A DNA stretch of 64,000 nucleotides, taken from Tsukamurella conjunctivitidis (GTDB taxonomy: Bacteria; Actinomycetota; Actinomycetes; Mycobacteriales; Mycobacteriaceae). The stretch lies in assembly GCF_007858475.1 (NCBI RefSeq), contig NZ_VIGX01000009.1, forward strand, positions 93,002 through 157,001. Reading direction: 5' to 3'. Position 1 is the stretch's first letter. Each line of letters begins with the position of its first letter. Shown in pieces: positions 1 to 64,000 of this stretch. The position numbers were made by a program, and so were the translations under genes. A model generated the notes under the pieces. It was given only the letters and a program-made list of their open reading frames with translations. It had not been told where the DNA came from and searched no databases.

Positions 1-152
1 GTGCCCGACGGTGTCCGCCGCGCCGGCTCCGCCTCGGGGGCCGGCGTGCGGGGCTTCCGACGGGCGGCCGGGGTGGGCGGGTCGGCCGTCTCCTCCGTGG
101 GATCGGGTTGCTCGGCGGCGACTTCGTCGGGGTCGTCGTGCTCCTGCGCCAT
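1..152 (-). CDS. Mce-associated protein, N-terminal part (cut by window edge)
   Basis: The reading frame begins with ATG at 152 on the minus strand and runs off the window edge. The visible 50 residues are acidic and rich in Pro, Ala and Glu with no membrane segment yet. It follows mceF by 17 bp in the same direction. Mce operons of mycolic-acid actinomycetes usually end with one or two Mce-associated membrane proteins that begin with such a charged, disordered tail and help stabilise the Mce complex. The assignment rests on position and composition; no domain is visible. Confidence 0.6.
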   Translation of the reverse strand, partial: MAQEHDDPDEVAAEQPDPTEETADPPTPAARRKPRTPAPEAEPARRTPSG

Positions 153-169
153 GGGTTCCTCTCTGTGGG

Positions 170-1129
170 TCAGGGGCGGGGAAGGGTCAGGGTGACGCGG
201 GCGGCACCGTCGGTCCCGGCGACCTGCAGCGCGTTCGACAACAGGGTGCTGAGGTCGATCTGCGGCACGGTGCGGTTGAGCGCCGAGAAGATGGAGATGA
301 ACGGGCCGCCGGTGGTGGCGAGCGCGGGGAGCAACTCGTCGAGGTAGGGCTTGAGTCGCTTGAGGAACGGGTTGATGGTGTCGACGAACGGGTCCGGCGC
401 GTTGAGGGTGAGCACCATTCGCTGCACGACTTTCACCGCGCTGAGGACCACCGTGGCGGTGTTCTCGAACTCGGCGCCGAGGCGGCGGACGGCGTCCGCG
501 GTCCACCCGAGATCCGCGGAGTAGATCTGGGTGTTGGCGAACATGGAGCGGATCGCGGGCATCCGGCTGAGCACCGTCGCGCTCAGCAGCTGGCCGGCGC
601 GGCTGAGGGTGGCCAGGTCGTCGTCGCGCCCGGAGGTGGCCTGCCACGCGGTCTTGACGATGCCGCCGAGGGCGCCGGTGTCGGCGGTGCGGTTGAGCGC
701 CGAGAGCGCCTGGAAGACATCAGTGACGGAACGGGACTGCGTGACCGCGGTCGCGGGGATCACGGCGCCGGAGGCGAACACGGCGCCGCCGGAGGAGCGG
801 GGGGCGAACTCGACGTAGGGCTCGCTGAGGGCGCTGAGCTGTTCGACCGACAGATCCGAGTCGACGGGGATCCGGTACTCGGACGGGTAGCGCAGGGCGA
901 TCCGCACGCCCTCCGTCGACGGTTCGACACCCGTGACGTCGCCGATGCGGACTCCGCGCAGGAGGATCGGGGAGCCGGGGGACAGCTGGCCGGTGTGCGC
1001 GAGCTTGAGGGAGAGCGTCGTGTACTGGACTCCGGGCCGCATCCCCATGTAGCCGTACAAGAGGATGAACAGGCCGACGACGAGGACCACGGTGAACGTG
1101 ATCGCGTTCGCGATGAACTCCTTCTTCAT
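170..1129 (-). CDS. mceF: MceF, substrate-binding subunit of Mce lipid importer
   Basis: 319 residues starting MKKEFIAN, one N-terminal membrane helix (about 8-30), then an MlaD/Mce beta domain (about 35-115) with the GVRIGDVTGV motif, and a long helical C-terminal half. Mce proteins form a periplasmic shuttle carrying lipids or sterols to a YrbE permease. The ATG overlaps the mceE stop (ATGA, 1126-1129), and I chose this start over longer upstream extensions for that reason. It is the last Mce subunit of the operon. Confidence 0.9.
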   Translation of the reverse strand: MKKEFIANAITFTVVLVVGLFILLYGYMGMRPGVQYTTLSLKLAHTGQLSPGSPILLRGVRIGDVTGVEPSTEGVRIALRYPSEYRIPVDSDLSVEQLSALSEPYVEFAPRSSGGAVFASGAVIPATAVTQSRSVTDVFQALSALNRTADTGALGGIVKTAWQATSGRDDDLATLSRAGQLLSATVLSRMPAIRSMFANTQIYSADLGWTADAVRRLGAEFENTATVVLSAVKVVQRMVLTLNAPDPFVDTINPFLKRLKPYLDELLPALATTGGPFISIFSALNRTVPQIDLSTLLSNALQVAGTDGAARVTLTLPRP

Positions 1130-2169
1130 CGGACCGCCCCGATCATGCGCAGCGCGCGCAGCGCCTGCTCCGCCTTCTCCGCGGTCGGCACGGCGGGGCC
1201 GTCCGAGACCTTCACCACGTTCACCTTCGGGCCGTGCTCCACCCACGGGATGATCGTGTCCCGGAACAGGTTCCGCAGGTTGATGAGATTGTCCGGGCGG
1301 ATCGCGCCCACCGGCCGGTCCAGGAGCAGGATCGGGCTGACCACCTGGGTGAACAGTGCGGCGAGATCACGGACGCCGGGGGTGAGGGGAGCGAGATTCG
1401 CCAATCCCGGTGCGAGCGAGGCGAAGACCTCCGTCACGCGGGCGGTCTCGGCGATGACGCCCCAGCGCCGCAGCCCGTCGGGAGTGAGGTACTCACTGAG
1501 CATGCGGTGCTCGCCGGCGATCGCACCGGTGACCCCGACGACGGAGCGGAGCGCGTCGTCGAGGGACTTGGTGTCGTTGGCCCATGCCATCACCGTCGAG
1601 GCGAGGTTGTCGGTGATCGTGCGGGTCCGCGCGGGGTCGTCGGGGAAGGCCCCGTCGATCCGCTGGACCGTGTTCCCGAGCTGGGCCACGCCGCCGCTGC
1701 CGAGGAAGCCGGACAGGCTGGTCATCAAGTCCTCGACGTGGTCCGGTGGTCGGCTCTGCGCCAAGGGGATGACCCCGCCTGCGCGGATCGGCTGCGCGGT
1801 GGACGTCGGCGCCGAGACCAGGGCGATGTAGACGTCGCCGAGAATGGTGTCCTGGCGCAGCTCCGCGGTGGTGTCGGAGGGGATGCTCGCGGGCTCGGTG
1901 ATGGTCAGGGTGGCGACGGCGCGATCGCCGTCGAGCCGCACGGAGTCCATCGTGCCGACGGCGCGGCCGTTGAACCGGACCTGGGCCTGGTCGGGCAGGT
2001 TCAGGGCGTTCGAGAACTCCACCCGCAAGGGCCATCCCGACGAGGCCCAGCCGGTCGGGTTCGGCAGCGTCGACGGGCCCGCCCGGAGCACCCCGACGAC
2101 ACCGAGAGCGAGCACGACGAGCAGCAGGAAGCCGCGGATGATCCTGCTGCGCAGCGGAGTACGTCTCAT
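1126..2169 (-). CDS. mceE: MceE, Mce-family subunit without a lipobox
   Basis: 347 residues: basic N terminus, one membrane helix (about 12-30), the Mce domain (about 47-125) and a helical tail. By order in the operon it is MceE. MceE proteins are usually lipoproteins (LprK type) with a lipobox cysteine after the signal; here the segment following the helix reads LRAGPSTLP and has no cysteine, so this subunit should stay anchored by its helix. It starts with ATG at 2169, where the mceD stop overlaps (ATGA), and overlaps mceF by 4 bp. Confidence 0.85.
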   Translation of the reverse strand: MRRTPLRSRIIRGFLLLVVLALGVVGVLRAGPSTLPNPTGWASSGWPLRVEFSNALNLPDQAQVRFNGRAVGTMDSVRLDGDRAVATLTITEPASIPSDTTAELRQDTILGDVYIALVSAPTSTAQPIRAGGVIPLAQSRPPDHVEDLMTSLSGFLGSGGVAQLGNTVQRIDGAFPDDPARTRTITDNLASTVMAWANDTKSLDDALRSVVGVTGAIAGEHRMLSEYLTPDGLRRWGVIAETARVTEVFASLAPGLANLAPLTPGVRDLAALFTQVVSPILLLDRPVGAIRPDNLINLRNLFRDTIIPWVEHGPKVNVVKVSDGPAVPTAEKAEQALRALRMIGAVR

Positions 2170-3284
2170 CGGGCGGCTCCCGTCCCACGGAGGATGGCGG
2201 AGATCAGGTCGACGTCGATGTGGCCGGGGTCGACGACCTTGCACTGGCCCGGCGCGATCCGGTTGACGTTCGCGCACGTCAGTTCCGGGTTGCGGGCCAC
2301 CATCTTCGTCGGCGGCGGCGTGAAGACGATCTTCAGACCGAGGGTGCGCTGGTCGAAGGAGACGTTGAAGGCGTCGATCAGCGGGGGGAGGAAGCCCAGC
2401 AGGTCGCCCCAGTTGCGGACACCGGCGCTGACCAGGCGCGACGCCGGGATCACGGTGTCGAGGATCGGCCACAGGTTGTGTCCGTAGTGGGAGATGAGGT
2501 CGCGCAGCAGCTTGCCGAGCGGGATCAGGGCCTCGCCGAGGGTCTCGGTGGTCCTGGCGGTCGGCACGATGATGTCCGCGAGGCCGTCGGGCGCGGTCAC
2601 CAGGAGCTGCTTGAGCGGCGCCCAGTTCGAGGTCATGCCGCCGGTCAGGGAGGAGAACGAGTCGAGGGTGCGGCCCACGTCGCCGATGCCGGGGCCGGGA
2701 TCGTCGAGCAGCGCGGCGAGGCTCCCGATGACGCCGTTGACGTCCGGTCCGGTGCCGTCCACCGCCGCGGCGAGCGAGGTGATCGAATCCTGCACCTGCT
2801 TGGCCTGTTCGGGGCCGCCACCCGTGGTGAGCTTGGCGGCCGCATCACCGATGGAGCTGAGGCTGCGGCTCAGGGACTGCGGGGTCTTGGTGCTCGTCAG
2901 GCACGACCCGGCGCGCAGTGCGGGGCCGCCCTTGCGGGCGTCGTCGACGAGCGCGAGCTGCCGCGAGGCGATGAGCGAGGCCGCGACCGTGACGGCGCCG
3001 GTCCCCGCGGTCACCGGTTGGTCGGCGTCGACGGAGAACTCGACCCGGGCGGCCGTGTTCTCGGGCCGGATCTCCGTGACCTTCCCGATCGGCACCCCGA
3101 GCCGTGTGACCGGGTTCCCCACGTACAGCCCGATCGCGTCGGGCATGAGGGCGCAGAAGCGGGCCTGCGCCTTGTCGGGCGTGCGCGAGATGTACAGCGC
3201 CGCGGCGATGATGGATCCGACCACCGTGACCGCGACGGCGGTGACGAGCCATTTCGAGCTGAGGGCCTTGGACAACATCAGCAC
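2166..3284 (-). CDS. mceD: MceD, substrate-binding subunit of Mce importer
   Basis: 372 residues from GTG at 3284, or 370 from the ATG at 3278 that overlaps the mceC stop as ATGA; the latter is the coupling seen at most junctions here. One membrane helix (about 13-33), then the Mce domain with GVPIGKVTEI, followed by a long helical region with a few cysteines near residues 125 and 350. It is part of the yrbEA-yrbEB-mceABCDEF operon and presumably forms the lipid channel with the other Mce proteins. Confidence 0.9.
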   Translation of the reverse strand: MLMLSKALSSKWLVTAVAVTVVGSIIAAALYISRTPDKAQARFCALMPDAIGLYVGNPVTRLGVPIGKVTEIRPENTAARVEFSVDADQPVTAGTGAVTVAASLIASRQLALVDDARKGGPALRAGSCLTSTKTPQSLSRSLSSIGDAAAKLTTGGGPEQAKQVQDSITSLAAAVDGTGPDVNGVIGSLAALLDDPGPGIGDVGRTLDSFSSLTGGMTSNWAPLKQLLVTAPDGLADIIVPTARTTETLGEALIPLGKLLRDLISHYGHNLWPILDTVIPASRLVSAGVRNWGDLLGFLPPLIDAFNVSFDQRTLGLKIVFTPPPTKMVARNPELTCANVNRIAPGQCKVVDPGHIDVDLISAILRGTGAAR

Positions 3285-4342
3285 GGAGCCCCTTCCAGCG
3301 GAATGCAGTACTGGGACGAGAGGGTCGGCACCGAGCCGTCGAAGACGACGGTGCCGTCGGGCTTCACCGAGGACTGGATCCGCCGGAGCAGGGCCATCGC
3401 GTCGTCGATCATCTTCTGGTACTTGGTGAGCAGCGTGCCGATCTGGCCGGACATGAGGTTGAACTGCGCCTCCATCGAGGCGAGGTTCTCCTGGTAGAAG
3501 TTCGCCGCCGGGATGATCCGCTTGAGGACCATGTCGAAGGCGCTCATGAATCGCTTGTACCCCGCCACGTTGAGTCGCGCGGTGGAGAAGTAGATGTTCA
3601 TGTCGCGCATCACCTGGGTGAGCACGTCGCCGTTGCGGTCGATGGCGGCCGAGTAGTCCGACAGTGTCTGGACGAAGCCGCCGACCTCGTCCTTCTGCGT
3701 CGAGATGCTCTGCACCACGCCCTGCAACGTGGACAGCAGTTCCTTCATCTGCCCGGGCTTGCCGCTCGTGGCCCGCTGGATCTGGGCGAGCGACTCGCGC
3801 AGGGGCGTCGGGTCGATCGCGCGGATCTTCGGATCGGCCTGCTGGAACGTCTCGACCAGGCTGTACGGGATCCGCACGCGCGACGGCGGGATCGCGGTCG
3901 CGCCGAGCGGGGCGGTGCCGAGGGAGTCGATGTCCACGAAGTAGCCGCCGACCGCGGTGAGCATCTTGACCGCGACGCGCGACTGATCGCCGATGTGCAC
4001 CTTCTTCTTGATGCGCAGCCCCACGTTCACGTGGTCGCCCTCGAGCGCGACGCGCTGCACGGAGCCGACGGACACCCCCGCGACGCGCACGTCGTCCCCG
4101 GCGCGGACCATCCCGGCCTCGGGGAAGTGCACGGTGTAGGTGGTGGTGCCGAGGGGGCGGACGGCGAGCACGGAGCTCGCGATCATCACGATCACTGCGA
4201 CGGCCACGCCGAGGACGCCGAAGATCAGCTGCCGTTGTTTCGAACTCGGACGGGCCCAGGCCTCCTCGGCGCCGGAGGCGAGCTTCAGCGCGAGCCGGTA
4301 GCCGTCGCGGAGCAGAGTCGTAGGGAGGGTCAGCGCTTGCAC
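3278..4342 (-). CDS. mceC: MceC, substrate-binding subunit of Mce importer
   Basis: 354 residues from a GTG at 4342, which overlaps the last codons of mceB by 13 bp; a longer frame exists but would run deep into mceB. A membrane helix sits near residues 40-65, followed by the Mce domain (GVSVGSVQRV) and a helical C-terminal half ending in Cys. Periplasmic subunit of the Mce lipid transporter. Confidence 0.88.
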   Translation of the reverse strand: MQALTLPTTLLRDGYRLALKLASGAEEAWARPSSKQRQLIFGVLGVAVAVIVMIASSVLAVRPLGTTTYTVHFPEAGMVRAGDDVRVAGVSVGSVQRVALEGDHVNVGLRIKKKVHIGDQSRVAVKMLTAVGGYFVDIDSLGTAPLGATAIPPSRVRIPYSLVETFQQADPKIRAIDPTPLRESLAQIQRATSGKPGQMKELLSTLQGVVQSISTQKDEVGGFVQTLSDYSAAIDRNGDVLTQVMRDMNIYFSTARLNVAGYKRFMSAFDMVLKRIIPAANFYQENLASMEAQFNLMSGQIGTLLTKYQKMIDDAMALLRRIQSSVKPDGTVVFDGSVPTLSSQYCIPLEGAPC

Positions 4343-5349
4343 AGCGTCACCTTCGATCCTCGGAGGAAGACCAGCAGGCCGGCGGGCAGCTGCGCCTCGC
4401 CGCGGCTGCACCCCGTCTCGCCACCGGCGGAGGGGACGGGCTGCTGGGTCAGGTTCGCGAACAGGCCGGGCAGGAGCGCGGCCAGGTCGACGAGGCTCTG
4501 CAGGCGGGGCAGCTCGGGGCGGGCCAGCTCGAGCAGGGAGGAGCCGGCGGGCTGGAGGCCCGCACCGCGCAGGAGGGCGTCGGCCGCGGTCATCAGCTCG
4601 GCGCCCTGGTCCGACAGGACCTTCGTCGACGGTGCCGCGTTCCGCATGACCTCCCCGATGCCCTGGAGGTAGCCGATGACGGTGGGCAGGGCCGTGGACT
4701 TGCCGCCGAGGCTCTCGTTGATCGTCTTGAGGTTGCGCACCAGGGTCTGCAGCAGCGCCGACCGGTCGTTGGTGAAGCGGCTCAGCGTCTGCAGCGCGTC
4801 GAGCAGAGGGCCGAGTCCGGAACCGTCGCCCTCGACGACGGCGGCGATCGACTGGGCGAGGTGGTTGATCTGCTCCGGCTGCATCGCCGCGAGCACGGGC
4901 TGGAGGCCGTTGAAGATCGTCGTGACGTCGAAGGACGGCACCGTCCGGTCCGTGCCGATGGTGGACTTCGGTGCGATCTCGGACGCCTGCGCCTCGCTCG
5001 GCGAGAGGTCCAGGTAGCGGAGGCCCGTGAGGTTCTGGAACCGGATGGACAAGGTGGTCGCCGAGGTGAGGCGCTGGGCGCGATCGACCGTGAAGTCGAC
5101 CCGGGCGAGTGAGCCGCGCGCGGCGTCGCCCTGGTCGAGCGTGACGTCGCGGACCTTGCCCACCTGCACCCCGAGGAGCCGCACGTCGTCGCCCGACCGG
5201 AGCCCGGAGGCGTTGGTGAACATCGCGCTGTACGACGACTGCGCCGCCTGTGCGGGCCGGGTGAGGGCGCGCACGGTGAACGCGGCCCCCACCGCGATGA
5301 GGACGACGAAGATCAGGAGCAGTGTTCCGGGATTGCGGGCGGTGCGCAC
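4330..5349 (-). CDS. mceB: MceB, substrate-binding subunit of Mce importer
   Basis: 339 residues from GTG 5349, two bases from the mceA stop. A single membrane helix (about 9-29) is followed by the Mce domain with the SGLRSGDDVRLLGVQVGKV signature typical of MceB, then helices. The C terminus carries two cysteines. Same operon and role as its neighbours. Confidence 0.9.
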   Translation of the reverse strand: MRTARNPGTLLLIFVVLIAVGAAFTVRALTRPAQAAQSSYSAMFTNASGLRSGDDVRLLGVQVGKVRDVTLDQGDAARGSLARVDFTVDRAQRLTSATTLSIRFQNLTGLRYLDLSPSEAQASEIAPKSTIGTDRTVPSFDVTTIFNGLQPVLAAMQPEQINHLAQSIAAVVEGDGSGLGPLLDALQTLSRFTNDRSALLQTLVRNLKTINESLGGKSTALPTVIGYLQGIGEVMRNAAPSTKVLSDQGAELMTAADALLRGAGLQPAGSSLLELARPELPRLQSLVDLAALLPGLFANLTQQPVPSAGGETGCSRGEAQLPAGLLVFLRGSKVTLCKR

Positions 5350-5350
5350 G

Positions 5351-6517
5351 TCAGCGGCCCCTCGTCGTGGTCGGCGCGGCGGTGGTCGGTGTGGCGGAGG
5401 TGCCTGCGGACGGTGCGGCCGCGGCGCCGGAGGGCTTCGTCGCGGGCTTCGGCGGGGCCGGCTTGCCGGGCGGTGTCACCGAGAACTCGGGGACGGGCGG
5501 CAGCAGTGACGCGATGGCGGGGAACTGCTGGAACGTGACGTCGAGGTTGAGCACCGGCCCGGAACCGTTGTCCGGCATGGACCGACGGATCCGTTCGATG
5601 AGCTCCTCGAGTTGGCGGCCGTTGCGGGCGGCGTCGGGGAAGCTGGCGACCGAGCGGGTCGACAGCTCGCGGACGGGCACCAGCACCTCGGCGAGAGCGG
5701 CGACGTTGGGCTTGCTGAACAGCGCGGCGAGCGTCGGGGAGAAGTCGTGGGCGAGCATGTCGATCGTGGCCTTCTGCCGCGCCGGGTAGCCCGGTGTGTC
5801 CGGTCCGCTCCAGGACCACAGCTCCCGGAGGCCGGGCAGCATCCGCCGGGTCGAGGCGTCGAGCGCCTTGAGCGTCGAGGCGATCGTCGGCAGCGTCTGC
5901 GCGGTGGGGATCCGCTGCGTGTCGGCGTTCGCCTCGGCGATGGCCCCGATGGCGCCGAGGAACGGGAGGAACTGCCGGGTGGTGGTGTCCATCTGCCCGA
6001 TCAGCTGCGCCATGTGCGGGCGGAAGCTCTCCCGCTCCATCGTGCTGAGCGACCGCAGGAGGGAGGCCATTGTGCTGTCGTCGGGTGCGGAGAGCGGCTC
6101 CCAGGACGCGCCCGCGGCGAGGGCCCGTCCGCCGCGGCCCGGAGTCAGCGCGACGACGGTGATGCCGAAGGTGTTGCCGGCGGCGTAGGAGACCTTCACC
6201 GCGTCGGTCACGAGATCGTCGGCGGCGCCGTTCAGGCGCATCGCCACGCCGAGCTTTCCCGCGCCCCGGTCGACGACGTCGGTGACCTCGCCGATGCGCA
6301 GGCCGTCCATCTCCACGGCGGTGCCCGGCGCGACGCCGGGCGCGACGTCGCGCACGACGAGGGTGAGCGCCTTCGGCGGCGTCGTGACGATCGCGCGGAC
6401 GGCCCAGAACGCGAGGGCCGTGAGCACCGCCGCGAGGATCACGGCGACACCGCGGCGCAGCAGGACGGGGCCGGGCGTCATCATGCCCGTGACGGGGGAG
6501 GGCCATGTCGTCGTCAT
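5351..6517 (-). CDS. mceA: MceA, first substrate-binding subunit of Mce importer
   Basis: 388 residues from ATG 6517. Membrane helix at about 22-44, Mce domain at about 50-130 (GLRIGEVTDV), helical middle, and a C-terminal tail rich in Pro, Ala and Thr (about the last 45 residues) that is probably disordered. First mce gene after the two yrbE permease genes, 4 bp after the yrbEB stop, so translationally coupled. Confidence 0.9.
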   Translation of the reverse strand: MTTTWPSPVTGMMTPGPVLLRRGVAVILAAVLTALAFWAVRAIVTTPPKALTLVVRDVAPGVAPGTAVEMDGLRIGEVTDVVDRGAGKLGVAMRLNGAADDLVTDAVKVSYAAGNTFGITVVALTPGRGGRALAAGASWEPLSAPDDSTMASLLRSLSTMERESFRPHMAQLIGQMDTTTRQFLPFLGAIGAIAEANADTQRIPTAQTLPTIASTLKALDASTRRMLPGLRELWSWSGPDTPGYPARQKATIDMLAHDFSPTLAALFSKPNVAALAEVLVPVRELSTRSVASFPDAARNGRQLEELIERIRRSMPDNGSGPVLNLDVTFQQFPAIASLLPPVPEFSVTPPGKPAPPKPATKPSGAAAAPSAGTSATPTTAAPTTTRGR

Positions 6518-6521
6518 GCGC

Positions 6522-7379
6522 TCACCCCCGGAAGACCAGTTCGCTGTTGGTGCCCCAGATGCCGATCGTCATCAGCATGTCGAGCACCACGATCGCCACC
6601 ATCGAGGCGCGGACCGCACGGCCCGACGCCACGCCCACGCCCTCGGGGCCGCCTGCGGCGAAGAAGCCCTGGTAGCAGTGGATGAGGATGACGGCGCAGA
6701 TGAAGACGACCACCTTGGCGATGGAGGCGACGAGGTCGGCGGGGGAGAGGAACTGCTCGAAGTAGTGCTCGTAGGTGCCCGCCGCGTCACCCTGCGCCAG
6801 CGTCACGATGGTGCTGGAGGCGAAGAAGCTGACGATGATCGCGATGAGGAAGATCGGGACGATCGCGACGACGCCGGCGATCATGCGGGTGCTCACCACG
6901 AAGGAGATGGACCGCAGGCCGAGGGCCTCGAGTGCGTCGATCTCCTCGGTGATGCGCATGGCGCCGATCTCGGCCGTCATGCGGCATCCGGCCTGCACCG
7001 CGAAGCCCGCGGCGGCGAGGATCGGCGCGAATTCGCGGGTGTTGGCGAGCGCGGCGATGACGCCCGTGAGCGGGCCCATACCGAGCAGGTCGAGGGAGGC
7101 GAAGGCCTGGATGGCGACGGTGCCGCCCACCGCGAGCCCGAGCACGACCATCATCAGCGAGGTGCCGCCGCCGACGATCACCGCGCCCCGCCCCCAGGTG
7201 AGGTCGGTGATGGTGCGGATCGTCTGCTTCGGGTAGTTGCGCAGGGCGTGCGGGATGAGGGCGACCGAGGCGACGACGAAGGACACCATCTGGCCGAGCC
7301 GGGCGAGCGTACTGCGGACGCCGTCCGACAGGCGGCCGAGGAAGCGGAACCCTCTCGGGCGGTACGGGGCGATGGTCAT
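6522..7379 (-). CDS. yrbEB: YrbEB, Mce transporter permease
   Basis: 285 residues from ATG 7379. Polytopic MlaE/YrbE-family permease with the conserved stretch EEIDALEALG near residue 150 that contacts the ATPase. Works as a pair with YrbEA in the inner membrane under the Mce channel. The ATPase (MceG type) is not encoded in the window, as usual for actinobacteria, where one ATPase elsewhere serves several Mce systems. A much longer overlapping frame on this strand is spurious. Confidence 0.93.
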   Translation of the reverse strand: MTIAPYRPRGFRFLGRLSDGVRSTLARLGQMVSFVVASVALIPHALRNYPKQTIRTITDLTWGRGAVIVGGGTSLMMVVLGLAVGGTVAIQAFASLDLLGMGPLTGVIAALANTREFAPILAAAGFAVQAGCRMTAEIGAMRITEEIDALEALGLRSISFVVSTRMIAGVVAIVPIFLIAIIVSFFASSTIVTLAQGDAAGTYEHYFEQFLSPADLVASIAKVVVFICAVILIHCYQGFFAAGGPEGVGVASGRAVRASMVAIVVLDMLMTIGIWGTNSELVFRG

Positions 7380-7384
7380 GCGGA

Positions 7385-8239
7385 TCAGCCCACCCTCATC
7401 GGGAAATAGGTCGTGTAGATCTGGGTGAGTGCGAAGTTGAGCACGATGATGCCCACGGTGGAGACCACCACGGTGGTGTTCACCGCGTCGGCGACGCCGC
7501 GCGCGCCGCCCTTCGCCTCGAGGCCGTGCTGGCAGCCGAGGACGGCGATCATGATGCCGAAGATCGCGGCCTTGATCAGGGAGAAGCCGAAGTCCCGCGT
7601 GGTGGCGTAGGCGCCGAAGCTGAGCCAGTAGGAGCCCGGTGTCACGCTCTGCCCGGCGACGGCCAGGTAGTAGGCGGCGCCGATGCCGACGACGGTGATG
7701 AAGATGCAGAGCAGCGGCGCGACGAAGGCGGCCGCGAGGATCCGCGGGACGACGAGCCGGCGCACGGGGTCGATGCCCATGACCCGCATGGCGTCGACCT
7801 CCTCGCGGATGGTGCGCGAGCCGAGGTCGGCGGCGATGGCGGAGGCGCCGGCGCCTCCGAGGAGCAGGCCTGCGGCCATCGGCGCGGCCTGCTGGATGAC
7901 GGTCAGGCCGCTCGCGGCGCCCATGAGGGAGCCGGCGCCGATCTGGTTGACGATGCTGCCGATCTGGATCGTCACGATCACGCCGAAGGGGATGGCCATG
8001 AGGAAGGCGGGGACCGCGGTGACGCTGACCAGGAACCAGGCCTGGACGACGATCTCGCGGAACTGGATCCGACCGCGCAGGAGGTCCGTCACCATCGATA
8101 CCGACGAGTGGAGCACCAGCTCGACCGTGCGCCCGAGGGTGCGGACGGGACCGAGTGCGTTCTCGTCGAGGTTCCTGCGGAGCGCGTCGACGGGCCCGGG
8201 CCGGGCGGCGGGGGCTTCCTGAGACGATTGCGATGGCAT
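7385..8239 (-). CDS. yrbEA: YrbEA, Mce transporter permease
   Basis: 284 residues from ATG 8239, preceded by a strong ribosome site (GGAGGTGAG). MlaE/YrbE family with the EEVDAMRVMGIDP signature near residue 146 and five or six membrane helices. First gene of the mce operon, divergent from rpsF, so the operon promoter should lie in 8240-8368. Confidence 0.93.
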   Translation of the reverse strand: MPSQSSQEAPAARPGPVDALRRNLDENALGPVRTLGRTVELVLHSSVSMVTDLLRGRIQFREIVVQAWFLVSVTAVPAFLMAIPFGVIVTIQIGSIVNQIGAGSLMGAASGLTVIQQAAPMAAGLLLGGAGASAIAADLGSRTIREEVDAMRVMGIDPVRRLVVPRILAAAFVAPLLCIFITVVGIGAAYYLAVAGQSVTPGSYWLSFGAYATTRDFGFSLIKAAIFGIMIAVLGCQHGLEAKGGARGVADAVNTTVVVSTVGIIVLNFALTQIYTTYFPMRVG

Positions 8240-8368
8240 AGCTCACCTCCTTCCTGCCACATGTTAGGGAATGTTCTCTATCTCGGCGGGGTTTTCCGGC
8301 GAATTTCCGGGCCCGGGCGTCAGTCGGCTGATTTCGCTGGTGGCGAGGGGTTGGGGTACCCTGGTCCG

Positions 8369-8410
8369 GTTGCCTTTCGGGCAACGCTCCTGCCGTGGAG
8401 AGTCCACGGC
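8369..8410 (+). promoter_or_regulatory. Two hairpins in the rpsF leader
   Basis: Two perfect stems precede rpsF: GTTGCC/GGCAAC (8369-8385) and GCCGTGGA/TCCACGGC (8392-8410), then the ribosome site AGGAGGAG. In several bacterial groups rpsF leaders bind the S6:S18 complex for autogenous control. Both proteins are encoded in this operon, so this is a candidate site; the specific S6:S18 fold was not modelled. Confidence 0.45.
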
Positions 8411-8441
8411 CGCATAGTCCATAGGAGGAGGCGAAAAGCCC

Positions 8442-8726
8442 ATGCGTAATTACGAACTGATGGTGATCCTGGATCCGAGCCTGGATGAGCGCACCGTCGC
8501 GCCCTCGCTGGAGACCTTCCTGAACGTGGTCCGCAAGGACGGCGGATCGGTCGGGAACGTCGACATCTGGGGCAAGCGCCGTCTTGCTTACGAGATCTCC
8601 AAGAACGCCGAGGGCATCTACGCGGTGATCGATCTGACCGCCGAGCCGGCCACGGTCAACGAGCTGGATCGTCAGCTCAAGCTGAACGAGTCGGTGCTGC
8701 GCACTAAGGTGCTGCGGCAGAACTAG
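8442..8726 (+). CDS. rpsF: 30S ribosomal protein S6
   Basis: 94 residues starting [12 protein letters not shown], full length for bacterial S6, which binds S18 on the 30S platform. First gene of the rpsF-ssb-rpsR-rplI cluster; ribosome site AGGAGGAG about 11 bp upstream. Confidence 0.98.
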
Positions 8727-8754
8727 TCGCGCACTAACGACAGGGAGAGACACC

Positions 8755-9285
8755 ATGGCAGGCGACACGATCATCACGGTCATCGGCAATCTGACGGCGG
8801 ATCCGGAGCTGCGCTTCACCCCGTCGGGTGCGGCGGTGGCCAACTTCACCGTCGCCTCCACGCCCCGGACCTTCGACCGGAACACCAACGAGTGGAAGGA
8901 CGGCGAGGCGCTGTTCCTGCGCTGCAACATCTGGCGTGAGGCGGCGGAGAACGTCGCCGAATCGCTCACGAAGGGCACGCGCGTCATCGTCTCCGGCCGG
9001 CTCAAGCAGCGGTCGTACGACGATCGCGAGGGCCAGCGGCGCACAGTGGTGGAACTCGAGGTCGACGAGATCGGCCCCTCCCTTCGATACGCGACGGCGA
9101 AGCCGACGCGCACGCAGCGCGGCGGTGGCGGCGGCGGTTTCGGTGGCGGCCAGGGCGGCGGTGGCGGTTACAGCCAGCCCGCCCAGCAGGCTCCGCGCCA
9201 GAACCAGCCCGCAGACGATCCGTGGGGCAGCGCCCCCGCGGCCGGGAGCAGCTTCGGCGGAAGCAACGACGATCCGCCGTTCTGA
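8755..9285 (+). CDS. ssb: Single-stranded DNA-binding protein
   Basis: 176 residues: OB-fold (about 1-110), a Gly/Gln-rich flexible linker, and the acidic tip DDPPF that recruits replication and repair partners. The tip is intact. It lies between rpsF and rpsR as in most actinobacteria. Confidence 0.97.
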
Positions 9286-9363
9286 TCCCCGGGATCGAAC
9301 ACTGTGAAGGGCCCGTCCGGTTCGCCGGAGGCCCAGTAGACCTCATCAAGGAGTACCAACACC

Positions 9364-9621
9364 ATGGCCGGTAAGGGCAATGGCCGGAAGGTGCGCGTCG
9401 AGAAGGCCGTCAAGGCCAAGGCGTGCACGTTCTGCAAGGAGAAGAACACCAAGATCGACTACAAGGACACCACGCTGCTGCGTCGGTTCCTGTCGGAGCG
9501 GGGCAAGATCCGCAGCCGTCGTGTGACGGGCAACTGCGTCCAGCACCAGCGCGACATCGCGATCGCCGTCAAGAACGCGCGTGAGGTGGCCCTGCTGCCG
9601 TTCACGTCGACGACCCGCTAA
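9364..9621 (+). CDS. rpsR: 30S ribosomal protein S18, zinc-binding form
   Basis: 85 residues. It keeps the CTFC pair (near residues 21-24) and a later C..H pair (GNCVQHQ), so it is the zinc-containing (C+) type of S18; zinc-free paralogues are used by mycobacteria under zinc starvation. Full length, preceded by AAGGAG. Confidence 0.97.
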
Positions 9622-9635
9622 GGAGGGGTGAAGAA

Positions 9636-10088
9636 ATGAAGCTCATCCTCACCGCCGACGTCGACAACCTGGGCGCCCCCGGCGACACCGTCGAGGTCAA
9701 GGACGGCTACGGCCGCAACTACCTGCTGCCCCGCGGCCTGGCCATCGTCGCCACTCGTGGTGCCGAGAAGCAGGTCGAGGGCATCCGCCGCAGCCAGGAG
9801 GCCAAGCGCGTGCGCGGCCTCGATCACGCCAACGAGCTGAAGCAGGCCATCGAGGGCCTCGAGTCCGTCTCGCTGACCGTGAAGACCGCCGAGTCGGGCA
9901 AGCTCTTCGGCTCGGTCACCGCTGCCGATGTCGCCGCCGCGCTCAAGACCGCCGGCGGCCCCGCCGTCGACAAGCGCAGCATCGAGCTGCCGCAGGGGCA
10001 CATCAAGTCCACGGGCTCGTTCCCCGTGGTCGTGGTGCTGCACCCCGACGTGCGCGCGAAGTTCGCGCTCACCGTCGCCGCGCAGTAA
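9636..10088 (+). CDS. rplI: 50S ribosomal protein L9
   Basis: 150 residues: N-terminal RNA-binding domain ([17 protein letters not shown]), long connecting helix and C-terminal domain. Starts 14 bp after rpsR behind AAGGAGG. Confidence 0.98.
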
Positions 10089-10103
10089 CAGGCACGGACG
10101 CAA

Positions 10104-10135
10104 GAACCCCCATCGCCCTCGGGCGGTGGGGGTTC
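10104..10135. terminator. Hairpin terminator shared by convergent genes
   Basis: GAACCCCCA at 10104-10112 pairs with TGGGGGTTC at 10127-10135, with further GC pairing inside. It sits between the 3' ends of rplI and the convergent secreted-protein gene and can serve both strands. Confidence 0.75.
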
Positions 10136-10154
10136 CGTCGTCTCCGGGGAACGA

Positions 10155-10649
10155 TCAGACGGTGATCGTGCCCACGCAGGGGGTGCTGGTCTGGGTGCCG
10201 ATCCACTCGCTGCCCGCGCCCGCCTTGATGACCAGGTTGAAGGTCACGGCGCCCTTGCCGGTGGTGACGGGCGTCTTGTTGAGGACGGGCAGGGGGCCGA
10301 CGCCGCTCAGTTTCGCGCTGCCGAACTTGCCGGTGGTCGTGTTGTTCCACGACAGGGTCGCGGTCGAGGCGAACTGGCTCAGCACGAGGTCGCGGGCGCC
10401 GGCGTTGCCGGTCGCGCCGACGAGGATCTGGCCGTTGCCGCCGACGGTGGCGGTCACCTTCCACGTCAGCATCTGGCCGCCGACCACGAACATCGGGTTG
10501 GCGCTCGTGCAGGTGGCGGACACCGGAGCCGGCTTCGGCTTCGGTGCGGGGGTCGGGGCCGCACCCGCGGGCCCGATGGCGCACGTGGCGACGGCCGCGA
10601 GCGAGACCGCGACTCCGGCTGTGCGCGCCGCGATCGTGGAGGTGTTCAT
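10155..10649 (-). CDS. Small secreted protein of unknown function
   Basis: 164 residues from ATG 10649. A cleavable signal peptide is evident (basic start, hydrophobic core, GPAGAAPTP cleavage region), followed by a Pro/Lys spacer and a beta-rich domain of about 115 residues with two cysteines (CTSAN near the front, STPCVG near the end) likely disulfide-linked. I do not recognise a family; similar small exported proteins are common in Tsukamurella, Gordonia and Rhodococcus. It is convergent with rplI. Confidence 0.7.
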   Translation of the reverse strand: MNTSTIAARTAGVAVSLAAVATCAIGPAGAAPTPAPKPKPAPVSATCTSANPMFVVGGQMLTWKVTATVGGNGQILVGATGNAGARDLVLSQFASTATLSWNNTTTGKFGSAKLSGVGPLPVLNKTPVTTGKGAVTFNLVIKAGAGSEWIGTQTSTPCVGTITV

Positions 10650-11191
10650 CGGGTGGGTCCTTCCGCAGTGGGTGATGCACCGATCAGAATACGCGGCGAC
10701 AGGGGCCGGAAGAAGCTGCACCGTCGTCCGGTGACGCGTTCGCGCTGGTAGGAGCCCCAGCAGGTGACCGACGGGTAACAACTGGGGGTGGTTTTCTCTG
10801 CGCGACGGTGGCGGATTCACTCACGACACGCCCGAATGTCAGGTCGGTGCGACACGCGGGGGAATCTCGATCCACAACGATACACAGGCGAAGTACCCGG
10901 TAGGACCTGCAGCGATGCGGGGAAGCCCGGTGCGTATCCACAAGTTTTCCCCATCGGTCCACACAGTCCTCCCCACCCTGACCGCGGGCCCTCCACAATC
11001 CGCTCACAGATCCATCCACAGCTCCGCTTTGCGGTCCCGACCCGAGCGCCTAGCGTTCACGTGCGTCCAGCGCGCGCCCGGGAGCGAGCTTCGTGAGCAA
11101 CGAACTTGTCAGGGTGTCGCGGTAGACCGAGAGAAGAACTGGTGAGCCTCGCCGCCGCACGGCGGCCCGGGGCGTGAGAGGTGGGTGCGCG
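10650..11191 (+). promoter_or_regulatory. dnaB upstream region with four TCCACA motifs
   Basis: No convincing gene lies here. Four direct TCCACA motifs occur at 10934-10942 (GTATCCACA, one mismatch to the E. coli DnaA box), 10955-10963, 10989-10997 and 11012-11020, on the plus strand in front of dnaB. They may be degenerate DnaA boxes. Only the first is close to consensus. Confidence 0.3.
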
Positions 11192-12598
11192 GTGTCGGTC
11201 ACGGACGAGCAGGAGTTCACTCCGGGCCCTGTCGGACGTCCGGAGCCCGCCCCCGGTGCCCCGCCCGCCGAGGACTTCGGCCGCCAGCCCCCACAGGACA
11301 TCGCGGCCGAGCAGTCCGTGCTGGGCGCCATGATGCTCTCCAAGGACGCCATCGCGGACGTCCTCGAGGTGATCACCCCCGGCGACTTCTACCGGCCCGC
11401 GCACCAGTCCGTGTACGACGCGATCCTCGACCTCTACGGCGCCGGCGAGCCCGCGGACGCCGTGACGGTGTCGGCGACGCTCGACCGCAAGGGCGAGCTG
11501 AAGCGCGTCGGCGGCGCGCCGTACCTCCACACCCTGATCTCCACCGTGCCCACCGCGGCCAACGCCGGCTACTACGCGGAGATCGTCGCGGAGAAGGCGA
11601 TCCTGCGGCGGCTCGTCGAGGCGGGGACGCGGATCGTCCAGTACGGCTACTCGGGCTCCGACGGTGCCGATGTCGCCGAGGTCGTGGACCGCGCGCAGGC
11701 CGCGGTCTACGACGTGACCGAGCGCAAGGCCTCCGAGGACTACGTGATCCTCGAGGAGCTGCTGCAGCCCACGATGGACGAGATCGACGCGATCGCCTCG
11801 CGCGGTGGCGTCAGTATGGGTGTCCCCACCGGCTTCACGGACTTCGACGCCCTCACCAACGGCCTGCACGCCGGCCAGATGATCATCGTCGCCGGCCGTC
11901 CCGGCGCCGGTAAGTCGACGATGGCGCTCGACGTGCTGCGATCCTGTGCCATCGAGCACCAGATGCCGGGGGTCCTGTTCAGCCTCGAGATGAGCAAGAC
12001 CGAGGTCGTGATGCGCCTGCTCTCCGCGGAGGCGCGGATCAAGCTGGCCGATATGCGTTCGGGCAAGATGTCCGACGACGACTGGACCCGCCTGGCCCGC
12101 CGCATGTCGGAGATCTCCGAGGCGCCGCTGTTCGTCGACGATTCGCCGAACCTCACGATGATGGAGATCCGTGCGAAGGCCCGCCGCCTCAAGCAGCGGC
12201 ACGACCTCAAGCTCATCGTCATCGACTACCTGCAGCTGATGACCTCCGGCAAGAAGGTCGAATCGCGCCAGCAGGAGGTCTCGGAGTTCTCGCGGCAGCT
12301 CAAGCTGCTCGCGAAGGAGCTCGAGGTCCCGCTCATCGCCGTCGCACAGCTCAACCGTGGTCCCGAGCAGCGGACCGATAAGAAGCCCCAGGTCGCCGAT
12401 CTCCGCGAGTCCGGCTCGCTCGAGCAGGACGCCGACATGGTCGTGCTGGTGCACCGTCCCGACGCCTACGAGCGCGACGATCCGCGCGCCGGCGAGGCCG
12501 ACTTCATCCTCGGCAAGCACCGCGCCGGCCCCACCGCCACCGTCACAGTCGCCCACCAGCTGCACTACTCCCGCTTCGTGGACATGGCCAAGGGCTGA
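11192..12598 (+). CDS. dnaB: Replicative DNA helicase DnaB
   Basis: 468 residues from GTG 11192 (ribosome site GAGAGGTGGG; a GTG at 11174 would add six residues). N-terminal domain, linker, then the RecA-like motor with Walker A GRPGAGKST (about residue 240), the SLEMS motif and Walker B-type VIDYLQLM. It is 5'-3' helicase at the replication fork. The Walker A region is uninterrupted, so the intein seen in some mycobacterial DnaB is absent. The 3' end is intact although the Tn7-like element begins 8 bp after the stop. Confidence 0.98.
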   Translation: MSVTDEQEFTPGPVGRPEPAPGAPPAEDFGRQPPQDIAAEQSVLGAMMLSKDAIADVLEVITPGDFYRPAHQSVYDAILDLYGAGEPADAVTVSATLDRKGELKRVGGAPYLHTLISTVPTAANAGYYAEIVAEKAILRRLVEAGTRIVQYGYSGSDGADVAEVVDRAQAAVYDVTERKASEDYVILEELLQPTMDEIDAIASRGGVSMGVPTGFTDFDALTNGLHAGQMIIVAGRPGAGKSTMALDVLRSCAIEHQMPGVLFSLEMSKTEVVMRLLSAEARIKLADMRSGKMSDDDWTRLARRMSEISEAPLFVDDSPNLTMMEIRAKARRLKQRHDLKLIVIDYLQLMTSGKKVESRQQEVSEFSRQLKLLAKELEVPLIAVAQLNRGPEQRTDKKPQVADLRESGSLEQDADMVVLVHRPDAYERDDPRAGEADFILGKHRAGPTATVTVAHQLHYSRFVDMAKG

Positions 12599-12601
12599 AC
12601 C

Positions 12602-12606
12602 CCGCT
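12602..12606. repeat. Target-site duplication, left copy (CCGCT)
   Basis: CCGCT immediately precedes the transposon end and begins 4 bases after the dnaB stop codon. The identical pentamer follows the other end at 62649. Confidence 0.85.
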
Positions 12607-12690
12607 TGTAGGGTCCCAGATTCCGTGGCGGAATCCCAAGCTACGTGGCGGACAGTTGGCGGATCCGCCAACTGTTTGGGACACGCCGGG
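12607..12690. repeat. Transposon end next to dnaB with TnsB-type repeats
   Basis: After the terminal TGTAGGGTCCC there are three related 9-mers: CGTGGCGGA at 12624-12632 and 12644-12652 (20 bp apart) and GTTGGCGGA at 12655-12663. They look like TnsB binding sites. A 24-bp perfect palindrome centred on GGATCC (12652-12675) overlaps the last ones. The tnsA promoter must lie here, so TnsB binding could repress the operon. Confidence 0.75.
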
Positions 12691-12733
12691 GCACGTCCCC
12701 GCATCTGAGGGCGGAAGTGGCACCGTCAAGACC

Positions 12734-13468
12734 ATGTCGCCCGGCAGCTCCGCGGGGACCGCGGTGGAAGTATCGTTCCGCCGCGGTGAGGACCTCTGTG
12801 AGCGGACCGTGGAGTGGAAGTCGGCCGCAATGGAGGACCTTCGCGAGGCAGCGCCGTGGCGCACATTTCGCTGGTATCGAGGGCAGAAACACTACTCGGG
12901 GTGGTACTGGTCGAGCACTACCCGCGATCTGGTGATCTATGAGTCCCGCCTGGAGCTCGCTAACCTGATGCTCGCAGACTTCGACGATCGGGTTCGGGGC
13001 ATCGTGGCCCAGCCTTTCCTTCTCGCGACTGAGGTCGATGGTGTCCTGCGGAGGCACGTTCCGGACTTCCTACTCGATACTGATTCCGGCCCGGTCGTCG
13101 TTGACGTAAAGCCTGCTCGAAGGCTTGATAATGATGATGTTGCAAGGGTTTTGAACTTGACTCGGGATGTCGTCGAGGCCAAGGGGTGGCGATACGAGGT
13201 CGCCACCGAGCCGCCGCCGCGGAGGGCCGCGAATGTCAGATTCCTCGCTGGCTATCGGCGCGAGAGTGCAATCGTGCCTGACCATTGCGAGGCGGTTCAG
13301 GCGGTCGCTCAGGTGGGATTGACGATTGGTGCTCTCATCGATCGGATGCCAGATCGTCCTGACGCGAGCGTGCGAGCGGCGGTGCTGCACTTGATATGGC
13401 GGCGTCGGCTGCACGTCGACATTGACGCCGCAATCACTAGTCGCACTCAGATTTCGAGGGTCTTGTGA
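12734..13468 (+). CDS. tnsA: TnsA endonuclease of Tn7-like transposon
   Basis: 244 residues from ATG 12734; the frame is open upstream to 12656, inside the terminal repeats, so the later start is preferred. TnsA is the restriction-enzyme-like nuclease that cuts the 5' ends of the element and permits cut-and-paste rather than replicative transposition. The catalytic set is visible: Glu in YESRLE (residue 70 or 74), Asp111 in VPDFL and Lys126 in VDVKP. A C-terminal helical part (about 150-244) should contact TnsC. Its stop overlaps the tnsB GTG. Confidence 0.9.
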   Translation: MSPGSSAGTAVEVSFRRGEDLCERTVEWKSAAMEDLREAAPWRTFRWYRGQKHYSGWYWSSTTRDLVIYESRLELANLMLADFDDRVRGIVAQPFLLATEVDGVLRRHVPDFLLDTDSGPVVVDVKPARRLDNDDVARVLNLTRDVVEAKGWRYEVATEPPPRRAANVRFLAGYRRESAIVPDHCEAVQAVAQVGLTIGALIDRMPDRPDASVRAAVLHLIWRRRLHVDIDAAITSRTQISRVL

Positions 13469-15612
13469 GTGGCGTTGAGCGGGTTGAGGTTGGCGGACGG
13501 TACATGTACGACGGCGAGGCGTTCGAGATCGTGGAGCTCGCCACGGCTAAGGGCGTCGTCGATGTGCTGGGGAAAAGCGCTGCAGGGCAGTACATGCGAG
13601 TTGGCCTCGCGGAGTTGCTGTCTTCGGTCCGGGGTCGGGTCCTCCCGACCGGCCCTGGCGTTTCGAGCACTGATGCAACCGAGCCTGCAGGCGTCATCTT
13701 CGGTGAGTTGTCCGCGGCAGAGCTTCAGAAGGTGACGGAACGCGCGGGGCACGTACGCGAGATTCTTACCGGGTACAGATCTGGCAGCGCGGAGACTGCG
13801 AGCAAGGGGGAGCCCAGGCCGGAGTTTTCCGGCGACCGCCCGCTCACTGACCGCTACGCAGCGAAGGCGCGCGAACTGGGCGTCGGCTTGCGATCTGTGG
13901 AGCGGTGGGTGTCCAAGTTCCGCACTGAAGGGCCCGCAGGCCTGGTAGACGCGCGACGTACGAGAGAGGCGGAGCCCTTCCCGTCTGTCGATCGGCGGTG
14001 GTTAGACACAGCTGTCGAAGTCATGGTTGAGCACGCCACCGAGTCGAAACCGTCCCGCACGATGGTGATGGCACGCGCGGAGGCACGGGTCTTGGCGCGA
14101 TTCGGAGAAGGGGTCGTCGCCATCCCGTCTCGGACAAATGCTTTCCGCGTTCTCGAGTATCTGGAACAGCGCTATCCCACATTTCGACTGTCTGCCAAGC
14201 GAAATCGCGACATCGCTGAGCGGCCAGAAGGCGTGTACGGCAAGCTCCGTCCAACTCGGCCTGGCGAGTACATGCTGATGGACACAACCAGGCTCGATGT
14301 CTTCGGGCTCGATCCTCTGACGCTGCGATGGGTGCAGGTCGAACTGACCGTCGCGATGGACTGGTACACCCGCTGCATCACCGGGTTGCGATTGACCCCG
14401 GTTTCCACGAAATCGGTTGATGTAGCGACCGTGATGTACGAGGTTTTCAGCCCACGTCCGGCCGGCGCGGACTGGCCGGAATACGCGGTGTGGCCAGCTC
14501 ACGGAGTACCGCGGTCGGTACTTGTAGATGTCACCGCGGAGCGGCCAGCGGATGCGGCCGCTGGACCAGCTATTGTCCCTGAGACACTGGTCGTGGACCA
14601 TGGCAAGGTCTACCTCTCGAACCACGTGATGAGTGTGTGCCAGCGCTTCGGGATTTCGGTGCAGCCAGCTCGGCTCCGAACCGGCCGCGACAAAGGGCCA
14701 GTTGAGCGGTTCTTTCGTACTATTCGTGAAGATCTCCTCCAGGCCTTGCCGGGGTACAAGGGACCTGATGTCCACTCGCGCGGCGAGGATCCTGAGGGCG
14801 GAGCGTTCTTCTACATCGACGAGCTCGAAAGCATCATCCGCGAGTGGGTTGCGCAGGTCTACCACCACCGCCAGCATTCGAGCCTGCTCGACCCGCGAGT
14901 TCCGGGCTTACGTATGTCGCCCGCCGCGATGTTCGAGCACGGTGTTTCTCGCGCCGGATACATTGAGGCGCCTCGCGATCCGGACCTGGCATTCGAGTTC
15001 CTCAAGCCGGTATGGCGGAAAATTCTTCACTACGGTGTCGAGATCGGAGGCCGCCGCTACAACGGAGACGGGCTCAACGGCTACCGTAACCTCGCGAGCC
15101 GGTTCACCGGCGAGGCCAAGGGACGATGGCCGATCCACTGCGATCCCGACGACATCACCAAGGTGTACTTCCGGCGCCCAGATGAGCGGACCTGGCACAC
15201 ATTGGTGTGGGAGCACGCACCGTCGATCGATATGCCGTTCAGCGAGGATGCACTGCTCTACGCAAGGAAGCTAGCAGCATCGAAGTACCGATTCCCCAAC
15301 GACCGCCTTGCGGTAGCTGACTTGTTGGAGCGGTGGAACATCGGCCTGGGCTCGACCCGAGTGGAACGGCGCATTGCATTGAGAATGTCACGCGAGACCG
15401 AACTGTCGCAGCGACCGCAGGGCGAAGCGCGTGTGGATCGACTGCCGTCGGTCGCCCGCGTGCTCGCTCCCGACCAGGACGAAAGCGATGTGCAAGCAGA
15501 GGACACCGCGATTGATCGCGGTCTCGACTACGCCGGCGAGGAAGGTGACGACGATCGATTCGACCAGGAAAACATCGATGACTTCTACTCCGACGCGCTG
15601 GAGGACGTATGA
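13465..15612 (+). CDS. tnsB: TnsB, DDE transposase
   Basis: 715 residues from GTG 13465, overlapping tnsA by 4 bp. N-terminal HTH region for end binding (around 120-160), then the RNase H-like core with Asp273 (LMDTTRLD), Asp378 (VVDHGKVY) and Glu414 (VERFFRTIRE), 35 residues between the last two as in other DDE transposases, then a beta-barrel and a long acidic C-terminal tail (about 640-715) that in Tn7 contacts TnsC. It cuts and joins the 3' ends. Confidence 0.95.
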   Translation: MSGVERVEVGGRYMYDGEAFEIVELATAKGVVDVLGKSAAGQYMRVGLAELLSSVRGRVLPTGPGVSSTDATEPAGVIFGELSAAELQKVTERAGHVREILTGYRSGSAETASKGEPRPEFSGDRPLTDRYAAKARELGVGLRSVERWVSKFRTEGPAGLVDARRTREAEPFPSVDRRWLDTAVEVMVEHATESKPSRTMVMARAEARVLARFGEGVVAIPSRTNAFRVLEYLEQRYPTFRLSAKRNRDIAERPEGVYGKLRPTRPGEYMLMDTTRLDVFGLDPLTLRWVQVELTVAMDWYTRCITGLRLTPVSTKSVDVATVMYEVFSPRPAGADWPEYAVWPAHGVPRSVLVDVTAERPADAAAGPAIVPETLVVDHGKVYLSNHVMSVCQRFGISVQPARLRTGRDKGPVERFFRTIREDLLQALPGYKGPDVHSRGEDPEGGAFFYIDELESIIREWVAQVYHHRQHSSLLDPRVPGLRMSPAAMFEHGVSRAGYIEAPRDPDLAFEFLKPVWRKILHYGVEIGGRRYNGDGLNGYRNLASRFTGEAKGRWPIHCDPDDITKVYFRRPDERTWHTLVWEHAPSIDMPFSEDALLYARKLAASKYRFPNDRLAVADLLERWNIGLGSTRVERRIALRMSRETELSQRPQGEARVDRLPSVARVLAPDQDESDVQAEDTAIDRGLDYAGEEGDDDRFDQENIDDFYSDALEDV

Positions 15613-16712
15613 CCGAAACCGCCGCGACACTCGACAATCTGACCCTCGCCCGAAAGGAAGGGTGGCAGAAGTTCGTCAACACCCCCGCACGTGTTCCACC
15701 GGAGGCGTTGAACCGCGATGAACTCGACAGACTGACCGACAAGGAGCGCACCGACTACGACCGTGAGCGCCGCGAGTGGCACGCGAACCTCGGGCCCCTC
15801 AAGACCAGACAGCTGGTCGAGGTGCACGAAAACCTCTGGGATGTCATCGACTCCAACGCCCAGGACGGAGACAAACCGAAAGGCGCCGTTGCGATCGACG
15901 CAGTACCCGGACTAGGGAAGACCACCGCGGTATTGAGCTTCGCCCGCGCGTTCCACCGCCGCGAAGTAGCCGAGAACGGCACTACGACCGAGGAAGGTCA
16001 TGAACGGTGGCCGGTGTGCCGGGTGGGACTGACCGGCAACACTGGCCTACGCGAGTTCAACCGGGCGATGCTCGCGTTCTACGCCCACCCAGGCGGCCGC
16101 CGCGGCAACGCCGCCGACTTCGCCCACCGAGCCCTGGACTGCGTGCTGGCATGCGAAACGAAGATCCTCATCGTCGATGATCTGCACTTCCTGCGGCTGC
16201 AGTCCACCTCCGGTGTCGAGGTCAGCAACCACTTCAAGTACATCGCCAACGAGTTCCCGTTGACGGTGATCTTCGCTGGCGTCGGTTTGGAGGCGCGGGG
16301 ACTGTTCTCCGAGGGCAGTAGTGACCGAGATGCTCTTCTCGCGCAGACCGGCCGGCGTACAACGCGGCTGACAATGGATCCTTTCGGTGTCACCAATGAT
16401 GCTGGGCGCCGGGCATGGCGTCAGACGCTCAAGGCGATCGAGCAGCGGGTGGTTCTGGCCGAAAAGTATCCGGGCATGATCGCCGACGATCTCTCTGACT
16501 ACCTGTATGCCCGGTGTACCGGCCAGATCGGCTCACTGATGACCCTGATCAACCGGGGATGTCAGCGCGCGGTCCGGACTGGGTATGAGCGCCTCGACGA
16601 GGAACTGCTCGATCGGGTCAAGATCGACGAGGCATCGGAGAAGGCTCGCGAAGAACTGCGCCTGGCATTCGACAACGGCTGCCTGAGAACTCGCATCGGC
16701 AGGGCCGGATGA
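15609..16712 (+). CDS. tnsC: TnsC, AAA+ transposition regulator
   Basis: 367 residues from ATG 15609 (ATGA overlap with tnsB). Walker A is VPGLGKTT (about 99-106), Walker B is ILIVDDLHFL (about 184-193). It polymerises on target DNA, links the TniQ target-selector to the TnsAB transposase and gives target immunity. At 367 residues it is shorter than Tn7 TnsC (555), nearer to TniB-type or CAST TnsC. Confidence 0.93.
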   Translation: MTETAATLDNLTLARKEGWQKFVNTPARVPPEALNRDELDRLTDKERTDYDRERREWHANLGPLKTRQLVEVHENLWDVIDSNAQDGDKPKGAVAIDAVPGLGKTTAVLSFARAFHRREVAENGTTTEEGHERWPVCRVGLTGNTGLREFNRAMLAFYAHPGGRRGNAADFAHRALDCVLACETKILIVDDLHFLRLQSTSGVEVSNHFKYIANEFPLTVIFAGVGLEARGLFSEGSSDRDALLAQTGRRTTRLTMDPFGVTNDAGRRAWRQTLKAIEQRVVLAEKYPGMIADDLSDYLYARCTGQIGSLMTLINRGCQRAVRTGYERLDEELLDRVKIDEASEKAREELRLAFDNGCLRTRIGRAG

Positions 16713-19303
16713 CAGTGCCACGTTCGCTTCCCTTCAGGGTGGACCCGGTGCCGGGCGAAGCGATCGATTCCTGGCTCGAAGCGATCGCCTTCCGCGCCGA
16801 CTCAGCGTGGGGAGACCTTCTCGACGCAGTCGACATACCTGCGCCTGCAGGTCTTGGGTACCCGCCCTGGACGATCGCACTCAGCGAGGCCGAAGTAGCC
16901 AGCCTGTGTGCCGCCACGGGCAGCGACGTCGAATTTTCGATGATGACCCTCACCCGGTTCGACGGGACCGCGGTGCGCATCGACTCGCAGTCGCGGAGTT
17001 TGCGCCGCGAAGTGGCATGGACCCGCCGCACCGGATCCCGCTTCTGCCCGCACTGCCTCCGAAGCAACGGCGGCCGATGGAAGCTCGAATGGCGACTCGG
17101 CTGGGCGTTTGCCTGCACCGACCATCGTTGTTTGCTGTCCGACGAATGCCCTCGCTGCCATAGAATTCCACGCCGCCGCCCGCTCCCGGGCCACTGCACC
17201 CCGATCCCCGGCCGATGTGCATCGCCGGCGCAGGAAGGAGGCATTGGACGGGAGGCCCGACGGTGCGGCGCCGATCTCACGGCTGCCGAGGTCCTCGACC
17301 TTCCTGGTGCGCACCCCGCTCTTCGGGCACAGGCCCTCATCGATCGAATCATCGACGACGGAGTCGTGCGGTTCGGGGTCTACGCGCGCCTTCCACAGCC
17401 TGCGGCTTCTGTGCTTGCCGACATTCGCGCCATCGGCGGCCGAGTACTGTCCTACGCCACCGACGAAGAGCTCTTAGCGCGAGTGGGACCCGAACTGGCG
17501 GTTGAGTACCGGGCAGTCGATGAACAAGGTGGTGCACGATCCGGACAAGTCCGACAGAGCCGCACGAAGCCGGCCCTCGAAGCGCCAGCGAGAGCCGTCA
17601 CAGCTGCGATTGGCGTCAGTGCCGCGATCGACGTTCTGCACTGCTCGGACCTCGCAGCCGCAGCTGATCGCCTGCGATGGTTAGTGACCTCGGCCCGGGA
17701 GACAGGCCTCAGTGTTCAACCGACGAACATCGGCTGGGGGACGCGAATCTCACCAATCCTGACCGGTGTCCAGCTCGCCGCGCTATCCCCGATGCTCGAC
17801 CCGTCCGACCAACTTCGCTACCGCACTCACTCCGACCTTCCCACCTTGGTGACCAGTGGGCGCGCAGAGCTACTAGCGCGTCACACGCCGACGCAATTTT
17901 GGGCCGGAATCAGTTTGCCCTTCACGGTCCCGGCGGCGAGGCGCACAATGATGCGCCTGGCATTGTCTGCGGCCTTACAGTTGGTGGGCACTCGGTTGAA
18001 TCTGACGGCCGCTGGTCAGCAGGTCGGAGGTCACCTGGCTGGCCATGCCCTATCCCGATTCCTACAGATTCTGGAGTCCGATCAACACTGGAGCGATGTG
18101 TGCGCGGGTCTGACACGCGTTGCCGATTACGTTGTCGAGCGCGGCGTACCGATCGACTATCAGCGCCGACGGGCACTCGATTGCACCGGTTTGCTTCCGG
18201 ACGATGAGTGGAGGCAGATCTGCCACCGCACCGGAACGCCGTCACAGGGCGGCTCCGCCCGGGCGGCTGTTGTTCGGGCGTTTCTTCGCGAGGAGCTCAC
18301 AGGCGTCCCCACGGTTGACGGGTCCGCAGACTTGCTCGCTAAGATCGCCGCGTTTCCCCGCGATCTGACACCCGGCCTTCGGGACGAGCTGATCAACCAC
18401 GCACGGGTGTTCTTGGACGCCGCGGGCATCGATGAGGAACCAATTGCCTGGGAGCCGCCAATTGAGCTCCTCGCTGGTCTCGACCTCCCTGGCCCGCGAC
18501 CAGGACTGATCGACCGTGATCGCCTTCGAAAGCTCATCCGAGAACGCGACCTTCCCATCGGCGCCGCCGCCCGCGACCTCGGCACCACTGGCGAGGCGGT
18601 TCGCCTTGAGCTGATCGTCAATCCCCTCCCAGTCGATACCGGCCGCCGGAAGTACGCCAGCGCTCGAACGCAGCTCCCCCCGGAGGCTTTGACCCAGCTC
18701 TATCATCACGATCGCCTCACCTTGCGACAGATCGCTAACCGTATTGGAGTCAGTCGTCAGGTGATCCGTCGACTCCTCACCGAATACGAGATCCCGACGA
18801 TCCCCGCTACCGAGCGCGCGAAGATCATCATCGACCGCGACTGGCTCTACCAGCAATATGTCACCAACAGCAGGGCCCTCCCTGACATAGCCCGAGAACT
18901 GGGCATGAGCACGGCGAACCTGGCTCGGTGGGCGAACAAACACGAGATTCCGATGAGACCCCGCGGCGGACCCAGTCACACCGCGGCCCTCGACGCCGCG
19001 GCCGCCGCGAAAACGGTGCCGCCGATCTTGCGCACAGCTGTTGCGGCCCAGGGCGGGCGCGACCGACTGGAACGGGCGAAAGCAGCATCGCGATTCCCCA
19101 CGCTGACCGAGGCTGCACACGCGTTAGGAACCAGCCAGGCAACCCTCACGAACCAGTTTCTCCGGCTCGAACGCGAGACCGGCGGAGCTCTGTTCGACCG
19201 TGCCGAGCGCAATCGCCCTATGACCCTGACCGCCCACGGACGGAGGGTGATCGACGCCATTCGAAAGCTGGACGGAACTGCTAGCGAGTCTCCCGGTGGG
19301 TAA
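16709..19303 (+). CDS. tniQ: TniQ/TnsD-like target-site selector
   Basis: 864 residues from ATG 16709, overlapping tnsC by 4 bp. The N-terminal TniQ domain carries zinc-finger cysteines RFCPHC... and DECPRC (about 111-150). The long C-terminal part holds several predicted helix-turn-helix units: LRQIANRIGVSRQVIRRLL (about 670-690), LPDIARELGMSTANLARWA (about 725-745), and a last one resembling a LysR-type winged helix (LTEAAHALGTSQATL, near 805). This is TnsD-like architecture: the C-terminal part reads a fixed attachment sequence, here presumably the 3' end of dnaB. It is the only TniQ in the element. Confidence 0.9.
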   Translation: MTVPRSLPFRVDPVPGEAIDSWLEAIAFRADSAWGDLLDAVDIPAPAGLGYPPWTIALSEAEVASLCAATGSDVEFSMMTLTRFDGTAVRIDSQSRSLRREVAWTRRTGSRFCPHCLRSNGGRWKLEWRLGWAFACTDHRCLLSDECPRCHRIPRRRPLPGHCTPIPGRCASPAQEGGIGREARRCGADLTAAEVLDLPGAHPALRAQALIDRIIDDGVVRFGVYARLPQPAASVLADIRAIGGRVLSYATDEELLARVGPELAVEYRAVDEQGGARSGQVRQSRTKPALEAPARAVTAAIGVSAAIDVLHCSDLAAAADRLRWLVTSARETGLSVQPTNIGWGTRISPILTGVQLAALSPMLDPSDQLRYRTHSDLPTLVTSGRAELLARHTPTQFWAGISLPFTVPAARRTMMRLALSAALQLVGTRLNLTAAGQQVGGHLAGHALSRFLQILESDQHWSDVCAGLTRVADYVVERGVPIDYQRRRALDCTGLLPDDEWRQICHRTGTPSQGGSARAAVVRAFLREELTGVPTVDGSADLLAKIAAFPRDLTPGLRDELINHARVFLDAAGIDEEPIAWEPPIELLAGLDLPGPRPGLIDRDRLRKLIRERDLPIGAAARDLGTTGEAVRLELIVNPLPVDTGRRKYASARTQLPPEALTQLYHHDRLTLRQIANRIGVSRQVIRRLLTEYEIPTIPATERAKIIIDRDWLYQQYVTNSRALPDIARELGMSTANLARWANKHEIPMRPRGGPSHTAALDAAAAAKTVPPILRTAVAAQGGRDRLERAKAASRFPTLTEAAHALGTSQATLTNQFLRLERETGGALFDRAERNRPMTLTAHGRRVIDAIRKLDGTASESPGG

Positions 19304-19682
19304 AACGGTGCACCAAGTTCCTGAACCTGGCCTCTCAGGTGGTGAAGACGTGGTTCGGAATGCCCTAGCCTCCACGCACGTCGTCGCGTCGGTAGGGTCA
19401 GGAGCGAACCGCGATTCCACGTCCCGGAACCTGTCATGGTGAGGCTCTAGAATAGAGACAGCTAAGCCCGGCTCGTTTGCCGACGAACCGGGCTCAGCTG
19501 AACAACCGAATCACCACTCCGAGGGTTCGCCCCTCGATACCGTGACCGTTGCGAATGTCTTTGGATGACGCCTCCGATGGTAGACGGTGTGCGCGGGTTC
19601 GCCAAACACCGGAACGCTGGTGTGGGCGAGCGATGCGGACCTTGGCGTGGTGGCTCATCCACACTGCCTTGAGGAGGCACCG
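19304..19682. other. Intergenic region between transposition genes and cargo
   Basis: 379 bp with no convincing gene. It holds the tniQ terminator (19465-19494) and the leader of the TGT-like gene. Codon-like GTG frames upstream of 19683 exist but lack a ribosome site. Confidence 0.5.
19465..19494. terminator. Hairpin terminator after tniQ
   Basis: AGCCCGG..TCGT (19465-19476) pairs with ACGA..CCGGGCT (19483-19494), a 6-base loop between. It separates the transposition operon from the cargo. Confidence 0.65.
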
Positions 19683-20840
19683 TTGACCAACGACAGTCGC
19701 GACTCTGATCGCACAACCGATACCACCAGCACTGAACGGGCTGGAGGTGCCCGGCCCATCCAGGTCGGGCAGCACCGGCTCGAGGGCATGTCGACGGACC
19801 TGTTCGTTCAGGTCCCGACGACCTTGATCGACCCGACTCGCGCGCTGATCGCGTCGGAAGGTGTCGGCGCGGTCTACTCCGTGCCGTGGCAGTCCCGGAC
19901 CCACCGCTCCGCGGTGGCGAGGACCGCGGCGGATCAGACCCGCAAGAAGTGCCCCGAAGCAGCGTTGCTGCTCGACGCGAACCTCTACAGCGGCCGGCAG
20001 CGGAAGGTGGCGACGGCGGAGCCGACCCGCGACTGGATCACCGTGCAACGTAGCGCGGGCCTGACGTGGGCATTGACCGATTCCGGCTATGTGGCCAAGG
20101 GCGACACCGCTGGGCTGCGGACCACCCTGAAGACGGCGGCCCGCTTCGGTGGACAGGTGATTGCGGCGCTGCCGATCGCGAGCTGGTGGCTTTCGCACGC
20201 CGCCGATTCGCTCCGGTCTGAGATCAACGCGCACGGCATCCCCGTGGCGTTGATGGTCGAAGACACCGACGACCCGTTCGACCGGACCAACGTCGTGACC
20301 GGGCTGGTGCACGTCCTCACCGCAGATGTCCCGGTGCTGCTCCTGCGCAGTGACACGGCGGGGTTGGGGGCGCTGGCGTACGGCGCCGCAGGCGCGGCGA
20401 TGGGGTCATCGACCACCTACCGGCACATCTACCCCGACATCGGCGGGGGCGGCACCAGCGGGTCGGTGTCGTTCATCCTCCCGGAGCTTCTCGCGTACAC
20501 GTCGCTGACCGCGTTCGAGCGGCATTACCTCAAGGACAAGTCCCACGCCGCGTGGTGCTGCGACTGCGCACTCTGCGGTGGACGGGACCTGACCTGGATC
20601 CGCACGGCTGACATCCCGAAGGCAGCAGCGTTCTCGCATTCGGTCTCCGCGGTCGCGATGCTCGGTCGCGGTTTGGCCACCGCTATCGCCGCCCACAACG
20701 GCCCGCAGGCGTGGACGGCGATGTGCGAGGCCGCCCACGAGAGCAACATCGAGATCGAGAAGCTCACCGGCGGGGACTGGAAGCGCAAACGCGCCCTGTC
20801 CGCCTGGATCGGCGCTACGCCGGAGCCGGCTGCGGCGTGA
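19683..20840 (+). CDS. tRNA-guanine transglycosylase/DpdA-like protein (putative)
   Basis: 385 residues from TTG 19683, chosen because a strong GAGGAGG lies 5 bases upstream; a GTG at 19587 has none. The protein reads like a TIM barrel with an LLLDAN strand near residue 85, an MVEDTDDPFD segment, and a zinc motif C293-x-C295-x2-C298 followed by His319. That CxCxxC...H pattern is the signature of the TGT superfamily, whose members swap guanine for 7-deazaguanines in tRNA, or in DNA (DpdA). Overall similarity is weak, so substrate and reaction are unknown. It converges with the next gene, overlapping it by 26 bp. Confidence 0.5.
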   Translation: MTNDSRDSDRTTDTTSTERAGGARPIQVGQHRLEGMSTDLFVQVPTTLIDPTRALIASEGVGAVYSVPWQSRTHRSAVARTAADQTRKKCPEAALLLDANLYSGRQRKVATAEPTRDWITVQRSAGLTWALTDSGYVAKGDTAGLRTTLKTAARFGGQVIAALPIASWWLSHAADSLRSEINAHGIPVALMVEDTDDPFDRTNVVTGLVHVLTADVPVLLLRSDTAGLGALAYGAAGAAMGSSTTYRHIYPDIGGGGTSGSVSFILPELLAYTSLTAFERHYLKDKSHAAWCCDCALCGGRDLTWIRTADIPKAAAFSHSVSAVAMLGRGLATAIAAHNGPQAWTAMCEAAHESNIEIEKLTGGDWKRKRALSAWIGATPEPAAA

Positions 20841-21438
20841 TCGGCACCCCTGTCGCGAGGGCGTGAGCGAATAGCCGCTCCTCCCAGTACCGCACCGCGA
20901 CGATCCGCGGAGGATCGGCAACCTTCGATCCCCGCACCAGTAGTTCCTCGCCGGCGTGAGAGGTATGCACCACGCTCACGTCGGCGAGGTCCGCCGCCGT
21001 CAAGCTCAGCGCCGTGGGCCGCCGCTCGGTCAGCACCACGGTCTCGCCGAACCCGCGAAGCTCACTGGCGACATACAGGGCCCTCTTCCACTGCCCGGTG
21101 GCGACGAACCCGACGATGCTCAACGGCGCCGCCGGCGGCGCCCCCGCGCCCTCCGCCGGGCACATCTCCCACAGCTCGAGGACCTGCGCGTCGAGCATCG
21201 GTCCCGCCCCGGACGACATCCGTTCGGCGACGGTCGACGACCATCGGACCACCGGATACCCGCGAAGCCCCGACAGTTCGGTCCGCGGCAACACCGACAC
21301 CGAGCTATCGAGGACGAGCTCCGCAGCCGCGACCACGGCCGCGTCGACCAGATCCGCCGGCGCGACGGCAGGGACGTCGAACAGGGGGAGCTGACCCGCC
21401 TCTGCGTGGATTGACCGGGTACGTCGCCGCGCCGTCAC
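20815..21438 (-). CDS. Hypothetical protein coupled to AbrB-like gene
   Basis: 207 residues from GTG 21438, whose first bases overlap the stop of the AbrB-like gene, so the two are translated together. No membrane segment or recognised domain. A central part (SIVGFVATGQWKRALYVASELRGFGETVVLTERRPTA, positions about 105-140) looks like an alpha/beta fold. Because it follows a SpoVT/AbrB regulator it could be the effector half of a toxin-antitoxin-like pair or a partner of the TGT-like protein; neither is shown by the sequence. Confidence 0.6.
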   Translation of the reverse strand: MTARRRTRSIHAEAGQLPLFDVPAVAPADLVDAAVVAAAELVLDSSVSVLPRTELSGLRGYPVVRWSSTVAERMSSGAGPMLDAQVLELWEMCPAEGAGAPPAAPLSIVGFVATGQWKRALYVASELRGFGETVVLTERRPTALSLTAADLADVSVVHTSHAGEELLVRGSKVADPPRIVAVRYWEERLFAHALATGVPITPQPAPA

Positions 21439-21806
21439 TGGTCTTCCTCTCCCACGGGCGCGGGCTCCGGCGCGATGACCCGCGACGCGGCGAACAGATG
21501 AATGCGGTCCTCCAGGGCCAGGAACGCCACGACGCTCCCAATGTCCAGACCGACCGAGTCGAGGACCGCCGCCGGCAGCGCGATCTGTCGCGACGTCCGC
21601 AGCCGCCGCGGACGATCCGGGTTACCTCGTACGGACGGCTTCGTCCCGCGCGGGCCGCGAGTGGGAATGATCTCGACGATCCTCTGGTCGGCGACGACAC
21701 CGATCCGGACCCACGAAGGCTGCCGCACTCCGGATGCCTTCGCCACCTTCGCTGGGATGGTGATCCGGCGGAAGCTGTCGATCGTCCGGGGACCCGTGGG
21801 AAGCAT
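21435..21806 (-). CDS. AbrB/SpoVT-like DNA-binding protein
   Basis: 123 residues from ATG 21806. It appears to contain two swapped-hairpin-like halves: RRITIPAKVAKASGV near residue 15 and RQIALPAAVLDSVGLDIGSVVAFLALEDRIHLF in the second half, the pattern of AbrB/MazE-type barrels. Such proteins are transition-state regulators or antitoxins. Upstream, TAAAAT lies 7 bases before the ATG and no ribosome site is present, suggesting a leaderless mRNA. A 6-bp dyad (21807-21824) overlaps this and is a candidate autoregulatory operator. Confidence 0.65.
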   Translation of the reverse strand: MLPTGPRTIDSFRRITIPAKVAKASGVRQPSWVRIGVVADQRIVEIIPTRGPRGTKPSVRGNPDRPRRLRTSRQIALPAAVLDSVGLDIGSVVAFLALEDRIHLFAASRVIAPEPAPVGEEDQ

Positions 21807-21824
21807 ACTGCTGATTTTAGCAGT
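21807..21824. promoter_or_regulatory. Dyad and leaderless promoter of AbrB-like gene
   Basis: ACTGCT-N6-AGCAGT is a perfect dyad touching the start codon. On the minus strand it includes TAAAAT at -10 spacing from the ATG, with GTGACT 17 bp further upstream as a -35-like element. Confidence 0.5.
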
Positions 21825-21890
21825 CAAGGACCGAACAGTCACTGGTACTGCGGATTACAGCGCATGTTCCTCGTGCCGACCGCTGTCCCG

Positions 21891-22010
21891 CTAAGGCACG
21901 GAAGCGCCGTCGTCGAGGGCTTCGAGGACGGCGCGGAGGAACTCAGCCGCAGTGAGGGGGATGCCGCGTTCGCGGAGCTGTTGCTCTAGCTGCTGCTCGA
22001 TGTGGTCCAC
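21891..22010 (-). CDS. Small ORF or gene remnant, 39 residues
   Basis: A short frame from GTG 22010 encodes an amphipathic, coiled-coil-like peptide (VDHIEQQLEQQLRERGIPL, then TAAEFLRAVLEALDDGASVP). The frame stays open about 23 codons further upstream without a good start, so it may be the 3' remnant of a lost gene rather than a microprotein. Confidence 0.3.
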   Translation of the reverse strand: MDHIEQQLEQQLRERGIPLTAAEFLRAVLEALDDGASVP

Positions 22011-22110
22011 GCGTGTCGATCCTGCCGCAGGCGATCGTGCTGGTGCTGTGCCGGGGAGCCTCGCGACGGTGTCGTGCAGCCACTACCTGCGCGCGAGAGG
22101 CGCGTTCGCG

Positions 22111-22464
22111 CTAGCAGCACGTGGCCAGGACGGCCCGGAGCGCTTCAAGGGAGTCAGGTTCGGCCCGGTAGAAGACGTTGATCCCGCGCCGCTCGGAGCT
22201 GACGAGGCCGGCCTTCTTGAGCTGGCTCAGGTGGTGACTGACGGTCGCCGACGACAGGCCCACCGTGTCGGCGAGGTCGCCGGTGCTGATTTCGCCTGGA
22301 CGTGCGGCCATGAGGATCGAGATCAGCTGGATCCGGGCCGGGTCGGCGAGGGCCTTGAGGCGCAGGGCGAGCTCGAGTGCCGCGGCCTCGTCCATCACGC
22401 CGGCGGCCAGCGGAGCACAGCAGATCGGGGCGCTGATGTCGACGACGGGGAGCGTCTTGGGCAT
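22111..22464 (-). CDS. arsR: ArsR-family metalloregulator (Rv2640c-like)
   Basis: 117 residues from ATG 22464. Winged-helix repressor with recognition helix SSATVSHHLSQLKKAGLV; cysteines ICC near the N terminus and TCC at the C terminus are candidate arsenite/cadmium ligands. It is divergent from the cadI/arsI-like gene, exactly the pairing Rv2640c-Rv2641 of M. tuberculosis. The palindrome at 22486-22499 lies in the shared control region. Confidence 0.88.
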   Translation of the reverse strand: MPKTLPVVDISAPICCAPLAAGVMDEAAALELALRLKALADPARIQLISILMAARPGEISTGDLADTVGLSSATVSHHLSQLKKAGLVSSERRGINVFYRAEPDSLEALRAVLATCC

Positions 22465-22485
22465 ACGCTTCAATCTACCTACTCG

Positions 22486-22499
22486 TTGACATATGTCAA
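22486..22499. promoter_or_regulatory. ArsR operator-like palindrome
   Basis: TTGACATATGTCAA is a perfect 14-bp palindrome between the divergent arsR and cadI/arsI genes. It overlaps a TTGACA-type -35 element, so a bound repressor would block the promoter. Confidence 0.65.
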
Positions 22500-22559
22500 A
22501 GCGTGGTCTAGAACTGAACGAGCAACAGTTAGATGTATGTCGAAGCCTCGGAGGTTCTC

Positions 22560-23021
22560 ATGTCCCGCGTCCAGCTCGCCCTCAATGTCGATGACCTCGA
22601 TCAGTCGATCGCGTTCTACACCAAGCTGTTCGGCACGGGCCCGGCGAAGGTCAAGCCCGGTTACGCCAACTTCGCCGTCGCCGACCCGGCGCTCAAGCTG
22701 GTCCTGCTGGAGAACCCCGGCCAGGGCGGCAGCATCAACCATCTCGGCGTCGAGGTGGACTCCAGCGACAAGGTGCACGCTGAGATCGCCCGCCTCACCG
22801 AGGAGCAGCTGTTCACCGAGGAGGAGATCGGCGCCACCTGTTGCTTCGCCACCCAGGACAAGGTCTGGGTCACCGCCCCCGACGCCGAGCGTTGGGAGGT
22901 CTACACCGTCCTCGCTGACGCCGAGACCTTCGACGGCGGACACACTCCGGCGACGACAGCCGAGGACTCCGAAGCGACGCCGGCCGCGTGCTGCACCCCT
23001 GCGGCGGCGAACTGCTGCTAG
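22560..23021 (+). CDS. cadI: ArsI/CadI-family metal-inducible dioxygenase fold protein
   Basis: 153 residues from ATG 22560 (ribosome site GGAGG). One vicinal-oxygen-chelate domain (about 1-120) with His61 and Glu113 as likely iron ligands and the vicinal pair Cys94-Cys95. ArsI enzymes with this set cleave the carbon-arsenic bond of trivalent methyl- and aryl-arsenicals. M. tuberculosis CadI (Rv2641) is the cadmium-induced relative. A C-terminal tail bearing ACC and NCC adds metal-binding cysteines. Confidence 0.85.
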   Translation: MSRVQLALNVDDLDQSIAFYTKLFGTGPAKVKPGYANFAVADPALKLVLLENPGQGGSINHLGVEVDSSDKVHAEIARLTEEQLFTEEEIGATCCFATQDKVWVTAPDAERWEVYTVLADAETFDGGHTPATTAEDSEATPAACCTPAAANCC

Positions 23022-23032
23022 TCCGCCCTCGA

Positions 23033-23068
23033 TCGATGGCCGTCACCGCTTCGGGTGGCGGCCATCGA
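23033..23068. terminator. Hairpin terminator after cadI
   Basis: TCGATGGCCG at 23033-23042 pairs with CGGCCATCGA at 23059-23068, with CACC/GGTG inside the arms. It lies 12 bp after the stop codon. Confidence 0.7.
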
Positions 23069-23189
23069 CGCGGTTACCAGAGAGCGCTGGCGCGAAACGC
23101 AGTAGCGGGCCGCACTGCGCTGTACCGGCTGGTTCTCGCGGTCGGCGTCCCCCTGGGCGGAGGCTGCGCTGGAGGAGAGGCATCTGCGG

Positions 23190-23645
23190 TTAGGCGCAGT
23201 CGCGTGGGTGGAATCCCTCGATGCGGTCGATCGGGGTAAAGACAGGGCAACCGACTTGGTCGTTTCGGTTGAGGATCACGTTCGATGCCGCCATCACTTC
23301 GCAGGCTGCGAGCCCGCGGCTAGCGGCGAGCAGCATGGAAAGCCCGTAGAACGTTGCTGCCGCCGGCGGGGTGAGCGCGAAGAACGCGAAGAAGACCAGC
23401 GTGTTAGTGGCCATGGCCCACGCGCCTGTGACCCGCAGTGGTGCCGAATCACGACCCCGAAGTACAACCGCGAGGGTGATCGCGGCAGGGACCAGTGCGA
23501 CCGCGATGATGAGGTCGATTGTGGAAGGTCCGATGATGATCCCGGCTCCCACGAAAGCGGCACCGATCACTGTCCGGGCGGCGGTGCCCCATCGGCCGAT
23601 CTCTCTTGTCCTGCGTGCGAGGGGCGATTTCACTGTGTTGGTCAT
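23190..23645 (-). CDS. Small membrane protein of the mer operon
   Basis: 151 residues from ATG 23645, overlapping the merB stop (ATGA). Four hydrophobic segments (about 20-40, 42-62, 70-90, 93-112), then a soluble tail with VGCPVFTP and a final Cys. I do not recognise the family with certainty; by position it could be a mercury uptake protein standing in for MerT, or a membrane sensor. It is the last gene of merA-merB-membrane protein. Confidence 0.6.
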   Translation of the reverse strand: MTNTVKSPLARRTREIGRWGTAARTVIGAAFVGAGIIIGPSTIDLIIAVALVPAAITLAVVLRGRDSAPLRVTGAWAMATNTLVFFAFFALTPPAAATFYGLSMLLAASRGLAACEVMAASNVILNRNDQVGCPVFTPIDRIEGFHPRDCA

Positions 23646-24304
23646 TGGGCGGTTCCTTCGTGCTGATCCGGCGAGCAGCATCCGGCCTGTCGGGCTGTGT
23701 CCGGGCTGATGAGCGCTTGTTCAGCGAGAGCTTTCCCGAGGGCGTGCGCGTGGGTGATGTCGAGGAGTTGGTTGCCGGGATTTTCGCGCGTCCACGTTTG
23801 GGCATCGTGTGGGGAGGCGAAGAAGTGCACTTGGTTGCAGAACGACGTTCGAAGCGAGCTGAGGTCATCGGGGTCGACGAGCGATAGCACTGCGGTGTCG
23901 GGTTCGATGCTGGTCACGGTGTCTGCCGTGACAGAGATTCTGATCGTTTGACCGCTCGCGGGTGAGGTCGACTCGATGGTGGCTGACTGGTTTAGGAGTG
24001 TGGGGAAGATCAGGGTGTCGAGTGCGCACCACGTGAACAGTTCGTGACCTGCGACGGTGAACCGATGCGGGGTCGGACGGAGGGTCAGTCCTTGCCCGAC
24101 TATTTGGTCGCGATCGTCGTATTCGGTGTCGGAAACGGATTGGAGTCGTTCCCGTACATCGGGTTCCGACAGTCCGGCCGCAGCTGCTAAGTCCTCTACG
24201 CTGACGGGGTTTCCCTTGGAGAGGAGCCTGAGTAGGGGAACCAGGACTGCCGGATCGAGGCCGGACCCCTCGGGGGTGATGAGTCGATCGAGTGGATTGG
24301 TCAT
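23642..24304 (-). CDS. merB: Organomercurial lyase MerB
   Basis: 220 residues from ATG 24304. Cleaves the C-Hg bond of methyl- and phenylmercury and hands Hg(II) to MerA. The catalytic triad is present: Cys93 and Asp96 in TWCALDTLIF and Cys156 in SFCNQVHFF, matching C96/D99/C159 of the R831b enzyme. N-terminal winged-helix part as in the family. 38 bp downstream of merA. Confidence 0.95.
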   Translation of the reverse strand: MTNPLDRLITPEGSGLDPAVLVPLLRLLSKGNPVSVEDLAAAAGLSEPDVRERLQSVSDTEYDDRDQIVGQGLTLRPTPHRFTVAGHELFTWCALDTLIFPTLLNQSATIESTSPASGQTIRISVTADTVTSIEPDTAVLSLVDPDDLSSLRTSFCNQVHFFASPHDAQTWTRENPGNQLLDITHAHALGKALAEQALISPDTARQAGCCSPDQHEGTAQ

Positions 24305-24342
24305 TGTCTGGGACTTCGCTTGCGGATCGGTGGAATCAGGAA

Positions 24343-25767
24343 TTAGGAAGCGCAGCAGGAGAGCTGGGCGATGTCGGTGCTGAAGGATTGTGCGGCGATT
24401 TTGATGCCCTCGGCCATGGTCAGGTAGGGCGCCCATGTCCGGGCGACCTGCTCGACGGTCATCCTTGCTTCGAGGATGTAGACCCCAGCGGCGGCGATCT
24501 CGCCGGCACTATTCGCGACCGCCGAAATTCCGAGGACTCGATGACTATCGGAGTCTGCGATGAGCTTGATGAAGCCTCGGGTATCTCGGTCAACTTGGGC
24601 CCGGGGTACGTGAGTGAGCGGAAGAAGCGAGCTCGTGTACCGGATTCCGCTTGCGAGGGCCTGCGTCTCGGTCATACCGACGCTCCCGATTGCCGGACTG
24701 GTGAACATCACGCGCGGCAGGTGCGTGTAGTCCAACGACCGCGGGGTCTGTCCGAACATGTTGTCGGCGACCGTTGTGCCTTGCGCGGCTGCGACATAGA
24801 CGAACTCGGGATGGCCGGTCACATCGCCCGCTGCCCACACACGCGGGTTTGATGTTCTGAGCTGATTCGACACGAGGATCGCGCCGCTGGTGCTCGTGTC
24901 GACTCCAACCGTCTCCAGATTCAAACCTCTAGTATTCGGGGTTCTGCCCGTCGCGACGAGCAGCTTCGCCGCACGGAAGTCGCCTTGTCCACCAGGGCTG
25001 GAGGCGGTCACGACGACCTCACCCGCCTCGGTGTCGACCGAGGTCGCGGTCGCGAGCTGCACTACCTCGATGTGCTCGTCAGCGAGCGCTTCCAGGAGAG
25101 CATCTGCGACGTCAGCATCTTCGGCCGAAGCGATCCTGGACCGCACCAAAACGGTTACCTTCGCCCCCAGTCGCGCGAAGAGTTGCGCCTGCTCGAGCGC
25201 GATGAACCCGCCGCCGATCACTAGGAGTGATTCCGGGACTGCGGTCAACTCCATCGCGGTCGTCGACGTCAGGTAGTCGACCAGATTGAGTCCGGGAATC
25301 GACGGAATCGACGGTTGGGCCCCTGTTGCCACCAAGTACCGTCGAGCAATTATCGTCTCGGTAGTCCCATCGGGAGCTGTGACCACCAGCGATGGCGCTG
25401 CCCGCGTTCCCGCGAACGCGGCCGCACCCTGGACGCGGCGCCAGCCGTACGAGTCCGCAACGGCAACGTACTTCTCTGACCGCATCGACTCTGCCAAGCG
25501 CCGTGTCCCCGCCGCCAGGGCGGCCATATCTACCGGCACGGCGGTCGCACCGACCCCCGGGAACCGGCCAGCATCAGAGACCGTGTGCTGTGCCTGCGCC
25601 GCGGCGATCAACGCCTTCGACGGCACGCAACCGGTATTCACACAGGTGCCGCCGAAAGTGCCTCGCTCGATCATCACCACGGACTTGCCCATGGCTGTTG
25701 CGCGGATCGCCGCCGCCATCGCTGCAGCACCCGAACCAACGATCGCAAGATCAAACTCTTCACTCAT
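24343..25767 (-). CDS. merA: Mercuric reductase MerA
   Basis: 474 residues from ATG 25767. FAD/NAD(P)H disulfide-oxidoreductase fold; redox pair Cys42/Cys47 in GGTCVNTGCVPS and C-terminal mercury-binding pair Cys471-Cys472. It reduces Hg(II) to volatile Hg(0). The N-terminal MerP-like (HMA) domain of Gram-negative MerA is absent, as is common in actinobacteria. First gene of the operon, directly behind the MerR operator. Confidence 0.96.
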   Translation of the reverse strand: MSEEFDLAIVGSGAAAMAAAIRATAMGKSVVMIERGTFGGTCVNTGCVPSKALIAAAQAQHTVSDAGRFPGVGATAVPVDMAALAAGTRRLAESMRSEKYVAVADSYGWRRVQGAAAFAGTRAAPSLVVTAPDGTTETIIARRYLVATGAQPSIPSIPGLNLVDYLTSTTAMELTAVPESLLVIGGGFIALEQAQLFARLGAKVTVLVRSRIASAEDADVADALLEALADEHIEVVQLATATSVDTEAGEVVVTASSPGGQGDFRAAKLLVATGRTPNTRGLNLETVGVDTSTSGAILVSNQLRTSNPRVWAAGDVTGHPEFVYVAAAQGTTVADNMFGQTPRSLDYTHLPRVMFTSPAIGSVGMTETQALASGIRYTSSLLPLTHVPRAQVDRDTRGFIKLIADSDSHRVLGISAVANSAGEIAAAGVYILEARMTVEQVARTWAPYLTMAEGIKIAAQSFSTDIAQLSCCAS

Positions 25768-25780
25768 GTCACCATCATCA

Positions 25781-25805
25781 ACCCTCCAGTACCCTTGAAG
25801 GTCAA
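25781..25805 (-). promoter_or_regulatory. mer operator-promoter
   Basis: ACCCTCCAG-TACC-CTTGAAGGT (25781-25802) is an imperfect 22-bp dyad between divergent merR and merA. On the minus strand TTGACC at 25805-25800 is a -35 element with an overlong, about 19-bp spacer to a weak -10, the layout MerR untwists to activate. Confidence 0.8.
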
Positions 25806-25832
25806 GCCCAGAATCCGGACAGGGAGGACCCG

Positions 25833-26222
25833 ATGCGGATCGGAGAACTCGCCCGCAAATCTGGCGCCACGCCATCGACGCTGCGGTACTACGAGGAAGC
25901 GGGGCTCCTCCCTGAACCGGGACGTACCGCCGGTGGATACCGCAACTACACCCCCGACGCCATCGGCATCGTGCAATTCATCAAGAGGGGGCAGGCGGCG
26001 GCACTCACTCTCGCGCAAGTCAAAAGAATCATCGACATACGCGGCACCGGCCAAGCCCCATGTGATCACGTACGCGACCAGCTAGACAGGTCGATCCACC
26101 ACCTCGATCAACAGATCGCGGAACTGATCGCACTGCGCGACAACATCACCCACCTACGCCAAGCTGCCGAACACACCGATCCGAAGTCGTGCGCTAGCGA
26201 AGATATCTGTCGCTACCTATAA
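25833..26222 (+). CDS. merR: MerR mercury-responsive activator
   Basis: 129 residues from ATG 25833. N-terminal HTH (MRIGELARKSGATPSTLRYYE), dimer helix, and three cysteines, C77, C120 and C126, at positions equivalent to the Hg(II) ligands of Tn501 MerR. Divergent from merA with the operator between. Confidence 0.93.
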   Translation: MRIGELARKSGATPSTLRYYEEAGLLPEPGRTAGGYRNYTPDAIGIVQFIKRGQAAALTLAQVKRIIDIRGTGQAPCDHVRDQLDRSIHHLDQQIAELIALRDNITHLRQAAEHTDPKSCASEDICRYL

Positions 26223-26243
26223 CCCAGACACGCTTGTGTCCAA

Positions 26244-26267
26244 CATCGATATCTGTCAATATTGATG
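26244..26267. promoter_or_regulatory. Operator-like dyad before second arsR
   Basis: CATCGATAT-N6-ATATTGATG has 9-bp arms with one mismatch and ends two bases before the arsR GTG. Very AT-rich for this DNA; a good candidate ArsR binding site for autoregulation of arsR-acr3-arsC. Confidence 0.65.
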
Positions 26268-26268
26268 T

Positions 26269-26643
26269 GTGTCGAATTCGATTCCGTTGACCGATGTGAC
26301 CGTGCGGTGCTCACCGCTGGTCCGTGAGCCTCTGTCGGAGGGGCAGTCCGTCGACCTCGCGGCGGTGTTCAAGGCCCTGGCCGACCCGGTCCGGCTGCGC
26401 CTGTTCAGCCTGATCGCCAGCCACGAGGGAGGCGAGGCTTGCGTGTGTGACATCTCGCCGGCGGTGGACGTCTCGCAACCGACGATCTCGCACCACCTCA
26501 AGGTCCTCAAGACCGCAGGCCTGCTCGAGTCCGAGCGCCGCGCCTCGTGGGTGTACTACCGCGTCATCCCCGAAGTCCTGTCCTCGCTCGCCGGGATCCT
26601 GCAGTCCGGTGACCCCGCCATCTCGTTGGAGGTTCTTTCGTGA
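26269..26643 (+). CDS. arsR: ArsR arsenite-responsive repressor
   Basis: 124 residues from GTG 26269. Winged helix with the ACVCDI motif in the alpha-3 region, the As(III) site of classical ArsR (ELCVCDL type), and recognition helix SQPTISHHLKVLKTAGLL. Starts the operon arsR-acr3-arsC-arsC-reductase-arsN; its stop overlaps the acr3 GTG. Equivalent to Rv2642. Confidence 0.92.
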   Translation: MSNSIPLTDVTVRCSPLVREPLSEGQSVDLAAVFKALADPVRLRLFSLIASHEGGEACVCDISPAVDVSQPTISHHLKVLKTAGLLESERRASWVYYRVIPEVLSSLAGILQSGDPAISLEVLS

Positions 26644-27755
26644 CCAGCCCCGCCCCGACGACTGAGCATCAGCCGGTCGTCGGCAAGCTCTCCACCCTCG
26701 ACCGGTTCCTGCCGGTGTGGATCGGTGTCGCCATGGTCGCCGGCCTGCTGCTCGGCCGGATGATCCCCGGGCTGAACACCGCGCTGGAGAAGATCCAGGT
26801 CGACGGTGTCTCGCTGCCGATCGCCCTGGGCCTGTTGATCATGATGTACCCGGTGCTGGCGAAGGTCCGCTACGACCGCCTCGACACCGTCACCGGCGAC
26901 CGCAAGCTCCTGCTCGGCTCCCTCTTCCTGAACTGGATCCTGGGCCCGGCGCTGATGTTCGCACTCGCCTGGATCTTCCTGCCCGACCTGCCCGAGTACC
27001 GCACCGGCCTAATCATCGTCGGCCTCGCCCGGTGCATCGCCATGGTGATCATCTGGAACGACCTCGCCTGCGGCGACCGCGAAGCCGCAGCCGTCCTCGT
27101 GGCGCTGAACTCGGTGTTCCAGGTGATCATGTTCGCCGTCCTCGGCTGGTTCTACCTCTCGATCCTGCCCGGCTGGCTCGGCCTCGAACAGACCACCATC
27201 AGCACCTCGCCCTGGCAGATCGCCAAATCCGTGCTGATCTTCCTCGGCATCCCGCTCCTCGCCGGCTACCTCTCCCGCCGAATCGGAGAGAAGACCAAGG
27301 GCCGCGACTGGTACGAAACGAAGTTCCTCCCCCGGATCGGACCATGTGCCCTCTACGGGCTGCTGTTCACCATCGTCATCCTGTTCGCCCTGCAGGGCGA
27401 GCAGATCACCTCCCGCCCGTGGGACGTCGCCCGTATCGCCCTGCCGCTGCTGGTGTACTTCGCCGTGATGTGGGGCGGCGGGTACCTGCTCGGCGCCGTC
27501 ATGGGACTCGGCTACGAGCGCACCACCACGCTCGCGTTTACCGCCGCCGGCAACAACTTCGAGCTCGCCATCGCCGTCGCGATCGCCACCTACGGCGCCA
27601 CCTCCGGCCAAGCCCTCGCGGGCGTCGTCGGGCCGCTCATCGAGGTCCCCGTCCTGGTCGGCCTGGTCTATGTCTCGCTGGCCCTGCGCAAGCGCTTCCC
27701 GCTGACCCCGTCCTCCACCGCCGCGACCGCGGATCCGTCCAGGAGTGTGAACTGA
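26640..27755 (+). CDS. acr3: Acr3 arsenite efflux permease
   Basis: 371 residues from GTG 26640 (4-bp overlap with arsR). Ten-helix Acr3/BASS-fold exporter with the essential Cys132 ([14 protein letters not shown]) and Glu308 ([15 protein letters not shown]). It pumps As(III) out using the proton gradient. In M. tuberculosis Rv2643 the arsC domain is fused to it; here arsC is separate, starting on the last base of the stop codon. Confidence 0.95.
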
Positions 27756-28198
27756 TGTCCGACAATACGATCACCGCCGACACCGAATCGGCCACGCCGA
27801 GCGTGTTGTTCGTGTGCGTGAAGAACGGCGGCAAGTCCCAGATGGCCGCCGGCCTGATGCGCAAGACCGTCGGCGATGCCGTCGAGGTGCACTCGGCCGG
27901 CACCAAGCCCGGCTCCGTGGTCAACGGCCTGTCCGCCGAGTCGCTGGCTGAGGTCGGTGTCGACATCACCGGCGAGACCCCGAAACCGATCGACCCGGCG
28001 CTGCTCGCCCGGGTGGACCTGGTGGTCACTCTCGGCCGGGAAGCCGTCGTCGACACCCCGGACGGTGTCGCGTTGGTCAACTGGGATACCGACGAGCCGT
28101 CGGAGCGGGGCATCGACGGGATCGAGCGGATGCGCCTCGTGCGCGACGACATCGCCGCCCGCGTCACCGCGCTGGCAGCCGAACTCACCACCCGGTAG
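27755..28198 (+). CDS. arsC: Arsenate reductase, mycothiol-transferase type
   Basis: 147 residues from ATG 27755 (TGATG overlap with acr3). Low-molecular-weight-phosphatase fold. The P loop reads C21-VKNGG-K-S: a Lys stands where ordinary members (CX5R) have Arg. My recollection is that corynebacterial arsenate-mycothiol transferases share this GGKS loop, which would assign it to that type. It would join arsenate to mycothiol for reduction to As(III). Confidence 0.85.
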
Positions 28199-28241
28199 CG
28201 ACCGAGCAGGCCGGGAAGCCCGAGAAGCGGGAGAAAGTCGG

Positions 28242-28907
28242 ATGAACGCCAACGCCACGACCGAGTCGGCCGGAACACCGGAACTGCTGATGCCCCAGGC
28301 CCTGCTGGCGCGGACCGCGGAGCGGCTCGCCGCCCAGTACCGCGGGATCGTCTCCGAGCAGACCGTCGAACGGGTCGTCTTCGAGTCCTACACCGCGCTG
28401 CGGCGCACCGCCCGCATCCACACTCACCTGGTGACTCTCGCCGGCCGGTTCGCCGCCGAGCGTCTCGCCGCCCTGGCGCAGTCGACCGGTGCGAGCACCA
28501 AGACCGTGCCCGAGGTGCTGTTCATCTGCGTCCACAACGCGGGCCGCTCGCAGATGGCTGCCGCGCTCCTGACACACCACGCGGCCGGGGCGGTGCACGT
28601 ACGCTCCGCCGGGTCGCTGCCTGCTGCGGTGATCAACCCGATCGTCGAGCAGGCCATGACCGAGGTCGGGCTCGACCTGGCCGCTGAGTTTCCCAAGCCT
28701 CTCACCGACGACGTGGTCGCGGCCGCGGACGTGGTGATCTCCATGGGCTGCGGCGACGCCTGCCCGGTCTACCCGGGCAAGCGGTACCTGGACTGGCAGG
28801 TCGCCGACCCCGACAACCACCCCATCGAGACCGTCCGCCTGATCCGTGACGACCTCGACCGCCGCGTCAAAGACCTCCTCGCCGAGCTCCATCCCACGAT
28901 CACCTGA
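28242..28907 (+). CDS. arsC: Arsenate reductase with N-terminal helical domain
   Basis: 221 residues from ATG 28242. Residues about 20-85 form a three-helix bundle, and the LMW-phosphatase domain begins at about 91 with a canonical loop C96-VHNAGRS. Later ISMGCGDACP supplies further cysteines for a thiol cascade. A second reductase chemically different from its neighbour, probably thioredoxin- or mycoredoxin-linked. Confidence 0.88.
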   Translation: MNANATTESAGTPELLMPQALLARTAERLAAQYRGIVSEQTVERVVFESYTALRRTARIHTHLVTLAGRFAAERLAALAQSTGASTKTVPEVLFICVHNAGRSQMAAALLTHHAAGAVHVRSAGSLPAAVINPIVEQAMTEVGLDLAAEFPKPLTDDVVAAADVVISMGCGDACPVYPGKRYLDWQVADPDNHPIETVRLIRDDLDRRVKDLLAELHPTIT

Positions 28908-29012
28908 CCCACCCCTTTGATCGACGTGCTCGACGGCCCCGCTCACCGCCGTCAGTGCCGCTGTGCCTGCTCACACCTCATTTGCCTGTTCTTGGAAGGG
29001 AACCGACACCCC

Positions 29013-30434
29013 ATGTCTGCACGCAAGATCATCGCCATCGGCGGATCGGACGCCGGGATCTCCGCCGCCCTGCGGGCCCGCGAACTCGACCCCACCAGCG
29101 AGGTCACCGTGGTCGTCGCCGACGCCTACCCGAACTTCTCCATCTGCGGCATCCCGTACTACGTCTCCGGCGAGGTCACCCACTGGAGCAACCTCGCCCA
29201 CCGCACCGCCGCCGACCTCGCCGCCACCGGCATGACCGTGCACACCGACACCAGAGCTACCGCGATCGATCCGGCCGGACACCGCCTGACCGTCACCGGC
29301 CCGGACGGCGCCGCCCGGGACCTCGACTACGACGTCCTCGTCATCGGCACCGGCGCTGTGTCCGTGCGGCCGCCGATCACCGGCCTCGACCACCTCGGCC
29401 CCGCTGACGGCGTGCACCTGCTGCACTCGATGGGCGACACCTTCGCCGTGATGAACACCCTCACCACGAAGGACCCGAAGACCGCGATCATCATCGGCGC
29501 CGGCTACATCGGCCTGGAAATGGCCGAAGGTCTCACTGCCCGCGGCATCACCGTCACCCAGATCGAAGCCCTCCCTGAGGTGCTCCCCACTGTCGAACCC
29601 GAACTCGGCGCCCTCGTCCACGATGAACTGGTCCGCAACCGGGTCGACGTCCGCACCCACACCCTGGTCACCGCGGTCGACCGCACCGACACCGGCGCCC
29701 TGACCGTCACCACCAGCAGTGACGGCCAGAGCGATCACCTCACCGCCGATCTCGTGCTCGTTGTCGTGGGCGTGCGCCCCGACACCGACCTCGCTGCCGC
29801 AGCGGGCGCGCAGCTCGGCATCAAGAACACGATCGCCGTCGACGAGCAGATGCGCACCAATCTGTCCGACGTCTTCGCCGCCGGCGACGCCGTGCACACC
29901 CACCACCGCCAGCTCGGCATCACCTGGCTCCCGCTCGGCACCACCGCGCACAAGCAGGGCCGCGTCGCCGGCGAGAACGCCCTCGGCGGCACCGCCCGCT
30001 ACACCGGCTCCCTCGGCACCCAGGTCGTGAAGATCTTCGACCTCGTCGCCGCCCGCACCGGCCTCAAAGAGACCGAAGCCCTTGCCGCCGACCGCGGCTG
30101 GGTGCCGGTGTCGACGACCTCCACACCGGACGATCACAAGGCCTACTACCCGGGTGCCACCCCCATCAGCATCCGGATCACCGGCGACCAGAACACCGGC
30201 GCACTACTCGGTGCCCAGCTCATCGGGCACCGCACGGCCGAGATCTCCAAGCGCGTCGACACCTACGCCACCGCCCTGCACCACGGCATGAGCGTCGACG
30301 CCCTCTCCGAGCTCGACCTGTCCTACACCCCGCCCCTCGGGTCCCCGTGGGACGCCGTGCAGGTCGCCGCCCAGAGCTGGGTCCGCGAGCACCAGCTGCA
30401 CCATCAGCGCAGCGTCCTTAGCCTGAACAGGTGA
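29013..30434 (+). CDS. FAD-dependent CoA-disulfide-reductase-type oxidoreductase
   Basis: 473 residues from ATG 29013. Two Rossmann halves (IGGSDAGISAA at the start, IIIGAGYIGLEMAEG near 160) and single active Cys45 in NFSICGIPYY, the single-cysteine pattern of CoA-disulfide reductase and NADH oxidase/persulfide reductase. Dimerisation domain at the C terminus. Such flavoenzymes recur in actinobacterial ars operons; possible roles are reducing the mixed disulfide left by arsenate reduction, or oxidising organoarsenicals. Its stop overlaps the arsN start. Confidence 0.8.
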   Translation: MSARKIIAIGGSDAGISAALRARELDPTSEVTVVVADAYPNFSICGIPYYVSGEVTHWSNLAHRTAADLAATGMTVHTDTRATAIDPAGHRLTVTGPDGAARDLDYDVLVIGTGAVSVRPPITGLDHLGPADGVHLLHSMGDTFAVMNTLTTKDPKTAIIIGAGYIGLEMAEGLTARGITVTQIEALPEVLPTVEPELGALVHDELVRNRVDVRTHTLVTAVDRTDTGALTVTTSSDGQSDHLTADLVLVVVGVRPDTDLAAAAGAQLGIKNTIAVDEQMRTNLSDVFAAGDAVHTHHRQLGITWLPLGTTAHKQGRVAGENALGGTARYTGSLGTQVVKIFDLVAARTGLKETEALAADRGWVPVSTTSTPDDHKAYYPGATPISIRITGDQNTGALLGAQLIGHRTAEISKRVDTYATALHHGMSVDALSELDLSYTPPLGSPWDAVQVAAQSWVREHQLHHQRSVLSLNR

Positions 30435-30958
30435 CCACCAGCCCCCACGACTCAACCGGGTCCGCCGCACGAGCGGCGGACCCGGCGATCGTTGCGATGC
30501 GGCCCGAGCATGGGCCACAGGTCCTCGCGATTTACCAAGCCGGCATGGACACCGGCAACGCCACCTTCGAAACCGCCGCACCCGGCTGGACGGACTTCGA
30601 CCAACGACACCTACCTGAGCACCGCGTCGTCGCCCTCGCCCCAGGTGGGCAGGTCGCCGGGTGGGTTGCAGCGGCGCCCGTCTCGGGGCGCTGCGTCTAC
30701 GCCGGCGTCATCGAGCACAGCGTCTACGTCGACTCCGGCCACGCCGGGCAGGGCATCGGAGCCGCGCTGTTGCAGGCCCTCATCCAGTCCGCCGACGCTG
30801 CCGGGGTGTGGACCATCCAGACCGGGATCTTCCCCGAGAACCACGCCAGCCTCGCCCTGCACCGGCGCGCCGGATTCCGCACCGTCGGCACCCGCGAACG
30901 CATCGGCCAACGCGACGGCCGCTGGCGCGACGTCGTCCTCATCGAACGACGCAGCTGA
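30431..30958 (+). CDS. arsN: ArsN-like GNAT acetyltransferase
   Basis: 175 residues from GTG 30431 (4-bp overlap). GNAT fold; YQAGMDTGNATFET near residue 35 and the acetyl-CoA loop GHAGQGIGAALL near 108 resemble the phosphinothricin/arsinothricin acetyltransferase group. ArsN1 acetylates the arsenic antibiotic arsinothricin. Membership of an ars operon supports this over bialaphos resistance. Confidence 0.8.
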   Translation: MTTSPHDSTGSAARAADPAIVAMRPEHGPQVLAIYQAGMDTGNATFETAAPGWTDFDQRHLPEHRVVALAPGGQVAGWVAAAPVSGRCVYAGVIEHSVYVDSGHAGQGIGAALLQALIQSADAAGVWTIQTGIFPENHASLALHRRAGFRTVGTRERIGQRDGRWRDVVLIERRS

Positions 30959-30980
30959 CTGCCGCCTACACCTACCGGAC

Positions 30981-31373
30981 TCAGCCGGCGTCACCGACTT
31001 CAGAACCGTCTGGTTCTTCATCCGCCAGCTCTGGGGCGCGGGTGATCGACACGATCGCCGACGAGCGGCGGAACTGCTCGGTGTCGAAGGGGCTCGCGGG
31101 ATCGTCGAACCAGACCAGTGACTGGTCACCGACACGCGGCCAGCGGGTGACCCTTGTGATCCGGTGCGCGATGCCGTCGTAGTCGAACGCCCCAGACGGG
31201 CTGGCGGGGCCGGGACGACGCGTGTACGTCAACGCATCCAGGTCCCACAGGTGCGTTGATCCCTGCGAGGCCACCACCCACCGGCCGCGCATACCGTCCG
31301 TGAGCTCATCCACCGTCTCCGACGGTGGATCGTTGCCGTCGGGCGGCTGCTGGACATCCGGTTCATCCGTCAT
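30981..31373 (-). CDS. Hypothetical acidic protein
   Basis: 130 residues from ATG 31373. Disordered N terminus (DEPDVQQPPDGNDPPSE), then a compact part with RGRWVVASQGSTHLWDLDALTYTR resembling other actinobacterial hypotheticals encoded on mobile elements, and an acidic tail. No function can be assigned. Converges with arsN. Confidence 0.6.
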   Translation of the reverse strand: MTDEPDVQQPPDGNDPPSETVDELTDGMRGRWVVASQGSTHLWDLDALTYTRRPGPASPSGAFDYDGIAHRITRVTRWPRVGDQSLVWFDDPASPFDTEQFRRSSAIVSITRAPELADEEPDGSEVGDAG

Positions 31374-31502
31374 GGGACTCCTCGTATAGGGGTATAGGGT
31401 CAGGCTCACTGTCCCGAACGCTAGGCGGAGTTGATTTGGGGTGCCGCTGCCGGGTGCGCCCATGATTTTGGGCCTGGGGTTCGCGTGCCGTCCTTGGCGG
31501 AT

Positions 31503-32279
31503 CTACTCGGCGGGCTCGAGGACGCGAGGATGGATCAGTTCGATCCGCGGGACGTGGATCTCGGCTCCACCGAGAACCCGCACACGGGGCCACTCGCCGT
31601 CGACCATCGTCAGGCCGGCCTGGGCGGGAGTGAGGCCGTCCTCGGTGGGGATCAAGCACGCCTCGCCAGGCCCGGCCTTGCACCCCGGACAACCGGTCTT
31701 GGTCTCGATGGCGATACGCGACTTCTCCAGCTCGAGCTTCTCGTCGTCGGTGGCATGGCGCCAGCAACCGAACCCGTCCTGGTGGCCCACTCCGGCCTGA
31801 TACAGCGGCCGCATCTGACACGGTTTCCCGTTCGTCTTCGGCCGCAGGCACTTCCTCTTGAGGCTGCGGTCGAGGTCGTCCTTCTTGGCCTTGATCCGCT
31901 CGACGTTGAGAGCCATCTGCGTCAGGTAGTCAGCGGTGTTGTCGCCGGCCGCCTCGTACAGCGCGAACACCTGCCGCGGAGACCGGGCGCCGGTCCAGCG
32001 CCGGCCGTCCGACCCATACACCGCCACGGGAAGCTTACGTGCGACGATGCCGATCGCGACCTCGATGTAGTGTGCCAGGCCAGTGGTCTCGGGAGTGTTG
32101 ACGACCCGCTCGGGACAGATGGCGATGCCGTACTCGCTCTCGATCCGCGCGGCCTCGCGGTTGAACCCGGCGACGGCGATCTCCACCTGCCGCAATGCCG
32201 TCATCAGCGGTGTGTGATCCAGCGGTGCGGGCGCGGGCTTCGGGCGAGGGGTGCGGTTGCGATCTGATCTCCGGGACAT
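31503..32279 (-). CDS. Hypothetical protein with two zinc-ribbon-like cysteine clusters
   Basis: 258 residues from ATG 32279. A basic Pro-rich start, a helical middle (about 25-135) and two cysteine groups: KRKCLRPKTNGKPCQM...GCWRH (about 140-175) and TGCPGCKAGPGEACLIP (about 195-212). The second pattern is common in actinobacterial phage and plasmid zinc-finger proteins. It may bind DNA or metal; unknown. Confidence 0.6.
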   Translation of the reverse strand: MSRRSDRNRTPRPKPAPAPLDHTPLMTALRQVEIAVAGFNREAARIESEYGIAICPERVVNTPETTGLAHYIEVAIGIVARKLPVAVYGSDGRRWTGARSPRQVFALYEAAGDNTADYLTQMALNVERIKAKKDDLDRSLKRKCLRPKTNGKPCQMRPLYQAGVGHQDGFGCWRHATDDEKLELEKSRIAIETKTGCPGCKAGPGEACLIPTEDGLTPAQAGLTMVDGEWPRVRVLGGAEIHVPRIELIHPRVLEPAE

Positions 32280-32597
32280 TGGTACAAGCGTGCCAGTAAC
32301 CAATTCGGAGGTTGCTCGACGGTGGCCCGCCGCTTGGTAGGAGCGGTGTGCGAAATGCGCGCGCGAAATACCAGGGACATCCCTCGAACCCAAACGAACG
32401 GACCGAGCCGCGCATGTTTCGGTGACGGCGAGCAGAGCACCGAGCACAAGCGACTGTCCTTCCTCGGTGTCCCCTGAAATCCCGAAGGACACCGAGCAGC
32501 TCACCCGCCCGGACCTGAGTCCGCGAACGCAAGCCGCACCGCCCGCAGACCGCACTGATCCCGCCCCAGTACCCGCGCGGAGGCCCGTGGCGTGGCG
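32280..32597. other. Gap without recognisable gene
   Basis: 318 bp between the zinc-ribbon protein start and the ATPase stop codon. No frame here has a convincing start, and I see no clear hairpin or operator. Confidence 0.5.
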
Positions 32598-34613
32598 CTA
32601 CACCGCTTGCTGAATCGTCGGCCGCCGGCTCGTTGCTGGGGGAGCCGGCGGGAGCGCGGTGACGCGGCCGGCGCGGACGCCGTTGGCGATGACGACGATC
32701 TCGGCGAGTTCGTGGACGGCGACGACGGCGGCGAGGCCGAGGACGCCGAACAGTGCGAGCGGGATGAGGATCGCGATCAGCCCGAGGGACAGGGCCACGT
32801 TCTGCAGCATGATGTTCCGGGCCCGGCGGGCGTGATCGAGGGCCTGCGGCAGGGTCCGTAGGTCCTCACCCATGAGCGCGATGTCGGCAGTTTCGATCGC
32901 GACGTCCGAGCCCATGGCGCCCATGGCGATGCCGAGGTCCGCGGTGGCGAGGGCGGGGGCGTCGTTGACGCCGTCGCCGACCATCGCGGTGAACCGGTCT
33001 TTGCGGAGCTCGCCGATGATCCGGGCCTTGTCCTCGGGCCGCAGGTCGGCGTGTACGTCGTCGATCCCGGCGATCTTCGCCAGGGCGGTGGCGGTGGCGG
33101 TGTTGTCGCCGGTGAGCATCGCGACGGTGGCGCCGCCGCGGTGCAGGTGATCGATGACCTCGCGGGCTTCAGGACGCAGCTCGTCGCGGACGGCGACCGC
33201 CCCGATGACCTGCCCGTCGTCTTCGACGAGGACCGCGGTGGCGCCGCCGGCTTGCATGGCCGCGACCCGCGCTGCAAGTGGGCCCGGGTCGATCCAGCCG
33301 GGCCGGCCGAGCCGGGCGGGCCGCCCGTCGACGAGCCCGGTCAGCCCGGCCCCGGGGACGGCCTGCACATCGACCGCCGCCGGTATGCGGTCGCCATTGG
33401 CGGTGAGGATCGCCCGGGCGAGGGGATGTTCACTGTGGGCTTCGAGCGCCGCGGCGACGGCGAGCACCCGGTCCTGTTCCGGCGACCGGACGCCCGAGCC
33501 GAGGTCGCTCGCCTCGACGGAGGGGCCGGCCGGGTCGGTGGCCGGGTCGGTGATGGTGGCGATGTCGACGACGGCGGGGCGGTTCGCGGTCAGGGTGCCG
33601 GTCTTGTCGAGGGCGACCGTCCGCACCCGGCCGAGGGCCTCGAGGGCGGCGCCGCCCTTGACCAGGACGCCGATCTTGCTGGCGGCGCCGATCGCGGCGA
33701 CGACGGTGACGGGGACGGAGATCGCCAGTGCGCAGGGGGAGGCGGCGACCAGCACGACCAGGGCCCGTTCGATCCACGTTGCGGGGTCACCGAGCAGGGA
33801 CCCGAGGATCGCGATCGCGGCGGCGAAGATCATGATCGCCGGGACCAGGGGCTTGGCGATGGTGTCGGCGAGGCGTTGTGCGTCGCCCTTGCGGGACTGT
33901 TCGGCCTCGACGATCTGCACGATCTTGGCCAGCGAGTTGTTCTCCGCGGTGGTGGTGACTTCGACCGTGAGGGCGCCGGTGCCGTTGATCGTCCCGGCGA
34001 ACACCTCGTCGCCGGGTCCGGCCTCGACGGGCACGGATTCGCCGGTGATCGCCGAGACGTCCAGGGCGGTGCGGCCGTCGCGGATCACGCCGTCGGTGGC
34101 GATCCGCTCGCCGGGCTTGACCAGCATCCGGTCTCCGACCGCCAGCTCGGCCGGGGAGATGGTGGCCGGGGTGCCGTCGCGCAGGACGGTCGCGGTGTCG
34201 GGGACGAGGTTGAGCAGCGCCCGCAGGCCGCGGCGGGTCCGTGAGACGGCGTACTCCTCGAGGCCCTCGCTGATGGCGAACAGCACGGCGAGCATCGCCG
34301 CCTCGCCGACCTCGCCGAGGATCACCGCGCCGACGGCGGCGATCGTCATCAGTATCCCGACGCCGATCTTGCCCTGGGCCAGGCGCCGCAGCGTGGACGG
34401 CACGAAAGTCCACGCCCCGATCAGCAGCGCGATCCACTCCAGCACCAGTGACAGGCGCTGCGGGCCGCCGGCCCACCCGACGATGTATGCGGCGAGTAGG
34501 AACACCGCCGCGGCCGCGGCGGCCTGCAATTCCCGCACCTGCCACCACTGCCCGGGAGCCTGCTCGTCCTCGCCGGCGGGCTCGTCGTGCCCGCAGCCGC
34601 ACGCGTCACTCAT
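32598..34613 (-). CDS. P1B-type heavy-metal ATPase (CtpG-like, Cd/Pb/Zn)
   Basis: 671 residues from ATG 34613, which overlaps the cmtR-like stop (ATGA). N terminus has only a short metal motif (CGCGHDE), no HMA domain. Motifs: TGES, the membrane motif S292-P-C294 instead of CPC, phosphorylated Asp336 in DKTG, GDGVND, and HELAE in the last helices. SPC is seen in P1B-4-type pumps. Pairing with a CmtR-type repressor matches M. tuberculosis cmtR-ctpG, a Cd/Pb system, so efflux of Cd(II)/Pb(II) is the best guess. Confidence 0.9.
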   Translation of the reverse strand: MSDACGCGHDEPAGEDEQAPGQWWQVRELQAAAAAAVFLLAAYIVGWAGGPQRLSLVLEWIALLIGAWTFVPSTLRRLAQGKIGVGILMTIAAVGAVILGEVGEAAMLAVLFAISEGLEEYAVSRTRRGLRALLNLVPDTATVLRDGTPATISPAELAVGDRMLVKPGERIATDGVIRDGRTALDVSAITGESVPVEAGPGDEVFAGTINGTGALTVEVTTTAENNSLAKIVQIVEAEQSRKGDAQRLADTIAKPLVPAIMIFAAAIAILGSLLGDPATWIERALVVLVAASPCALAISVPVTVVAAIGAASKIGVLVKGGAALEALGRVRTVALDKTGTLTANRPAVVDIATITDPATDPAGPSVEASDLGSGVRSPEQDRVLAVAAALEAHSEHPLARAILTANGDRIPAAVDVQAVPGAGLTGLVDGRPARLGRPGWIDPGPLAARVAAMQAGGATAVLVEDDGQVIGAVAVRDELRPEAREVIDHLHRGGATVAMLTGDNTATATALAKIAGIDDVHADLRPEDKARIIGELRKDRFTAMVGDGVNDAPALATADLGIAMGAMGSDVAIETADIALMGEDLRTLPQALDHARRARNIMLQNVALSLGLIAILIPLALFGVLGLAAVVAVHELAEIVVIANGVRAGRVTALPPAPPATSRRPTIQQAV

Positions 34614-35029
34614 CGCCGCACCACCTTCGCCGCCGAAGCCTCCTCGGTCGTCACAGCGTCCGGGCTGCAGCAGGTGGCGCTGTCGGTGCCGTAGTTCGGG
34701 CATAACGCGACCGCGTTGCCGGTCGCCGCGAGCAGCGTCTCCGCCGCCGCGAGCAGGTCCATCAGCTCCGGGCGGGCGAGGCTGTAGAACACCTGCCGCC
34801 CCTGCGGGCGGCCCTGCACCAGACCGCAGTCCCGCAGGCACGCCACGTGCGCCGACACCGTCGACTGCGCCAGGCCCAGCTCGGCCATCAGGTCCGCCAC
34901 CCGGGCCTCGCCACCGTGGGCAAGCCGCGTCGCGATCGCCAGCCGGGTCCCGTCGGAGAGGCTGTGGAACAACGCGACCGCGGGATCGAGCTGCGCGCCC
35001 GTCGCCACCGAACACTCATTCATCGTCAT
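34610..35029 (-). CDS. cmtR: CmtR-like Cd/Pb-sensing ArsR-family repressor
   Basis: 139 residues from ATG 35029, or 137 from ATG 35023. The recognition region STVSAHVACLRDCGLV carries two cysteines four apart, the Cys57/Cys61 site that defines CmtR, and cysteines near the C terminus (ALCPNYG, TCC) could supply the third ligand (Cys102). Operon with the ATPase; divergent from the methyltransferase operon. Confidence 0.9.
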   Translation of the reverse strand: MTMNECSVATGAQLDPAVALFHSLSDGTRLAIATRLAHGGEARVADLMAELGLAQSTVSAHVACLRDCGLVQGRPQGRQVFYSLARPELMDLLAAAETLLAATGNAVALCPNYGTDSATCCSPDAVTTEEASAAKVVRR

Positions 35030-35124
35030 ACGACGATGATAGCGGTATTCTGTGGTGTAATCGAGTTCTCGCGAGGAACAGGCCGCCGATCGGTGGCCGT
35101 GAGCGGTGTTGGGAGCTGCTGGGT

Positions 35125-35724
35125 ATGCCATCGATGTCGACGATCGAGTCCCTGTTCTGCCGCAGCACGCCGTGGGAGGCAGCGACACGGCGGTGGGTGT
35201 TGCCGTGGGCCTTGCAGGGCGTGCGCCCTACGGGGAGGGTGCTGGAGATCGGCGGCGGCGGCGGCGCGATGGCCGCGCAGCTGCTGGCGGCGAGCGCCCC
35301 TGCGGATCAGGTGCAGCTCACCGTCACCGACTTCGACCCGGTGATGGTCGCCGCCGCGCAGGATCGGTTGCAGCGCTTCGGTGACCGAGCGCAGGCGAGG
35401 GTGGCCGACGCCGCCGCGTTGCCCTTCGGCGACGACGAGTTCGACACCGTCGTCTCGTTCATCATGTTGCACCACGTCGTCGACTGGGAGCAGGCCCTCC
35501 GCGAAGCCGTCCGGGTGCTGCGCCCCGGCGGAACCCTGGTCGGCTACGACCTGCTCGGCACCGCGCCGGCGCGGATCCTGCACCGGCTCGAAGGCGCACC
35601 GCACCGGTTCATCGACCGCGGCCAGCTGCGCCCGCACCTGGCAGGCCTGCCGCTGCGGGAGGTCACCGTCCGGGAGAACGCGGCACTGACCCGCTTCCGC
35701 GCGACCCGCACCGCAGGCCGATGA
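35125..35724 (+). CDS. Class I SAM-dependent methyltransferase
   Basis: 199 residues from ATG 35125 (an ATG at 35134 is also possible). SAM site VLEIGGGGGAMAAQL near residue 38, acidic strand VTDFDP, and DTVVSFIMLHHVVDW. Substrate unknown; the helical C-terminal part is short. No paired cysteines as in ArsM, so arsenite methylation is unlikely. Divergent from cmtR, stop overlapping the cyclase gene start. Confidence 0.75.
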   Translation: MPSMSTIESLFCRSTPWEAATRRWVLPWALQGVRPTGRVLEIGGGGGAMAAQLLAASAPADQVQLTVTDFDPVMVAAAQDRLQRFGDRAQARVADAAALPFGDDEFDTVVSFIMLHHVVDWEQALREAVRVLRPGGTLVGYDLLGTAPARILHRLEGAPHRFIDRGQLRPHLAGLPLREVTVRENAALTRFRATRTAGR

Positions 35725-36503
35725 CCACGCCAGGGCCCGAACACCGGCTCGGCCGCGGCCATCACCACGGTGCGCGGCCCGAGCTGGACGGCCTCGAACA
35801 GGTGGAGGTCGCCGTGGCATTCGTCGACCTCGCCGGCTACAGCGTGCTCACCGAGATGTGCGGCGACCACGAAGCCGCCGAGCTTGCGCTCCGGTTGGCT
35901 GAGCACGCCCGTCGAGCCCTGCACCCGCAGGCCCGGCTGGTCAAGACCATCGGCGATGCGGTGATGCTCACCGCCGACACCACCGATGCGATGCTGGCCA
36001 CGATCACCGCGCTCGCCGGGCACGCCGCCGACGAGGACGGATTCCTCGCCCTCCGCGCCGGAATCCACCACGGCACCGCCCTCCGACGCGACGGCGACCT
36101 GTACGGGCACGCGGTCAACATCGCCGCCCGCATCACCGCCCTCGCCGGCGCCGGCCACGCCGTCCTCACCGACCCGCTCCTGCCCGCCGCCACCCGCGCC
36201 GGTGTGCCCACCACCGCCCTCGGCCCGCGAAACCTGCGCAACATCAGCACCCCAATCGAACTGCACAGCATCACCTTCACCGACACCCGGCACCCGCACG
36301 ACCCGATCTGCGGCGCCCGCATCGACCCGGCGACCGCCCCCGCACACCGGCACACCGACACCGGCCGATGGTGGTTCTGCTCAGCCGACTGCGCCCGCCG
36401 ATTCGACCGCGCGACCGCCCCGGCCACCACCACTGCCGCTGCGACGACCTCCGTCACGTCACCCGCCGGGTCAGCGCTCACATCACGGGCAGGTGGCCGG
36501 TGA
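35721..36503 (+). CDS. Adenylate/guanylate cyclase fused to a YHS metal-binding domain
   Basis: 260 residues from ATG 35721. Residues about 28-180 are a class III nucleotide cyclase catalytic domain: metal aspartates D36 (FVDLAGYS) and D79 (KTIGDAV), adenine-specifying K75 and D126, and transition-state N133 and R137 (VNIAAR), so it looks active on ATP. Residues about 192-232 form a YHS/TRASH-like domain (DPICGARI...WWFCSADCARRF) with C197, C220 and C224, expected to bind a metal ion. This suggests metal-sensed cAMP signalling. In an operon between the methyltransferase and cadD, overlapping both. Confidence 0.85.
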   Translation: MTTPGPEHRLGRGHHHGARPELDGLEQVEVAVAFVDLAGYSVLTEMCGDHEAAELALRLAEHARRALHPQARLVKTIGDAVMLTADTTDAMLATITALAGHAADEDGFLALRAGIHHGTALRRDGDLYGHAVNIAARITALAGAGHAVLTDPLLPAATRAGVPTTALGPRNLRNISTPIELHSITFTDTRHPHDPICGARIDPATAPAHRHTDTGRWWFCSADCARRFDRATAPATTTAAATTSVTSPAGSALTSRAGGR

Positions 36504-37117
36504 TGATCTCGACCGTGCTGCAAGCCGTGGGCCTGTTCGTGGCCACCAACATCGACGACATCATCGTGATCTCCCTGTTCTTCGCCCGCGGCGCGGGCCA
36601 GCGGCACCTGACGGCCAAGATCACCGCCGGGCAGTACCTCGGATTCGCCGGCATCCTCGCTGCCGCAGTGCTGATCGCCCTCGGCGCCGGCGCCTTCCTC
36701 CCCGTCGCGGCGATCCCGTACTTCGGGCTCGTCCCCCTGATCCTGGGGCTGCGGGCAGCGTGGTCGAGCTGGCGCGAATACCGCGGCAGCGGCAGCGGCG
36801 ATGGTGACTGCGCGACGGGGAAGGGGGCGGGCAACGCGGTCGGCGTCCTGGGCGTGGCGGGCGTGACCTTCGCCAACGGCGGCGACAACATCGGCGTGTA
36901 CGTGCCCGTCTTCGCCAGCATCAACCACACCGCGATCGCCGCCTACTGCGTGGTCTTCGTGATCTTGGTGGGGGCACTGGTGTCCATTGCCCGGTACGTC
37001 GCCACCCGCCGCCGCATCGCCGAGATCCTCGAACGAGGGGAAAGCGTGCTGTTTCCCCTGGTGCTGATCACCCTCGGGGTCATCATCCTCGTCTCGGGCG
37101 GCGCATTCGGCCTGTAG
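36503..37117 (+). CDS. cadD: CadD-family cadmium resistance transporter
   Basis: 204 residues from ATG 36503, one base overlapping the cyclase stop. Five membrane segments with the signature FVATNIDDIIVISLFFARG near the N terminus and ANGGDNIGVYVPVFA near 120, repeated acidic motifs typical of CadD. It is thought to export or sequester Cd(II). Last gene of the Cd block. Confidence 0.9.
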   Translation: MISTVLQAVGLFVATNIDDIIVISLFFARGAGQRHLTAKITAGQYLGFAGILAAAVLIALGAGAFLPVAAIPYFGLVPLILGLRAAWSSWREYRGSGSGDGDCATGKGAGNAVGVLGVAGVTFANGGDNIGVYVPVFASINHTAIAAYCVVFVILVGALVSIARYVATRRRIAEILERGESVLFPLVLITLGVIILVSGGAFGL

Positions 37118-37274
37118 GCAGGGTGGTCGGGGTCGCAGTGCGTCGGCACGGATCCATCGCTTCCCCGGGGTTGTGGGTAGTTCCCCGGCGGTGATTGCGC
37201 ACCGAACCGGTGGAGTCGGGGGTGGTGCCGGGCCTGTCACTCCGCGGTGCAGGCGTCCTGGCAGGCTGGCCTGC

Positions 37275-37661
37275 ATGGCCGACGAAGTGAGTGAGGATGA
37301 TCTGGCGGGGATCCGTGCCCGGTTCCTTCCGGGGTGGTACGGGTCCCTGGATGTGGGGCCTGGCTGGTACCGGTTGATCGTCGATCTCGACCGGGAGCTG
37401 GCGGCGATCGACCCCGGCTACCAGCTGATTCAGATCAAGGAGAAGTTCGGCGGCCTGCGGTACTACGTCGAGTTCGAACCGGACCGGCCCCGGCCGGGTT
37501 TCGACGAGTTGATCCGGGCGGCGGAACGGCGGTCCGAGCGTATGTGCGAGCAGTGCGGCGGTGACGGTGGCCTCACGCGCCGCGGGAGCTGGGTCCGGAC
37601 CCTGTGCGCCGCGGACGCCGAGGCGAGCGGATTCACCCTCGACGAGTCCGCACCGGACTAG
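37275..37661 (+). CDS. Hypothetical protein with zinc-knuckle-like end
   Basis: 128 residues from ATG 37275. Conserved-looking core GWYRLIVDLDRELAAIDPGY...IKEKFGGLRYYVE, then CEQCGGDGGL...RTLCAADA, a likely zinc site. Proteins with this layout occur in many actinobacteria and phages but I know no function. Confidence 0.65.
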   Translation: MADEVSEDDLAGIRARFLPGWYGSLDVGPGWYRLIVDLDRELAAIDPGYQLIQIKEKFGGLRYYVEFEPDRPRPGFDELIRAAERRSERMCEQCGGDGGLTRRGSWVRTLCAADAEASGFTLDESAPD

Positions 37662-37692
37662 AAGGGTCGGTGTGGGTCCGGGTGCACGGTGA

Positions 37693-38036
37693 TCAGTCGT
37701 CGGTGTCTGGCAGGCGATGTCCGGCGAACCGGATCCACGGCACCGTCACGTCGTGATCGCCGAATGTGAGCGTGATGCTGACCTCGCGGACGCCCGCGGC
37801 GGTGAGGTGACGCTGGAGTGCGGTGAGGACCGCGGCGGTCGCGCGGGCGCCGACCTCTGCGGCTGTCGTGGCACCGCGTCGTCGAGCAGCTGGGCGGCCG
37901 TGCGGTACCGCTGATCGATCAGGTCCATCTCGGCGGTGATGGCGTCCACCCGGGCCCGCCGCTGCGGGTCGGCGAGAATCCGCGCCAGTCGCTCATCGCC
38001 GGAGATGAACCGCACTTCGTCGCCGCTTTCCGTCAT
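37693..38036 (-). pseudogene. Frameshifted small gene, paralogue A
   Basis: Starts ATG 38036 (MTESGDEVRFISGDERLARI) and reads well to LLDDAV; there the frame becomes Ser/Pro/Arg-rich and unlike a protein. In the next frame, from about 37875, a sensible sequence continues (ATTAAEVGARATAAVLTAL, later VSITLTFGDHDVTVPWIRF) to a TGA at 37693. Total length is one base short of a multiple of three, consistent with a single deletion. Paralogous to the gene at 38836-39046. Confidence 0.6.
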
Positions 38037-38123
38037 GGTCGTCAGTATCCACTTCTGGGCCAGCTCTGGGTGCGGGTCATTTCGGGTGGACAAGTGCACC
38101 GGCCGCGCGGATCATCACCTTGC

Positions 38124-38534
38124 GTGGACGAGACGAGCGCCGGCGCCGCTGCGGCAGCGATACTCGACGAGCTCGTCGGTCCCTTCTACGACGCCGATGG
38201 TGTCACCGGGTACCTCGGTCTAGATGGCGATGACCTGGCGCGGATGGTCGCCGCGGAGCAGGTGATCTGGGTGCCGCTGGCCGGCGGCACACCGGTGTTC
38301 CCTGCGTGGCAGTTCCCCGACGGTCGCTGGGTGGATGAGCGGCTGCTGACCGTCTGGCAGGCCCTGCGGCGCGCCGCCGAGCCGTGGACGGCGGCGTGCT
38401 GGATGTGCGCGCCGTCGGCGGACCTCGATGACCAGACGGCGATCACCTACCTCACCCGCGGCCCGCGTGATCCCCGCCGCCTGGACACCGTCCTGGCACG
38501 TGCATCCGAGGACGGCGCCCGCTGGCTGCAGTAG
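38124..38534 (+). CDS. MbcA/ParS/Xre-type (DUF2384-like) protein
   Basis: 136 residues from GTG 38124. The pattern VPLAGGTPVFPAWQFPDGRWVDERL ... WTAACWMCAPSADLDDQTAITYL resembles the Xre-MbcA-ParS toxin-binding domain family, normally antitoxins of RES-domain toxins. No RES toxin gene is next to it, so it is either an orphan or has another role. Confidence 0.55.
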   Translation: MDETSAGAAAAAILDELVGPFYDADGVTGYLGLDGDDLARMVAAEQVIWVPLAGGTPVFPAWQFPDGRWVDERLLTVWQALRRAAEPWTAACWMCAPSADLDDQTAITYLTRGPRDPRRLDTVLARASEDGARWLQ

Positions 38535-38553
38535 GGGCGTGGCACCGGAGCGG

Positions 38554-38835
38554 TTACCTGGTACCGGTTTCGGCGGACCCTTCCTCGAGGACCTTCGCGG
38601 TGAGACCGCGGGCGTGTGCTGCGCTCCAGGCGGCGGCGAGGTTGTCGGCGCGGCTCTGCCAGGTCATCTCGCCGAGGTACTCGGCGTGCTGCTTCGTCGC
38701 ATCGGTCCACCGCAGTTCCGCGTATAGGCGCCGGTATTGGCACCGGAGGACCACCCGCCCGAGAGCGTGGGGCGCGGTGCGGATGACGCGGTTGTGGCGG
38801 CCGCCTGCGGCGTCGTCCTGCTCTTTGGCCTGCAC
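38554..38835 (-). CDS. Hypothetical small protein
   Basis: 93 residues from GTG 38835. Reads as a normal protein (VIRTAPHALGRVVLRCQYRR, later AEYLGEMTWQSRADNLAAAW). It may instead be the 3' part of the disrupted gene just upstream after a second frameshift, because its start lies inside that gene's tail and has only a weak ribosome site. Confidence 0.5.
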   Translation of the reverse strand: MQAKEQDDAAGGRHNRVIRTAPHALGRVVLRCQYRRLYAELRWTDATKQHAEYLGEMTWQSRADNLAAAWSAAHARGLTAKVLEEGSAETGTR

Positions 38836-39046
38836 TGCCTTGTTCGAACCTTGGGGGACTCGCCAGTGGTGGTCTTCGCGGCTAGCGCGCCGTCGAGGAG
38901 CCGTACAGCCGCGCGGTATTGACGGTCGAGCAAGGCCATCTCTGTGGTGATGGCGTCTACGCGCGTCCGGCGCTCCGGATCGGACAGGATCTGGGCCAGC
39001 CGGCATTGCCTGAAACGAACTGCGCAGCCTCGTCGCTTGTCGCCAT
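38836..39046 (-). pseudogene. Frameshifted small gene, paralogue B
   Basis: ATG 39046 opens MATSDEAAQFVSGNAG; after that the homologous sequence LAQILSDPERRTRVDAITTE is in another frame (break near 39002), continuing MALLDRQYRAAVRLLDGAL. Aligned to paralogue A (FISGDERLARILADPQRRAR), one base is missing. The 3' limit is uncertain. Confidence 0.6.
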
Positions 39047-39177
39047 AGCGTCAGTATCCACCCACCGGACGGTGGTGAGCGGGGCGGCCAGCTTGTACGG
39101 ATCAGGATTGGTTGCCTGCCATAGACGAGGCGGCCGCGATGGGACGGCGCAGGTGCTGGAATTTCGTCGCCTGGGCG

Positions 39178-40503
39178 TTACGCGGCTTGTGTGCATGTAC
39201 ACTGGCACTCGGTCAGGGTCCCGTCGGCGGCCGCAGCGTGACGCCATGCCTGATCGGGTGGGACCGCGCCGCCTTCCTCCGCGGGGGCCGGTACCTGCGT
39301 GCCAGCGGGCAGGGCACCGCGCCGCCAGAGCAGCGGCGCGGCGATCGCACCGGCGGCGGCGATCAGCGCGAGTACACCCCACGCGGGTACGAGACCGAAT
39401 CGTGTGGCCCCCCAACCCGCGATCGGGTAGGCAATGAGCCAAGCGAGGTGCGAGAGCGAGAACTGCGCCGCGAACACGGAAGCAACGTTTGCCGGCGCCA
39501 CAGCAGACCGCAGCACCTTTCCGGTCGGGGTGATAGCCAGCGCTGAGCCGGCACCGCTCGCCAGCCAGATCGCCGCGGTCACCGCCCAGCTCGGCCGGTC
39601 CACCGCAGCCATGGCAACCGCCGCAGTAGCCGCGGCGGTGAGCAGGCCCGCTCCGGTGAGCATCACGGCGCGGGCGGTCACCCGGTCGAGCAAGCGTGGT
39701 ACCGCTAGTGCCACAGCTAGGGTCCCACCGCCGGACGCCGCCATCATCCACGCGACGTCGGACTCGGACCCGCTCAGTCGGTCACGGACGTAGTTGACGG
39801 TGTTCACCACCACGATCGAACCGGCCGCGGCGACAGCGAAATTGACCGCGATGACTCCTCGCAGGCTGGCGGTACCTGTGAAAATCCGCAGACCGGCGAA
39901 GATCCGGTCCGTTGGCCGCGTGGCGCCCGACGGTTTCGCGTTGGGTACCTTGGCTTGCAGCACCAGCACCGCGGACAGGACGAACCCGATCGCGGTACCG
40001 ACGAAGAGCACATTGAACTCGATCACCAGCAACGCCAGCGCCGCCACGACCGGGCTGACCAGACTCTCCATCGTGTAGGCAACTTGCGAGGCCGACAACG
40101 CAGTGGTGTACTCGCGCTCATCGGTGATGATGTCGGGGATCACGGCTTGGAACGTAGGCGTGAACGCGGCCGACGCCGCCTGCAGTGATCCGATGAGCAC
40201 GTAGATCTGCCAGACCTCAGTGACGAACGGCAACGCCAGCACGATCGCCGCACGGAACAGGTCCAGCGCAATCAGGAACGCGCGTCGCGGCAGCCGGTCG
40301 ACGTACGCCGCCGCCACCGGTGCGATAACGACATAGAGAACCATCTTGATCGTCAGCGCCGTTCCCAGGACGACCGCTGCGGACGAGCCAGCGATGTCGT
40401 AGGCGAGCAGCCCGAGGGCGACCGTCGCTAGCCCGGTGCCGAGCAGCGCAACGATCTGCGCACTGAACAACAGGCGGAAATCGCGATGAGAAAAAGGCCC
40501 CAC
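39178..40503 (-). CDS. MFS exporter with cysteine-rich C-terminal tail
   Basis: 441 residues from GTG 40503, chosen because GGGAG lies 5 bases upstream. Twelve-helix MFS protein of the EntS/MFS_3-like exporter group (LLFSAQIVALLGTGL, VAAAYVDRLPRR). The last residues are CQCTCTQAA, an unusual CxCxC end that might bind copper. It follows the CsoR-linked genes on the same strand, so copper or copper-ligand export is possible but not shown. Confidence 0.75.
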   Translation of the reverse strand: MGPFSHRDFRLLFSAQIVALLGTGLATVALGLLAYDIAGSSAAVVLGTALTIKMVLYVVIAPVAAAYVDRLPRRAFLIALDLFRAAIVLALPFVTEVWQIYVLIGSLQAASAAFTPTFQAVIPDIITDEREYTTALSASQVAYTMESLVSPVVAALALLVIEFNVLFVGTAIGFVLSAVLVLQAKVPNAKPSGATRPTDRIFAGLRIFTGTASLRGVIAVNFAVAAAGSIVVVNTVNYVRDRLSGSESDVAWMMAASGGGTLAVALAVPRLLDRVTARAVMLTGAGLLTAAATAAVAMAAVDRPSWAVTAAIWLASGAGSALAITPTGKVLRSAVAPANVASVFAAQFSLSHLAWLIAYPIAGWGATRFGLVPAWGVLALIAAAGAIAAPLLWRRGALPAGTQVPAPAEEGGAVPPDQAWRHAAAADGTLTECQCTCTQAA

Positions 40504-40600
40504 GATGGCTCCCAACTAGTTGGCGACGACGTCGATCGAACAGGGCCCGCAGCGCACGCCACCCCGGGCTCCGGAAAACCTAGTACTGCCTGAATCAGCG

Positions 40601-41419
40601 CTACTGATGGTGGTGCGCGCTCGCACCGCCAGTGACTGCACCGGTGGTGCCTCCGGTGGCAACGAGGGTGAAGTCCGCGGTCCGGACGGTGTCCTGATGT
40701 CGGAAATCCAGGAACAGCCGGTAGGTTCCCACGGAGGGAGCGACCGCGTGGAACCGGATCCGGGGACCTGCAGGCGTCTGCGGGTCCGACGGGCTCCCCT
40801 CGGGATGGATATGCAGGTAAGCGAGGTCACCGGCCCGCAACGCCACCAGGTGGCCGTACGCAGCAAGATAGGGCTGCAGATCGGTCACCGGGACGCCATT
40901 CCAGGTGACGACGGCCTGCAGCTCCCCGGCTTGGGCGGCAACGAGATCGCCCTCGAGCGTGACGGTGTAGTCGCCGCCGGTCCAGGCCCTTCTCAACTCA
41001 GGCAAGGGCCGAGGATGGAACCCGCCCGGCACGAACAGGTCGGCACCGAGCGTGAGCCCGTCCGGCGCGCCCTGCGGCACGAAATCGGCCAAGACCCGCC
41101 ACACTCCCGGCGTGAGCGCCAGCTGCACAGTCCAGGACCCGGCACTGTCCATCGACGGATGGACGTGGTGAAAGACGCTGGTGTCGCGGCTCACAACGAT
41201 CAAGTGCAACTGCTTGTCGTGACGTTCCTCGAAGGTGACTAGCGGCTCGCCGTCGGGCCCGAGGATCACAAAGCGAAGTTCCACGGTCCCGGCGTCGACG
41301 ATCTGGATCGCCGGTTCGAAGCGATAGCCTCGAGCGGCGACCTGCAGCCCCTGTGGCACTTCGGGCCCAACGCCGTGACCGGCGTGTCCTGTGTGATCGG
41401 TATGCGAACCGTGCTCCAT
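40601..41419 (-). CDS. His-rich copper-associated protein
   Basis: 272 residues from ATG 41419. N terminus MEHGSHTDHTGHAGHG and C terminus SAHHHQ are His-rich; the middle is two beta-sandwich-like halves (FVILGPDGEPLVTFEERHDKQLHL and FVPQGAPDGLTLGADLFVPG at about 55-150, then 150-255) with HHVHP and HIHPEG motifs. No signal peptide is visible. It is encoded after csoR in the same direction. Likely a copper buffer or chaperone; function not established. Confidence 0.65.
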   Translation of the reverse strand: MEHGSHTDHTGHAGHGVGPEVPQGLQVAARGYRFEPAIQIVDAGTVELRFVILGPDGEPLVTFEERHDKQLHLIVVSRDTSVFHHVHPSMDSAGSWTVQLALTPGVWRVLADFVPQGAPDGLTLGADLFVPGGFHPRPLPELRRAWTGGDYTVTLEGDLVAAQAGELQAVVTWNGVPVTDLQPYLAAYGHLVALRAGDLAYLHIHPEGSPSDPQTPAGPRIRFHAVAPSVGTYRLFLDFRHQDTVRTADFTLVATGGTTGAVTGGASAHHHQ

Positions 41420-41471
41420 AACGTGCTCCTTCGCGGAAACGACAGCCACCGGGACGACACCCCGGGTGGAC

Positions 41472-41807
41472 TCATGATCGGACGAGACGGGTGATCGCGG
41501 CAGTCGCTTCGTTCAGCTTGGTGTCGAGTTCCTGCTGGTCTGAGCGGGCGGCCTGGACGACGCAGTGCCGCATGTGGTCATCCAGCAACGCCAAGGCGAG
41601 CCCTTGCAGGGCGCTCGTCGCGGCACTGATCTGGGTCAGGATGTCGATGCAATACTGGTCCTCATCGATCATCCGCTCAATGCCACGCACCTGTCCCTCG
41701 ATCCGCTTCGCCCGCATCAGATAGCGCGACTTATCGGTCAAATACCCGTGCTGCGCCGCACAGCACTCGGCCCGCTCGACCGCAACCGCGGGGATATCGG
41801 TGCTCAC
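41472..41807 (-). CDS. csoR: CsoR copper-sensing repressor
   Basis: 111 residues from GTG 41807. Four-helix CsoR/RcnR fold with the Cu(I) set Cys53-His78-Cys82, spaced 25 and 4 residues apart exactly as C36-H61-C65 of M. tuberculosis CsoR. Its start overlaps the YHS-protein stop. The matching operators lie at 42133-42303. Confidence 0.95.
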   Translation of the reverse strand: MSTDIPAVAVERAECCAAQHGYLTDKSRYLMRAKRIEGQVRGIERMIDEDQYCIDILTQISAATSALQGLALALLDDHMRHCVVQAARSDQQELDTKLNEATAAITRLVRS

Positions 41808-42079
41808 GCCGAGGCCGCCGTAACGTACTTGTGTGGGTCGGCGTCGAACCGAGGCCCGCACCCGGCGCAGCACAGGTAGTACCGCGTGCCCTCGAAGTCG
41901 CGGTAGAGGCCCTTGCTGACAGCGGCAGACTTGTCCACCACCGTGCCGGTCATGACGGGGCACTCCGCCGTGTCGGTACCGCCTGTGCCCGCCTGCCGGG
42001 CGCTGCGGGTCAGCTCGAGCGACTGCTCGCCGGGGCCGGTGTGCCCACAGCAAGACTGTCGGTGTGCATTGTCGGTCAT
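41804..42079 (-). CDS. YHS-domain metal-binding protein
   Basis: 91 residues from ATG 42079. SCCGHTG near the front, then a YHS domain: ECPVMTGTVVDKS ... RYYLCCAGCGPRFDADPHKY. Such domains bind copper and other soft metals. First gene of the minus-strand copper operon (YHS-csoR-His-rich). Confidence 0.85.
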   Translation of the reverse strand: MTDNAHRQSCCGHTGPGEQSLELTRSARQAGTGGTDTAECPVMTGTVVDKSAAVSKGLYRDFEGTRYYLCCAGCGPRFDADPHKYVTAASA

Positions 42080-42132
42080 CGTCGAACTCCTTCATCTCAG
42101 GCCCCCCGACCGTCTCACATTCACCTGAACGG

Positions 42133-42175
42133 GTACCCCAGCCGGGTACCCCGAATATATACCCCGGCGGGGTAT
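42133..42175. promoter_or_regulatory. csoR box: Two CsoR-type operators, YHS-csoR side
   Basis: GTACCC-N5-GGGTAC at 42133-42149 and ATACCCC-N3-GGGGTAT at 42159-42175 are perfect inverted repeats in the divergent region, within 100 bp of the YHS start. They match the TACCC...GGGTA pattern of CsoR sites. Confidence 0.85.
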
Positions 42176-42249
42176 TGACCGCAAGGGTTGCTCGGGATCG
42201 GCCGCGCGACCACCGCTCCGGCGCACTCGCCGCGACAGGAGGGCCTAGA

Positions 42250-42303
42250 CATACCCGCCTGGGGTATGTTAAGCATGATTTGGAGATACCCACAGGGGGT
42301 ATC
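42250..42303. promoter_or_regulatory. csoR box: Two CsoR-type operators, copZ-copA side
   Basis: CATACCC-N5-GGGTATG at 42250-42268 and GATACCC-N5-GGGTATC at 42285-42303 are perfect repeats, the second ending 22 bp before copZ. Confidence 0.88.
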
Positions 42304-42324
42304 TGAACTGGGTAGGAGAAGGCG

Positions 42325-42537
42325 ATGACGACCAGCGAATACCAGGTGACAGGCATGACCTGCGGCCACTGCGAAATGTCCATCCGTGAGGAGGTCAGCC
42401 TTATCCCCGGTGTCGAGTCCATCGAGGTCAGCGCGCAGACGGGTCGGCTGCGTGTCACGGGAGCGCAGCAGGTGACCGACGAGCGGGTTCTCGCCGCGGT
42501 GGAAGAGGCTGGCTACTCGGCAGTGCGCAATCCATGA
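42325..42537 (+). CDS. copZ: Copper chaperone CopZ-like (HMA domain)
   Basis: 70 residues, a single heavy-metal-associated domain with MTCGHC near residue 11. Carries Cu(I) to the CopA pump encoded downstream. Stop overlaps the next start (ATGA). Confidence 0.93.
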   Translation: MTTSEYQVTGMTCGHCEMSIREEVSLIPGVESIEVSAQTGRLRVTGAQQVTDERVLAAVEEAGYSAVRNP

Positions 42538-42725
42538 GTGCCATGCGCAGGCTGATCGTCTACGTGGTTGCGGTGACCGGTGTCTTCGCCAGCGCGTATG
42601 TGATCGGTGGGGTGGCAGTACCCGACTCGGCGGTCGCGCGGTGGGAGCACCGTGCCCCCGGTGGATCGCCCGCCGTGCCGGCGAGTGAACCGGGCGCCCC
42701 GCACGGTGGCGGCCACCAGCAGTGA
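42534..42725 (+). CDS. Small membrane-anchored His-tailed protein
   Basis: 63 residues. One membrane helix (about 6-27), then a short exposed tail with Pro and ending HGGGHQQ. Located between copZ and copA and coupled to copZ; a copper-handling microprotein is plausible. Confidence 0.7.
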   Translation: MSAMRRLIVYVVAVTGVFASAYVIGGVAVPDSAVARWEHRAPGGSPAVPASEPGAPHGGGHQQ

Positions 42726-42785
42726 CGCAATGAAGCAGCGCGGGCCACAGGCCTGGCGATAGACCGCAAGTACGGATCGAGGAAA

Positions 42786-45062
42786 ATGATGAGTGTGTCA
42801 GCGCCGTCGGGCGGCCGTAGTGTCGAGCTGGACATCGGCGGGATGACGTGCGCCTCGTGCGCGAACCGGATCGAGCGCAAACTCAACGGGCTCGATGGGG
42901 TCGAGGCCACGGTGAACTACGCCACGGAGAAGGCGAAGGTGCACGTCCCCGAGGGTTTCGATGCGCAGGCGCTGATCGACGAGGTGGCAAAGACCGGCTA
43001 CTCGGCGACTCTCCCGCGGTCCTCGACGCCGGGGGCTGGAGGACCTGGTGCTGGGGTTGCCGGCGAGGACATGGACCCGGAGCTGACGTCCCTGAGGCAG
43101 CGGCTGATCGGCTCGGCTGTGCTGGCGGTGCCGGTAGTCGCGATGGCGATGGCGATGGCACCGGCCCTACAGTTCACCTATTGGCAGTGGGCATCGCTCA
43201 CGCTCGCTGCGCCAGTGATCGTCTGGGGTGCCTATCCGTTCCATCGGGCGGCGTGGATGAACCTCAAACACGGAACCGCCACCATGGACACCCTCATCTC
43301 GATGGGCACCCTAACAGCGTTCCTGTGGTCGCTGTACGCGTTGTTCCTCGGCACCGCCGGCACGCCCGGGATGACACACGGGTTCGAGTTCTCGATCGCT
43401 CCGTCGGACGGAGCAGGCAACATCTACCTCGAGGTCGGCGCAGGGGTCACGGTGTTCGTGCTCGCCGGCCGCTACTTCGAGAAGAGGTCCAAGCGGCAGG
43501 CCGGAGCAGCATTGCGCGCGCTCCTCGAGCTCGGCGTCAAGGACGTGGCAGTGCTGCGTGACGGCGCGGAGGTTCGGATCCCGGTCGCCGAGCTGGCCGT
43601 CGGCGACACCTTCGTGGTCCGACCGGGGGAGAAGGTCGCCACCGACGGGGTGGTCACGTCCGGATCCTCGGCCATCGATGCGTCGATGCTGACCGGCGAG
43701 TCCGTCCCGGTCGAGGTCTCCGTTGGGGACACGGTGACCGGAGCGACGGTCAATTCCGGAGGACGGCTTGAGGTGCGCGCCACCCGGGTCGGAGCGGATA
43801 CGCAGCTCGCGCAGATGGCCAAGCTCGTCGAGGACGCGCAGACGGGGAAGGCCGAGGTGCAACGGCTCGCGGACCGGATCTCGGGTGTGTTCGTGCCGAT
43901 CGTCATCGCGATCGCGTTCGCCACCCTCGGCGCGTGGCTCGGTGCTGGCTTCCCCGTCGCGGCCGCGTTCACTGCCGCGGTCGCCGTGCTCGTGATCGCC
44001 TGCCCGTGTGCACTTGGACTGGCCACGCCGACAGCGCTTCTCGTGGGAACGGGTCGTGGAGCCCAGATGGGTGTACTGATCAAGGGCCCGGAAGTGCTCG
44101 AGTCCACCCGCAAAGTCGACACCATCGTGCTCGACAAGACCGGAACGGTCACGACCGGCAAGATGACGCTGGCCGAGGTGATTGCAGAGGACGGCACCGA
44201 CTCTGACGAACTGCTACGGCTAGCCGGTGCATTGGAGAACGCCTCCGAGCATCCGATCGCCCAGGCCATTGCCGCCGCGGCTCGCGACAGTGGCGGAGAA
44301 CTGCCCACACCGGAAGGTTTCGCCAACGTCGAAGGACAAGGGGTGCAGGGCGTGGTCGACGGGCATGCCGTGATCGTGGGCCGCGAGAGTTTCCTGGCTG
44401 ACTGGGCACTCGAACTGTCCCCTCGGACGGCGGCCGCGAAACGGGACGCCGAATCGGACGGTAAGACCGTCGTGGCGGTTGGCTGGGACGGTCAGGCGAA
44501 GGGCATCCTCGTTGTCGCCGACGCGGTCAAGCCGACCAGCGCCCAGGCCATCAGCGAACTGCGGGCCCTGGGCCTGAAGCCGGTGCTGCTCACCGGTGAC
44601 AACGCCGCCGTCGCACAACGAATCGCGGCTGAAGTCGGCATCGACGAGGTCATCTCCGAGGTGATGCCGCAGGACAAGGTGTCGGTGGTCAAGCGCCTGC
44701 AGGATCAGGGCAAGGTCGTCGCCATGGTCGGCGACGGCGTCAACGACGCACCTGCGCTGGCCCAGGCCGACCTGGGCCTGGCAATGGGAACCGGCACCGA
44801 CGTCGCGATCGAAGCCTCTGACATCACGCTGGTGCGCGGCGACCTGCGCAGCGCCGTTGACGCGATCAGGCTCTCTCGCAAAACGCTGAGCACGATCAAG
44901 ACGAACCTGTTCTGGGCATTCGCCTACAACACCGCTGCGATACCGGTCGCTGCGGCGGGCATGCTCAACCCGATGCTGGCCGGGGCCGCGATGGCCTTCT
45001 CCAGCGTCTTCGTCGTCGGCAACAGCCTGCGGCTGCGTGGCTTCACCAGCGTCGCCAACTAA
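42786..45062 (+). CDS. copA: Cu(I)-exporting P1B-1 ATPase CopA
   Basis: 758 residues from ATG 42786 (GAGGAAA before it; ATG 42789 also possible). One N-terminal HMA domain (C22-x-x-C25 in MTCASC), eight membrane helices, TGES, C406-P-C408, phosphorylated D450 (DKTG), HP motif (ASEHPIAQA), GDGVND. Full length with all Cu(I) pump motifs. Under CsoR control with copZ. Confidence 0.97.
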
Positions 45063-45077
45063 CGTCGCCCCGGCCCC

Positions 45078-45111
45078 GGCCCCGGCCCTCCACCGCGGAG
45101 GGACCGGGGCC
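45078..45111. terminator. GC-rich terminator between copA and MFS gene
   Basis: GGCCCCGG-CCCTCC (45078-45091) pairs with GGAGGG-A-CCGGGGCC (45097-45111), one bulge, five-base loop. Lies between convergent genes. Confidence 0.75.
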
Positions 45112-45152
45112 CTGCGTATCGGAACACCGCAGCACAGACTCCTGACAGCAGG

Positions 45153-46457
45153 TCACCGACGATGCATTCCCGCCGCAGCGGCCACGTCCGCTTCGCGGGC
45201 CGCGGGATCGGGCACACTCAGTGCGCCGGCTCGATGGAGCGCCCGCAACGCGAGTGCCGCGCCGGAACCGACGATGATGAGCACCAGCCAGATCAGCGCC
45301 GGGAACCCGAGCCGGTCCCCCAATGACATGAGCGCCCCGGTGCCGAGGTTGCCGGCCAGGATCCCCACGCCGACCACCGTGTTGTAGAGCCCGTAGTGGG
45401 TAGCGACGAGTCGATTGCCGGAGAGGCTGACGACCGTGTCCATCTCGAATGGGAAGACGGTCGCCGTGGCTATCGCCAGGCCCGCTGCCGCCAGCAACAG
45501 CGCCGCGATGGCGGCGACCTGCCCGGTCAGCGTTGCGGTCGGCACTGCTAGTAGCGGCACGAACGCCACCGTCATGAGCGCCATCCCGAGGCTGAGGCTG
45601 CGGGTGGGCCCGAACCGGCTCCGGAACCAAGCGGTGATCCGCAGCTGCCCGGCCACGGCGATCACACCGGTTACCACGAATACGGCCGCCACAAGGTAGG
45701 TCGACGCTTGCTCGCTGCTGGTGATCGACGTCGCGTGCAGTGGCAGCGCTAGATAGACCTGGAAAGAGAGCACGTAGGAGCCGATCATCGCGCACGAGAA
45801 CAGCACGAACCGCCGGTTGCTGGCCACGGTCCGCCAGTCGGCAAGCACCGACGGCCGCGGCTCGGCTGTGGCTCTGCGGTCGCGCCGATCGCGTGGCAGA
45901 GCCAGGATCTGCGCGACGGTCAGCACGCCGAAGACCCCAGCGGCGACCGCCGATGTCACCTGGAAGTCGAAGGCCATCAACGCTACCCCGACCAGCGGGC
46001 CGATCAGGATGCCGCCCTGGTAGAAGATGTTGAAGATCGCGAAGGCTTCGATGCGCCGGTCTCCGGCGTCAGCGGCCAGGTACGCGCGCACCGCGGGGTT
46101 GAACAGTGCCCCGGCGAATCCGGTAGCTACGGATGCGATTAGCAGTGCAGGCAGCGATTCGACCGTCGCCAGCAGTACGAACCCGATGGTCCGCAGTAGG
46201 CACCCGGCGACGATGAGCGGCTTGAAGCCGAGTCGGTCGGCGAGGGTGCCGCCGATGAGGAACATCCCTTGCTGGGAGAAGTTCCGAATTCCCAGCACCA
46301 ACCCGATCGCCCAGCCGGCGAGCCCGACGGGGCCAGCGAGGTATCCGGCTAGGTAGGGCATGAGCATGTAGAAGCCCAGGTTGATGGTGAATTGGTTGAC
46401 CATCAACACCTGGCTGGGCCGGTCGAAGGTCCGGAACGTGGCGATGGGCCCCCTCAT
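45153..46457 (-). CDS. MFS transporter
   Basis: 434 residues from ATG 46457, overlapping the upstream PLP-enzyme stop by 4 bp. Twelve helices, [12 protein letters not shown] loop after helix 2. Co-translated with a cysteine-synthase-like enzyme, suggesting export of a sulfur compound or cysteine conjugate; substrate unknown. Confidence 0.8.
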
Positions 46458-47596
46458 ACGACGGTCAGCGGGTTGCGGACGTTGGTGGTGCGGGACCAGC
46501 GGGTGACCACGGTCCTGGCTGGGTCGGCGATGGTGATCGGCGCCAACGGTGGTGCGAGCGTCGGGTCGATGTTGTTGGCGTGGCAGTAGGCGTCGCTGTA
46601 GACGGTTCCGTAGTAGCGCTGGGGGCCGTCGGGGAAGATCGCAGCAACGACCGTGTCCGGCGAGCGGGTGCCGGCGATCCACCCGGCGACCTGGGCTACC
46701 GCACCGACGCTCCAGCCGCCGGTCGCGTAGTGCGTCGATGCCAAGGTCCGGCACGCCCACACCGACTCCTCGGGCGCGACCCAGTGCACTTCCGAGAACG
46801 CCGAGTAGTCGACGTTCTCCGGATAGATGCTCGAGCCAAGGCCACGCATGAGTCGCTTGTGCGCGGGCTGGCCGAAGATCGTCGATCCGATGGTGTCGAC
46901 TCCGACGAGTTGCAGGTCCGGCAGGAACTGCCGCAGGGTGCGGCTGACCCCGGCCGAGTGTCCGCCGGTGCCGACCGAGCAGACGAGCACATCGATGTGC
47001 CCGAGCTGGGTCAGCAGCTCGAGGGCCAGCGGCTGATAGGCGCTGACGTTGTCCGGGTTGGTGTACTGGTCCGGGCACCACGCGGTCGGGTCCGCAGCCA
47101 GGTGCTCACAGACCCGGTCGCGTCGGGCTTGCTGCCATCCGCCCGCCGGATGAGGTTCCGTCACCAGGTCGACCTCGGCGCCGTAGGCGGCGAGCATCTG
47201 CGTCAGGATCGGCTCCAGCCCCGGGTCGGTCACCAGCGTCACCGGATGATCGTGCACGATGCCCGCGAGCGCCAGGCCGAGCCCGAGCGTGCCGCTGGTC
47301 GACTCCACGATCCGTGCGCCCGTCGTGAGATCCCCCCGTGCCTTGGCCCGTTCGATCATGTGCAGGGCAGGGCGGTCCTTCATGCCGCCGGGATTGAACC
47401 CCTCGAGTTTGGCCCAGAACCCGTGCCCGGCCGGCGCGAACGGTTCGGCGATCCGCATCACCGGAGTGTTGCCGACCAGGGCCGCCGGGCGCTCCGAGAC
47501 AGGTCCGATGTCGAGGAGCGACCGGGCGGGCAACGGCGGGTGCAGCAATGACAGTGGGGGGCGAGAATCAGGAACCGTGGTCACTTCGGTGCTCAC
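46454..47596 (-). CDS. PLP-dependent cysteine synthase/desulfhydrase family (Cds1-like)
   Basis: 380 residues from GTG 47596 with AAAGGA upstream. Fold type II PLP enzyme: PLP lysine in [11 protein letters not shown], phosphate loop [12 protein letters not shown], and ESTSGTLG substrate loop. It resembles mycobacterial Cds1 (Rv3684), a cysteine desulfhydrase releasing H2S, more than the CysK/CysM biosynthetic enzymes. In a metal island, H2S or thiol supply could trap soft metals as sulfides; this is inference. Confidence 0.8.
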
Positions 47597-47881
47597 GTGC
47601 TGGGGTCCTTTCGGAAGCGGAAAAGGGCGGCACAGGTGTGTGGCACGCCACCCGGCGCGACGGTCTTGCAGGACCAGGACGGTCAGCGTGAGTCGGCAGA
47701 TGGCGTGCCCGTGGCCCGCCGGGTGAAGACGTGCCACCGGTGATCAGTCCGGTGAGGGGTATCTGATCGCCCTCGACTGTGCGTGCCCTAACCAGGCCGT
47801 TACGTGTGCTCAAGATCAAGATTTGCTCAAGAACCGCGCCTCGGGTCGATCCTGGGCATACGGTCAGGCCACGATGGAGGC
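47597..47881. promoter_or_regulatory. Divergent control region with TGCTCAAGA repeat
   Basis: Between the PLP-enzyme gene and the response regulator. A 9-bp direct repeat TGCTCAAGA occurs at 47807-47815 and 47824-47832, 17 bp apart, about 60 bp before the regulator start: a candidate autoregulatory site for an OmpR-type regulator. Confidence 0.45.
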
Positions 47882-48652
47882 ATGGATGCGATTGTTGCCG
47901 AGCCCAAGCCGACGGCGGTGACCGAACCGCGGCCGAAGCTGGGCCTGCGCGCGATGGTTGTCGAGGACGAGCCGGACCTCGCCGAGGTCATCGCCGACTA
48001 CCTTCAGCGCAGTGGTTTCGATGTCGAGATCACCGGCGATGGAGCGGCCGCAGTCGCCGCCGCGCACCGAACTCCACCGGATGTCGTCGTCCTCGACCTC
48101 GGGCTGCCCTCGCTCGACGGTGTCGAAGTGTGCCGACAACTGCGCACCTTCTCGGACGCCTACGTTGTCATGGTCACCGCCCGCGCCGACGAAGTCGACA
48201 CTCTGGTCGGCCTGTCCGTCGGGGCGGACGACTATCTGACCAAACCGTTCAGCCCGCGGGAGCTGATCGCCCGAATCGAAGCAATGCTGCGCCGCCCCCG
48301 CGCCGGAACCGTCAACGGGCCCGCCATGCCCCAGGGCGCGGAGCGCCGCATCGGGGATCTGCTAATCGACCCGAACGGTCGGGAGGTGAGCGTCGCCGGT
48401 AGACCCGCGGCTCTCACCCGCACCGAGTTCGACCTTCTCGACGTCCTCTCCCGCCGCCCGGGCATGGTGTTCAGCCGCGACCAACTGCTCGCCGAACTCT
48501 GGGGACCGACCTGGGTCGGCGATGCACACGTCGTCGACGTCCACATCGCCAGCCTGCGTCGCAAGCTCGGCGACACCACCACCGAGCGGCGTTACATCCG
48601 CACCATCCGCGGCATCGGTTACCGAATGGGTGACGGCCGGTCGAAGCAATGA
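47882..48652 (+). CDS. OmpR-family response regulator (copper-type)
   Basis: 256 residues from ATG 47882. Receiver domain with acceptor D72 (VVLDLGLP), K (YLTKPF), and a C-terminal winged helix (RTEFDLLDVL ... RTIRGIGYRM). The stop overlaps the kinase ATG. Linked to a Met-rich lipoprotein and multicopper oxidase, so probably a copper sensor pair. Confidence 0.93.
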   Translation: MDAIVAEPKPTAVTEPRPKLGLRAMVVEDEPDLAEVIADYLQRSGFDVEITGDGAAAVAAAHRTPPDVVVLDLGLPSLDGVEVCRQLRTFSDAYVVMVTARADEVDTLVGLSVGADDYLTKPFSPRELIARIEAMLRRPRAGTVNGPAMPQGAERRIGDLLIDPNGREVSVAGRPAALTRTEFDLLDVLSRRPGMVFSRDQLLAELWGPTWVGDAHVVDVHIASLRRKLGDTTTERRYIRTIRGIGYRMGDGRSKQ

Positions 48653-49899
48653 GCGCGCCCCGATCCGACGCACGGCGCACCCGTCGCCCACGTTCGGGGT
48701 TCACCACCAGGCTGTTCATCGCCCAGACCATCGTCATCGCCGCTGGCGCTGGGGCCTCCGCGCTGGTGGCGTGGACTGTCGCACCGCACCTGTTCCACAC
48801 CCACATGGCCCACGCCGGCCTGCCGACCACCTCACCCCAAGCCAAACACGTCGAGGAGGCGTTCGCCTCCTCACTGGTGGTATCCGTCTCGGTCGCCCTG
48901 TTGAGCTCCGTGGTCCTCGCACTGGTCGTCAGCTGGCTGATCACCCGCCGCGTCCGACGCTCCATCGGCGCCGTGGTGACCTCGACGGCGAACATCGCCG
49001 CCGGCAACCACGCCATTCGCGTCCCGCCCAGCCGCCTGGGCCGCGAATTCAGCGACCTGACCCGCAGCGTCAACCGACTCGCCGAGCAAATCGATACCAC
49101 CGAAGAGATCCGCCAGCAGATGCTCTCCGACCTCGCCCATGAACTCCGGACGCCGATCACCACCATCACCGCCCAAATCGAAGCCGCCGAGGACGGCATC
49201 CGCACGCCGGGCGCGCAAATGTACGGCGTCATCCGCAGCGCCACCGGCCGCCTCAAGCGACTCGCTGACGACATCGACGCCGTCTCCCGCGCCGGCGAAC
49301 GACAACTACGCGTCGAAGCAGAGCCGACCGCGGTCAACGACATCACCACCGCCGCGGTCCGAGAAGCGCAACCCGGCTACGACGCCGTAGGTATCCACCT
49401 CGGCCTCGGACCCACCACCACCGACCTCGTCGACGCCGACCGTGCCCGCATCGGCCAGACCCTCGCGAACCTGCTCAGCAACGCACGCCGACACACCCCA
49501 CCGGGAGGCAGCGTCACGGTCAGCAGCCGCCGCCGCGACCACAACCTCATCGACATCATCGTCGAGGACACAGGCGAAGGCATCGCCAGCGAACACCTCC
49601 CACACATCTTCGACCGCTTCTACCGCACCGACACCTCTCGCAGCCGCGACGCCGGCGGCAGCGGTATCGGCCTGACTATCGCCCGCGCGCTCGCCGAGGC
49701 CCACGACGGATCCCTCACCGCCACCAGCCGCGGCCCCGGACAAGGCGCCCAGTTCACCCTGACCCTGCCGGTCTACAAACGCCGCAACACCAAGCGAGAA
49801 CACCCACCACCGGAACCCGGTACAGCCTCGAGCCCACTACCCCGACCGCCCCTTCAACGAACCCCACAGAGAATCCCTGCCAGAAAGACGAACCGATGA
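48649..49899 (+). CDS. Membrane histidine kinase with His-rich sensor loop
   Basis: 416 residues from ATG 48649. Two membrane helices (about 22-45 and 80-103) flank a short outside loop of about 35 residues with HLFHTHMAHAG, a likely copper or silver site. HAMP follows, then H164 (DLAHELRTPI), N, G1 (VEDTGEGI), F and G2 boxes. All kinase motifs are intact. Confidence 0.93.
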   Translation: MSAPRSDARRTRRPRSGFTTRLFIAQTIVIAAGAGASALVAWTVAPHLFHTHMAHAGLPTTSPQAKHVEEAFASSLVVSVSVALLSSVVLALVVSWLITRRVRRSIGAVVTSTANIAAGNHAIRVPPSRLGREFSDLTRSVNRLAEQIDTTEEIRQQMLSDLAHELRTPITTITAQIEAAEDGIRTPGAQMYGVIRSATGRLKRLADDIDAVSRAGERQLRVEAEPTAVNDITTAAVREAQPGYDAVGIHLGLGPTTTDLVDADRARIGQTLANLLSNARRHTPPGGSVTVSSRRRDHNLIDIIVEDTGEGIASEHLPHIFDRFYRTDTSRSRDAGGSGIGLTIARALAEAHDGSLTATSRGPGQGAQFTLTLPVYKRRNTKREHPPPEPGTASSPLPRPPLQRTPQRIPARKTNR

Positions 49900-50162
49900 A
49901 CCCGAAACGACTGATCACCACCGCCGCCGTCACCGCCACTATTGCCCTCGCCGTCACCGCCTGCGGCGACGACATGTCCACGATGAACATGAACGACGAC
50001 ACCAGCACTACCCCCACCTCAACCCAACCGTCGATGCCCGCAGGCCACTCGATGAGCAGCTCCCCGACTTCATCGCCGACACCTCACACAAGCATGCCGG
50101 GTATGTCGGGTATGCCAGGGATGGGCGACGGCAGCCCGACAGTCAGCCCCGCTGCCCCCTAA
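49896..50162 (+). CDS. Met/His-rich lipoprotein
   Basis: 88 residues from ATG 49896, coupled to the kinase (ATGA). Signal peptide with lipobox VTAC at about 19-22, then a low-complexity tail full of Met and His (STMNMND, AGHSMS, SMPGMSGMPGMGD), as in copper-binding surface proteins. Feeds or protects the multicopper oxidase next door. Confidence 0.85.
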   Translation: MNPKRLITTAAVTATIALAVTACGDDMSTMNMNDDTSTTPTSTQPSMPAGHSMSSSPTSSPTPHTSMPGMSGMPGMGDGSPTVSPAAP

Positions 50163-50209
50163 GCAGGGCCGCCCCCGACTTCCTCGACGTCAAACCAAGG
50201 AACCAATTC

Positions 50210-51703
50210 ATGACACCGGTGACCAGACGAACAGCCCTCTTCGGCGGTCTCGCCGCGCTCAGCGTCGGCGCGCTCGCCGCATGTGGCGACAAGACCGCCA
50301 GCACGCCGAGTGGTGCCTCTCGTGCGCTGCAAGGACCGCCACTACAGGCCACACCCCAGGCCGGACAGAAGGTCGTTGAGACGACCCTCACCGCGCGCGA
50401 GACCACCGTAGACCTCGGCGGTATCACCGCCCGTACCTGGGCCTACGACGACGCCCTCCCCGGCAAGGTCCTGCGCGCCAACGCCGGAGACTTCCTCCGC
50501 GTCACCCTCGACAACAAGCTTCCCGCCGACACCACCATCCACTGGCATGGCATCCGCCTGCGTAACGAAGCTGACGGCGTTCCCGGCGTCACCCAGGATG
50601 CTGTGCGCCCCGGGGGGCGATTCGTCTACGAGTTCACCGCCCCGGACGCCGGCACCCACTACTTCCATCCCCACGTCGGTGCCCAACTCGACCGTGCCCT
50701 CTACGCTCCGATCATCATCGACGACCCCAATGAACCAGGCGCCTTCGACGCCGAGTGGATCGTCGTCCTCGACGACTGGACCGACGGCATCGGCAAGAAC
50801 CCTGACCAGATCCTTGCCGACTTCCAAGCCAAGACCGGACCTTTGCAGACCGGAATGGGCGGGATGGGTGGCATGGACCACTCCTCGATGCCTGGCATGG
50901 GAAGCTCTCCGCTGGGCGATGCTGGCGACGTGGTCTACCCGCACTACCTCATCAACGGCCGAATCCCTACGGCGCCGACCGAGTTCCGCGCCAAGCCCGG
51001 ACAACGCATCCGCCTGCGGATCATCAACGCCGGCTCCGACACCGTCTTCCGGGTCGCCCTTGGCGGTCACACGATGACCGTCACCCACACCGACGGACAC
51101 AGGGTCAACGACATGCAGGCCCGCGCGCTCTTCGTCGCTATGGGGGAACGCTACGACGTGACCGTCACCGCAGGCGACGGCGCGTTTCCGCTAGTCGCCG
51201 CCGCCGAAGGTAAGAAGGGCCAGGCTCTGGCAGTCCTGCGCACAGGCTCCGGCGCCGCACCCGCCGCCGACATTCGCCCCGCGGAACTGGACGGCCCGGT
51301 CCTGCTCGGCGCCACCGAACTCACCGCCGCCGACTCCGCGCGCCTTCCTGACGCCCAGCCCGACTCCACGATCAAGGTCACTCTCAACGGCCAGATGGAC
51401 CCGTACGCCTGGGGCATCAACGGCAAGAAGCACGGCGAAGACACGCCTCTGCGCGTCAGCAAGGGCCAGCGACTGCGGATGCAGATCACCAACGAAACGA
51501 TGATGCTCCACCCCATGCATATCCACGGCCACACCTGGGGCCTCCCCGGCAGTGGCGGACTGCGCAAGGACACGGTGCTCATCAAGCCCATGGGCTCGGT
51601 CGAGGTCGACCTCGACGCGGACAACCCCGGAACCTGGGCCCTGCACTGCCACAACATCTATCACATGGAGATGGGCATGATGACCACCCTCAAGTACACC
51701 TGA
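50210..51703 (+). CDS. Multicopper oxidase (copper detoxification)
   Basis: 497 residues from ATG 50210. Twin-arginine start (TRRTALFGG) with lipobox LAAC near residue 25, so exported folded and lipid-anchored. Four copper-ligand motifs: HWHG (about 108), HYFHPHVG, HPMHIHGHTWGL and HCHNIYHMEMGMM. A Met-rich insert (MGGMGGMDHSSMPGMG) suggests cuprous oxidase activity, like CueO and M. tuberculosis MmcO. Confidence 0.95.
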   Translation: MTPVTRRTALFGGLAALSVGALAACGDKTASTPSGASRALQGPPLQATPQAGQKVVETTLTARETTVDLGGITARTWAYDDALPGKVLRANAGDFLRVTLDNKLPADTTIHWHGIRLRNEADGVPGVTQDAVRPGGRFVYEFTAPDAGTHYFHPHVGAQLDRALYAPIIIDDPNEPGAFDAEWIVVLDDWTDGIGKNPDQILADFQAKTGPLQTGMGGMGGMDHSSMPGMGSSPLGDAGDVVYPHYLINGRIPTAPTEFRAKPGQRIRLRIINAGSDTVFRVALGGHTMTVTHTDGHRVNDMQARALFVAMGERYDVTVTAGDGAFPLVAAAEGKKGQALAVLRTGSGAAPAADIRPAELDGPVLLGATELTAADSARLPDAQPDSTIKVTLNGQMDPYAWGINGKKHGEDTPLRVSKGQRLRMQITNETMMLHPMHIHGHTWGLPGSGGLRKDTVLIKPMGSVEVDLDADNPGTWALHCHNIYHMEMGMMTTLKYT

Positions 51704-51749
51704 CGCGACCGACGTCTCCGCGGCTGCCCCCGATGGCGAGTGCGACCGA

Positions 51750-51790
51750 CCAGCCACCAACTACTATGCTACTTAGTAGTTGGTGGCTGG
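51750..51790. promoter_or_regulatory. BlaI-type operator in a 17-bp-arm palindrome
   Basis: The core TACTA-N7-TAGTA lies inside a perfect dyad with 17-bp arms (51750-51766 and 51774-51790) and a 7-base centre, 27 bp before the tlpA start. The extended arms could also form a hairpin terminating the oxidase transcript. Confidence 0.85.
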
Positions 51791-51817
51791 TTCGTTAGCC
51801 GCCGAGAAGGGGTGAGG

Positions 51818-52465
51818 ATGCGACGACAGTCCACACGGGCATCGCTGGGCGATGATGACCGTCCCCCGAGCGGCAGCTCGAGTCTGCGCCGGTGCGCCGG
51901 TGTGATCGCGGTGCTTGTGGTCGCGATGCTGCTCGGCGGGTGCGTTCAGCTCAGCGACCGGGCACGCGATGGCGGGATCATCGCTCCGGATGGCAAGGCC
52001 AGGCACTTCTACCCGCCCGAGCGGCGCAGCGTCGTCGGTGAGCTGTCCGGACGTAGTGTCACTGATCCCGGGGCCACGCTGCGACTGTCGGACTACGCCG
52101 GAAAGGTCGTGGTGATCAACGTCTGGGGCTCCTGGTGCGCCCCCTGTCGTCTCGAGGCTCCTGCTCTGGAAAAGGTGTACACGGCGCGCAAGTCCAAGGG
52201 TGTGCAGTTTCTCGGTATCGACGTTCGTGAAACCGCCGGCGACGATGCGGCGCGGGACTTCATCCGCTCCCACGGGCTGACCTATCCGTCGATCTACGAT
52301 CCCCCTGGCAAGACGCTGCTCGCGCTCGGTGAGCAGTACCCGACCACAGTAGTGCCGATGACCTTCGTCCTTGATCGGCAGCATCGCGTGGCCGCGGCAT
52401 ACCTGACGACGATCGACGAGAAGACCCTCACCGATGCCGTGGACCGCGTCGCCGGGGAGGGCTGA
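51818..52465 (+). CDS. TlpA/ResA-like lipoprotein thiol oxidoreductase
   Basis: 215 residues from ATG 51818. Basic start, hydrophobic stretch with lipobox LLGGC (about 38-43), then a thioredoxin-fold domain with WGSWCAPC near 105. Reduces disulfides outside the membrane, electrons coming through CcdA encoded next (TGATG overlap). Confidence 0.92.
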   Translation: MRRQSTRASLGDDDRPPSGSSSLRRCAGVIAVLVVAMLLGGCVQLSDRARDGGIIAPDGKARHFYPPERRSVVGELSGRSVTDPGATLRLSDYAGKVVVINVWGSWCAPCRLEAPALEKVYTARKSKGVQFLGIDVRETAGDDAARDFIRSHGLTYPSIYDPPGKTLLALGEQYPTTVVPMTFVLDRQHRVAAAYLTTIDEKTLTDAVDRVAGEG

Positions 52466-53262
52466 TGGGACAAGCCTTTGCCGACGCCGCCGTGTCAGGT
52501 CCGCTGATCCTGGCGATCGGGGCATGCCTGCTCGCCGGGTTGGTGTCCTTCGCCTCGCCGTGCATCGTGCCCCTTGTTCCCGGCTACTTGTCGTACCTCG
52601 CGGGGCTGGTCGGCGCCGAGGCTCCAGCGACGTCGATCGCAGAGCTCGGCGGCAGCGGAAAGGCGGTAGACCGGTCCGGTCGGTGGAGAGTGCTCGGCGC
52701 AGCCGCGTTGTTCGTCGGCGGGTTCACAGCGGCCTTCCTCTTGATGACGATGTCGGTGTTTGGTCTGGCGGCGACGATTCGGCTCAATGCAGAGACGCTG
52801 ATGCGGATAGGTGGGGGAATCACCATCATCATGGGCTTGGCGTTCATCGGATTGGTCCCGGCACTTGCCCGCGAGGTGCGTTTTGCGCCACGACCCTGGA
52901 CCACGCTTGCCGGTGCCCCGCTGCTGGGCGGGGTGTTCGCGCTCGGCTGGACTCCCTGTATCGGTCCCACCCTGGCGGGGATCATGTCGATCATTGTGGG
53001 CACCAACGCAGCGCCGGCACGCGGTGCCGCGCTGGTGGTGGCCTACTGCGTAGGCCTGGGCCTGCCGTTCATCGCACTCGCCGTCGGATCGACCGCCGCG
53101 GTGCGGGCCGTCGGATGGCTTCGCCGCAACAGCCGACGCATCCAGGTCGCCGGCGGCGTGCTCATGATCGCCGTCGGACTCGCCCTGGTCACCGGCTACT
53201 GGTCCGACTTCGTCGACATGGTCCGGCGGCTCTTCGTCTCCAACATCGTCATGCCGATCTGA
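52465..53262 (+). CDS. ccdA: CcdA-type thiol-disulfide electron transporter
   Basis: 265 residues, six membrane helices. The redox cysteines are in FASPCIVPLVPGYLS (about 29-45) and GWTPCIGPTL (about 170). Passes reducing power from cytoplasmic thioredoxin to TlpA proteins. Confidence 0.94.
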   Translation: MGQAFADAAVSGPLILAIGACLLAGLVSFASPCIVPLVPGYLSYLAGLVGAEAPATSIAELGGSGKAVDRSGRWRVLGAAALFVGGFTAAFLLMTMSVFGLAATIRLNAETLMRIGGGITIIMGLAFIGLVPALAREVRFAPRPWTTLAGAPLLGGVFALGWTPCIGPTLAGIMSIIVGTNAAPARGAALVVAYCVGLGLPFIALAVGSTAAVRAVGWLRRNSRRIQVAGGVLMIAVGLALVTGYWSDFVDMVRRLFVSNIVMPI

Positions 53263-53364
53263 CAGGAATCGCCGTCGACACGCACCAACCAGTACGCCCG
53301 CGATCGCCCAGACGACTCGCGACGAGCAGCACCACCACGGTCCAGAATTGAGGAGATCTCACTC

Positions 53365-55002
53365 GTGACCACGCAGACAGCACGAAGGCTCCCATCCGCG
53401 ACATCCACTCGGTGGGGGCCGGCTCATTGGCCGTGGACGCACACAGCGGTCAGGCTACTTCTGGCTGCCGCCGGCGGCGGAGCGATGTTCATCTCGTTCC
53501 CACCCACCGCGCTGTGGGGAGCGGCGCCGGTCGGTGTCGCGCTCGTGGTCGCCGCCGTGTGGGGCTGCGGAATCGGCCAAGCCCTGCTGTACGGCTACGC
53601 CGCGGGGCTGGCGTTCTTCCTGCCCTTGCTTCCGTGGGTAGGCATCTACGTTGGGGCTGGGCCGTGGATCGCGCTCGCCGCGGTCGAAGCCGTCGCGGTA
53701 GCGGTGTTCGGCGCCTTGGTCAGCCGGATGGTGGTTCTCCCCGGCTACCCGCTGTGGTGCGCCTGCGCGTGGACAGCGACGGAGGCACTGCGCAGCCGCC
53801 TGCCATTCGGCGGGTTCCCTTGGGGAAAGTTGGCGTTCGGGCAGACCGATGGGCCTCTCGTACAGTTGGCCGCGATCGCCAGCGCACCGGCCGTCTCGTT
53901 CGCGGTCGCCCTCATCGGGTGCTCCGGTTTCGCCGTGGTCCGCGCGGCACTGCGGAGGTCACCGCGCGCTGCTGTCCGTGCGTCGCTTGGTGGCATCCTC
54001 CCGTTCGCCGGCGCAGCACTCCTAATCGCGCTACCAGCGTACGAACCGCGAGCGAGCGTGACCGTTGCGGTGATCCAAGGCAACGTTCCCCGCCTAGGAC
54101 TGGACTTCAATGCTCAGCGTGCCGCAGTGCTCGAGAATCACCTACGACGCACCGAGGACCTCGCCAGTGCCATCGAATCTGGCCAGATGCCCCGGCCCGC
54201 CATGATCGTCTGGCCCGAGAACGCCTCGGATATCGACCCGCTGCGCGATCGGCAGGTGCGCGCGCGGATCGATGAGACGGTCAACAGGCTCGGCGTACCT
54301 GTCCTCGTCGGTGCAGTGCTCTCCGCCGACGACGGCACATCACGCAACGTCTCCATCGTCTGGAACCCCGGCTCCGGTCCTGGACAGCAACACATCAAGC
54401 GGCGACTGGTGCCCTTCGGGGAGTACCTACCGATGCGGCCGCTCGCGACCCGCCTGTCCGCATACGCCGACAAGGCCGGCCGGTTCGTGCCTGGCGATGG
54501 TGACGGCATTGTCACCCTCGCTGGCATACCGACCGCGGCTGCCATCTGCTACGAAGTGGCCTTCGACGACCTCGTCCGTGAATCTGTACGCGGTGGAGCC
54601 CAGCTGATCACCGTGCCCACTAACAACGCGACCTTCGGCCGCACGGCCATGTCGTACCAACAACTGGCGATGTCCCGACTGCGGGCCATCGAGCACCGCC
54701 GCACCGTCCTGATCGCCGCGACGAGTGGCGTCAGCGCTGTCGTGACCCCGGACGGGACGGTCACCGACCAGTCCGCACTGTTCAGCGCGGATACTCTGAT
54801 CGCGACTGTTCCCCTCGACGACCGGCTCACACTCGCCACCCGCTGGGGCGCGTTGCCCGAAGCGGTCACGTCCGCCCTGGCCGCTGCGGCCCTGATCGCC
54901 GCAACGGTGATCAAACGGCGCGCACGTCGCACCACCGGTCTCAAACAGTCGGTCCCCGCCGATACGACGCCCGTGCCCATCGACGAGCAGAAGACACCAT
55001 GA
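53365..55002 (+). CDS. lnt: Apolipoprotein N-acyltransferase Lnt
   Basis: 545 residues from GTG 53365 (AGGAG upstream). Eight-helix membrane part then nitrilase-like domain with catalytic E285 (WPENASD), K345 (HIKRRLVPFGEY) and C395 (ICYEVAF), equivalent to E267/K335/C387 of E. coli. Adds the third acyl chain to lipoproteins. The host should already own an Lnt, so this is an accessory copy under BlaI-type control. Confidence 0.94.
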   Translation: MTTQTARRLPSATSTRWGPAHWPWTHTAVRLLLAAAGGGAMFISFPPTALWGAAPVGVALVVAAVWGCGIGQALLYGYAAGLAFFLPLLPWVGIYVGAGPWIALAAVEAVAVAVFGALVSRMVVLPGYPLWCACAWTATEALRSRLPFGGFPWGKLAFGQTDGPLVQLAAIASAPAVSFAVALIGCSGFAVVRAALRRSPRAAVRASLGGILPFAGAALLIALPAYEPRASVTVAVIQGNVPRLGLDFNAQRAAVLENHLRRTEDLASAIESGQMPRPAMIVWPENASDIDPLRDRQVRARIDETVNRLGVPVLVGAVLSADDGTSRNVSIVWNPGSGPGQQHIKRRLVPFGEYLPMRPLATRLSAYADKAGRFVPGDGDGIVTLAGIPTAAAICYEVAFDDLVRESVRGGAQLITVPTNNATFGRTAMSYQQLAMSRLRAIEHRRTVLIAATSGVSAVVTPDGTVTDQSALFSADTLIATVPLDDRLTLATRWGALPEAVTSALAAAALIAATVIKRRARRTTGLKQSVPADTTPVPIDEQKTP

Positions 55003-55706
55003 GCGTCGCCCTTCCCCCCGGACCCGACGAGTGCGCCTCAACCCCGCCGTGGCATCGCCGGCACCGGTACGCACTGGCCCTTATTGCGATCGCTGCCGCG
55101 CTGCTGCTCATCGCCGTCTCGACCGCGCATTCGCTCACGGAAAAACCAGGAGACCACGATACCGCCTCCACCGGCACCCGCACTGGAACCGAGGCCCCAC
55201 TCCAGGCCAGCTCAGCCCGCGGTGTACCTAAACCGCAGTGCGGCGGAACGAAATCGGTATCAGCCCGATCCGTTGGGCCCCTGGCAGATCTGTCCGAGCC
55301 CTGCCTCACTACCCCCGATGTGATCAACCTCGGACAACTCACCGCAGGCAGAACCACTTTGCTCAACTTCTGGGCGTCCTGGTGCGGGACGTGTCGCGAA
55401 GAAATGCCGATCCTCTCGCGCTATGCCCAACGCCCCGAAGCAGTCCAGGTACTCGGGATCAACGTCCGCGACGTCGAGAGTTACGCTCGTACCTTCGCCA
55501 CCGATCTCGCCCTCGCGTACCCGAGCATCATCGACGCGGACGGCGCGGTCGCGAGGACACTGCAGATCCCGCCCCTGCTGCCGCTGTCCTTTCTCGTCCG
55601 CCCCGACGGCTCCGTGCAGCGGATCGTGGACCCGCTGGTCTTCCGATCAGTACAGGACATCGAGGACGCTGTTGCTAGGGCGCAACCCTCGCTTCCGGGC
55701 AAGTGA
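54999..55706 (+). CDS. Membrane-anchored TlpA-like thioredoxin-fold protein
   Basis: 235 residues from ATG 54999, overlapping lnt. N-terminal membrane helix (about 26-44), linker, then a thioredoxin fold with FWASWCGTCREE near 128. Second partner for CcdA; a CGTC centre may favour another substrate than the CAPC of the first TlpA. Confidence 0.9.
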   Translation: MSVALPPGPDECASTPPWHRRHRYALALIAIAAALLLIAVSTAHSLTEKPGDHDTASTGTRTGTEAPLQASSARGVPKPQCGGTKSVSARSVGPLADLSEPCLTTPDVINLGQLTAGRTTLLNFWASWCGTCREEMPILSRYAQRPEAVQVLGINVRDVESYARTFATDLALAYPSIIDADGAVARTLQIPPLLPLSFLVRPDGSVQRIVDPLVFRSVQDIEDAVARAQPSLPGK

Positions 55707-55840
55707 GCGCTTCAGTCGATGGAACGGTCAGAACACCCACCCGCACCTGCTCGACGACTCGCCGCGCCTGGTACCTGTACCGGCGGAGCGGGTGAGAGTA
55801 CCTCGCCTGCGGACCTGGCGGGCTCGACCACTCACCATAA

Positions 55841-55862
55841 AGTACTATGCAAATTAGTAGTT
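55841..55862. promoter_or_regulatory. BlaI-type operator before L,D-transpeptidase
   Basis: TACTA at 55843-55847, seven bases, TAGTA at 55855-55859; arms extend to seven bases with one mismatch. 30 bp before the start codon. Confidence 0.82.
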
Positions 55863-55891
55863 GCGTGATGAGGCGGGTCGAGGGAGGCTGA

Positions 55892-57148
55892 ATGGTTCTG
55901 CAACGGCGAACTCTGCTGGCGCGGACGGCAACCGGAATCGGAGCCGTCGCGATCACGTCCGCCTGCGGTGCCGAGCGGGGCGCGGTGCCGCTGAGCGGAT
56001 CCTCGTCCTCACCGAAACCGTCGGGCGCCGTGCCACTGATCGAGCTGGCGCCGGCCGACGGCGCCGCGGAGGTCACACCCCGCACACCGGTCACTGTGCG
56101 TGTCGTGGGCACCGGCGCCCTCGCCGAAGTCACGCTCACCAACGAGGCGGGACGCGCCGTTGCCGGCACGTTGGACGCACCGCGCAAATCCTGGTCGGCC
56201 GGTGAGCCCCTTGGATTCGGCCGCACCTACCGCTTGCGAGCGGTCGCGGTCGATGAGGCAGGACGCCGGACCGAACGGCAGAGCACGTTCACCACTCTCG
56301 CGCCACAGGCGCAGGCGACGATGGAGCTGGCAACGACGGCGGGCACCCCGGTCGGCGAAGGGCGGACCTACGGTGTGGGGCTGGTGCTGGTGGCGAAGTT
56401 CGACACCGACATCGCAGACCGCGCCGAGGCAGAACGTCGTATGAAAGTCACCTGTACACCCGCGGTCGAGGGAGCGTGGTGCTGGGTCTCGAATACCGAA
56501 GCGCATTGGCGACCTGAGAAATACCACACGCCGGGCACTCAGATCACCGTGGACGCCGCGCTATACGGTGTCCGCCTGGGCGAGCGCCTCTACGGCGCCG
56601 AGGACGTGCGTGCCAGTGCGACCATCGGCGCCTCGCATGTCTCGATCGCCGACGACGCGACCAAGACGGTCACCGTCTACGACGGCGGTAATCTCGTCCG
56701 TACGATGCCCACCTCCATGGGCATGGGCGGCAGCGAGATCATCAACGGCAACACCATCAGCTTCTGGACCCAACGGGGCATCTACACCGTGATGGACAAG
56801 GCGAACCCGGTGGTGATGGACTCGTCCACCTACGGGCTACCGATCAACTCGCGCTTGGGGTACAAACAGACGATCAACTACGCGACACGGATCAGCACAG
56901 ACGGTATCTACCTGCACCAACTCGACAGTTCTGTGTGGGCGCAGGGCAACACGAACACTTCCCACGGGTGCCTCAACCTCAACGGTGACAACGCTCGATG
57001 GTTCTTCGACTTCTCGGTCCCCGGCGACATCGTCGAAATCCGCAACACTGGCGGCGCACCTCTCGAGCAATGGCAGAACGGTGACTGGAGTGTGCCCTGG
57101 CAGCAGTGGACCAAAGCCAGCGCCCTGGCGTCGTCGGAAGGCCGCTGA
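55892..57148 (+). CDS. Lipoprotein L,D-transpeptidase
   Basis: 418 residues from ATG 55892. Signal with RR and lipobox TSAC (about 26-30), two Ig-like domains (about 45-130 and 145-255), then the YkuD catalytic domain with H340-region and HGC: H358-G-C360 (NTSHGCLNL). Makes 3-3 cross-links in peptidoglycan, like LdtMt2. Copper is reported to inhibit such enzymes by binding the active cysteine, which may explain a copy beside copper genes. Confidence 0.93.
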   Translation: MVLQRRTLLARTATGIGAVAITSACGAERGAVPLSGSSSSPKPSGAVPLIELAPADGAAEVTPRTPVTVRVVGTGALAEVTLTNEAGRAVAGTLDAPRKSWSAGEPLGFGRTYRLRAVAVDEAGRRTERQSTFTTLAPQAQATMELATTAGTPVGEGRTYGVGLVLVAKFDTDIADRAEAERRMKVTCTPAVEGAWCWVSNTEAHWRPEKYHTPGTQITVDAALYGVRLGERLYGAEDVRASATIGASHVSIADDATKTVTVYDGGNLVRTMPTSMGMGGSEIINGNTISFWTQRGIYTVMDKANPVVMDSSTYGLPINSRLGYKQTINYATRISTDGIYLHQLDSSVWAQGNTNTSHGCLNLNGDNARWFFDFSVPGDIVEIRNTGGAPLEQWQNGDWSVPWQQWTKASALASSEGR

Positions 57149-57215
57149 CCAGGACGGAGAATGGGCGAGGCAGTCCGGATCTGTCTGAGCACATCCCGGT
57201 AGCCCCGCCGACTCG

Positions 57216-58382
57216 TCACAACGTCATCACCCATATCGCCACCGCGATCGCGGCCGTAGCACCTGCTGCGACTGCGGTACGCCCCCACCGAGTGTGCGGG
57301 TCGGAGCGCAGCGGAAACAGCACCTGCCGGACCAGCGCGTAGGCAGCGAGTCCGATCACGAAGATCGCTCCCGAGTGCCGGACGCCCAGGAACAGGAATT
57401 CGGCCCCTATCGCCAGCGTCCCGCACGCCGCAGCTTCAAACAGCTGCACCGGATAGCGTGAAGCGGCCACCCTCCGATCCGATGACCACAGTGACCACCG
57501 CGACACGGTGACCTTTCCAGCGCAACAGCCGGTCAGCCAACACCCCGGCCTCCCGACGGCCATCCCTGCGAGCAGTGCCGGGGCAGCAGAATCGAGCACC
57601 GCGCCCCATGACAGTCCGATCGCCGGCGCCCCCATCACCAAGACCACCGCGGCAGCGGCGTTGAACCCCTGAATGCAGGCTCCGGAGGACAGCAGCTTCC
57701 GTAGCGGCATCCGATGGATTGCCAAGAACCACAACCGCGCGCCGAGAAACCCCACAGCACAGGCCACACCGCTGATCCCCACCGCCGCGAATGCAGAGCC
57801 GCCAGCGAGGGAGACGTTCACTGCCATGAGCGCGACCGCGACGACAGCGCCGAGCCCCACCAGCAGCGGCCAACACCACGCTGCCACCGCGGGCCCGTGT
57901 GCCAGAGGCGCGAACACCGTCCGGACCCGCATCTGCTGGTCCGGAAGCTTCATCTCGCCCGCCAGCTCGCCCGCCTGCGTCGCAGCCGGTGTCCACGCTG
58001 CTCGCACCCGAATATCCCACTCGCCTGCCGGGATCCCCGATAGCCGCTCGGTCACAGCGACCGGCCGCCCGCGGGCCGCCGCGAGACTGACATCGCGCTG
58101 GCAGGTGAATCGCCCTTGCGTATCGTCGGCCTCGGCGCCGATCCGTAGGCCCTCGTACTGCATCCGGAGCGCACCGGGAGCGCTGACCGCGTCTAGCACG
58201 TACGTAGCGGACAGTCCTTGTGGCTCCGCTTCGTTCACTGGGTCGCAACCGCCCACCGGACCGGTGATCGTCGAGATCCTCTCCGACGCCTGCACCGCGT
58301 CATGCCGCACCGGCGCGCCGACGGATTCGGTCACCGTTGGAAGGCCCACGTCTGGATCCGGCACGCTAGAGAGATGTTTCAT
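57216..58382 (-). CDS. Lgt-like membrane protein with extracellular N-terminal domain
   Basis: 388 residues from ATG 58382. Residues about 1-160 form a soluble beta-rich domain with a few cysteines; about 165-385 is a polytopic region with GRPGCWLTGCCAG and SRYPVQLFEA, motifs of the prolipoprotein diacylglyceryl transferase family. The classic GRxGNFxNxE signature is altered: the Arg is kept, but Asn and Glu are replaced by Cys. Diacylglyceryl transfer is therefore uncertain. Two BlaI-type boxes precede it. Confidence 0.7.
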   Translation of the reverse strand: MKHLSSVPDPDVGLPTVTESVGAPVRHDAVQASERISTITGPVGGCDPVNEAEPQGLSATYVLDAVSAPGALRMQYEGLRIGAEADDTQGRFTCQRDVSLAAARGRPVAVTERLSGIPAGEWDIRVRAAWTPAATQAGELAGEMKLPDQQMRVRTVFAPLAHGPAVAAWCWPLLVGLGAVVAVALMAVNVSLAGGSAFAAVGISGVACAVGFLGARLWFLAIHRMPLRKLLSSGACIQGFNAAAAVVLVMGAPAIGLSWGAVLDSAAPALLAGMAVGRPGCWLTGCCAGKVTVSRWSLWSSDRRVAASRYPVQLFEAAACGTLAIGAEFLFLGVRHSGAIFVIGLAAYALVRQVLFPLRSDPHTRWGRTAVAAGATAAIAVAIWVMTL

Positions 58383-58407
58383 CGATCAGGCCTCTCCCGA
58401 GATTGAG

Positions 58408-58449
58408 CTACTAACACGCTTAGTAGGTAACTACTATGTTGAATAGTAG
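58408..58449. promoter_or_regulatory. Two BlaI-type operators before Lgt-like gene
   Basis: CTACTA-N7-TAGTAG at 58408-58426 and again at 58431-58449, both perfect, 23 bp apart start to start, about two helical turns, favouring cooperative binding. Confidence 0.88.
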
Positions 58450-58477
58450 ATGAGGGGCGGGCAGGCCCGCCACCAAG

Positions 58478-58500
58478 AACTACTATGTGATCTAGTAGTT
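58478..58500. promoter_or_regulatory. BlaI-type operator before CPLC membrane protein
   Basis: AACTACTA-N7-TAGTAGTT, perfect 8-bp arms, 46 bp before the GTG start. Confidence 0.87.
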
Positions 58501-58546
58501 ATGCTGAGTTCGAGGAAAGACAAGCGCGAGGTGAGGAGGGTGCACT

Positions 58547-59092
58547 GTGAGTGGTATGAACCGCAGGGCGGTCATTGGACGGGTGCGGTGGTGGCACGCA
58601 GCGGCTGGCGGTGCGCTGATCGCACTGGTGATCGCGATCCCCTCCCGAGTGCTTCCCAATCCTGTCTTCACCCGGATGACGCCGGTGCGCTGGTGGGACT
58701 ACCTCGTCCTCGTGGTGGTGACCGTTCTCGCGGCCGCCTGGCTGGCAGCTCCGGTGGTGGCCGGGTGGAATCGTGGTGCTGTGCGAGGCACTTCCGGTGT
58801 GGTCCTGTCGACGCTCGCGGTGGGGTGCCCGTTGTGTAACAAGGTCGTCGTCGCGATGTTGGGCGCGTCGGGAGCGTTGACGCTGTGGGCGCCGCTGCAG
58901 CCCCTGGTTGCTGTCGTCTCGGCCCTCGCCATGGGTGCCGCGGTCGCCACCCGCTGGGGGATACGGTGGTCGTGGCGGGGCGGCGAGCCTGAGCATCCGC
59001 TACAGGTGAGCGAATGCCCCGCCGGGGTGTGCGACCCCTCGGCGAAGATGCCTGTGGCTGTGGACACGACCGCCGGGCATCGGCATTCGTGA
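58547..59092 (+). CDS. Small membrane protein with CPLC motif
   Basis: 181 residues from GTG 58547 (GAGGAGGG upstream). Four hydrophobic segments; the third is preceded by VGCPLCNKVVV, a CxxC in or near the membrane. The tail has ECPAGVCD and ends with GHRHS. May relay thiol electrons or bind copper; the family is not one I can name. Controlled by its own BlaI-type box. Confidence 0.65.
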   Translation: MSGMNRRAVIGRVRWWHAAAGGALIALVIAIPSRVLPNPVFTRMTPVRWWDYLVLVVVTVLAAAWLAAPVVAGWNRGAVRGTSGVVLSTLAVGCPLCNKVVVAMLGASGALTLWAPLQPLVAVVSALAMGAAVATRWGIRWSWRGGEPEHPLQVSECPAGVCDPSAKMPVAVDTTAGHRHS

Positions 59093-59287
59093 CTCGTCGA
59101 ATAGCGGCACCGGAGCGTAGTGGCTCAAGGACGTAGGCGCTCGGGACTCGGTGTACGGTCGCTGAAATGCGACTCGTGGGTCGCACTCGCTAGTCACGAT
59201 GAAGCGTCGCAGCGGATGTTGCTGCGCAGTTGGCCCCCCGGGGAACAGGCAAATCTCTCTGTCACGCTGCGCCACGGGCGCAGCGGG

Positions 59288-60259
59288 CTAGAGCGCTGGG
59301 CAGGAAATAGCGGACACGACGAGGGCTGCAAGCGCCACCGTAGCGGCTGATCCCAGGGCGGTGGCCGCGGCGACCGCGCCGCAGTGGCGCACGCGAGCAC
59401 TGCGGCTCGCTGCGGGGAGCTGTAGGCGGCGGGCCCGCGCCGAGGTCGCGGTGGTCGCCATCGCCAGAGTAGGGCCCCGCCCGGCTGTCCCTGATCGCTG
59501 CCGCACCGATTGTGCGGAGGCCATCTGCAGCAGGGCCCGGTGTACCGTGGCCGCCCCGCAACGGCGTGCTGCTGCTCCGTCAGCGATCGCCTCGACCAAT
59601 TCCCGCACGGCGCTCGGGGCGTTCCGGCACAGCGGGATCGGGCGCAGGACCTGCCCGATGACCTCAGTGATGGCAACGATCAGGTGGTGGCGACCGCGGA
59701 GGTGTGCGTGCTCGTGTGCCAGCACTGCCGCCAGCTCGGAGGGTGCCAACAAGGTCTGTAGGCCGCGGGAGATCACCACCATCCCGCCCCTGGGTGCGGC
59801 GATGGCGAATGCCAAGGGGGCGTCGTGCTCGAGGCACCACACTCGGCCGTCCCCGGCGGCTGGACTGGCCACCAGCCTTATTCGGTCGCAATGCAACGTC
59901 GCGACCGCCCGCCGGCGCGCGAGGACGAAGACGCAGCGCACGCCGGAGATCACGACGGAGCCCGCAATGAGCGCGGCTAGTGCGGCGCCGGTCGCCCGGC
60001 GTCCCTGCGGCACGGTGCCATGGACCGCCAGGGACCAGCAGTCTCCGAACGCAGTGGTTACCGAGTAGTCTGCGTGCAGCGGCAGCAACAGTGCCACGAT
60101 CGCTAACGCCGTCAGCAGTCCAAGCATTGCCAGCGCTCCCACCCAGCCGATGAGCAGGGCAACTGGATCGAGCCGCGTACGCCCCGCGCGGGTGAGCAGC
60201 ACAGGTCCGGCAGCCGCGATCGCAGCCGCCGCGACGACCAATGCCGCGAACACCGTCAT
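59288..60259 (-). CDS. M56-family membrane metallopeptidase (BlaR-like)
   Basis: 323 residues from ATG 60259. Four or more membrane helices and the zinc motif HEHAH near residue 182. Like M. tuberculosis Rv1845c it lacks the penicillin-binding sensor of BlaR1. In such pairs the peptidase inactivates BlaI upon a signal. 57 bp downstream of blaI. Confidence 0.88.
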   Translation of the reverse strand: MTVFAALVVAAAAIAAAGPVLLTRAGRTRLDPVALLIGWVGALAMLGLLTALAIVALLLPLHADYSVTTAFGDCWSLAVHGTVPQGRRATGAALAALIAGSVVISGVRCVFVLARRRAVATLHCDRIRLVASPAAGDGRVWCLEHDAPLAFAIAAPRGGMVVISRGLQTLLAPSELAAVLAHEHAHLRGRHHLIVAITEVIGQVLRPIPLCRNAPSAVRELVEAIADGAAARRCGAATVHRALLQMASAQSVRQRSGTAGRGPTLAMATTATSARARRLQLPAASRSARVRHCGAVAAATALGSAATVALAALVVSAISCPAL

Positions 60260-60316
60260 CGTGTACTCATTCCCTCCATCCGGGTCCGGATTCGGATCTC
60301 GCGCACCGGGCTTAGT

Positions 60317-60682
60317 CTATTGCTGCCGTGACCGACGGCGTAGTGCCCGCCGGATGACCTTTGATTCCTCGTCCGACGCGGACTCGGTGAAGTGCAGCAG
60401 CACTGCCTCAGGATCGCCGGATGCATCCAGCACGTCACGCAGCGCCTGGGTCGCAGCCTCCGCGCGGCTGAGTGTCGGCTCGTAGAAGTAGGCCTTGCCG
60501 ACCTTCTCGCGTTGGACCCACTGCTTGCGGTGCAGGTTGTCTAGAACCGTCATCACCGTGGTGTAGGCCAGTGCCCGCCCGGTGTCGAGGGCATCGACCA
60601 CCTCCTGCACCTTCAAGGCGTGCTCACTGTCCCAGAGCACTTGCATGACCGCGGATTCCAACTCACCAGGCAAGGGTCGCAC
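60317..60682 (-). CDS. blaI: BlaI/CopY-family repressor
   Basis: 121 residues from GTG 60682; because AAGGAGG ends only one base before it, the TTG at 60673 (118 residues) fits ribosome spacing better. Winged helix with LPGELESAVMQVLW and AYTTVMTVLDNLHRKQWV. No CopY-type C-terminal CxC motifs, so it is the BlaI type, probably inactivated by proteolysis. Its own operator lies just upstream. Confidence 0.93.
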   Translation of the reverse strand: MRPLPGELESAVMQVLWDSEHALKVQEVVDALDTGRALAYTTVMTVLDNLHRKQWVQREKVGKAYFYEPTLSRAEAATQALRDVLDASGDPEAVLLHFTESASDEESKVIRRALRRRSRQQ

Positions 60683-60692
60683 TCCTCCTTAG

Positions 60693-60709
60693 TACTATCG
60701 TGGATAGTA
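60693..60709. promoter_or_regulatory. BlaI-type operator before blaI
   Basis: TACTA-N7-TAGTA, ending arms at 60693 and 60709, ahead of the blaI start: autoregulation. Confidence 0.85.
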
Positions 60710-60965
60710 GCAGGATCTTGATTGAATCTTGAATACCGCAGGCCAACCCCATTGTAGGTGGCAGTTAAGGCTCTGCATCTGCTCGATCACCGCTTCCCTC
60801 TGTGGCGTCTGTGACGTACGGTTCGGATGGTACTCAAGGGGTGCCGGTGCGGCGCGTCAAACTTTGCGTAAAAAGATTGCGCACCAACAATATTCCGCTT
60901 CTGATCCCCTCGCGTGGGCGCAACCTCCCCGCGGGGGGCGGTCGGCTCGTTGAAGGAGATGTTCC

Positions 60966-62456
60966 GTGGTGAATCAGCATCGATGGGCGTCTGGAATGCA
61001 GCGGGCGGCGGCGGTGACGATCGTGGCTGCGATCGTGGTCGGCGGAGCGGATCCTGCGTGGGCGCGGCACGTGGGAGACGACCCTCGAGCAGGTCACTCG
61101 GTCGCGGTGGTTCCTTCGTTGATCGTGCGCCTTGCGGACTTTGATCAGCAGATCGCGGCTTTGCAGAACGACGTTGACATTCGGCGGCAGTCGGTGAACA
61201 AGGCGGTGATCGACGTGGCGTTGGCCGCCGACGCTGCGCGGGCCGCGACGAATGCAGTAGTAGTTGCGGATCGGGAGGCCGTGGCTTCCGACCAGGCAGT
61301 GGATGCTGCTCAGCGCAGGCTCGATGAGATGCTCCGCGCCGCCTACATGCAGGGGAACACCTCGGGCGGGGTCGCGGATGCTCTGACCGCCCCGGATGGG
61401 CAGACGGCGGTAGACCGCACTGCGGTTCTTCGGCGCGTTGCTGCCGCCCAGGCAGGTACTGTCACCGGCCTCAATGACGCCCGGCGGCGGGCGCGATCGA
61501 GCCGCGATGCTGCGCGGATCGCGAAGATCTCCGCGGATGCAGCGGCTGGCGCGGCTGCCGACCGCCGCACCCGAGCGCAGGGGTCGGTGGCCCAGACCCT
61601 GGAGGCGCTGCGTTCGGCGACCGATCAACGCCGACGGTTGGATTTGCGTCGGCAGACGGCCGCAAGGGCGCTCGCCGAGGCGAAGGCGAAGTCCGGGGAT
61701 GCCGCAGGTCAGCAGCGGATCTATGACCAATACGTCGTCAGCGAACAGCAGACAGTGACGGTGCCTTCCTCGCAGCCGGCTCCTGCACCGGCGGCACCCC
61801 CGAACGCAAGCACACCCGTAGCGGCTCCTTCTGCGGCACCGGCAGTGTCGGCGCCCGGGGGGCCACCGTCGGCCGCGACCGCAGCGTCGTCGTTGCTCGG
61901 GCAACTGAGCAACCTGTTCGGGTTCACGCCGCAACCGCAGACCGCATCCCAGGTCCCGGCTCAAGCGGCAGCCCAGGTGCCTGCAATCCAGGCACCAGTA
62001 GCGCCTGTGTCAGTCGCGTCGATGTCGGGCAAGCAAATGATTGACACGGTCATTGCCCGGGGCCTGTCGGTGGTCGGCACCAGATATTCCTGGGGGGGTG
62101 GTGATATCAACGGCCCCACCGTCGGGGTCCGCGACGGCGGCGTTGCCGATACCTTCCGTGACTTCGAGAACCCGGGATTTGATTGCTCGGGCCTGACGCT
62201 GTTCGCATTTGCTGCCGTCGGCATCAAGCTCCCGCACTACAGCGGCTACCAGTACAACATCGGCAAGAAGGTTCCGCTCGCTGAGATCAAGCGGGGTGAC
62301 CTGATCTTCTTCGGCCCGAATGCGAGCCAGCACGAAGCGCTCTATCTGGGTGACAACCAGATGCTTGAGGCACCCGAGTCCGGATCGACGGTCAAAGTAT
62401 CGCCGCTGCGCACCGACGGCGCGATGCCCTACGTGGTCCGGCTGATCAATTCGTAG
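60966..62456 (+). CDS. RipA-like NlpC/P60 peptidoglycan endopeptidase
   Basis: 496 residues from GTG 60966 (AAGGAGA upstream; a second GTG follows). Signal peptide, a long coiled coil (about 45-265) that in RipA covers the active site, a Pro/Ala linker (about 270-360), then NlpC/P60 with C407 (FDCSGL) and H456. Cuts D-Glu-DAP bonds at septa. Last gene in the transposon, 192 bp from its end. A TTGCGT...CAATAT promoter-like pair with 18-bp spacing is seen about 90 bp upstream. Confidence 0.9.
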   Translation: MVNQHRWASGMQRAAAVTIVAAIVVGGADPAWARHVGDDPRAGHSVAVVPSLIVRLADFDQQIAALQNDVDIRRQSVNKAVIDVALAADAARAATNAVVVADREAVASDQAVDAAQRRLDEMLRAAYMQGNTSGGVADALTAPDGQTAVDRTAVLRRVAAAQAGTVTGLNDARRRARSSRDAARIAKISADAAAGAAADRRTRAQGSVAQTLEALRSATDQRRRLDLRRQTAARALAEAKAKSGDAAGQQRIYDQYVVSEQQTVTVPSSQPAPAPAAPPNASTPVAAPSAAPAVSAPGGPPSAATAASSLLGQLSNLFGFTPQPQTASQVPAQAAAQVPAIQAPVAPVSVASMSGKQMIDTVIARGLSVVGTRYSWGGGDINGPTVGVRDGGVADTFRDFENPGFDCSGLTLFAFAAVGIKLPHYSGYQYNIGKKVPLAEIKRGDLIFFGPNASQHEALYLGDNQMLEAPESGSTVKVSPLRTDGAMPYVVRLINS

Positions 62457-62547
62457 ACCCAGTTCTAGTTACGACCTGTCGAAGGCTGTGGGAACGGTAC
62501 TGCTGCTGGAGTGGGAGTCCGGCGACGGCCTGAATGCTGTGGTGGAA

Positions 62548-62648
62548 ATGCCATGTTGCTGGGACTGGCGAGATGCCAACTCCGTGGGACTGCGTGATGC
62601 AGTGCAGGTGAGAAGGCTGACAGTCGCCAGGTAGGTCGGGACCCTACA
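62548..62648. repeat. Distal transposon end with TnsB-type repeats
   Basis: Terminal 11 bp (62638-62648) are the reverse complement of the dnaB-side end. Read inward, TGGC-bearing 9-mers CCTGGCGAC (62631-62623), GTTGGCATC (62580-62572) and ACATGGCAT (62556-62548) resemble the repeats of the other end. Confidence 0.75.
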
Positions 62649-62653
62649 CCGCT
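62649..62653. repeat. Target-site duplication, right copy (CCGCT)
   Basis: Identical to 12602-12606. Its last T is also the first base of a further TGTAGGGTCCCA. Confidence 0.85.
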
Positions 62654-62664
62654 GTAGGGTCCCA
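62653..62664. repeat. Extra copy of the transposon terminus outside the element
   Basis: TGTAGGGTCCCA, 12 of 12 bases identical to the dnaB-side end and in the same orientation. Suggests an older relative of the element inserted at the same site earlier. No TGGCGGA repeats follow clearly, so it may be degraded. Confidence 0.5.
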
Positions 62665-62872
62665 ATTTTCGATCGACCCGCGCACCGTCGCCGAGCACAT
62701 GGACGAGATCATTTGGCCCCGTCTGTACGAGCGGGTCTGGCACACCGTGCTTTCGAGGTGGGGGTTCCTGTAGGTGCTCTGGGAGTGGTCGGAAAGCGCC
62801 GTTGCATGTCTTACCGCAGGTGGGGTGTGTAATGTCAAAACCTGGCCTGCCAGTGTTGTGATACACGCGACT

Positions 62873-62913
62873 TATAGGTCTTTATAACTAGGGACGACCT
62901 ATAAAGACCTATA
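62873..62913. promoter_or_regulatory. TATAGGTC dyad and repeat cluster
   Basis: TATAGGTCTTTATA (62873-62886) and its exact reverse complement (62900-62913) form a 14-bp-arm dyad; a third TATAGGTC copy (62896-62903, inverted) overlaps it, giving two copies 10 bp apart. A likely binding site for an unknown regulator. Confidence 0.55.
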
Positions 62914-63104
62914 CCAATCGCGGCTCGTCCGCTCGTGCTGGCCGAAAGGCAGGACGTCCAGCGGCAGGTGCGGGAGGTACTGATGCCTGGCCCTGGATTC
63001 ACCGGAAGCGGGAGGTCTGCCGCTCGGGCAAGCCGGATCAGATTTCACCTACCCATGTACCAGTCCCCTGCTGTTCTATTTGGGCAGAGGTCGTAGATCG
63101 CACC

Positions 63105-63893
63105 TTAGCGTCCCTCCTGGGTGGGACCGACAGGCACGAGGACATCGGGAGCATGGTTGCGCCGCAGTGTCGTGATGAGGTCGATGAGGTGGTTCTGATG
63201 CATGCGCCACGGGGTTCGGATGGCTTGCCGGGGAAAGGCGTCGACGGAGCGTTGTACGTAGCCGGAGGTGAGGTTGAATAGCGGCAGCGGCTCAAGTGTG
63301 TCATCGGCGACAGGCACAAGCGCGCGGTGGCCGTGCTCCTTCATCGAGTTGAGGACTCTGCACACCAGTCGTGCTGTGAGATCTGCGCGAAGTGTCCAGG
63401 ACAGTTGGGTGTAGCCGATGGTGAACGCGAAGTTGGGGAGCCCGGTGACGAAGGCGCCCTTCCAAACGTACTGGTCTGCCAGCGTCACAGGTACGCCTTC
63501 GACGCTTGGCACTATTCCGCCGAACGTCGTCAGTTTCAGGCCGGTGGCGCTGACGATGACGTCGGCTTCGAGGACCTGGCCGGATGTCAGGCGGATGCCT
63601 TCAGGGACGAGCGAGTCGATGGTGTCGGTCACGACGCTGGCGTGTCCGGCCTTGATCGCTTTGAAGATGTCTGCGCCGGGCGCGGCACACAGGCGTTGCT
63701 CCCACGGGCGGTAGGACGGGGTGAAGTGCTGTGCGGTGGCTTCGGGCCCGAGGATTCGCACGGTTTGGCTCTGCAGGAGTGCGCGGGCTCTAGTGGGAAA
63801 GCGTTCGCAGTACTGGTGAAAGCCGATGTTGAACAGGACGTTCTTAGTGCGCGCGAGCCGGTGCGCGAGCTGTTTGGCTATGACAGCTTGAAG
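63105..63893 (-). pseudogene. 3' part of an EthA-like Baeyer-Villiger monooxygenase
   Basis: About 262 residues matching the C-terminal half of EthA-type flavin monooxygenases (KNVLFNIGFHQYCERFP, PWEQRLCAAPGADIFKAI, VSATGLKL, RTPWRMHQNHL). The N-terminal FAD and NADPH Rossmann motifs should lie upstream, but upstream of about 63893 the frame loses similarity and no start is seen before the window edge. Probably truncated by an insertion; a GTG at 63761 would only give a fragment. Confidence 0.6.
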
Positions 63894-64000
63894 AGGCCCC
63901 GGCTCGACGGCTAGACCTGGCCCCGTTTGCGACTCGCCGGTGGTGTTGCGACGGTTTGATCTGGCCCCACCTGATGGTTGCTCGTGAACATCGTTTCCGA
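63894..64000. other. Sequence joined to the truncated monooxygenase
   Basis: 107 bp unlike the monooxygenase. GGGGCCAG occurs twice (minus strand, about 63924-63916 and 63978-63970), which could belong to the end of an insertion sequence lying mostly outside the window. Not identifiable here. Confidence 0.25.

Follow-up and report, generated by a model that had tools for sequence, protein, structure and literature searches.

The ends of Tn7 are TGT...ACA, and members of the Tn5053/Tn402 family encode TniA-TniB-TniQ without TnsA. In the parts of the literature available to us, the TnsD site of Tn7 lies at +23 to +58 and insertion occurs about 25 bp from the TnsD site (PMC2918618), and Tn7 has four TnsB boxes at one end and three at the other (PMC8649781). 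The available parts of a survey of Tn7-like elements give median lengths of 14-29 kb, with 140 kb for the longest element, report that heavy-metal cargo is common, and describe an Actinobacteria-dominated clade with no experimentally characterised member (Benler et al. 2021; PMC8649781). The word dnaB does not occur in the main text of that paper. Tn7706 from Rhodococcus erythropolis is a multicopy element of 19.4 kb, found on several plasmids and contigs, and the main text of its description, as available, does not mention dnaB either (PMC12915292). In the openly licensed literature, supplementary tables aside, we found no paper that names dnaB as a Tn7 attachment site.

We consider it highly likely that the 64-kb stretch of DNA analysed here (the window) contains a Tn7-like cut-and-paste transposon that homes to dnaB, carries metal and envelope genes, and recently moved between Tsukamurella species (Table 1). 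The element occupies positions 12607-62648 (50,042 bp). A preliminary description had proposed inverted 11-bp ends and a CCGCT duplication for it, and these are exact to the base: the ends are TGTAGGGTCCC at 12607-12617 (+ strand) and its inverse at 62638-62648. Besides TGT...ACA, both ends have arrays of TnsB boxes, which are predicted from patterns. The boxes carry an element-specific word of 6-7 bp that is repeated within the end and is different in related elements (window 12614-12681). Across 59 ends that we extracted from the family, the layout looks alike by eye, and a script found the inverted arm in 31 of the 59 (in a few of these 31, the arm is not the repeated word). The repeated word varies between elements (for example TTCATA, GTCGGA, or TGTCC), and this may prevent cross-reaction of stacked elements.

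Table 1. Features of the element and of its surroundings (positions in the window)
Feature	Positions	Strand	Basis
dnaB, replicative DNA helicase; 3' end is the attachment site	11174..12598	+	Pfam DnaB_C 5e-101; downstream of ssb, rpsR, rplI reading frames
Target-site duplication CCGCT, dnaB side	12602..12606	.	Sequence
tns-proximal end, begins TGTAGGGTCCC	12607..12681	+	3 direct + 1 inverted predicted TnsB boxes, word TGGCGGA
tnsA	12734..13468	+	Pfam TnsA 5.5e-7; NCBIfam TnsA_like_Actin 6e-70; annotation
tnsB, DDE transposase	13465..15612	+	Pfam HTH; PDB TnsB sequence match 3.8e-18
tnsC, AAA+ regulator	15609..16712	+	Pfam TniB 4.6e-8; PDB TnsC 6.7e-6
tniQ, putative TnsD-like target selector, 864 aa	16709..19303	+	Pfam TniQ 5e-19
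Hypothetical genes and AbrB/MazE-type gene adjoining tniQ	19683..21746	.	No Pfam match in ORFs scanned; T. tyrosinosolvens copy annotation
Mercury module: ArsR-like regulator and ArsI/CadI, then merB, merA (-), merR (+)	22111..26222	.	Pfam, annotation
Arsenic module: ArsR, ACR3 efflux, 2 LMW phosphatase/arsenate-reductase-like genes, FAD oxidoreductase, GNAT	26269..30958	+	Pfam, NCBIfam, annotation
P-type cation ATPase and ArsR/SmtB (-); methyltransferase, cyclase-domain protein, CadD-type cadmium transporter (+)	32598..37117	.	
MFS transporter, CsoR-type regulator, copper P-type ATPase	39178..45062	.	
MFS transporter and PLP-dependent cysteine-synthase-like enzyme	45153..47737	-	
Copper/envelope module: two-component system, multicopper oxidase, TlpA/CcdA, Lnt, L,D-transpeptidase, Lgt, M48/BlaI pair, NlpC/P60	47804..62456	.	
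Distal end, terminates in GGGACCCTACA	62547..62648	-	3 predicted TnsB boxes
Target-site duplication CCGCT, distal side	62649..62653	.	Sequence
Probable remnant of an older dnaB-site element, starts TGTAGGGTCCCA	62653..63071	+	Similarity to other dnaB-site elements

The exact 11-mer is not scattered at unrelated places: it occurs three times in the 5.07-Mb genome, and every occurrence is at this locus. The third copy (62653-62663) lies directly outside the right end and shares the T of CCGCT. The preliminary description did not list this copy, but it is inside the empty-site string that was forecast there (CCGCT-GTAGGG). Approximate matches to the ends are not rare by themselves, as a 12-mer scan with up to 2 mismatches gave 6 matches versus a shuffle mean of 3.0, and 8 of 100 shuffles reached as many. 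A chance origin of the ends is excluded because five other genomes have the same ends 47-53 kb apart and because identity jumps at base 12607.

All four of the expected transposition genes, tnsA, tnsB, tnsC, and tniQ, were found at the dnaB end in the order claimed earlier. TnsA, TniB/TnsC, and TniQ are above the Pfam cut-offs; in TnsB the HTH is above its cut-off and the integrase core (rve) is below it, and the protein also matches TnsB sequences from PDB. The element encodes both a separate TnsA endonuclease and a TnsB DDE transposase. The tnsA reading frame is open from 12656, and we took the start at 12734 from the annotated copy in T. tyrosinosolvens. D273, D378, and E414 of TnsB are invariant across four aligned sequences and are presumably the catalytic triad. 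In TnsC, A-x4-GKT is visible by eye in the translation; the strict pattern G-x4-GK[ST] gave no match. The predicted model of TniQ (pLDDT 87.5) has a TniQ domain, helix-turn-helix repeats, and a C-terminal LysR-type winged helix, and its fold matches are to TniQ/TnsD and LysR domains, with residues 364-775 barely present in the VIA-align coverage. No Cas family was found among the window's ORFs scanned against Pfam. Among the cargo genes, the CadD-type cadmium transporter is above the Pfam cut-off and its NCBIfam match is below the cut-off. A 417-aa ORF behind tniQ was considered as a conserved second selector and rejected: beyond three near-identical Tsukamurella loci, it had one weak match (25%) among 80 family loci.

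We compared 16 Tsukamurella genomes, including the window's genome (G000), T. asaccharolytica HKU71 (G001), T. pseudospumae (G005), sp. 1534 (G007), sp. PLM1 (G009), and T. sputi HKU70 (G013). Close relatives of TnsB are present in nine of them, and a tenth, G003, has short weak matches only. A nearly identical element is found in seven (G000, G001, G004, G006, G007, G013, and G015), with the paired exact ends in G001, G004, G006, G007, and G015; the G013 copy is split across two contigs. We measured identity in 1-kb tiles and counted only tiles aligning over more than 800 bases, which left 50 of 51 tiles for G013, 49 for G015, 50 for G001, 50 for G004, 46 for G007, and 42 for G006 (the last tile, number 51, has just 42 bases, too few to align). 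Inside the element, identity to the window is 99.97% for G013 (9 mismatches in 49.9 kb), 99.97% for G015 (9 in 49.0 kb), 99.95% for G001 (13 in 50.0 kb), 99.9% for G004, 99.1% for G007, and 97.2% for G006. This range of 97.2-99.97% compares with 85-93% just outside, or 85.1-92.5% in the 2.9-4.0 kb before the element, in the five measurable genomes (in G001, dnaB is on a different contig than the element). The G007 copy lacks the mercury module, and the G006 copy is a mosaic of near-identical tiles and tiles at 86-96%, with no match for 32607-36606, so cargo modules have been exchanged. In several copies (NZ_LR134456.1 and those of G001, G009, and G015), tnsB is interrupted by an IS21-like insertion or is in pieces, and some copies therefore no longer look autonomous.

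Six copies of the near-identical element sit behind dnaB, each with its own short spacer. The flanking 5-mers match in five of the six (CCGCT in the window, CCCGG, CCCTC, CCTGC, and TGTTG) and disagree in the G004 copy (CCCGT/CCTAC). If we count G005, G009, an inner element of G001, and a remnant in G012, then an element end lies behind dnaB in 10 of the 16 genomes; it is absent from the 90 bases after dnaB in G002, G003, G008, G010, G011, and G014. Comparison with relatives had been suggested in the preliminary description, and these copies with their own flanks, along with the species without the element, support its view that the metal and envelope genes form one unit within a complete Tn7-like transposon. 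The predicted empty site was borne out in part: genomes without the element exist, but the exact string CCGCT-GTAGGG is seen in no relative. In G002, sequence that begins 99 bp past the dnaB stop aligns with the DNA to the right of the G004 and G006 copies, starting about 640 bp outside them (81% over 866 bp and 80% over 851 bp), and a short additional piece (51 and 48 bp) aligns nearer to the copies. G002 thus looks like an unoccupied site that has lost a small segment. The same flank starts about 2.1-2.2 kb behind dnaB in G008 and G003. The dnaB of G012 (contig C34; L211:536-2784) has an interruption the size of an intein; all that was found behind this gene is an element end with a tnsA fragment. 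We also note that the window's genome contains a second DnaB-like gene with 31% identity (G000:C221:578026-579240).

To find more distant relatives, a pattern-based scan of 84,980 species genomes was made with an alignment of four TnsB sequences. It gave 105 relatives, of which the best 80 were kept; by their record titles, the hosts of these 80 are all actinobacteria. In 38 of the 80 loci, the dnaB stop is followed after 0-20 bp by an element end (TGTAGG or TGTAGA), always in a single orientation, with tnsA within 600 bp in 30 of them and farther away in 8. In 35 of the 80, dnaB was not found in the examined DNA; where no dnaB end preceded the element, neither orientation gave a match to dnaB. 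Seven were set aside (six for short upstream DNA, and the stacked copy of G001). The gene rplI, mostly with rpsR and ssb as well, precedes dnaB in 34 of the 38 loci, as on chromosomes; three of the others are at contig edges, and L171 is without those genes in 4.4 kb. The distance from the ATG of the DMA codons to the element end has a median of 24 bp and a range of 13-30 bp, and it is 22-26 bp in 40 of the 45 measurable junctions among 46 (38 of 43 without two genomes that are listed twice; six rows are the same transposon). The remaining junction, in L104, has CTC instead of ATG and reads 25 by eye. Insertion at a fixed distance and in one orientation behind a conserved gene, here dnaB, is a trait of Tn7-like elements. 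The preliminary description should be corrected accordingly: the insertion is site-specific homing to the 3' end of dnaB, by a widespread actinobacterial family. In L171 (5765-5790), the insertion is within the last dnaB codons, and the TAG of the transposon end TGTAG is the dnaB stop. A pentapeptide-repeat gene was ruled out as a universal neighbor of dnaB; the homologue in the window's genome is on another contig. For 14 relatives away from dnaB, we sought the neighboring gene from the ORFs, and no common target emerged. A pattern scan of viral_contigs matched 59 stretches, none of which was confirmed as a relative, and phage records held distant relatives only (seven records, each below 60% identity). 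Three records of Mycobacterium abscessus prophages (MW584169, MW584180, and MW584158) have a TnsB relative with 30-32% identity over 84-88% of the protein.

A second correction is that the pre-insertion site already contained the end-like sequence of an older element. The old site in the window reads ACC-CCGC-TGTAGGGTCCCAATT, and the T with which the older end begins is also part of the 50-kb element's duplication. Over 404 bp, the probable remnant is 70% identical to the G001 inner element, and over 236 bp it is 77% identical to DNA of G009 that lies 28.6 kb behind dnaB (the far end of the G009 element was not found). In G001, dnaB is followed first by a different element (TnsB 67%) and then by TCGT and the 50-kb element, with a link that spans a contig break and is bridged by two parts of one tniQ. 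The duplication of this inner element is TCGTT, which again uses the first T of the outer element. Both stacks can be read as having the newest element nearest to dnaB. The window ends with its contig, which stops in a repeat of about 126 bp (63875-64000); this repeat has many copies in the genus, several of them at contig edges, and is probably the end of an IS.

Two plasmids have an element of this family at their own dnaB genes: the end follows the dnaB stop after 7 bp on Mycolicibacterium alvei pJCM12272 and after 6 bp on M. aubagnense unnamed4. No ribosomal genes are beside dnaB in the stretch read of either plasmid, and on both the dnaB-side tniQ is split or interrupted. Among nine plasmid stretches with the family, these are the two at dnaB; the other seven had no dnaB in the DNA examined (for one of these, L198, the tns end is outside the stretch). 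DNA similar to the dnaB of pJCM12272 is on 125 plasmid records, which are not all actinobacterial and include a mislabelled Tsukamurella record. The plasmid dnaB genes of pFRP1-1, pBCI2-2, pCBMA213_1, and NBC_01218 have no element end in the following 40 bases. "Plasmid 14" of T. tyrosinosolvens NCTC13231 (NZ_LR134456.1; L194 and L218) was rejected as a plasmid copy: rpsF, ssb, rpsR, and dnaB precede the element, so it looks like a mislabelled chromosomal contig. As such an element is at the same spot in two plasmid dnaB genes, one selector might serve both chromosome and plasmid. Since actinobacteria have dnaB on their chromosomes and also on many plasmids, a single TniQ that reads dnaB could provide both safe homing and plasmid boarding. 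We offer this only tentatively and lean somewhat against it. If true, it would replace the two pathways (TnsD with TnsE, or TnsD with CRISPR) of other Tn7-like elements.

We propose the following mechanism, in which we infer the roles of the proteins, TniQ as the selector, the stacking order, and the way between cells, whereas the ends, the duplications, the fixed geometry, the near-identical copies, and the sites that lack the element are seen directly. TnsA and TnsB would excise the element at its TGTAGGGTCCC ends, TnsC would act as a bridge, and the long TnsD-like TniQ would bind the DNA that encodes the conserved C-terminus of DnaB (here HQLHYSRFVDMA). The element then inserts in a single orientation, in most cases 22-26 bp past the ATG of the DMA codons and with the tns genes next to dnaB, which leaves dnaB intact and produces a 5-bp duplication. 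The element carries Hg/As/Cd/Cu resistance and envelope genes and recently moved between Tsukamurella species, and newcomers seem to insert between dnaB and the elements already there.

The 50 kb could instead have spread within Tsukamurella by homologous recombination of the dnaB region, with the ends as a fossil. The dnaB flanks are conserved enough for this (89-96% over 499 bp), the G004 copy has no duplication, and tnsB is broken in some copies. However, at the ends identity falls from about 100% to that seen between species, every copy has a spacer of its own and five of the six a duplication of their own, and the G001 copy is located beyond another element, which makes this explanation very improbable. 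That there is no transposon at all, and that this is an ordinary metal island, inherited vertically, with repeats that arose by chance, has a negligible probability in our view: short ends with frequent approximate matches speak for it, but the exact ends are at this locus only, six of 16 genomes lack an element behind dnaB, and the copies are near-identical across species.

The choice of target could also be due to another factor, such as a cargo factor or a structure at dnaB, with TniQ as a generic hub as in TnsF elements. Relatives that are not at dnaB share the tnsABC-tniQ layout, and some plasmid elements at other sites have a TniQ with 40-43% identity. In contrast, the proteins that we tested from just behind tniQ are not conserved in the 80 loci, the elements at dnaB group more closely in the TniQ tree (6 changes) than in the TnsB tree (10 changes), and TniQ is long and has a predicted DNA-binding C-terminus. 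We think that such a factor is improbable and prefer TniQ as the selector.

This analysis identifies the 3' end of dnaB, an essential helicase gene, as a conserved attachment site of a family that ranges from Tsukamurella and Mycobacterium to Streptomyces and apparently lies within the clade described as experimentally uncharacterised. It also shows a 50-kb multi-metal resistance unit that moved between species, with just 9-13 substitutions in three copies, and it opens to experiment the question of how a Tn7-like element that has one TniQ gets onto mobile DNA. Elements of this kind were known before; we did not find in print the dnaB site, how widely it is used, or the plasmid variant. The preliminary description considered Tn7-like elements of this size to be little described in mycolic-acid actinomycetes; 50 kb is large, though not unprecedented, as the maximum in the available parts of the survey is 140 kb (PMC8649781).

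Like Tn7, the dnaB element has TnsA, TnsB, TnsC, a long TniQ/TnsD, TGT...ACA ends, and a 5-bp duplication, with four predicted TnsB boxes at one end and three at the other, and like TnsD-guided Tn7 behind glmS, it inserts downstream of an essential gene in a specific orientation. A search for TnsE, the second selector of Tn7, detected none (PF18623 matched in 0 of the 16 genus genomes, in a search without a positive control). The presence of TnsA distinguishes it from the Tn5053/Tn402 family. It resembles Tn7706 in having tnsA, tnsB, tniB/tnsC, and tniQ in an actinomycete, as far as the available parts of that description go (PMC12915292), and it resembles the Actinobacteria-dominated clade, as covered in the available parts of Benler et al., in its host phylum, subterminal arrays of TnsB sites, and heavy-metal cargo (PMC8649781). 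Unlike Tn7, it has a LysR-type C-terminus on TniQ, metal cargo, and an actinobacterial host, and its attachment site is dnaB instead of glmS.
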